DNA of 27,763 nt, from the NCBI GenBank assembly GCA_020430865.1, contig JAGQIY010000610.1, positions 1 to 27,763 on the forward strand, given 5' to 3'. Shown one piece after another: positions 1 to 27,763 of the stretch. Under the pieces are notes generated by a model. The model was not told where the DNA came from. It saw only the letters and a list, made by a program, of their open reading frames with translations, and made no database searches. Made by a program: the position numbers and the translations under genes. The stretch's first letter is position 1. Each line of letters opens with the position of its first letter. This stretch comes from Myxococcales bacterium (GTDB lineage Bacteria; Myxococcota; Polyangia; Polyangiales; Polyangiaceae).

Positions 1-1
1 G

Positions 2-1141
2 GTCCACGCTTTCCAGCGAGATGCCGTCTTCCTCCAGCTTGGGGATGTAGGGATCCACGTACTCGACCTTCCCGCCACGGGCGATGAGGTCGTGGATGAT
101 GCTGAGGGCAGGGGACTCGCGCACATCCGAAACGTTCTTCTTGTAGGCCACGCCGTACACCAGGATGCGCGAGCCCTTCACTGGCTTTTCGTGGGCGTTC
201 AGCGCCTCGGAGACGCGGTCCACCACGTAGGTGGGCATGGCGCTGTTGATGGTGTCCGCCAGCTCGATGAAGCGCGCCTGGTACTTGAGGCTGCGGAGCT
301 TCCAGGACAGGTACAGCGGGTCGATGGGGATGCAGTGCCCTCCCAGGCCTGGGCCCGGATAGAAGGGCATGAAGCCGAAGGGTTTGCTGGCCGCGGCGCG
401 GATGATCTCGAAAGGATCCAGCCCCAGCCGCCGGCTCATCATCGCCACTTCGTTGACCAGGCCGATGTTCACCGCGCGGAAGGTGTTCTCGAGCAGCTTC
501 ACCATCTCCGCCGCCTCCGTGGACGAGACCGGCACCAGCGTGTCGATGATGTGCGAGTACAGCGCCACCGCCATCTCGAGGCACTCCGGCGTGGCCCCGC
601 CGATGACCTTGGGCGTGTTCTTGGTCTTGTACACCTCGTTGCCGGGATCCACGCGCTCCGGCGAGAAGGCCACGAACACGTCCTTGCCGAGCTCGAATTT
701 CTTGGTGAGCTCGGGCACCAGAACCTCACTGGTGGTACCCGGGTACGTGGTGGACTCCAGCACGATGACCATGCCCGGGTGCTGGTGACGGGCGATCTCT
801 TCCGTCGCCGCCACGATGAAGCGCATGTCCGGATCTTTGGTCTTGTTCAACGGCGTCGGCACGCACACCACGACGGCATCAGCCTCACCGAGCACCGCCG
901 CATCCGTCGTCCCGGTCAGCTTGCCGCTCTTGACGTGCGGCGCGAGGTCCCCGGTGGGCACGTCGGCGATGTACGACTCGCCGGCATTGAGCAGCCGCAC
1001 CTTCTCCGGATCCATGTCGAGCCCAGTGACGCGGAAGCCGGCCCGGGCGAACTCGGCCACCAGGGGCAGGCCGACGTAACCGATGCCCATGACGACGACG
1101 TGGGCGGATTTGGACTGGATGCGGTATTTGTAATCGTTCAT
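2..1141 (-). CDS. Nucleotide-sugar dehydrogenase (UDP-GlcNAc 6-dehydrogenase, WbpA-like), C-terminus cut by window edge
   Basis: Cytosolic NAD-dependent enzyme of the UDP-glucose/GDP-mannose dehydrogenase family, which oxidises C6 of a nucleotide sugar to a uronic acid. The ATG is the reverse complement of 1139-1141, and 380 codons are visible with no stop before the edge; the family is usually about 430-440 residues, so only part of the C-terminal domain is missing. Visible: the Rossmann motif GIGYVGLP (residues 19-26), STTYPGTT (131-138), the catalytic loop GPGLGGHCIPIDP with Cys270, and the start of the C-terminal domain (VAYKKNVSDVRESP). The sequence before the catalytic loop (KPFGFMPFYPGPG) resembles WbpA/TviB UDP-HexNAc 6-dehydrogenases more than UDP-glucose dehydrogenases; this is by memory of the family. 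The gene points away from the rest of the locus, and its third codon positions are far richer in G/C. The exact substrate is uncertain. Confidence 0.93.
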   Translation of the reverse strand, partial: MNDYKYRIQSKSAHVVVMGIGYVGLPLVAEFARAGFRVTGLDMDPEKVRLLNAGESYIADVPTGDLAPHVKSGKLTGTTDAAVLGEADAVVVCVPTPLNKTKDPDMRFIVAATEEIARHQHPGMVIVLESTTYPGTTSEVLVPELTKKFELGKDVFVAFSPERVDPGNEVYKTKNTPKVIGGATPECLEMAVALYSHIIDTLVPVSSTEAAEMVKLLENTFRAVNIGLVNEVAMMSRRLGLDPFEIIRAAASKPFGFMPFYPGPGLGGHCIPIDPLYLSWKLRSLKYQARFIELADTINSAMPTYVVDRVSEALNAHEKPVKGSRILVYGVAYKKNVSDVRESPALSIIHDLIARGGKVEYVDPYIPKLEEDGISLESVD

Positions 1142-1301
1142 TGTCTTGCCACCGGCCCATTTGGCCTGCTGTCAAACCGATTTCTACTAGTGCGGCCTTT
1201 CGATTGCACGCCCTTCGTTGCGGTCGGCGCTGGCAGCGTTCGAAAGGTCGGGAGGTTTGCACGGGCCCAACGCGCCGCCACCCTGAACCATACTTCCCAA
1301 A
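1142..1301. promoter_or_regulatory. Divergent intergenic region with an 8-bp inverted repeat
   Basis: These 160 bases separate the start of the dehydrogenase (-) from the Wzy_C gene (+) and must hold the promoters for both, unless either is read from elsewhere. CCTTTCGA at 1196-1203 and TCGAAAGG at 1240-1247 form a perfect 8-bp inverted repeat with a 36-base spacer. I see no convincing -35/-10 pair and no strong Shine-Dalgarno before the ATG at 1302. Confidence 0.35.
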
Positions 1302-3908
1302 ATGCCCATAGCCAGTCAGATTGCCAAGCGGCGCGCGCGCGGTAGCCGGGGGTATCGGCGCCTTCGCCGAGCCGTCGCACGTCGGCGCGAACCGTTGGTT
1401 TGGACTTGCCTGGCTGTGCTCTTGATCGCATCGAGCCAGGGAATCGGCGCCGTGCATGTTGGCGTCCTGCTCGCGGTAGTCCCGGCGGCGCTAGCATGTG
1501 GGCTTCTTACCGTTACTGCTCGAGGATTCAGAGTCCCCGCGCCGGCGATGATCCTCGCTGGATTGGGTGTCTGGAGTGCGCTTCAGGCTCTTCCAATGCC
1601 CATAAGCTTGCTGCGCGCAATTGCGCCCGTGAACGCGGACGTTTGGGCTCGCGCACTTGTCGGCTTCAGTGAGGGCGCTCCGGCGTGGGCATCCATCTCA
1701 CTCGACCCTGGGGCGTCCTGGGTGGAGGCGCTCAAGTGGTCGAGCTATGCAGCAGCGTTCTGTGCTGCGTGCTGGCTAGGGAGCCGGCGCGGGGTAGAAG
1801 CCGGCGCCTCGCTGATTCTCGGCAGTGCAGCCATTCTTGCCATTGTAACCCTTGGGCACCGCGTCGTCGGTGCAACAAGGGTGTTCGGGCTCTACGAGCC
1901 GCTCCACGCCGGGACGCACTGGGCACTGTCTCCGCTCTTGAACCCGAACAACCTTGCCGGGTACATGAATCTCGGCGCCCTTTGTGGCCTCGGGCTGCTA
2001 TCGGGTTCGAAGTGGTTCCCTCGTTGGCTGGCCGGGCTGATCGTGTGTGTGCTTGGAGCGGTTACTTTTCTTACCGGCTCGCGCGCCGGCCTCGTAGCCC
2101 TGACCGTTGGTGGCCTCTTGTTTACAGTTCTCCGGGTGCGGGCGCTCTCCATTGAGAGGCGTCGGCGGGCAGCGCTCGCGCAGGTCGGAGTGGCGGCTGG
2201 AGTGCTCGCGTTTGGCGTTGCGCTGGGCGTTGCCGGCGCCACCAAAGCGACGTGGCAAGAGCTTTCGGATCTCGGGACAATGAAGATCCGGCTGCTGGCG
2301 TGGGCTCAGCCGATGCTGGTCGATTTTCCGTTGACCGGGGTCGGACGAGGCGCTTTCGAGACTGTATTCCCAGCATATCGAAACGGGCCCGGCCACGTGA
2401 TGTACCAGTATGCGGAGAACTTTCCCATGCAGTGGTGTGTCGAATGGGGAGTTCCCGTTGCGTTGTTGGCTTTGGTTGGCCTTGGGTGGGCATTTCGCCC
2501 GACGCGCCGGCGCCGACCAGTGGATGCTGTGGGCGCTGGAGTTGTGATTGGCGTTTTTGTGACGCTCCTGCAAAACCTCGTCGACCTTGGCCTCGAGGTC
2601 CCAGCCGTGAGCTATGCGACAGTGGTTGCGATAGGTTTTGTGTACGGCCGTCGGCGGTGGGGCCTTGTGCTTGCGGAGACCAGGGCGCGCGGCCTGACGA
2701 ACCCCATTCTTGCTGCGAGCATTCCGTTGGCATTGCTACTCGGATACGTGGGAACCGTGCTCCGCGGGCTTCATCCCGCTGTTCTGGAGCGAGACGAGCT
2801 CCACGCTGCCTACGCACGAGCTGACTTCGACGGCGAAGGCGCTCAGCCGCACCTCCTGGACCGTTTGCGGACTGCCACCTTGCGGCATCCCGCGGATCCG
2901 TACTTCCCACTGCTGGCGGCGCTAGTCGTGCAAAGATCCGGGCACGGAAGCCCCCTGCCGTTTTTGTCGCGCGCGCTAGAACGGGACGTTTGGAATGGCC
3001 GAGCCCATCTTGCGCTCGCCGAAGTCCTGTTCGCTCGACACGCGAGAAACCAGGCCCTCCTCGAACTCAAACTGGCGGCCGAGCGGGAACCAGCCCTCTC
3101 GCGACGCACCGCGGAACTAGCCAGTTCTTGGGCCGATTCGGAGCGAGACCTAATGCGCGCCGTTCCGAGCGGGCCTTCTGGGGCCTCGGTGCTCGTTCTC
3201 TTGGCGGATCGGCGACCCGCGTCTGACCGATTGAAGCTCAAATTGCTACAGGCCGCGGTTGAGACCAATCCCAGCGCGGCGGATGCCCAAAGTGCGTTGG
3301 CGAGATATCTGATTGACGAACTGCTGAAGTCAGAGAGCGGTGGCTGCGGCGAGGAGCGAAGGAAGCGTTGCCTGGAACTCGCGGAAGCGGCGGTCGCGCA
3401 TCTCTCGAATGCTGGGCAGTCCGTTCATGCACTCATTCTTCGGGCGCGCTTGCTAGCCGCCGAGGGGCGTCCTGGCGATGGCGAGGCCATGCTTGCCGAT
3501 GGCTGCAGCCGATACCCGCGCAACCAGGAATGTTTCTCGGAGCGAGTAAGGCTCGCCGGCCTGACGGGAAACGAAGAGGCAATTGTCAGGGCCGAACGCT
3601 CCTTTCTCCAAGCCGCTTGCGTCAGTTCATCTGCTTGCCGTAGCGTGGCTGAGCGACTCGGCGACATCCGGGCCAGTCGGAAACAGTGGGCGCAGGCACT
3701 TTATCTCTATTCTCGTGCAGTGGACAGTGAACCGACCGCCGAGCTTTGGCTGAAGGTCGCGCGGGCCGCAGCAAACAGCGCGCAAGTCGATTCCGCTACC
3801 GTGGCGCTGCGTCGCGCAGAAACGCTATCTGCGAACGAGCCCCAATTGCTGGAAAAGATCAGGGCAGAATCCAAACGACTTGCCGATGCAAGGGCGAGGT
3901 TGCGGTGA
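1302..3908 (+). CDS. O-antigen polymerase/ligase family (Wzy_C) membrane protein with C-terminal TPR region
   Basis: An 868-residue inner-membrane protein. Residues ~33-490 are a series of hydrophobic helices with the Wzy_C/WaaL-like signatures PLLNPNNLAGYMNLGA (211-226), LTGSRAGL (257-264), GVGRGAFETVFPAY (346-359) and a periplasmic-loop motif in which Glu372-Asn373, Gln377 and Glu381 line up with the H/E-N-x3-Q-x3-E pattern of the family. Residues ~500-868 are soluble and rich in Ala/Leu/Arg helical pairs, typical of TPR repeats. Members of this family join polysaccharide repeat units or transfer a glycan to an acceptor (lipid A-core or protein); the sequence does not tell which. It begins a coupled run of three genes, since its stop overlaps the next GTG start. 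The ATG at 1302 lacks a clear ribosome-binding site. Confidence 0.88.
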   Translation: MPIASQIAKRRARGSRGYRRLRRAVARRREPLVWTCLAVLLIASSQGIGAVHVGVLLAVVPAALACGLLTVTARGFRVPAPAMILAGLGVWSALQALPMPISLLRAIAPVNADVWARALVGFSEGAPAWASISLDPGASWVEALKWSSYAAAFCAACWLGSRRGVEAGASLILGSAAILAIVTLGHRVVGATRVFGLYEPLHAGTHWALSPLLNPNNLAGYMNLGALCGLGLLSGSKWFPRWLAGLIVCVLGAVTFLTGSRAGLVALTVGGLLFTVLRVRALSIERRRRAALAQVGVAAGVLAFGVALGVAGATKATWQELSDLGTMKIRLLAWAQPMLVDFPLTGVGRGAFETVFPAYRNGPGHVMYQYAENFPMQWCVEWGVPVALLALVGLGWAFRPTRRRRPVDAVGAGVVIGVFVTLLQNLVDLGLEVPAVSYATVVAIGFVYGRRRWGLVLAETRARGLTNPILAASIPLALLLGYVGTVLRGLHPAVLERDELHAAYARADFDGEGAQPHLLDRLRTATLRHPADPYFPLLAALVVQRSGHGSPLPFLSRALERDVWNGRAHLALAEVLFARHARNQALLELKLAAEREPALSRRTAELASSWADSERDLMRAVPSGPSGASVLVLLADRRPASDRLKLKLLQAAVETNPSAADAQSALARYLIDELLKSESGGCGEERRKRCLELAEAAVAHLSNAGQSVHALILRARLLAAEGRPGDGEAMLADGCSRYPRNQECFSERVRLAGLTGNEEAIVRAERSFLQAACVSSSACRSVAERLGDIRASRKQWAQALYLYSRAVDSEPTAELWLKVARAAANSAQVDSATVALRRAETLSANEPQLLEKIRAESKRLADARARLR

Positions 3909-5101
3909 CGGCCCCGAAGCGTGTCCTGCACGTTTTCACGGTCCCTGATTCCCTCATATTCCTCCGAGGCCAGGTTCCTTTCATGCGGCAGTGCGGTTTT
4001 GACGTGAGCGTTGTGACCTCATCTGGGCCGAGTCTGACGAAATTCGGGGCAGACAATGAAGTGCAGGTGACGGGCGTTCCCATGAGGCGCGCCTTTGCAC
4101 CACTAAGCGACCTGGTGGCGGTTGCGCGCCTGGTCGCGCTCATGAGAAGGAGCCGCCCGGACATAGTCCACGCTCACACCCCGAAAGGCGGTCTGCTGGG
4201 AATGATTGCGGCCACGATTGCTGGGGTGCCGGCGCGCATCTACCACATGCGCGGGCTGCCATTTGTCACGGCAAAAGGTGCAAGGCGAAGGATCCTTCGC
4301 ATGACTGAACGCGTCGCAACAGGGCTTTCGAAGAAGACCATATGTGTGAGTCATTCACTCCGCGAAGTCGCGATTCGTGAACGGGTCGCCTCAAGTCACA
4401 AGCTGATTGTTCTCGCTTCTGGCAGCGGAAATGGTGTGGACGCAGAGTTCTTGTTCAACCCGGATCGAGTTTGCCGGCATCGCGAGCGCTTGCGGCATGA
4501 ATTGGACATGCCCGTGGATAGTCTCGTGGTCGGTTTCGTGGGCAGGCTCGTGCTCGACAAAGGGCTAAGAGAGCTCGCAGTCGTCTGGCGGCAGCTTCGG
4601 GAGAACTTCCCGACTGCGAGGCTGCTGATTGTGGGTCCGGAGGAAGAGCGGGACGCGGCACCGCTGGAACTGCTGGCAGAGTTCGACCGCGATCGAAGAG
4701 TTAGTAGACTAGGACAACGCAAGGACATGCCGGACCTTTACGCTGCGATGGACGTCGTCGTACTCCCGAGCCACAGGGAGGGCTTTCCGAATGTGCCACT
4801 GGAGGCTGCTGCGATGGGTTTGCCAGTGGTGACTACGGATGTTCCGGGATGCCGGGATGCAGTCGAAGACGGTGCCACAGGCACGCTGGTTCCTGTCGGC
4901 AACGTGGCAGCGCTCCAACGTGCACTTGAGCAGTACCTGCGGCACGCCACATTGCGGCAAGTGCACGGGCTGGCCGGGCGAGAGCGGGTCCTGCGAGAGT
5001 TCAACCCGCGACGGATTTGGACGGAGCTCACGCGTCTCTACGATGATGTGTTGGACGCGCAACGCGGTGCACCGCATTCTGACGAGCTGGAGAACGTATG
5101 A
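3905..5101 (+). CDS. GT4-family glycosyltransferase (GT-B fold)
   Basis: A 398-residue cytosolic glycosyltransferase. I choose the GTG at 3905, which overlaps the preceding stop in GTGA, because family homology begins at once (KRVLHVFTVPDS) and the longer open frame back to 3746 only repeats coding sequence of the upstream gene in another frame. The C-terminal half has the GT4 nucleotide-sugar site: VGFVGRLVLDKG (209-220) and the E-x7-E motif HREGFPNVPLE with Glu292 and Glu300, followed by GLPVVTTDVPGCRDAV. The enzyme should add one sugar to a lipid-linked intermediate. Similarity in outline to PglA/CapM-type enzymes, plus the diNAcBac genes in this locus, makes it a candidate for the second sugar; donor and acceptor are inferred only. 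It is translationally coupled on both sides. Confidence 0.92.
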   Translation: MTAPKRVLHVFTVPDSLIFLRGQVPFMRQCGFDVSVVTSSGPSLTKFGADNEVQVTGVPMRRAFAPLSDLVAVARLVALMRRSRPDIVHAHTPKGGLLGMIAATIAGVPARIYHMRGLPFVTAKGARRRILRMTERVATGLSKKTICVSHSLREVAIRERVASSHKLIVLASGSGNGVDAEFLFNPDRVCRHRERLRHELDMPVDSLVVGFVGRLVLDKGLRELAVVWRQLRENFPTARLLIVGPEEERDAAPLELLAEFDRDRRVSRLGQRKDMPDLYAAMDVVVLPSHREGFPNVPLEAAAMGLPVVTTDVPGCRDAVEDGATGTLVPVGNVAALQRALEQYLRHATLRQVHGLAGRERVLREFNPRRIWTELTRLYDDVLDAQRGAPHSDELENV

Positions 5102-5895
5102 TGCCGACCTCGGTAGACCGCGCGACTCGGTCGTTCTGGCAAAATCACTGGACGGGAAGAGCTGCCCCGCGAGGATTCGATCCGAGCGATCGGACTCTCG
5201 CGAACTACGTGAATTCCCGGTTCCACCAGTACTTCCGGCACACACTCGGCCACCGTGGCGGCGCGCTCATTGAGCTCGGCTGTGCGCAGTCCACGTGGCT
5301 GCCGTACTTCGCGCGGCAATTCGGTTTTCGCGTGACGGGTTTGGACTACTCTGAGGTCGGTTGCGCTCGGGCGCGCGAGATGTTGGACGATGTAGGTGTC
5401 GTCGGGGATGTCGTATGCGCGGACATGTTCAACCCGCCTGACAAGTTTGAGGCAGCATTTGACGCGGTTGTTTCTTTTGGGTTGATAGAGCACTTCGAAG
5501 ACACCGCGGCCGCGGTCACTGCCGCGGCTCGATTTGTGGCACCTGGCGGCAGAATGCTTACTTTTGTGCCCAACATGGTTGGGTTGCCTGGAGCGATTCA
5601 GCGGTACGTCGATAGGGCGATCTTCGACATCCACGTCCCACTGGATGTCGACGCTCTTCGAAGTGCACACGAGGCGTCAGGTTTGACTGTGGTGGACTGT
5701 CACTACTTCATTCTAGCCAACTGGCACGTCGTCAACGCCTCTCGTCTTGCTCGCGGTTGGGCGTCGTACCCGTATCGCGCGGCCGTTGCTGGTTCCTCGC
5801 GCTTGGCGTGGGCGCTCGAGAAGCATCTTATCAAGAACGGTGCGAACCGTCTTACGTCGCCTTACGTCGTCTGTGTTGCGGACAAGAATCCCTAA
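5098..5895 (+). CDS. Class I SAM-dependent methyltransferase
   Basis: A 265-residue soluble protein starting at one of two tandem ATG codons (5098 or 5101); the first overlaps the glycosyltransferase stop as ATGA, so translation is probably coupled. Motif I is LIELGCAQSTWLPY (57-70), with an acidic residue in the next strand (TGLDYSEVG). A later strand contains VVSFGLIEHFED, and PGGRMLTFVPN is a typical post-motif strand and turn. The substrate is probably a sugar of the repeat unit or a nucleotide-linked precursor (O- or N-methylation), inferred from the neighbouring glycosyltransferase. Its stop codon interlocks with the stop of the convergent lipoprotein gene (shared bases 5892-5895). Confidence 0.88.
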   Translation: MMPTSVDRATRSFWQNHWTGRAAPRGFDPSDRTLANYVNSRFHQYFRHTLGHRGGALIELGCAQSTWLPYFARQFGFRVTGLDYSEVGCARAREMLDDVGVVGDVVCADMFNPPDKFEAAFDAVVSFGLIEHFEDTAAAVTAAARFVAPGGRMLTFVPNMVGLPGAIQRYVDRAIFDIHVPLDVDALRSAHEASGLTVVDCHYFILANWHVVNASRLARGWASYPYRAAVAGSSRLAWALEKHLIKNGANRLTSPYVVCVADKNP

Positions 5896-6905
5896 GGCAG
5901 GCCCCACTTGGCTCGTAGCGCGTCGTGAAGGGCATTGTGGTCAGCCGCCGCAAGAACCTGCGAGTAGACGACTAGCTCGCCGACGTCACCACGGAAAGTC
6001 GCTGATGTCGTCAAGTTGAGCCCAACGGAAGAGCTCTTTGGCAGTACTGCCGCTGAGTTGGTGTTTGCGAGGGTGGCTGCGTTGCCATCCTGCCAGAGGG
6101 AATAGGAGCCGACGTTTGAGGGGTCAGCGCCCGACCAAGTCACTTCCAGCAGATGCGGCTTGTCGTCCGAGGCGGGTAGAATCGCACGCATCAGGTATCC
6201 GGCGGCGCCGAAATAGACGTCCCCATATGTCGCGCTGGAAGTGAACCCGAGTCGGAACTCCGAGACTGGTTCTGCGTTGTCGAATAGCTCAAGGAATTCA
6301 GTAGTGCTCGGCACCGCGGAGAGCTTGGCCACAACGAAGACCGTCAGGCCATTCGACGTTGAGAGCCCGGTTCCGTCCAGATGCTGAGGCGCCACTGGCG
6401 ACCCCGAGAACCGTACCGACGCCAAGCCCCCGATCGCCGTTCCGACCAAGCTCGGTCGTTTGGTGGGTACGCCCTGCAGGTAGTCCAAGCCGTTGCCAGA
6501 CTGATCTGACCATTGCTGTACTGAATTCCCCTGCACGCTCACGCCCTGATTTGCGTCCAGCCAAAGCCCTAAGCCTGCGAAGTCTGTGGGCACCACGGGA
6601 CCTACGCCGCCGCTGCCGGCCATTCCGGACGCGCCACCAGCATCAATCCCGCCGACCCCCGCGGCGCCACCACCGCCAATACCGCCACTCCCCCCGGAAC
6701 CCGCCACTCCCCCCGAACCACCCGAAGCTCCGCTTCCCGCAGAGCCGCCATTTCCGGAACTGCCCCCTGACGGAAGTCCACCAACTCCGCCGAGCCCGCC
6801 GACACCGGCACTGGCGTCCATTGGCGAGGCACTCGTTCCGAACTTGTCCAAACCGCATGCCCAAGTGACTGCGGCGGCGAGTAAGAATACGGCGACGCGT
6901 TTCAT
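5892..6905 (-). CDS. Secreted lipoprotein with Gly/Ser-rich linker and LamG/concanavalin-A-like domain
   Basis: A 337-residue predicted lipoprotein. The N-terminus MKRVAVFLLAAAVTWAC is a signal peptide with Cys17 as the lipidated residue, although the lipobox (TWAC) is not ideal. Residues ~33-102 are low-complexity Gly/Ser/Ala. Residues ~108-337 begin GLGLWLDANQGVSV and continue with QQWSDQSGNGLDYLQ, the pattern of LamG/concanavalin-A-like jelly-roll domains often found in myxobacterial surface proteins, and end RGDVGELVVYSQVL...ALHDALRAKWGLP. GGTGGAG just before the ATG is a good ribosome-binding site. The family often binds carbohydrate, so a role in holding the polysaccharide at the cell surface is a reasonable inference. 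It stands alone on this strand among glycan genes. Confidence 0.85.
   Translation of the reverse strand: MKRVAVFLLAAAVTWACGLDKFGTSASPMDASAGVGGLGGVGGLPSGGSSGNGGSAGSGASGGSGGVAGSGGSGGIGGGGAAGVGGIDAGGASGMAGSGGVGPVVPTDFAGLGLWLDANQGVSVQGNSVQQWSDQSGNGLDYLQGVPTKRPSLVGTAIGGLASVRFSGSPVAPQHLDGTGLSTSNGLTVFVVAKLSAVPSTTEFLELFDNAEPVSEFRLGFTSSATYGDVYFGAAGYLMRAILPASDDKPHLLEVTWSGADPSNVGSYSLWQDGNAATLANTNSAAVLPKSSSVGLNLTTSATFRGDVGELVVYSQVLAAADHNALHDALRAKWGLP
6600..6809 (-). repeat. Gly/Ser/Ala low-complexity linker coding region
   Basis: This part of the LamG-like lipoprotein gene encodes about 70 residues composed mostly of Gly, Ser and Ala in irregular GG-x and GSGG units. It probably forms a flexible spacer between the lipid anchor and the folded domain. 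Read from the other strand it gives an artificial Pro-rich open frame. Confidence 0.8.
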
Positions 6906-6940
6906 CTACTCCACCCACCTACTAAGACCGGAGACGACAA

Positions 6941-6963
6941 TACCACCAATTCGAGCGGTGGTA
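6941..6963. promoter_or_regulatory. Perfect 7-bp inverted repeat in divergent intergenic region
   Basis: TACCACC (6941-6947) and GGTGGTA (6957-6963) are exact reverse complements separated by nine bases. The element lies in the 68-base gap between the divergent LamG-like lipoprotein and GT4 genes, ending ten bases before the GTG at 6974. It could be a transcription-factor operator serving both genes, or an mRNA hairpin near the glycosyltransferase start. Confidence 0.45.
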
Positions 6964-6973
6964 GAATCCAAGA

Positions 6974-8116
6974 GTGTTGTCACCCACACCACCGCTTATC
7001 TCGCTTTTCCTGCCTTCATTGCGCCCTGGCGGAGCCGAGCATGTGATGGTCACTTTGGCAAACGAGTTTGCGAAGCGCGGCTACCGCGCTGAGCTGGTCG
7101 TGGCGACCTCGAGCGGCGCATTGCGGCATCGTGTCTCGGAGCAGGTGCGCGTGGTTGATCTCAGAGCGTCGCGCGCGCTGGCTGCCCTTTGGCCTTTGTC
7201 GAGGCATATTCGTCGTGCGCGACCCGCGGTCTTGCTTTCGACTTTGAACTACGCCAACGTCGTTGCACTCGCTGCCGCTGCCTTGTCAACTCGCGCAGTG
7301 CGAGTTGTCGTACGTGAGGCGGAAACCAGAACGGCAGCTGCCCAGTTTGAGAAGACCAAGGAGTTGCGTGTTGTTTTGCTCCCTTGGGTCATGCGGCTTG
7401 CCTATCGAAAGGCGTGGGCTGTCATAGCCGTATCCGAAGGGGTCGCCGCCGATCTGCACGACACCGCGCGGCTCACCAGACGTGATATCAAGGTCGTACC
7501 CAATCCGGTAGTAGGGCCAGAACTGTTTAGAAGTGCGCAGGAGCCCGCACCACACCCTTGGTTCTACGACGGCGGACCGCCAGTTGTCGTTGCGGCGGGC
7601 CGCCTGCATCCGGTCAAGGATTTCGCGTCACTGATTCGCGCGGTTGCCGAGGTGAGCGAGCGCAAGCCCGTACGCCTCATCGTGCTGGGCGAAGGCGATG
7701 AACGCCAGAACCTCGAGGCGCTACGCGACGCGCTGGATCTCCGTGACCACGTCGACCTGCCGGGCCACATCGCCGACCCGATTCCCTTTATCGCGAACGC
7801 CGATGTGTTCGTCCTAAGTTCAATCTCGGAAGGGCTCCCGAACGCGCTCATCCAGGCCGTGGCCTGCGGGCGGTCTATCGTCGCGACAGACTGTCGTAGT
7901 GGGCCGCGGGAGATTCTAGACGACGGGCAGTTGGGTCGACTAGTGCCCATCCGAAACCCCGCGGCGCTTGCGGAAGCAATTGGCCTTGCCATCGTTGCCG
8001 AACCAGACCGCAGGGCCATGGCATTACAGGCAGAACGGTACTCCGTTGCAGCCTCAACGACGGCATATCTGGCTGCGATGGGACTGTCTCCAGAATATTC
8101 CGCTGCGGACCATTGA
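6974..8116 (+). CDS. GT4-family glycosyltransferase with altered E-x7-E motif
   Basis: A 380-residue cytosolic GT-B glycosyltransferase. The GTG at 6974 is the earliest start after the divergent promoter region; a TTG follows at once at 6977, so the exact start is open. The N-terminal domain shows FLPSLRPGGAEHVMVTLANE, the usual acceptor-side GGAE motif. The C-terminal domain has VVAAGRLHPVKDF and SSISEGLPNALIQAVACG. In most GT4 enzymes the last motif reads E-x7-E; here the second acidic residue is Gln (codon CAG). It should add a sugar to the growing lipid-linked unit, but donor and linkage cannot be read from sequence. The gene stands as a single + strand unit between two lipoprotein genes. 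Confidence 0.9.
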   Translation: MLSPTPPLISLFLPSLRPGGAEHVMVTLANEFAKRGYRAELVVATSSGALRHRVSEQVRVVDLRASRALAALWPLSRHIRRARPAVLLSTLNYANVVALAAAALSTRAVRVVVREAETRTAAAQFEKTKELRVVLLPWVMRLAYRKAWAVIAVSEGVAADLHDTARLTRRDIKVVPNPVVGPELFRSAQEPAPHPWFYDGGPPVVVAAGRLHPVKDFASLIRAVAEVSERKPVRLIVLGEGDERQNLEALRDALDLRDHVDLPGHIADPIPFIANADVFVLSSISEGLPNALIQAVACGRSIVATDCRSGPREILDDGQLGRLVPIRNPAALAEAIGLAIVAEPDRRAMALQAERYSVAASTTAYLAAMGLSPEYSAADH

Positions 8117-8226
8117 ATTTTGGCGTGAACAACGGCAACTACCCCTTTTGGGGTTAGAGATCATTTTGCCTCCGCCAAACGGTATTGCAGCTTGCTTGCT
8201 GGACCTGCATACTTCCAGTTCCGACC

Positions 8227-8232
8227 AGGAGA
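8227..8232 (+). promoter_or_regulatory. Ribosome-binding site fixing the lipoprotein start at 8239
   Basis: AGGAGA lies six bases before the ATG at 8239. This decides against an in-frame upstream start at 8185, which would bury the signal peptide behind 18 unrelated residues. Confidence 0.75.
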
Positions 8233-8238
8233 TTGGCA

Positions 8239-10290
8239 ATGCGTTCAAGCGCGGTACTTGCGGCATTTTTACTATCGGCGATGTTCTTTGGCTGCGGAAG
8301 CGCGCCAACCTCCGAACGCACCGACGACGAGCAGAGTGAACTCTGCTCGTCCGGGGGACTTGTTTCGGACGATTCCGACAACGTTGCTTCGCCGGGAACA
8401 ATCGTCACTTGGACGGGAACTGCAAGCTGTGCGTTTCCGAATCCGGAATTTGAGTTCTGGCAGCGTGATACGACTGGAACTTGGAGCATTGTCCAAGGAT
8501 GGAGCACGTCGGACAAGTACGTTTGGGATACGACTGGTGCCGTCGAAGGGGAGTATGCGTGGCAAGTTTGGGCGCGCGAGGCCGGTTCGGTCGCGCCCTA
8601 CGAGACCTACCGGAGCCAACGCTTCAATATCACCAGTGCATCCCTGTGCACCTCGGTTAGCGCCGCAGCCAACCCGCCCGGCACTGCGGCCATAGGTACG
8701 ACGGTGAGCATCACAGGCTCGGCATCGTGCGGCGCTTCAACTCCCGAGTACGCGGTCTACCAGTTGAAGCCGGGCGACACCACGTACACGCTGCTCAATG
8801 CCTACACGACAACCGCAACGTTTGACTGGGACACAACCGGCGAATCGGCGGGCACGCACTACATACAAGTATGGGCGCGAGCCGTCGGGTCGCCCAAGGC
8901 CTATGACACGTACACCACGCTGGCGTACGTACTCGGTTCATCCGCGGTGTGTACCTCTCCGACGCTTGGGTTCAATCCCTCGAGTCCCGCGGCCGTTGGA
9001 ACGATCGTGGGGCTCACTGGCGCAGCATCTGGTTGCGGCACGCCGACGTTCAAGTACTGGATTCACCCCCCTGGGGGTGCGTGGCAGGTGCTCCAGGACT
9101 GGACCACGTCGTCCTTCCTAAACTGGAACACCACGGGGCAAACGACTGGGTACTACGGGTTTCAGCTCTGGGTGCGCCAATCGGGGTCTACCGCCAACTA
9201 TGAGAGCTACGCAAACGCCTCATACCTCCTCACCTCGGCGACGAATGGTGTGACTCAGCGCATTGGTGCGGGCGCACAGCACACCTGCCAGATTGCCTCG
9301 GCCGGAACCGCGAGGTGCTGGGGCTACAACGCAAATGGGCAACTCGGCAATGGCAGCACGACTGCGAGTATCGTTTCCGTTCCAGTGACCGGAATATCAT
9401 CCGCGACTGCCTTGGCAACCGGCTACTATCACAATTGTGTCATTGATGGCGGTGCGGTGAAATGCTGGGGTGCCAACCTTCGCGGACAGATCGGAAACGG
9501 ATCGACAACCGATGCGCCCACGCCTGTCGCGGTCTCGGGACTCTCAAATGTGACGTCCATCGCTGCGGGTGCGGCGCACACCTGCGCCGCTCTCATCGAT
9601 GGTTCGGTGCGCTGCTGGGGCTACAATAGCCAAGGCCAACTCGGCGATGGAACTCTGGTCGACCGAACGACGCCCGTGGTTGTCCCTGGCATTTTGAACG
9701 CCGTTCGAGTCGCGGCGGGCTACTACCACAGCTGTGCGTTGCTCGCGGACGGGACTGCGAAGTGCTGGGGGCTGAATGACCACGGTCAACTCGGTGACGG
9801 TACGACCACAAACTCGCTCACACCTGTCACGGTGACAGGTCTTTCGGGCGTGCAGACGATTTCGGCTGCGAGTTCTCACACATGTGCGTCACTCACCGGC
9901 GGCACAGCCAACTGTTGGGGCGCCAACAACAACGGAGTCTTGGGCGATGGGACCACAACAGACTCGAGTAGTCCCGTTGCCGTGAGCGGCCTAACCCAAG
10001 CCACCGCGGTGATTACCGGGCCCTACCACTCCTGCGCGGCAATTGGAGACGGATCTGCGCGCTGCTGGGGCTGGAACGTGTACGGCGAACTAGGTGACGG
10101 CACGAAGACAGACTCGCTGACTCCAGTAGTCGTCACGGGTCTGTCCACGGTCGATTCGATTGCCGTTGGCTGGCACCATTCATGCTCCGCACTTCAGGAT
10201 GGTACGGCGCAATGCTGGGGCTACAACGGCGTAGGACAGCTTGGAGATGGGACCCAGACCCAGAGTTCGACGCCGGTCCTCGTACAATGA
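8239..10290 (+). CDS. Lipoprotein with three ~97-residue repeats and a seven-bladed RCC1-like propeller
   Basis: A 683-residue predicted surface lipoprotein. MRSSAVLAAFLLSAMFFGC is a signal peptide with Cys19 as the likely lipidation site. Residues 36-135, 137-236 and 238-334 are three copies of a module that starts with a Cys, has ASC or ASGC near position 30, an aromatic core (Y/F-x-x-W...W), then WDTTG, QVWAR, GS-x3-YE-x-Y. I do not recognise this module as a named family. Residues ~338-683 contain seven copies of the RCC1 (regulator of chromosome condensation 1)-like repeat, each with H-x-C-A, CWG-x-N and G-x-LGDG, enough for one closed propeller. Such domains outside eukaryotes usually mediate binding, not catalysis. 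A paralogue with four of the same modules but no propeller lies at 25228-26526. Function is unknown; glycan binding is a guess from context. Confidence 0.88.
   Translation: MRSSAVLAAFLLSAMFFGCGSAPTSERTDDEQSELCSSGGLVSDDSDNVASPGTIVTWTGTASCAFPNPEFEFWQRDTTGTWSIVQGWSTSDKYVWDTTGAVEGEYAWQVWAREAGSVAPYETYRSQRFNITSASLCTSVSAAANPPGTAAIGTTVSITGSASCGASTPEYAVYQLKPGDTTYTLLNAYTTTATFDWDTTGESAGTHYIQVWARAVGSPKAYDTYTTLAYVLGSSAVCTSPTLGFNPSSPAAVGTIVGLTGAASGCGTPTFKYWIHPPGGAWQVLQDWTTSSFLNWNTTGQTTGYYGFQLWVRQSGSTANYESYANASYLLTSATNGVTQRIGAGAQHTCQIASAGTARCWGYNANGQLGNGSTTASIVSVPVTGISSATALATGYYHNCVIDGGAVKCWGANLRGQIGNGSTTDAPTPVAVSGLSNVTSIAAGAAHTCAALIDGSVRCWGYNSQGQLGDGTLVDRTTPVVVPGILNAVRVAAGYYHSCALLADGTAKCWGLNDHGQLGDGTTTNSLTPVTVTGLSGVQTISAASSHTCASLTGGTANCWGANNNGVLGDGTTTDSSSPVAVSGLTQATAVITGPYHSCAAIGDGSARCWGWNVYGELGDGTKTDSLTPVVVTGLSTVDSIAVGWHHSCSALQDGTAQCWGYNGVGQLGDGTQTQSSTPVLVQ
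8344..9240 (+). repeat. Three tandem ~97-residue modules (protein-level repeat)
   Basis: Three degenerate copies encode the Cys-start, ASC, WDTTG, QVWAR, YE-x-Y module. The first copy contains GGLV-x-DD-x-D, the same variant found in the first copy of the paralogue near 26400, indicating that the two genes descend from one ancestor with a shared N-terminal module. Confidence 0.85.
9250..10287 (+). repeat. Seven tandem RCC1-like repeats (~49 residues each)
   Basis: CWG followed by Y, A, Y, L, A, W or Y and then N occurs seven times at regular spacing, each followed by a G-x-LGDG or near variant (for example QLGNGSTT, QIGNGSTT, ELGDGTKT). Seven copies match the blade number of the RCC1 beta-propeller. 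Confidence 0.9.
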
Positions 10291-10297
10291 GGCGCGC

Positions 10298-11254
10298 CTA
10301 AGCAGTGGTCGCCACATAGGTTGCGATTCCGTATCGACGCGTCAGCTTCTGGACTCTGGAAACGATTGGCGCGGCCAGGCGGTCAATCGCAGTCAGAGGA
10401 TTGGCGAGCGCCCAATATGCGCTGGCGCCAAGTGTTGTTGACATCCCGTGGCTCTGGAGGAATTGCGTGCGATTCATCGGCACGTCCTGGAAAGTGTACG
10501 GCTTGCCAAGGACCCCGTGTAGACGAAAGCGAAGCCAGTTTATCGGTAGCATCGGATAGATTCGATCGCTGTACTCGACACGCAGCATGCGTAGGCCAGC
10601 CAATTCCAGGTAGCGTCGGACTGTTTCTTTGGTGAAGAAATAGAGGTGCCGTGGGACGTCTTCGCAGAAGAGGTGCCGCGACGCGACGCTTTCGAAGTTG
10701 GTGACTAGGAACGCGAAGCGACCTCCCGGTTTCAGCAGCCTGCCTGCTTTCTGAAAGTAGCCCATTGGGTCGTGCACATGCTCGAGAACCGCCCATGCAG
10801 TGATCGCGTCGAATACGGGTTCTCCAATCGGAATCGATGGGAATGCCGTTGTGTACACTGGAAAGTCGGCTATGGGACGGGAGGTCTCGGAAACTTCCAC
10901 ACCCTCAACATCCCATCCCCGGCTCATCATGTAGCGGGGGAAGTCTCCGTTCGCACAGCCGATGTCCAACAGCCGTGGTGTTGTGGTGGTCAGCTCAACA
11001 TCGCGGAGAAAGCTCGATTCCACCCGATATCGGCGCTCCTGGGATCGGCGGTCGCGTTCGAAGAAGTCGTAGAACTCGGCAGGATAGAATCGCGACATCT
11101 CAGCGAACGTCGGGCGTGGATTCACGAATCCAAGGCCGCAGCCCGTGCACTCAACAACATCGAACACCTCGTCCGGGAAGTACCGCGCGTCCGGCATCCG
11201 GTACGCGAGTCGGTTGTCTGCCGAACCACACAAGTTGCAGCGAACGGTTTCCAT
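10298..11254 (-). CDS. Zinc-ribbon class I SAM methyltransferase
   Basis: A 318-residue protein. I place the start at the ATG at 11254 because the family begins with the Cys pair C-x2-C (Cys6, Cys9) and a second pair at Cys36/Cys39 follows; the 22 extra residues available upstream look non-native. Motif I is RLLDIGCANGDFPRYM (94-109) and a later strand reads DAITAWAVLEHVHDP, then KPGGRFAFLVTNF. This arrangement, a four-Cys N-terminal knuckle followed by a methyltransferase domain, is common in polysaccharide and antibiotic sugar clusters, where it methylates sugars or nucleotide sugars. The substrate is unknown. It converges on the RCC1 lipoprotein gene with a seven-base gap and diverges from the next glycosyltransferase. 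Confidence 0.88.
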   Translation of the reverse strand: METVRCNLCGSADNRLAYRMPDARYFPDEVFDVVECTGCGLGFVNPRPTFAEMSRFYPAEFYDFFERDRRSQERRYRVESSFLRDVELTTTTPRLLDIGCANGDFPRYMMSRGWDVEGVEVSETSRPIADFPVYTTAFPSIPIGEPVFDAITAWAVLEHVHDPMGYFQKAGRLLKPGGRFAFLVTNFESVASRHLFCEDVPRHLYFFTKETVRRYLELAGLRMLRVEYSDRIYPMLPINWLRFRLHGVLGKPYTFQDVPMNRTQFLQSHGMSTTLGASAYWALANPLTAIDRLAAPIVSRVQKLTRRYGIATYVATTA

Positions 11255-11508
11255 GCGGCATGGAGACCTAGCGGGTCGACCTGGGTACGTCAAATGGCAA
11301 CTCGCACCGCAGGCGCTCACCGGTGCCGCGAAGCATCAGCAGGACCCATGAGTCTGACGAGACCTCTTCGGGCTCGGAACCTCGGTCACCAAGACGTCCC
11401 TGTCGCATTTTGGGTTGCTGCTCGGTCTGGCGGCGCCACATGGCAAGGGCTCGCCACCGCAGACCGACAAGTGATGAGTACTCTGCGAGCTCCGCTTGGT
11501 CCGGAGAA
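11255..11508. other. 254-base divergent intergenic region, no gene seen
   Basis: This stretch separates the zinc-ribbon methyltransferase (-) from the GT4 gene (+). The open frame that continues upstream of the GT4 gene gives Arg/Ser-rich residues unlike the family, so I treat it as non-coding. Promoters for both genes are expected here. I see only short palindromes, such as TGGCG-G-CGCCA at 11428-11438, and no convincing promoter boxes. Confidence 0.4.
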
Positions 11509-12684
11509 ATGGTCCGCAACGTGACGCCATTGACGGATAGGAAGAGGACCGGCACGCGGGTGTTGTTCGTGACTACTGGACTGGCCACCGGTGGAGCGGA
11601 GGCAATGCTCGTCAAGCTGCTGCCAAGCCTCCGCCAGCAGCGGATACAGGTCCGTGTGGCATCGTTGCTCGGTCACGGGACGCTGGGAGAGAAGCTCGAG
11701 CAGTTTGGAATTCGGGTTGTGGACCTAGGCATGCGTGACCTGCGGACGGCGCCGAAAGGGCTGGCCACATTCGCCCGCTCGGTTGCTGAGTTTCGCCCGA
11801 CCATTGTTCAGGGTTGGATGTACCATGGCAATCTCGTTGCGTCGGGCGCGATAGCGTGGCCAGGTCTTGGAGACCGTGTGGTGTTTGGAGTCCGACATTC
11901 GCTGCACGATCTTTCCCATGAGAGCCGAAGCACGCGATGGGCTATTCGTGCAAACAAGATCGTTTCTCCGATGGCGGCACGAGTTGTGTACAACTCGGAG
12001 ACTGCTCGCCGCCAACACGAACGACTCGGATTCTCGCATCGACGCTCTATAGTGGTCCCAAACGGGTTCGACGTGGCAACGTTCCGTCCGGATCCGGCAG
12101 CCCGAGCGGAGGTGAGGCATGAACTCCAATTGAAGGTCTCACAATGCCTTGTTGGCCTAGTGTCCCGCCTGCACCCCACGAAAGGACACGTCGTCCTGGC
12201 GCGGGCTGCGCGCGAAGTCTTGGACGCAAGGCCCGACGCTCAGTTTCTGCTAGTCGGACGGGGAGTTTCCGGGGAGGGAACAGAGCTTGCCAAAGTGATT
12301 CGGGACCTAGCGTTGTCTGGCAGCATCATTCGGCTTGACGAAAGGCAGGACATCCCGAGACTCACTGCGGCGCTGGATATCGCAGTCTCTGCCTCATGGG
12401 GAGAGGGATTCAGCAATGCGGTGGGCGAGGCAATGTGCTGTGGCGTGCCGTGCGTCGTGACGGACGTCGGCGACTCCCGGGCGATTGTGGGAAAGGCCGG
12501 TCGGGTTGTCGCTCCGGGCGACCACCATGCGCTCGCCAGATCCATTCTCGAACTGATCGGATTGCCAGCGGAACGACGACGCGAAATTGGCGAGGCTGCG
12601 CGCCAGCGCATTTTGGACAACTACTCCTTGCCGCGCGTAGTTGAGCAGTATCGCGACCTGTACACTACTATTTCAGGGTGCTAG
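11509..12684 (+). CDS. GT4-family glycosyltransferase
   Basis: A 391-residue cytosolic GT-B enzyme. The start is uncertain: the ATG at 11509 has GGAG only two bases upstream, and a GTG at 11521 is an alternative; both precede the first strand RVLFVTTG. Motifs are TTGLATGGAEAML (GGAE, acceptor side), VSRLHPTKGHVVLARA, and SWGEGFSNAVGEAMCCGVP, with both glutamates of E-x7-E present. It is the third glycosyltransferase that could extend the repeat unit. Its TAG stop interlocks with the TAG stop of the convergent amidotransferase gene in the shared CTAG at 12681-12684. Confidence 0.91.
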   Translation: MVRNVTPLTDRKRTGTRVLFVTTGLATGGAEAMLVKLLPSLRQQRIQVRVASLLGHGTLGEKLEQFGIRVVDLGMRDLRTAPKGLATFARSVAEFRPTIVQGWMYHGNLVASGAIAWPGLGDRVVFGVRHSLHDLSHESRSTRWAIRANKIVSPMAARVVYNSETARRQHERLGFSHRRSIVVPNGFDVATFRPDPAARAEVRHELQLKVSQCLVGLVSRLHPTKGHVVLARAAREVLDARPDAQFLLVGRGVSGEGTELAKVIRDLALSGSIIRLDERQDIPRLTAALDIAVSASWGEGFSNAVGEAMCCGVPCVVTDVGDSRAIVGKAGRVVAPGDHHALARSILELIGLPAERRREIGEAARQRILDNYSLPRVVEQYRDLYTTISGC

Positions 12685-14558
12685 CCGACACTGTCCGCGA
12701 AAGCCAATACGCTCTGCTTAGCGCGGCGCGAGTCGCGCCAAAGTCCGAGCACCAACAGAGTCCACAGTCTCGCGCTGTGATTCCGCTTGCGGGCCATGTG
12801 CTCTTGAATCATGTCGTCAACGAACTTGGTATTGCCGAGCTGGAACGCATCGAGCATCTGAGGCGTGACGGTGTCACGAAGTAGCTCGTTCAGCGGACCG
12901 CGCAACCATTCGGCCATGGGGACACCAAATCCGGCTTTTGGGCGATCGAGTAGCGCTTTGGGGATTCTCCTGTAGGCCAGCTCTTTTAGTAGGCGTTTTC
13001 CTCGGACAAGGTGCGGAGGCAAACGCAAACTGAACTCCACGAGCTCGTGATCGAGAAACGGGGCGCGCGTCTCCAGAGACACGGCCATTGCGGCCCGGTC
13101 GACCTTCACAAGTATTGTGTTTGGCAGATAGGTCACGAAGTCCCCCAGCATGGCGCGGCGGCGAATCGTGGGTAGCCGTGGCGCTTGCCAGGCTAGGTCC
13201 CACTGAGGGAGCGGAGGGCACCGGAGGGCAAGCGAGAGTACCTCCTCATCATCGAAAGGTCCTGCAAAGAGGCGCGCCACGTCGGCCACTGACTTCCCGA
13301 GAACGCGAGCGGCGCGACCGTATCGACCGGGAAGGCGAGTGGCGAGGCGGGAGAGCGTGCCTCCGCCGTATCGCGTGAGGCCTGCGAGTGGACGCACGCG
13401 GTCGAGCCAGTCGTATCGTCTGTAGCCTCCGAACAGTTCGTCGCCAGCGTCCCCTGATAGCGCCACTGTAACCTGGCGACGGGCTGCGCGGGACACGAGG
13501 TACGTTGGCAGCGCAGAGGAGTCAGCAAATGGCTCGCCGTAAAACTCCGGAATACGTGGTACCAACCGAAGTGCATCCGCGGAAGATAGCTGGTCTACCG
13601 TGTGCGCAGTCCCAAGGTGGTCCGCAACCCGCGCTGCAAAGGGGGACTCGTCGTATGCGGCTTCGGCGAAACCGATGGTGAATGTTCGGATTTTGGATGC
13701 ACCAAGTCGCACCATTGAGCTCACAATGACGCTTGAGTCAATGCCGCCAGAGAGGAATGCACCGAGCGGAACGTCAGCAACCATCTGGCGTGCAACCGCG
13801 CGGTCGACGAGGACTTCGAGTTCGTTCAGTGCGTCCTGGTCGGAAATGGGTCGCGTGGAACGATTGGCGATCTCAACAGGATCCCAGTATCTTTCGATCC
13901 GGGTTCTCCCAGTAGCACTCACGTGCATCCAATGGGCCGGCGGGAGTTTCCTGATCCCAAGCGAAATGGAATGGGGTGCAGGAACGCTTTGGTAACGAAG
14001 GTAGAGGGCGAGTGCGTCTGGATCGATGCTGGAATCGATCTCGGGGATGCCCGCGAGCGATGTGTACTCCGAGGCAAAGGCGAATAGTGTTGGGTTGGCG
14101 GAATAGTACAGAGGTTTCTCTCCGGCACGGTCGCGCGCCAAGAAAAGCTCACGGTGTCCGACGTCCCAGACGGCAAAGGCAAACATTCCGATGAGTCGGT
14201 GCACGACATCCCGGCCCCACACGCGGTAGCCCTCCAGAACGACTTCCGTGTCGGAGTGAGACGCGAACTGCGATCCCGACGAGCTGAGTTGCTCGCGAAG
14301 CTCTCGGAAATTGTAGATCTCACCGTTGAACACGATTACGAATTGTCCGTCGCGGGCGACCATGGGTTGATGACCGAGGGGCGACGTGTCAATGATCGAA
14401 AGCCGTCGATGCCCCAGGACTATTCCATCCTGTTGGCTCGACCAAACCCCGCGGTCGTCAGGGCCCCGGTGTGCTAGCCGGCGCATCATTGCCACGACGG
14501 TTGGCTCGAGTGGCTCGAGGGGCCCGTGCTGACTTAGTATTCCGGCAATGCCACACAT
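12681..14558 (-). CDS. asnB: Asparagine synthase-type glutamine amidotransferase (AsnB family)
   Basis: A 625-residue cytosolic enzyme. The start is fixed at the ATG at 14558 because the catalytic Cys must follow the initiator Met (MCGIAGIL). The N-terminal glutaminase domain has HRGPDD (30-35), FNGEIYNF (78-85) and SDTEVVLEGY (102-111); the C-terminal synthetase domain has the ATP-pyrophosphatase loop SGGIDSS (270-276), ALSGDAGDELFGGY and SLETRAPFLDHELVEF. The family transfers ammonia from glutamine to an activated carboxylate. In polysaccharide loci such proteins (for example WbpS) are thought to amidate uronic acids, and a WbpA-like dehydrogenase that makes uronic acids is at the left end, so sugar amidation is an inferred alternative to free asparagine synthesis. 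It is the only gene on its strand here, lying between two + strand genes. Confidence 0.92.
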   Translation of the reverse strand: MCGIAGILSQHGPLEPLEPTVVAMMRRLAHRGPDDRGVWSSQQDGIVLGHRRLSIIDTSPLGHQPMVARDGQFVIVFNGEIYNFRELREQLSSSGSQFASHSDTEVVLEGYRVWGRDVVHRLIGMFAFAVWDVGHRELFLARDRAGEKPLYYSANPTLFAFASEYTSLAGIPEIDSSIDPDALALYLRYQSVPAPHSISLGIRKLPPAHWMHVSATGRTRIERYWDPVEIANRSTRPISDQDALNELEVLVDRAVARQMVADVPLGAFLSGGIDSSVIVSSMVRLGASKIRTFTIGFAEAAYDESPFAARVADHLGTAHTVDQLSSADALRLVPRIPEFYGEPFADSSALPTYLVSRAARRQVTVALSGDAGDELFGGYRRYDWLDRVRPLAGLTRYGGGTLSRLATRLPGRYGRAARVLGKSVADVARLFAGPFDDEEVLSLALRCPPLPQWDLAWQAPRLPTIRRRAMLGDFVTYLPNTILVKVDRAAMAVSLETRAPFLDHELVEFSLRLPPHLVRGKRLLKELAYRRIPKALLDRPKAGFGVPMAEWLRGPLNELLRDTVTPQMLDAFQLGNTKFVDDMIQEHMARKRNHSARLWTLLVLGLWRDSRRAKQSVLAFADSVG

Positions 14559-14648
14559 CTGCTGAGAGGTTAGCCGAGACGGTGTCGATCGTGCAGCCGA
14601 TTCGGGAGTGAGCCAAACATCCGCCGGTGCGGAAAGATCCGGATAGTC

Positions 14649-16007
14649 GTGACTTCGAGGAGTGCCCAATCTGCGCCGAACCTGGCGATGGCGGTGTTGC
14701 GCGCCGCAATGCGTGTAAGTGCACTGTCATTCGTCGCGCTGGCTCTGCTCGGTGTGCGAGAAGTCCTGGCGGCGCGCGAGTTCGGGACCAGCGATGGAAT
14801 GGACGCTGCAGTGCTCGCGTATGCGGTTACAACGTTCTGCATAACGGTGATGGGAGCATCTGTCAGTAGCGCGTTCCTGCCGAGGTTCGTGCGGTTGCGC
14901 GAAAGCGGTGGACCGCGCGTGGCGCAACAGTTGCTGGACAGTGTGGCTGTGTCGGCGCTCACGCTCCTGGGGTTGATCGCGGTGGCGGTTCTGGCTGCAC
15001 GCGGCTGGATTCTCCCCCTACTGGCTGGTGGATTTCCGCCCGGCAAGTTGACGTTCACTGGATTGCTCTTGGGGGTGCTGGCGCTTGGCATCGTTCTTTC
15101 TGGAGTGACAAACGTATGGAAGGCAGTCCTGAATTCAGAGGGGCGATTTGCGGTTGCCGCGATTTCTCCGGCCTCCGTGCCGGTATTCGCGATCGTCGGT
15201 CTGATTCTCTTTGCGGAACGTATTGGCGTTCGTGCCCTCGTATGGGGTTCTCTGGTCGGGTACATCGTGGAAGCCGCACTTCTGGCGGTGGCCGTTAGAG
15301 CCTGCGGCTTCCGCGTTGTTCCGACCTCTTTTGTATGGTCTGAAGACCTCCGCGGGGTAGCAAGACAATACGTTCCGATGTTGGCCGGTGCGCTGGTTGG
15401 CAGCGCGGCGCCGCTGATTGATAGCGCCATGGCCACTGCCGTTGGCTCGGGCAGCGTCGCGGCTCTCGGATACGGAATCAAGCTCGTCCAGTTTCCTCTC
15501 GGTCTGGGAACCGTTGGCGTTAGCACGACGGCGTTCCCTACATACGCGAGTCTGGTCGCGCGCCGAGACTGGGAAACACTGCGAGGTCTGCGGCGGCTGC
15601 ACAGCGGGTACATACTGGCGTTCGGGATACCGGTTACCGTCGCGGTTGTCTGGAGCGCGCCGGTGCTCGTCCGCGTTGTGTTCCAACGAGGCGCATTCAC
15701 TGAAGCGGACACGCTCTTGATCGCTAGCGTGGTGCAGATGCTGGCTGTGAGGATTCCGGTCCACGTGCTCGCGGCGCTCAACGTGCGCTTGCTGTCGGCA
15801 CTTTCCGCCAATCAGACAATGTTTTGGGCCGCCTCTGTCAGTACTATCAGCAACGTAGTCCTGAACGTCTTGCTCGTGAGGTGGATGGGTTTGGCAGGGA
15901 TCGCGCTCTCCACGAGCTTGTCGACAGCGCTTACATACGGGCTCCTCGAGTGGGCCCTGCGCCGCAAGCTTGCGGAAACGATCCGCGTGTCGGCGACGAG
16001 CGACTAG
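14649..16007 (+). CDS. MurJ/MOP-family lipid-linked oligosaccharide flippase (Wzx role)
   Basis: A 452-residue inner-membrane protein with about 12-14 hydrophobic helices. Features resembling the MurJ branch of the MOP exporters are AREFGTSDGMDAAVLAYAV near the N-terminus, VMGASVSSAFLPRFVRL, LDSVAVSALTLLGLIAV, GYGIKLVQFPLGLGTVGVSTTAFP and VFQRGAFTEADT. MurJ flips lipid II, but homologues inside glycan loci usually serve as the repeat-unit flippase; with no other Wzx candidate in the window this is its likely job. The GTG at 14649 is the earliest plausible start, and an ATG 13 codons later is possible. It diverges from the amidotransferase gene with a 90-base gap and ends in a CTAG shared with the convergent oxidoreductase gene. 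Confidence 0.88.
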   Translation: MTSRSAQSAPNLAMAVLRAAMRVSALSFVALALLGVREVLAAREFGTSDGMDAAVLAYAVTTFCITVMGASVSSAFLPRFVRLRESGGPRVAQQLLDSVAVSALTLLGLIAVAVLAARGWILPLLAGGFPPGKLTFTGLLLGVLALGIVLSGVTNVWKAVLNSEGRFAVAAISPASVPVFAIVGLILFAERIGVRALVWGSLVGYIVEAALLAVAVRACGFRVVPTSFVWSEDLRGVARQYVPMLAGALVGSAAPLIDSAMATAVGSGSVAALGYGIKLVQFPLGLGTVGVSTTAFPTYASLVARRDWETLRGLRRLHSGYILAFGIPVTVAVVWSAPVLVRVVFQRGAFTEADTLLIASVVQMLAVRIPVHVLAALNVRLLSALSANQTMFWAASVSTISNVVLNVLLVRWMGLAGIALSTSLSTALTYGLLEWALRRKLAETIRVSATSD

Positions 16008-16939
16008 ACTCCGTCCGCCTGCGGCTGATGAGCGCCAGTCGCGCGCGCCAGGCAAGTCGACGCGGAGGACAGCGCCCGGACGACGGCCACTCCTTCCGCA
16101 GCGTCGGTGGGCGTGGGCGTACCATCGAGGACCGCCCCCACAAAGCACTTGATCTCCGCCAAGAGTGGCTCGTTCATCGCGAATGGGATGTGGCGAGAGG
16201 AACCATTCTCGCACAGGGTGAGTGTTGATCGTGAAGTACTCTCGTCTAGGCAGACTAGGCCGCGCTCAGTCACTAGCGTTAGCCGTCGGCACCGCGGTGC
16301 GGATTCGAGTCGCAGTTCTACGCAAATTGCCGCGCCGTTCGCGAAGTCTAGCTGCACGGACACCGAATCGGGGGTCTGCACTGCGTGAACGGCGTTCCAG
16401 TCTCGACCAAACAAGGAAATTCCAACGCTGATATCGTGAGGTGCCAACGTCCACAGTGCGTCGAACGGCGACGCCATCGCTTGTCCTCCTGACCGCACCG
16501 CGTTGAGCAACAAGGGCTTGCCGAGGGCCCCGCTTGTAGCGTGAGCCTTCAAGGCAAGCACACCAGCGTGGTAGTGCATGATGTGCCCGATCATTAGGCA
16601 TCGAGCTCTCTCTGCGGCGAGTGCCTGCAGAGAGAGCGCGTCCTGCAGGCTGAGTGCCATCGGTTTCTCAAGAAACACATGCTTCCCAGCACGTAGGGCT
16701 GCGCTCGCAAGCTCCGCATGCGTGGTGGCGGGCGTAGCGATGGCGATCGCGTCGATGTGTGGATCCTCCACAAGTTGGTGGAATGTCTGAGTCGCCGTGC
16801 AGAGTCGCTGAGCGATGACCTTGTTGGTGTCGAACGTGGCAATCAACTCGCATCTGGCGGAGCGCCGAAAGGCGTCCAGCAAACACATCCCCCAGCGCCC
16901 CATGCCAACTAGTCCGACATGCAATAGATCCCGCGTCAC
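16004..16939 (-). CDS. Gfo/Idh/MocA-family sugar oxidoreductase
   Basis: A 311-residue cytosolic NAD(P)-dependent enzyme starting with GTG at 16939. The Rossmann motif is GLVGMGRWG (9-17), IDAIAIATPATTHAE (62-76) follows, and the family-defining EKP is at residues 91-93. TLAPHDISVGISLFG matches the conserved C-terminal-domain strand with a His-Asp pair. Relatives such as WlbA/WbpB oxidise C3 of UDP-GlcNAc-uronic acid as a step to 2,3-diamino uronic acids, and a WbpA-like enzyme is present, but the assignment is only suggested. It is the last gene of the pgl-type operon, 38 bases after pglF, and its stop interlocks with the flippase stop. Confidence 0.88.
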   Translation of the reverse strand: MTRDLLHVGLVGMGRWGMCLLDAFRRSARCELIATFDTNKVIAQRLCTATQTFHQLVEDPHIDAIAIATPATTHAELASAALRAGKHVFLEKPMALSLQDALSLQALAAERARCLMIGHIMHYHAGVLALKAHATSGALGKPLLLNAVRSGGQAMASPFDALWTLAPHDISVGISLFGRDWNAVHAVQTPDSVSVQLDFANGAAICVELRLESAPRCRRLTLVTERGLVCLDESTSRSTLTLCENGSSRHIPFAMNEPLLAEIKCFVGAVLDGTPTPTDAAEGVAVVRALSSASTCLARATGAHQPQADGV

Positions 16940-16977
16940 GGTGTGCTTCCACTCATTCGCAGAATGCGCGATCGGCG

Positions 16978-18948
16978 CTATGTGACGTCGCGAGCAGTTG
17001 GCAGCGGTGCGGTGTTGCGTCCCGGGGATGACTTCGCCTCCGAGCCAGCAGACGCGGCGCCCGGCGACTCGGTTCGTGGATGTGGGCGGTATTCAGGAAC
17101 AAGAAGACTAAGTGCGTGGCGGATTGCATTCTCGTCGTTGGATTCTATCGCTGAGCGGGCTGCGATGAGCGGCTTCTCAATGTCTTCCAGCGGTACCGGG
17201 CGCTGGCGGCCAACAAAGATCTTTGGATGTCTCGTCTTGTCTGCATGCTCGTCCGCAACCGACAATTCCTCGAAGAGTTTCTCGCCGGGACGCACCCCGG
17301 TGAAGCGAATCTCGACGTCCTCCAGGGCTAATCCCGACAGTCTGACCAAGTCTTCCGCAAGATCTACTATGCGAACAGGCTCGCCCATGTCGAGAATGAA
17401 TATTTCTTTGCCTTGTCCCATTGCCGCGGCCTGCAGGACGAGCTGACAAGCTTCGGGAATTGTCATGAAGTAGCGGCGCATTTCGGGATGAGTGACAGTT
17501 ATTGGTCCGCCCGCGGCTATTTGGCGTTGAAAAATGGGGATCACGCTACCCGCCGAGCCCAGGACGTTGCCGAAACGAACGGTTAGGTACTTTGTTTTCG
17601 ACGTGTGATCGCCGCACGCCTGGATGTACTTCTCGGCGGCTCGCTTGCTCGCACCCATGACGCTCGACGGGTTTACGGCCTTGTCGGTGGAGATCATGAC
17701 GAACTCCTGCGCCCCGAATTCGTTCGCCAGCAGTGCGATTTGTCGCGTACCTAGTACGTTGTTTCTGACGGCCTCGCTGGGGTTCCACTCCATCATCGGC
17801 ACGTGTTTGTGCGCAGCAGCATGGAACACAACGTTCGGAGCGTACCGAGAAAAGACGGTTCGCATTCGCCCTTCGTCGAGAATATCGGCGATGAGCGGCA
17901 CGACCGGGAATTCGAAACCTTGTCCTGACAGCTCCCGGTGGATTTCGAACAGAGCATTCTCAGCTCGCTCCACGAGCAGCAAGCAAGCGGGGCGAAAGCG
18001 GCAGACTTGGCGACACAGCTCGGATCCGATGGAACCACCGGCTCCGGTGACCATTACGACGCGGTCCCGTACCACGTGGCGAATTGCATTGTCTTCGAGC
18101 ACCACAGGCGTCCGCCGAAGGAGGTCCTCAATCGCAACGGCGCGGATGCGGCTCAGATTCACTTGCCCACCAACGATCTCGAAGAGACCCGGGATGACTT
18201 TCACCGTCAGTTTGGCAGCTTGACACTGCGTCGTGATCCGCCGGATCACGGGGCCCGGCGCGTTGGCGATCGTAACCAACGCCTGACGCACGTCGTACTT
18301 GTTGACAATATCGTTCGCGTCGCTTGTCGTGCCGAGAACGCGTACACCGTGGATTACGCTGCCGAGCTTCGACTTGTCATCATCGAGGAAGCCGATGGGG
18401 TCGATTTTGAGGTCTGGTCGCGTCGCGATTTCCTTGGCCACCATGGCGCCCGCCTGACCCGCCCCGACCAGTATCGTCGGAATGGGAGGTGAACCGCCCG
18501 AGATTCGTGTTTGCTGTTCTTTGCGTTCGGCAAGTAGACGACGCAGCACGCGCACTCCGGTGATGCCGAGGAATCCGAGAACGAAATTTATCAGCGTGGT
18601 GCCGAGAGGGACAAGCGCGTACTGAAGGTAGGCGAAGCGGTCTTGGAGAGCCGCAGATAGGAAGCGAACAAGAACAATGGCTGTAGTCCCAAGAGCGAAG
18701 ACTCGGAAGATCTGAGCCGCTTCTCGAAGGCCAACGAAGCGCCAAGCGAATCGGGTAGTGCCAGACAGCGCCAGTAACGCGTATTCGAACAAGACCACGT
18801 ACGGCCAGAGGAACACGGCGCGCTTCAGCATCTGAAGCGGGATTTGGAATTCAAACCGAAGAAGGAACGCTAGCCAGTACGCGAGGGATAGCACGCACGC
18901 GTCGACGGCGATCTGGAGCGCTTGGCGTACCACGCGCCGCACGGTCAA
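16978..18948 (-). CDS. pglF: UDP-GlcNAc 4,6-dehydratase, membrane-bound (PglF/WbpM/CapD family)
   Basis: A 656-residue enzyme anchored by about four N-terminal membrane helices (residues ~10-140). A first Rossmann-like domain follows (TILVGAGQAGAMVAKE, 158-173), then the catalytic short-chain dehydrogenase domain: TGAGGSIGSE (301-310), HAAAHKHVPMME (377-387), STDKAVNPSSVMGASK (420-435) with Asp422-Lys423 at the positions used by PglF/WbpM dehydratases, and RFGNVLGSAGSVIPIF. It converts UDP-GlcNAc to the 4-keto-6-deoxy sugar, the first step to UDP-diNAcBac. The start is either the TTG at 18948, overlapping the preceding TGA in TTGA, or the GTG at 18942; AGGGA lies upstream of both. It is coupled to pglE. 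Confidence 0.93.
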   Translation of the reverse strand: MTVRRVVRQALQIAVDACVLSLAYWLAFLLRFEFQIPLQMLKRAVFLWPYVVLFEYALLALSGTTRFAWRFVGLREAAQIFRVFALGTTAIVLVRFLSAALQDRFAYLQYALVPLGTTLINFVLGFLGITGVRVLRRLLAERKEQQTRISGGSPPIPTILVGAGQAGAMVAKEIATRPDLKIDPIGFLDDDKSKLGSVIHGVRVLGTTSDANDIVNKYDVRQALVTIANAPGPVIRRITTQCQAAKLTVKVIPGLFEIVGGQVNLSRIRAVAIEDLLRRTPVVLEDNAIRHVVRDRVVMVTGAGGSIGSELCRQVCRFRPACLLLVERAENALFEIHRELSGQGFEFPVVPLIADILDEGRMRTVFSRYAPNVVFHAAAHKHVPMMEWNPSEAVRNNVLGTRQIALLANEFGAQEFVMISTDKAVNPSSVMGASKRAAEKYIQACGDHTSKTKYLTVRFGNVLGSAGSVIPIFQRQIAAGGPITVTHPEMRRYFMTIPEACQLVLQAAAMGQGKEIFILDMGEPVRIVDLAEDLVRLSGLALEDVEIRFTGVRPGEKLFEELSVADEHADKTRHPKIFVGRQRPVPLEDIEKPLIAARSAIESNDENAIRHALSLLVPEYRPHPRTESPGAASAGSEAKSSPGRNTAPLPTARDVT

Positions 18949-20099
18949 CGTGTCCCTGCTGCGCCGGGAGTGGTCAGGACTGCGTCGACCACGCGGTCCC
19001 GATCGGTATCCGACAGAGAGGAACCGCTGGGCAAGCAGAGCCCGGACTCAAACAGCTTCGTGCTCACATTGGTTCCGATGAAGGGAAACCTCTCGAATGC
19101 CGGCTGGAGGTGCATGGGTTTCCAAACCGGTCGAGCCTCGATGTTGTGCTCAGCCAGCCAGTCACATACGTCATCTCGCGACGCTCCAAATGCGCCCCCG
19201 TCCACCGTCGCGCAGGTGAGCCATCGCGTTGATCGGCCGTACTTCGCCTCTGGCATGAAAGTCCAGCCCGGCAGCCCGCCGAGCTTCCGTTGATATGCGC
19301 TGAAGTTCTCTCGGCGTTTGTCCACACGGCTTTCGAGGCGCGCGAGCTGCGCTCTTCCAACGCCAGCCAACAGGTTGCTCAGCCTGTAGTTGTAGCCTAC
19401 CTCCGAGTGTTGATAGTGGCGTGCAGGCTCACGCGCCTGCGTCGCGAGGTGGCGCGCGCGTTCGATCCACAGCTTGTTCTTCGACACGAGCATTCCGCCA
19501 CCCGAGGTCGTGATGATCTTGTTGCCATTGAAAGAGAACACGCCCAGGTCGCCCAACGTCCCCGCCGGTTGCTCACGGTACGTTGCACCAAGCGCTTCGG
19601 CCGCGTCTTCAACGATGGGTACGTCGAATTCCGCGCACACCTCGCGGATGCGATCGTAGTCGGAGCACTGCCCATACAAGTCCACAGTGATGACCGCTGC
19701 CACCCTTCGGCCGAGTCGCTTCCGGCTCTCGAGTGCCTCAAGCAGGAGGTCAGGGTCCATAGTCCAGGTGGACTCGAGCGAGTCCACGAATACGGGAGTT
19801 GCTCCGACGTACCGCACCGCGTTCGCTGTCGCCGCAAAGGTTAAGGTTGACACCACGACCTCATCCGTAGAGCGAACACCCAGCACCAGAAGCGCCAGGT
19901 GCAGCGCGGCTGTTCCGCTCGAAAGAGCCACCGCGCAGAACTGGTCCCCGAGTCGCGCGCAGATCTCTGCCTCAAAAGCGTCTACGTGTGGGCCCAACGG
20001 AGCGATCCAGTTCGAAGCGAAGGCGTCCAGTAGAAGCCGCCGTTCTTCTTCGCCGACGTGAGGAGGGGAGAGGTAGATCTGTGCTTCGCTGAAAGTCAT
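18945..20099 (-). CDS. pglE: PLP-dependent UDP-4-keto-6-deoxy-GlcNAc 4-aminotransferase (PglE-like, DegT/DnrJ/EryC1 family)
   Basis: A 384-residue cytosolic aminotransferase. The ATG at 20099 overlaps the pglD stop in ATGA and gives the usual family length; the open frame upstream is Arg-rich and runs antisense-like through pglD. It starts IYLSPPHVGEEERRLL and ASNWIAPLGPHVDAFE, almost the same wording as Campylobacter PglE. VEDAAEALGATY (163-174) and FSFNGNKIITTSGGG (188-202) include the PLP-binding Lys194, and RPVWKPMHLQPAF and LCLPSGSSLS close the protein. It transfers an amino group from glutamate to C4, giving UDP-4-amino-4,6-dideoxy-GlcNAc. Its position between dehydratase and acetyltransferase genes supports this. 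Confidence 0.94.
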   Translation of the reverse strand: MTFSEAQIYLSPPHVGEEERRLLLDAFASNWIAPLGPHVDAFEAEICARLGDQFCAVALSSGTAALHLALLVLGVRSTDEVVVSTLTFAATANAVRYVGATPVFVDSLESTWTMDPDLLLEALESRKRLGRRVAAVITVDLYGQCSDYDRIREVCAEFDVPIVEDAAEALGATYREQPAGTLGDLGVFSFNGNKIITTSGGGMLVSKNKLWIERARHLATQAREPARHYQHSEVGYNYRLSNLLAGVGRAQLARLESRVDKRRENFSAYQRKLGGLPGWTFMPEAKYGRSTRWLTCATVDGGAFGASRDDVCDWLAEHNIEARPVWKPMHLQPAFERFPFIGTNVSTKLFESGLCLPSGSSLSDTDRDRVVDAVLTTPGAAGTR

Positions 20100-20743
20100 G
20101 CGTCCTCGCGCTGCTGGCGGATGATTCGGGCCGGCACTCCGACTGCCACGGCTCCCGCCGCGATGTCGCGGATAACGACGGCTCCAGCTCCGGCAATTGC
20201 ACCGGCGCCAATTGTAGTCATCGGCAGCATCGTTGCGCCTATTCCCAGTTGGGCCAGTTCGCCAACACGCGCCGCTCCTCCCACCGTAGCGTTGGGCGAG
20301 ACGTGCGCGAATCTTTCGACCACCGCGTCGTGCTCGATGATAGCTCCGGTGTTGATTATTGCGCCTGGGCCGACGGAAGCCTCGGCATTTACCACCGCAT
20401 TTGCCAAAACCACGCACCCCATACCCAGGTGCGCGGACACGGCAACGGTGGCGGACGGATGGACTGCTGTGTGCAACTTGAAGCCAAGTCTTGCGATTTG
20501 TTCTGCGATCCGTGCACGCTGGTCGTTCGCGCCGATTGCCAGCACGAGCTCTATGCTTGCCCGACTTTGCGAACCAAGCCAGCCGAGGGTTCCTAGAACG
20601 GGAAGACCGAGCACGGTTGCTCCCGCCTTGCCTGGGTCGTCGTCCAGGAAGCCTGCCACGACTCTGTTTTCGCGTAGAGCGCAGTCTGCGACTACTTTGC
20701 CGTGTCCGCCAGCGCCAACAACTACCGTCTCGACTACGGACAC
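20096..20743 (-). CDS. pglD: UDP-4-amino-sugar N-acetyltransferase (PglD/NeuD family)
   Basis: A 215-residue acetyl-CoA-dependent enzyme. The N-terminal nucleotide-binding half carries VVVGAGGHGKVVAD (7-20) and FLDDDPGK; the C-terminal half (from ~95) is a left-handed beta-helix of hexapeptide repeats, with the catalytic segment NTGAIIEHDAVVERFAHVSP placing His138 and His147 where PglD has its active-site histidines. It acetylates the C4 amine to give UDP-N,N'-diacetylbacillosamine. The start is a GTG at 20743, three bases after the pglC stop, and the gene overlaps pglE by four bases. NeuD-type sugar acetyltransferases are the alternative, but the pglC-F context is decisive for me. Confidence 0.93.
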   Translation of the reverse strand: MSVVETVVVGAGGHGKVVADCALRENRVVAGFLDDDPGKAGATVLGLPVLGTLGWLGSQSRASIELVLAIGANDQRARIAEQIARLGFKLHTAVHPSATVAVSAHLGMGCVVLANAVVNAEASVGPGAIINTGAIIEHDAVVERFAHVSPNATVGGAARVGELAQLGIGATMLPMTTIGAGAIAGAGAVVIRDIAAGAVAVGVPARIIRQQREDA

Positions 20744-20746
20744 CGA

Positions 20747-21379
20747 CTAGTCCCCTTCGGCCGGTGCCGCGTTGCCTAGGAACTCCGGCATTGTTGCGTG
20801 TTCATCAGCGTTCACGCCGCTTCGCTGCAAGACCCGCAGCGCCGTCAAGGCTAGTATCTTCGCGTCCAACGAGAGCGACCAGTTGTCGACGTACCAGAGG
20901 TCGAAAGCGAATTTCTCTTGCCAGCTCAGTTGGTTCCGTCCGCAGACCTGGGCCCAGCCGGTAATGCCGGGCAGTACGTCGTGTCTCCTAAGCTGTTCCG
21001 GGGAATAGCGTTCCAGATACTTCATGAGGAGGGGACGTGGGCCCACGAGGCTTAGGTCGCCACGCAGCACGTTCCAGAGTTGAGGGAGCTCATCGAGGCT
21101 CGCGCTTCGAAGGAACCGACCCACCGCGGTCAAGCGATCGGCGTCTGGCAAGTCGCGGCCAGTATCATCCGTCCGGTTCGCCATCGTTCGAAGCTTGAGA
21201 AGCGTGAACGGCCGACCTTTCAGTCCGGGTCGCACCTGTCGGAAAAGTATCGGCCGACCCATGGTGGCCCAAATCGCCAGGGCGGCGGCGCCGAGGACCG
21301 GACTGAGCAGAATCAGCCCAGTGCCAGCCGCCACGCGGTCAAACGTGACCTTGACCACCTTTGGAAAGCCCCGTTGCAT
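20747..21379 (-). CDS. pglC: Initiating phosphoglycosyltransferase (PglC-like, monotopic bacterial sugar transferase)
   Basis: A 210-residue membrane-associated enzyme that transfers phospho-sugar from a UDP-sugar to undecaprenyl phosphate, here probably diNAcBac-1-phosphate. I place the start at the ATG at 21379, giving the ~200-residue minimal length of PglC; the open frame extends back to 21559 but that part overlaps a palindrome and looks non-native. Visible: the re-entrant membrane helix FDRVAAGTGLILLSPVLGAA, FRQVRPGLKGRPFTLLKLRTM, the Asp-Glu pair in SASLDELPQLWNVLRGD, SLVGPRPLLMKYL and PGITGWAQVCGRN, and the family C-terminus LTALRVLQRSGVN. Small size without extra membrane helices separates it from WcaJ/WbaP-type enzymes. 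First gene of the operon. Confidence 0.94.
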   Translation of the reverse strand: MQRGFPKVVKVTFDRVAAGTGLILLSPVLGAAALAIWATMGRPILFRQVRPGLKGRPFTLLKLRTMANRTDDTGRDLPDADRLTAVGRFLRSASLDELPQLWNVLRGDLSLVGPRPLLMKYLERYSPEQLRRHDVLPGITGWAQVCGRNQLSWQEKFAFDLWYVDNWSLSLDAKILALTALRVLQRSGVNADEHATMPEFLGNAAPAEGD

Positions 21380-21547
21380 ACCGTCTCGTTTCGTTGCCTC
21401 AAGGTCGAGTTGGATTCTACTACCAGGTTGCCTGCGTCCACCCAGCGCCATAAACTCAGCGACCCTGGGGACGAATTGGGGGCCGTGGCCCCCGATTGAA
21501 CTTGTGGCCGTTAAGCCGCAACTCATGCAGTCCGGGTTCTTTCTCCG
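21380..21547. promoter_or_regulatory. Divergent promoter region between pgl operon and Wzz/BY-kinase gene
   Basis: These 168 bases should contain the promoters of the pglC-D-E-F operon (-) and the tyrosine-kinase/membrane-protein pair (+). The strongest visible structure is a near-perfect palindrome at 21474-21497, listed separately. I do not see convincing -35/-10 boxes, and the ATG at 21548 lacks a clear Shine-Dalgarno. Confidence 0.4.
21474..21497. promoter_or_regulatory. 24-bp near-perfect palindrome (operator-like or hairpin)
   Basis: The arms AATTGGGGGCC (21474-21484) and GGCCCCCGATT (21487-21497) pair over 11 positions with a single T:G mismatch and a two-base GT centre. It sits 50 bases before the BY-kinase ATG and 95 bases before the pglC ATG, the right place for a shared regulator site. 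No U-tract follows on either strand, so an intrinsic terminator is unlikely. Confidence 0.5.
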
Positions 21548-23770
21548 ATGCTCCCGCACGACATAACCGAAACCTCAGACGGTTCGAAGGACGACGGCCT
21601 TTCCGCTCGCGAGGTCTGGGGAGCGCTGCGCAAACACTGGGTAATCCTCGTGGTTATCGCAGTTGGGGTTACCCTCTTGGCCACGTTCTACGCCATGGGT
21701 CAGACGAAGGTCTACCGGGCCGCGAGCACAATCCAGATCGATCCCACACCTCCGAAACCCCTTGGCAACGACGTCCAGAGCGTGGACGTAGGCGCTGGTG
21801 CCTACTGGGCAAACAAGGAGTACTACGAAACGCAGTACAAGATCATTGCGAGTCGCCGGGTTGCTCTCCTGACAGTTCGCGCACTGGGGCTGCAACACGA
21901 CTCTGCATTCCTTGAAAACGCGTTGTCATCGTCGAGCGATGCGAACGTTACGCCGGAAGAGGCCGCAGAGGTCTTGCGCTCAAGAGTCCACGTCGAGCCA
22001 GAGAAAGACAGTCGGCTGGTGATCGTCAGTTTCGAGGATGCCGACCCGTCGCGTGCACAGCGCATCGTTTCCGCGCTGGTCGACACGTACATTAGGGAGA
22101 ACCTCGATAGCGCCCTCTCTTCAAACCAATCGTCGGGCGATTGGTTGCGAGGTCAGCTGAGCAAGCTGAAGAAGGAGCTCGAAACCAGTGAACTGAAGCT
22201 ACATGAGTACAAGCGCGACAAGAATATCCTTTCAATGTCCATGGACGACCAATCGAACATGTTGCGCGAGGAAATGCGCCAGCTCAATGAAGCCTTGACC
22301 GGCGTCCGAGCGAGGCAGGAAAAGATTTCGGCCCGCAAGAGCGAGTTGCAGAAGATCAGCGCCGATAACCCGACGGATCTTCCGGCGCGCGAACTGCTCG
22401 AAAGCCAAGTGCTGCAACAACTTCGCGGCGACTACGTTGCCGCGAAGCGAGACGAACAGAGTCTGCTCCAATCGGGCAAGGGGCCCAATCACCCGGACGT
22501 AAGAGCTGCTGCAGCGCGCACCGCGGTGACGCGTAAGGCCCTTCTAGCCGAGATATCCAATATCAAGCGTTCGGTTGATCGCGACTTGGATGCAGCCAAG
22601 AGGGAGGTGCGCGGGCTCAGCCATCTGTACGAGGCGGCGAAGCGAAAGGCGCTGAACGTCAACCTGTTGGAGATCGAGTACAAGCGACTTGAGCGCTCAA
22701 AAAAGAACACCGAGAAACTCTACTCGCTCGTTCTCGAACGATCCAAGGAGAGCGAGTTGGCCGGGTTGATGCGCTTCAACAACATCAGAGTCGTAGATTC
22801 CGCGCTCGTACCGACCAAGCCAGTTAGGCCCAACATCCCGTTCAGTGCTGGCGTGGGCCTATTAGTGGGACTTGCGATCGGATTCGCCTCCGCACTCGCC
22901 CGCGAATTGTTGGACCGAAGCATCAAGACTGCGGCCGATGTCGAGCGAGAACTCGACACATCGTTGCTTGGTACGCTGCCAAAAGTGGATAGCTCGGACA
23001 GTGGGTATGGCAGCTACGGCCCGCGGCACCGGCGGCTCAAACGCTCTCCGGCGAGCGACGCGCCGCCAGAACTTGTGGTCCACACTCACCCCACCAGCGC
23101 GGTAGCAGAGGCTGCTCGTGCAATGCGTACCAATATTCTGTTCATGTCGCCGGACAAGCCATTTACGCGGTTGCTGGTTACCAGTGCGGCGCCGTCGGAA
23201 GGGAAAACCACGGTGGCGTGCTGCCTCGCCACCGCGATGGCTCAGGCGGGTCACCGCGTGCTTCTGATCGACTGTGACTTGCGGCGGCCGCGACTGCACA
23301 AGATCTTCCGCAAACGCAACGACATTGGCATCACCACCGGGCTGCTCGACCGAACGCTGCTGGCGACCGCAGATCTGAGCACGGACGTGGAGCACTTGAG
23401 CGTCCTTCCGGCCGGGCCAAGTGTGCCAAATCCGGCCGAGATTATTCAAAGCACGAGCTTTGCCCGGTTGCTCGACCATGTTCAAGCTGACTACGACCGG
23501 GTCGTGATCGACAGCCCACCGCTAATTCCCGTAACAGACGCAGCCGTGTTGTCGTCGCTCGTTGATGGTACTGTGGTGGTGGTGCGTGCCTTCAAGACGA
23601 GCAAGGATGTTGGCCGTCACGCGCTGCGCTCGCTTCGTGCAGTCGGGTCACGAATCGTCGGGGTGGTTCTTAACCTTGTCGAATCACGGTCTGCTGGGTA
23701 CGGGTATTACTACCACTACTATGGTAGTTCCACCGACGGTGAGGACGGGGCGAGGGCTGCCGCAGAATAG
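21548..23770 (+). CDS. Polysaccharide co-polymerase fused to bacterial tyrosine kinase (Wzz/BY-kinase)
   Basis: A 740-residue inner-membrane protein controlling chain length and export. Residues ~20-50 contain the first membrane helix (HWVILVVIAVGVTLLATFYA) of a Wzz domain, followed by a long periplasmic coiled-coil region rich in Lys/Glu (~190-390). A second helix near 430-450 (IPFSAGVGLLVGLAIGFASA) follows the PxxP-like segment PTKPVRPNIP. The cytoplasmic kinase domain has Walker A SAAPSEGKTT (546-555, Lys553), Walker A' LLIDCDLRRPRLH and Walker B DRVVIDSPPL, and the C-terminus carries the expected tyrosine cluster GYGYYYHYYG as autophosphorylation sites. The single-chain form is usual in Proteobacteria. 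It forms a two-gene unit with the following membrane protein. Confidence 0.94.
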   Translation: MLPHDITETSDGSKDDGLSAREVWGALRKHWVILVVIAVGVTLLATFYAMGQTKVYRAASTIQIDPTPPKPLGNDVQSVDVGAGAYWANKEYYETQYKIIASRRVALLTVRALGLQHDSAFLENALSSSSDANVTPEEAAEVLRSRVHVEPEKDSRLVIVSFEDADPSRAQRIVSALVDTYIRENLDSALSSNQSSGDWLRGQLSKLKKELETSELKLHEYKRDKNILSMSMDDQSNMLREEMRQLNEALTGVRARQEKISARKSELQKISADNPTDLPARELLESQVLQQLRGDYVAAKRDEQSLLQSGKGPNHPDVRAAAARTAVTRKALLAEISNIKRSVDRDLDAAKREVRGLSHLYEAAKRKALNVNLLEIEYKRLERSKKNTEKLYSLVLERSKESELAGLMRFNNIRVVDSALVPTKPVRPNIPFSAGVGLLVGLAIGFASALARELLDRSIKTAADVERELDTSLLGTLPKVDSSDSGYGSYGPRHRRLKRSPASDAPPELVVHTHPTSAVAEAARAMRTNILFMSPDKPFTRLLVTSAAPSEGKTTVACCLATAMAQAGHRVLLIDCDLRRPRLHKIFRKRNDIGITTGLLDRTLLATADLSTDVEHLSVLPAGPSVPNPAEIIQSTSFARLLDHVQADYDRVVIDSPPLIPVTDAAVLSSLVDGTVVVVRAFKTSKDVGRHALRSLRAVGSRIVGVVLNLVESRSAGYGYYYHYYGSSTDGEDGARAAAE

Positions 23771-23777
23771 AGGAAAG
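23771..23777 (+). promoter_or_regulatory. Ribosome-binding site for the 23782 gene
   Basis: AGGAAAG lies four bases before the ATG at 23782 and directly after the stop of the kinase gene, supporting co-transcription and the chosen start. Confidence 0.7.
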
Positions 23778-23781
23778 ACGA

Positions 23782-25086
23782 ATGCGGGATGTTATCGCCG
23801 TCTTCCTTCTAGTTGTCGTCTCATCAGTAGGGTTCGGCCCAGCCGTCCGACGCATGCTGGGGTCGGAACGGATTGTGGTTTGGCTCGGGTTCGCGCTTCA
23901 CGCTTCCGTGCCGTATCTTACGCTTTGGATCATGCACACTGCCTACGGCAGCGTTGCCGATGCGTTGAGCTACTATCACTTCGGTGAGGGGGTAGCTCGA
24001 TTTGTCAGTCTGGACATCAAGAACAACGCTGGCGAGTTGCTCAAGTTGATCTTTCAGCAAGACGCTCGAATCCCGGCGACGGTCTATGGCGTAGGGAGCC
24101 CGACGGGAACGATGACGGGGATCGCTGCGCTGTTGGTTCTGACGATTGGCGGCGCATGGCCGAGCACGGTGGCTGTTAGCCTGTTCTCGTATTCGGGGCA
24201 GGTTGCAGCATATTCAGCCATGCGCACTCACTTCGGTCGAGCGCCGATTCCCATTGCTGTTGGGATGCTGCTAGTTCCGTCGGTTGTGTTCTGGACGAGC
24301 TCGCTGCAGAAGGAAACGCTGGCGGTGGCTGGGTTGGGTTGGCTCGTATTTGCGCTCGTGTCCTTCATGCAGAAACGTGTGTTCCGCGGCGTCGTGATTG
24401 GGGTCATGGCGGCAGGGCTTGTCGCGTTGACCAAGCCATACGTGCTTCTGCCCGCGGCGATGGCGGCGGGCGTTTGGTTCTACTGGCGGCAGGCCGCGGG
24501 TGGCACGGGCCCGAAAATAAGGCCAATGTGGCTAGTCCTTGCATTCGTCTTTACGGCGGTCGCGATTGCAGCACTTGGGTCAGCATTCCCGCAGTTCGCG
24601 TTCGAGCGCTTCGCTGACGAGGCTGCTGCTCGACGACACGCTGGAGGGTTGGTTGGCGGGGGCTCGTACTTCGAGATCGGCAGCGTGGAAAACACTGGGT
24701 TTTGGTCCCTGATGGCGCTGGCGCCGATGGGCCTGCTCTCTGCACTGTTCCGGCCATCCGTATTCGATGTGAAAAATTCGCTGATGGCGGTCAACGCGTT
24801 CGAAACGTCGCTCCTGACCGTCTTGATGGTGGTAACCGCCGTTCGATTCGGCTTTCGTGGAGCAGGAAAAAAGGTCGCAGCCTCACCAGCGCTGGTCTTC
24901 TTTTTCGTCTTCACGGTGGTATTTGCTTTGGCGGTCGGCTTGACCACCACAAATCTTGGGACGCTTTCTCGCTACCGCGTTCCGATGATGCCGTTCTTCG
25001 CAACGCTCGTGGCTGCTCTTGCGATCGGGCGGCAGAAACGCCGAGTGGTTGTTCTTCGCCAGGAACGTCCTCCCGCCTCCGCCTAA
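23782..25086 (+). CDS. Polytopic inner-membrane protein, candidate Wzy-type polymerase
   Basis: A 434-residue protein with about ten hydrophobic helices. I do not recognise a named domain with certainty. Features seen: a polar loop ADALSYYHFGEGVARF after the second helix, resembling the Asp-x-x-x-Tyr-Tyr loop of some O-antigen polymerases and EpsG-like proteins; PSVVFWTSSLQKETLAV, resembling the P-x4-W-x5-K/R-E stretch seen in such polymerases; and a C-terminal NLGTLSRYRVPMMPFFATL, a pattern known in polymerases and in lipid-linked glycosyltransferases. Position directly after the Wzz/BY-kinase gene suits a polymerase. The Wzy_C protein at 1302 may instead be a ligase, or each may act on a different product. 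Function is inferred. Confidence 0.75.
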   Translation: MRDVIAVFLLVVVSSVGFGPAVRRMLGSERIVVWLGFALHASVPYLTLWIMHTAYGSVADALSYYHFGEGVARFVSLDIKNNAGELLKLIFQQDARIPATVYGVGSPTGTMTGIAALLVLTIGGAWPSTVAVSLFSYSGQVAAYSAMRTHFGRAPIPIAVGMLLVPSVVFWTSSLQKETLAVAGLGWLVFALVSFMQKRVFRGVVIGVMAAGLVALTKPYVLLPAAMAAGVWFYWRQAAGGTGPKIRPMWLVLAFVFTAVAIAALGSAFPQFAFERFADEAAARRHAGGLVGGGSYFEIGSVENTGFWSLMALAPMGLLSALFRPSVFDVKNSLMAVNAFETSLLTVLMVVTAVRFGFRGAGKKVAASPALVFFFVFTVVFALAVGLTTTNLGTLSRYRVPMMPFFATLVAALAIGRQKRRVVVLRQERPPASA

Positions 25087-25227
25087 AGGTTGACCCGATT
25101 TCCGGCACGAGCCACGTATACGGACGTAGCGGAACCGAGGACTCCCCCCGTAAGCTGTCCAAGCATCACGGGGGGAGACCGCACAGCCTCTTTGAGCGGG
25201 CCGAGGCGGTTCACGTGCCGGGGCCCT
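25087..25227. other. Gene-free gap between convergent genes
   Basis: These 141 bases separate the ends of the 23782 membrane-protein gene (+) and the four-repeat lipoprotein gene (-). The only structure seen is the hairpin at 25142-25177. Confidence 0.5.
25142..25177. terminator. Perfect 10-bp GC-rich hairpin between convergent genes
   Basis: CTCCCCCCGT (25142-25151) and ACGGGGGGAG (25168-25177) are exact reverse complements with a 16-base loop. Location between two converging stop codons suits a bidirectional terminator, but there is no T-run on either side, so it would be an atypical intrinsic terminator or an RNA-end stabiliser. Confidence 0.5.
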
Positions 25228-26526
25228 CTAGTTGAGCGTGTACGACTTGGTGCGATATGTTTCGTAGCTGGCGGTGGAACCAACCTGGCGGGCCCATACC
25301 TGGAAGAGGAAGTTGCCCGTCGGCTCTGATCCTGTTGCCCAGTCATAGGTTGGACTGGCACTCCAGTCCTGGACCACCGCCCACGAGCCACCCGGCGGGA
25401 GTTTCCAAAACTTGAATTCCGCTGCAGTGCAACTTGCGGCGCCGCCAGTCAGCTGCACCGGCGTGCCGACGCTTTGCGGGCTGGCCGGCGAAGCGTCGAG
25501 CGTCGCGCCCGTACACGCCGCTCCACCCGTCAATAGCGTGTAGGTTGAGCTGCCGTATGCCTCATAGGCGTAGGGAGAACCCTGATTCCGTACCCAGGTC
25601 TGGAAACTATAGACGCCTGGTGCAGCGGCAGTCGTGTCCCAGTTGTATACGTTGGAAGCGCCCATGGGCTGTACCTCAGACCACGCGCCGCCCGGGGCCT
25701 TCATCCAGAAGGCGTAGTTCGCAGTTCCCCCACAGCTGGCGTTCGCTGTAATACTTACCGGGTTACCGGGGAGTGTAGAGCCTGCCGGGCTGAAAGCGTT
25801 GCTAACTGAATTACAGGCCGTGGCGAGGGAGTAGTAGAAACTAGTGTAGGTGTCGTAGTCAGCAGGAGAGCCAAGCGCGCGTGCCCAAACTTGGAAGTTG
25901 TGGGTTCCCGCCGGCGCGCCCGTTGTCGCCCAGTTGTACATCGGCGATGTGGTCCAGTCCGCGGCGACGGCCCACGAACCGCCAGGAGCCAAGTGCCACA
26001 CTTTGTACTCCGGTGTGGAAGCGCCACAGCTCGCGCTACTGGTTATCCCGACTGTCGCTCCGATCGTCGTTTGGCCACTCGGCGACGTCGCGCTGCTTAC
26101 GGAGCTGCATTTCGTCACATTCGCGAGCGTGAAGGGGCGGCTCTTCCACGTTTCGTACGTCGACGGCGAACCTTGCGCTCGGATCCAGACCTGAACGTTA
26201 TAGCTGCCCGTGGCGAGGCCCGTCGTGTCCCAGTCAAAGAAATCCGTGGTGCTCCAGTCCTGCCACACGGTCCACGAGCCTCCCGGCGGAAGAACCCAAA
26301 ATTTGTATTCGGGCGTGTCTCCCACTTCACAGCTTGCTGAGGCCGTCCATTTCACCATGGTGCCCGGGGGTGCAAAGTAGTCCGCGTCGTCCGCGACCAA
26401 ACCACCTTGGGCGCAGACCTCGTCAGAAAAAGCCGCGACCGGCTCCCTATCTTCACCCGCACCCGCGGAACAACCTGCGACAGCCACCGCTAACAGTCCT
26501 TGCGACACGAGCTTCGACAAACGCAT
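25228..26526 (-). CDS. Lipoprotein made of four ~97-residue repeats
   Basis: A 432-residue predicted surface lipoprotein. The ATG at 26526 is chosen because GGAGG lies just upstream and the signal peptide MRLSKLVSQGLLAVAVAGC starts there; Cys19 follows a good lipobox (AVAGC). After a short acidic linker, four copies of one module occupy residues 38-135, 140-235, 238-332 and 338-432, ending exactly at the C-terminus. Each copy begins with Cys, carries ASC near position 28, then a Y/F-x-F/V-W strand, PGG-x-W, W-x-TS, Y-x-W-D/A-TTG, F-Q-V-WAR and GSP-x2-YE-x-Y. The same module occurs three times in the lipoprotein at 8239. The two conserved Cys per copy could form a disulphide. The fold looks all-beta, but I know no named family for it. 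Likely exposed on the outer membrane; glycan binding is a guess from context. Confidence 0.87.
   Translation of the reverse strand: MRLSKLVSQGLLAVAVAGCSAGAGEDREPVAAFSDEVCAQGGLVADDADYFAPPGTMVKWTASASCEVGDTPEYKFWVLPPGGSWTVWQDWSTTDFFDWDTTGLATGSYNVQVWIRAQGSPSTYETWKSRPFTLANVTKCSSVSSATSPSGQTTIGATVGITSSASCGASTPEYKVWHLAPGGSWAVAADWTTSPMYNWATTGAPAGTHNFQVWARALGSPADYDTYTSFYYSLATACNSVSNAFSPAGSTLPGNPVSITANASCGGTANYAFWMKAPGGAWSEVQPMGASNVYNWDTTAAAPGVYSFQTWVRNQGSPYAYEAYGSSTYTLLTGGAACTGATLDASPASPQSVGTPVQLTGGAASCTAAEFKFWKLPPGGSWAVVQDWSASPTYDWATGSEPTGNFLFQVWARQVGSTASYETYRTKSYTLN
25231..26415 (-). repeat. Four tandem ~97-residue modules (protein-level repeat)
   Basis: The copies are degenerate at DNA level but clear at protein level, with the WAR/VR-x-x-GS-x3-YE-x-Y signature in all four and Cys at the start of each. 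They fill the whole mature protein, so the module is probably an independent folding unit. Confidence 0.87.
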
Positions 26527-26530
26527 TGGG

Positions 26531-26539
26531 TTCCTCCGT
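26531..26539 (-). promoter_or_regulatory. Ribosome-binding site for the four-repeat lipoprotein
   Basis: On the minus strand ACGGAGGAA precedes the ATG at 26526 with four to five bases of spacing, a strong Shine-Dalgarno that overrules the in-frame start 11 codons upstream. Confidence 0.75.
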
Positions 26540-26560
26540 ATTGATCGGGTTGAATTCATC

Positions 26561-26593
26561 GTGAACAGTTCACGCCATGTGACGCGATGTCAA
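26561..26593 (-). promoter_or_regulatory. Putative promoter with overlapping operator palindrome
   Basis: On the minus strand a consensus -35 box TTGACA (26593-26588) is followed after 17 bases by AACTGT (26570-26565), a poor -10 box. The -10 area lies inside the perfect palindrome GTGAAC-A-GTTCAC (26561-26573). A palindrome over a -10 element is the usual place for a repressor or an activator that remodels the promoter. The start of the lipoprotein coding region is about 35 bases further on. Confidence 0.5.
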
Positions 26594-26676
26594 GGGTGGG
26601 CTTCGTAGCGGAATTTCAAGCGGATTTAATGTCCGCTAGCTGCGCTCCATCGCCAAGCTCGCTCGCGACGGGTCCT

Positions 26677-27507
26677 TTATCCGCGCTTCCGACCCAGGAG
26701 GTGGTACGCACACTTGCGTTTTTCCGCATGATTGAGCAAGACCGGCCTCGAGAATCCGTTCTTGATGAACCAGTCCTCTGCTGCCTTGAGGGGGATAACC
26801 CAATTGTAGAACGGTTCCAGCATGTCAAGAATGCCGACCTTGCTTGCTGGTGGCCTGCGCAGCGCACGTTTGGCGAACTGCTTTGCATTGACGAGTAGTG
26901 AAGCGGCGGGATCCCATCGGTGACTGGCAAGTGTGTCGACGTACTGCAGTCGACCCGACACGTTTCGCATCCGGTGGAATCGCGAGCGCCTCCGCGCCGT
27001 CAGCTCCAATCCGTGTACACCCTCTGGCGCGTACACCATCAAATACAACGCGCCTCCCGGAGCAATTGTCCAGGCCGCATTGCGGAATGCCAGCGAAGGG
27101 TCATGCGTGTGATGCACGACTGCCCAGGACACGCCGAAATCGAAGCGGCTCTCCAGGTCGGCGTGTTCTTGCTTCAGGGTGGTTACGTCAGCCGCGAGTA
27201 CATTCGGGTTGAACTTGCGAACTGAATCGAGACCGCTCTGCGACAGGTCTATGGAGAGTACCGACTCGGCGCCGATTGCGAGCATGGTCTTCGTCCAACG
27301 ACCCATGCCGCATCCGACATCCACACATCGTTTTCCACGGATCAGCTCCTCATCGATCGGTATGTCCAGCCGGCGGACGCCGTTCCCCACATGCGTCAGT
27401 CCGCCGCCCTTCGGGTGGCGTCCAGTCCACTCGTAGATTCGGTCTTCGATATATGCATCGGCCGTGCTCGCACCGGCATGGTCCTCATATGCCGGGTCAC
27501 CTTCCAA
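26677..27507 (-). CDS. Class I SAM-dependent methyltransferase, start uncertain (possible 5' nonsense mutation)
   Basis: The first possible start after the in-frame TGA, other than a rare CTG, is a TTG at 27507, giving 276 residues. Motif I is CVDVGCGMGRWTKTM (61-75), then VLSIDLSQSGLDSV; a later strand reads FGVSWAVVHHTHDPSLAFRNAA and APGGALYLMVYAPEG. TTG has no clear ribosome-binding site, and the frame upstream continues with convincing protein sequence (NDSFSGAYDPPSSGYNNEF and onward) back to a TGA at 27586-27588, with an ATG at 27633 beyond it. The real gene may therefore start at 27633 and be interrupted. Substrate unknown; the C-terminal segment LEPFYNWVIPLKAAEDWFIKNGF is similar in outline to other glycan-locus methyltransferases. 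It lies 150 bases upstream of the lipoprotein gene on the same strand. Confidence 0.78.
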   Translation of the reverse strand: MEGDPAYEDHAGASTADAYIEDRIYEWTGRHPKGGGLTHVGNGVRRLDIPIDEELIRGKRCVDVGCGMGRWTKTMLAIGAESVLSIDLSQSGLDSVRKFNPNVLAADVTTLKQEHADLESRFDFGVSWAVVHHTHDPSLAFRNAAWTIAPGGALYLMVYAPEGVHGLELTARRRSRFHRMRNVSGRLQYVDTLASHRWDPAASLLVNAKQFAKRALRRPPASKVGILDMLEPFYNWVIPLKAAEDWFIKNGFSRPVLLNHAEKRKCAYHLLGRKRG

Positions 27508-27633
27508 TGCCAGCCGCCACTGGAGATCGAACTCATTGTTGTACCCGCTGCTCGGCGGGTCGTACGCCCCCGAGAAGCTGTCATTTCAGACCACTCGCTT
27601 GTCGTCAAAGTGGGGGTTTCTTTCGCGCGCCAT
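27508..27633 (-). pseudogene. Likely 5' part of the methyltransferase gene, interrupted by in-frame TGA
   Basis: From the ATG at 27633 the frame reads MARERNPHFDDKRVV, then TGA at 27588-27586, then about 26 further codons that run without a gap into the methyltransferase. A TGG (Trp) to TGA change would explain it. No ATG or GTG start lies between the TGA and 27507. A sequencing error, a genuine late TTG/CTG start, or readthrough are alternatives; I see no evidence for selenocysteine insertion. Confidence 0.45.
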
Positions 27634-27651
27634 GCTCGGAGCGTATGCCCA

Positions 27652-27763
27652 GTGAATCCTGAAGGCGAGCGCCTTTCGATTCCGTTCGATTCGCGAGTGG
27701 CCCGCTACCTCGCAGCCGGGGCGCTGCTGGTCTGCGTGGGACTCCGCGAGGGCGCACGATACA
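27652..27763 (+). CDS. Possible N-terminus of a divergent membrane protein, cut by the window edge
   Basis: A GTG at 27652 opens a frame with no stop to the edge (37 codons). It encodes a short polar start, then a hydrophobic stretch (VARYLAAGALLVCVGL) that could be a membrane helix or signal. No strong ribosome-binding site is visible, and the length is too short to judge. Confidence 0.22.
   Translation, partial: MNPEGERLSIPFDSRVARYLAAGALLVCVGLREGARY

Follow-up and report, generated by a model that had tools for sequence, protein, structure and literature searches.

Two genes for putative lipoproteins, P0001 (positions 8239–10290, plus strand) and P0002 (25228–26526, minus strand), share a repeated module and lie among polysaccharide genes on a myxobacterial contig. 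Their position raises the questions of what the module is, what the two proteins do beside these genes, and whether one gene arose from the other in place. The window referred to below is the whole stretch of DNA analyzed, 27,763 nucleotides in length.

Gene Content of the Locus

The surrounding polysaccharide genes are of the Wzx/Wzy type and lie on both strands between positions 1302 and 27507; the coordinates are those of open reading frames (ORFs), with the true starts unsettled. They encode a Wzy_C protein (1302–3908), GT4 proteins (3746–5101, 6974–8116, and 11323–12684), an AsnB-like protein (12681–14669), a MurJ-like flippase (14649–16007), a Gfo/Idh protein (16004–16939), a CapD-type enzyme (16978–18948), a DegT aminotransferase (18945–20417), a Bac_transf sugar transferase (20747–21559), a Wzc-type kinase (21548–23770), and methyltransferases (5098–5895, 10298–11320, and 26677–27507). 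A UDP-glucose dehydrogenase-type gene is located at the left edge of the window on the minus strand. The Wzy_C, flippase, GT4, CapD-type and Wzc-type kinase genes confirm the original prediction of a Wzx/Wzy glycan locus. Plasmid matches to the AsnB-like gene were all below 60% identity (508 records). A third lipoprotein-like gene, P0163 (5892–6905, minus strand), encodes 337 aa with a Cys after the signal, a Gly/Ser-rich linker and a C-terminal part that together had no Pfam match at E ≤ 10.

The 683 aa encoded by P0001 comprise a signal with Cys19, three modules and a C-terminal propeller. The module copies A1 (8338–8640, residues 34–134), A2 (8641–8943, residues 135–235), and A3 (8944–9246, residues 236–336) are followed on the same plus strand by the RCC1 propeller (9247–10287, residues 337–683), for which seven repeats scored above the Pfam cut-off and the fold closed into seven blades, as had been expected from the sequence along with the three copies. 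Cys19, the putative lipobox residue, was invariant in 12 of 12 aligned RCC1-form relatives, although its FFGC motif is atypical at position -3. P0001 has six Cys in its modules, and five of them were likewise invariant among the 12 aligned RCC1-form proteins. Conservation was 0.58 in the propeller versus 0.49–0.51 in the modules, based on 10 aligned RCC1-form proteins with the two longer ones left out.

P0002 consists of four modules with no further domain, B1 (26116–26421), B2 (25822–26115), B3 (25522–25821), and B4 (25231–25521), all on the minus strand; the four copies were thus correctly foreseen. Its ORF stays open upstream as far as an ATG at 26559; the database entry P0003, which is nearly identical, begins at the later Met. 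A signal peptide and a lipobox Cys (VAGC) were read directly from the sequence under the usual lipobox rule. The AlphaFold model of P0002 had a pLDDT of 88.1.

Identity of the Repeated Module

The seven copies are 97–102 aa in length, and all 21 pairs of copies aligned with scores of 153–279, compared with highest shuffled scores of 47–69 (200 shuffles per pair). By identity, the best pairs between the genes were A2–B2 (55.1%), A3–B4 (52.6%) and A1–B1 (47.5%). The first copies had been thought the most alike, which was wrong because both of the other pairs exceed A1–B1. In a sample of 163 proteins, a profile built from the seven copies found modules in all but three, which are non-homologous genes of the window; the other 160 contain 670 modules.

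The module, which had appeared to be unnamed, is assigned by homology to the Y_Y_Y type (PF07495), as a subgroup below the curated threshold. A Pfam search reached this known family through the homologues. According to the precomputed annotation, 62 of the 94 P0002 hits and 55 of the 73 hits of the module part of P0001 contain PF07495, with the window's own copies scored as misses; both homologue lists are lower bounds, drawn from the 7,997 (P0002) and 7,994 (P0001 modules) scored candidates sharing most words. A scan of 19 proteins, namely P0002 itself plus 18 chosen by length from the 94 hits, matched Y_Y_Y at E ≤ 0.01 in every case, with a best value of 9.6e-15. The module had seemed unnamed because the proteins and copies of the window score below the Y_Y_Y cut-off: P0002 reached 20.9 bits against a cut-off of 26.6 bits, P0001 had no Y_Y_Y match at E ≤ 1, and the seven copies scanned one by one against Pfam gave no Y_Y_Y match. 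Three of these singly scanned copies matched Big_7 weakly (best E 0.037). In agreement with this assignment, the NCBIfam model NF010681 (PRK14081, triple tyrosine motif-containing protein) matched P0002 at E 1e-8, with 33.9 bits for P0002 and 29.2 bits for P0001 against a cut-off of 842 bits. The module resembles Pfam Y_Y_Y in that homologues of the same build carry PF07495 and the predicted model is an Ig-like beta-sandwich; it differs in that the Pfam model has 65 positions, whereas the copies of the window are longer, have a Cys pair and fall below the curated cut-offs. An apparently unnamed module thereby becomes a recognized one, with a reason for its having been overlooked. A subthreshold CBM_15 match was also seen in P0002.

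The predicted fold is an Ig-like beta-sandwich, judged from the strands of the model and its matches to FnIII/Ig-type and complement structures. Among the structure matches listed, the tightest fit to a single module was Sas6 of Ruminococcus bromii (7uww and 7uwv; rmsd 1.6–1.7 Å over 82–83 residues, 22% identity). By their entry titles, these structures were crystallized with maltodextrin-type ligands; the matched stretch is 582–665, which flanks CBM74. Searched by sequence against the PDB, P0002 had no match at E ≤ 1 and copy B4 had one (E 0.71). Three of the 19 proteins scanned also resembled the coronavirus 3C-like protease (PF05409), as did a PDB match at E 0.005; with just ∼50 residues matching, this was judged to be chance. 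Antibody light chains and CD276 stood below it in the same PDB list, as expected of an Ig fold.

Of the 555 modules of at least 85 aa (near-identical P0003 and shorter pieces left out), 409 have both Cys of the pair, 34 have a single one and 112 lack both. This coupling has p ∼1e-79 with the modules taken as independent, a value inflated by kinship. The both-or-none pattern suggests that the pair forms a disulfide.

Relatives and Domain Architectures

Fusions of RCC1 with the module made up 7 of the 94 P0002 hits and 13 of the 73 hits of the P0001 module part, the latter count including the query row and P0133, which has the RCC1-like PF25390. P0133 carries the name Myxococcota bacterium. Further partners of the module were CAP (PF00188), trypsin (PF00089), amidase (PF01510), GH18 (PF00704), PQQ (PF13360), FG-GAP (PF13517), and fn3 (PF00041). 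Its fusion to so many unrelated domains argues against the module being a marker of glycan loci. The scan of genomes with two short patterns counts weakly against such a marker as well: one of 43 matched stretches was confirmed, at a distant locus on an 8,992-base Methanothrix contig around which no evident glycan gene was found among ORFs of at least 150 aa judged by eye.

Pattern scans of viral_contigs, sensitive to close relatives only, gave no match for P0001 or for an alignment of the modules. P0001 had phage matches in 23 records, of which the 20 listed all start at residue 316 or later and so fall on the RCC1 part. The plasmid search gave no match for P0002 and 85 records for P0001, of which the 12 listed start at residue 294 or later. 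The literature searches found no report on the Y_Y_Y domain together with RCC1 and lipoprotein, and none on myxobacterial exopolysaccharide that joined RCC1 and Wzx. The Y_Y_Y-type rod with an RCC1 propeller is a recurring, under-described combination of known parts in putative lipoproteins, and here it occurs in a suitable setting.

Comparison with Known Systems

The propellers of PorZ and of BT4663, a Bacteroides hybrid two-component sensor, are not known to be of the RCC1 type. Like P0001, BT4663-type sensors are described as having seven-fold propellers and Y_Y_Y in one extracytoplasmic protein; the propellers of BT4663 are reported to bind disaccharides, and its Y_Y_Y domain to be a spacer also engaged in dimerization (PMC5121618). 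As described there, however, two propellers precede Y_Y_Y and a transmembrane histidine kinase is present, whereas in P0001 the order is reversed and a putative lipobox is found. PorZ is likewise described as a surface protein of propellers and a beta-sandwich, and is reported to bind a surface glycan, anionic LPS (PMC8545088). Its sandwich is described as a T9SS C-terminal domain, and T9SS as its route to the surface. PorZ has two propellers and then a C-terminal sandwich, in contrast to P0001, in which the modules come first and a single RCC1 propeller is C-terminal. With its RCC1 propeller and reversed order, P0001 is outside both families. BT4663 and PorZ chains were absent from the 50 structure matches listed, which implies no exclusion. 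UVR8, with a seven-bladed UVR8/RCC1 propeller, is a plant photoreceptor, whereas the propeller of P0001 sits on a Y_Y_Y-type rod after a signal and a putative lipobox.

Proposed Role of the Two Putative Lipoproteins

The computation supports the family of the module (through its homologues), the predicted fold, the repeats, the propeller, the Cys coupling, the lipobox-like Cys and the origin of the genes before the locus. Both proteins are probably lipid-anchored Ig-like rods, with a binding head in the case of P0001. Both genes would encode secreted, lipid-anchored proteins on a rod of Y_Y_Y-type Ig-like modules exported to the outer membrane, with the Cys pair as a disulfide and the rod as a spacer. 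P0002 would be a bare four-module rod, and in P0001 the three-module rod would keep the RCC1 propeller off the membrane as a head that binds a partner. The least certain step is the assignment of the partner to the polysaccharide that the locus produces. Binding of glycan by the pair would be only a lead, by analogy with PorZ and BT4663, and a protein partner of the propeller appears at least as likely because the RCC1-type structures with a partner named in the title bind proteins, including the bacterial BLIP-II.

These protein partners also speak for a rival reading, with a chance not far from even, in which the two are general surface proteins (for adhesion, protein contact, predation, or vesicles) without a functional tie to the polymer, located in a surface island that has many genes and is frequently rearranged. 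The architectures of the module are widely mixed and matched, the locus has genes on both strands, and an RCC1 repeat protein is reported among extracellular-type proteins of Myxococcus outer-membrane vesicles (PMC4158809). However, two members within 18.3 kb may be more than random scatter would suggest.

It is less probable, and on balance doubtful, that P0001 and P0002 form a dedicated glycan-handling pair, in which the propeller or the modules would bind the exported polymer and keep it on the outer membrane. The pair was seen in the single bacterial neighborhood examined, other proteins combine the module with CAP, trypsin, amidase, GH18, PQQ or FG-GAP-type domains, and the Methanothrix relative lies on its short contig without an evident glycan gene. 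Still more improbable is the specific form of this idea, that a recurring outer-membrane pair (a rod, and a rod with an RCC1 head) would act as a PorZ-like receptor or tether of the Wzx/Wzy polymer, with RCC1 binding the polysaccharide. Polymer binding by the RCC1 head, if true, would represent an unusual mode of holding exopolysaccharide on the cell.

Origin of the Two Genes

The origin of the two genes was analyzed mainly in two trees. The module tree contained 86 modules from 24 proteins (98 columns), with many forks unresolved. The module-1 copies of eight four-module proteins, 11 three-module RCC1 proteins and two longer RCC1 proteins formed one branch (21 rows, 100/98), and the module-2 copies grouped for 18 of the 19 four-module (eight) and three-module RCC1 (11) proteins, together with five more rows (99/80). 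Across RCC1 forms, the final module ahead of the propeller also grouped (13 rows, 87/81), and no RCC1-form module joined module 3 of the four-module form (B3). Modules 3 and 4 of the four-module form were each not a single branch, and the pairing of A3 with B4 by identity received no confirmation from this tree. Most extra copies of P0100 and P0102 joined module 2.

The joined-module tree was based on modules 1, 2 and last of the eight four-module and 11 three-module RCC1 proteins, selected for similar length and arrangement. Two proteins of an earlier tree were left out because modules of theirs cluster within the protein itself, namely modules 2–4 in P0011 and the full set of four in P0048. 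P0100, P0102, P0138, P0142, and P0147, RCC1 proteins that have four or five modules, were in the module tree and absent from the joined one. P0080, whose propeller precedes its modules, and P0133 were in no tree. P0001 grouped at 97/95 with its nearest relative, P0030 (51% identity), which is likewise an RCC1 form, and the nearest relative of P0002 was P0006, another four-module form (56%). Forcing P0001 and P0002 as sisters lowered lnL by 30.7 and was rejected (p-AU 0.005), and under this model a local whole-gene duplication is rejected with it. A recent duplication inside the locus with later gain or loss of the propeller is therefore extremely improbable, even though the copies correspond by identity (A1–B1, A2–B2, and A3–B4), only P0030 lies closer to P0001 in tree path than P0002 does, and the two architectures are separated with weak support (55/77).

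The earlier suggestion of a whole-gene duplication may still hold for an older event, as copies 1 and 2 correspond in position between the two architectures, though not for one within the locus. A propeller gained or lost fits the data, since both architectures recur elsewhere. Taken with the rejected sister pairing, this recurrence argues that two forms older than the locus meet here and that neither arose here recently. The RCC1 proteins P0138, P0142, and P0147 formed a separate group in the module tree (12 rows, 95/97), and the modules and the RCC1 propeller may therefore have been joined more than once.

Architecture of the module proteins

The number of modules varied among proteins combining Y_Y_Y-type modules with an RCC1 propeller, with four in P0100 and five in P0102, and most of the additional modules of these two homologues clustered with the second module copy (module 2) in the module tree. 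The 697-aa homologue P0080 carried four modules at its C-terminus (residues 299–682) and was annotated with RCC1 repeats as well, so that its domain order seems to be the reverse of that in P0001, the window lipoprotein ending in the propeller.

The coronavirus family Peptidase_C30 (PF05409) was annotated on the Y_Y_Y-type module proteins P0022 and P0097–P0099, and PF05409 also matched three of the 19 proteins in alignment A5, built around the four-module lipoprotein P0002 (best E-value 6.7e-9). This assignment is probably a false family match, and the label merits flagging to curators.

A 1210-aa protein on a Methanothrix MAG contig (L001:4590–8222, + strand) contained about seven similar repeats, read by eye, that were Ig-like and devoid of the Cys pair seen in the window modules. 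Searching the genome holding this contig for PF07495 returned none at E ≤ 0.001.

Other genes of the locus

Adjoining the Wzc-type kinase gene, 23782–25086 (+) encodes a hydrophobic, membrane-type protein of 434 aa without significant matches in Pfam or NCBIfam; possibly, as a guess, it is a second polymerase-like protein. The third lipoprotein-like protein of the locus (5892–6905, − strand; 337 aa) had a Gly/Ser-rich linker and a C-terminal part that may resemble LamG/ConA. It had no Pfam match at E ≤ 10, and a search with it gave five distant hits in addition to a piece of itself.
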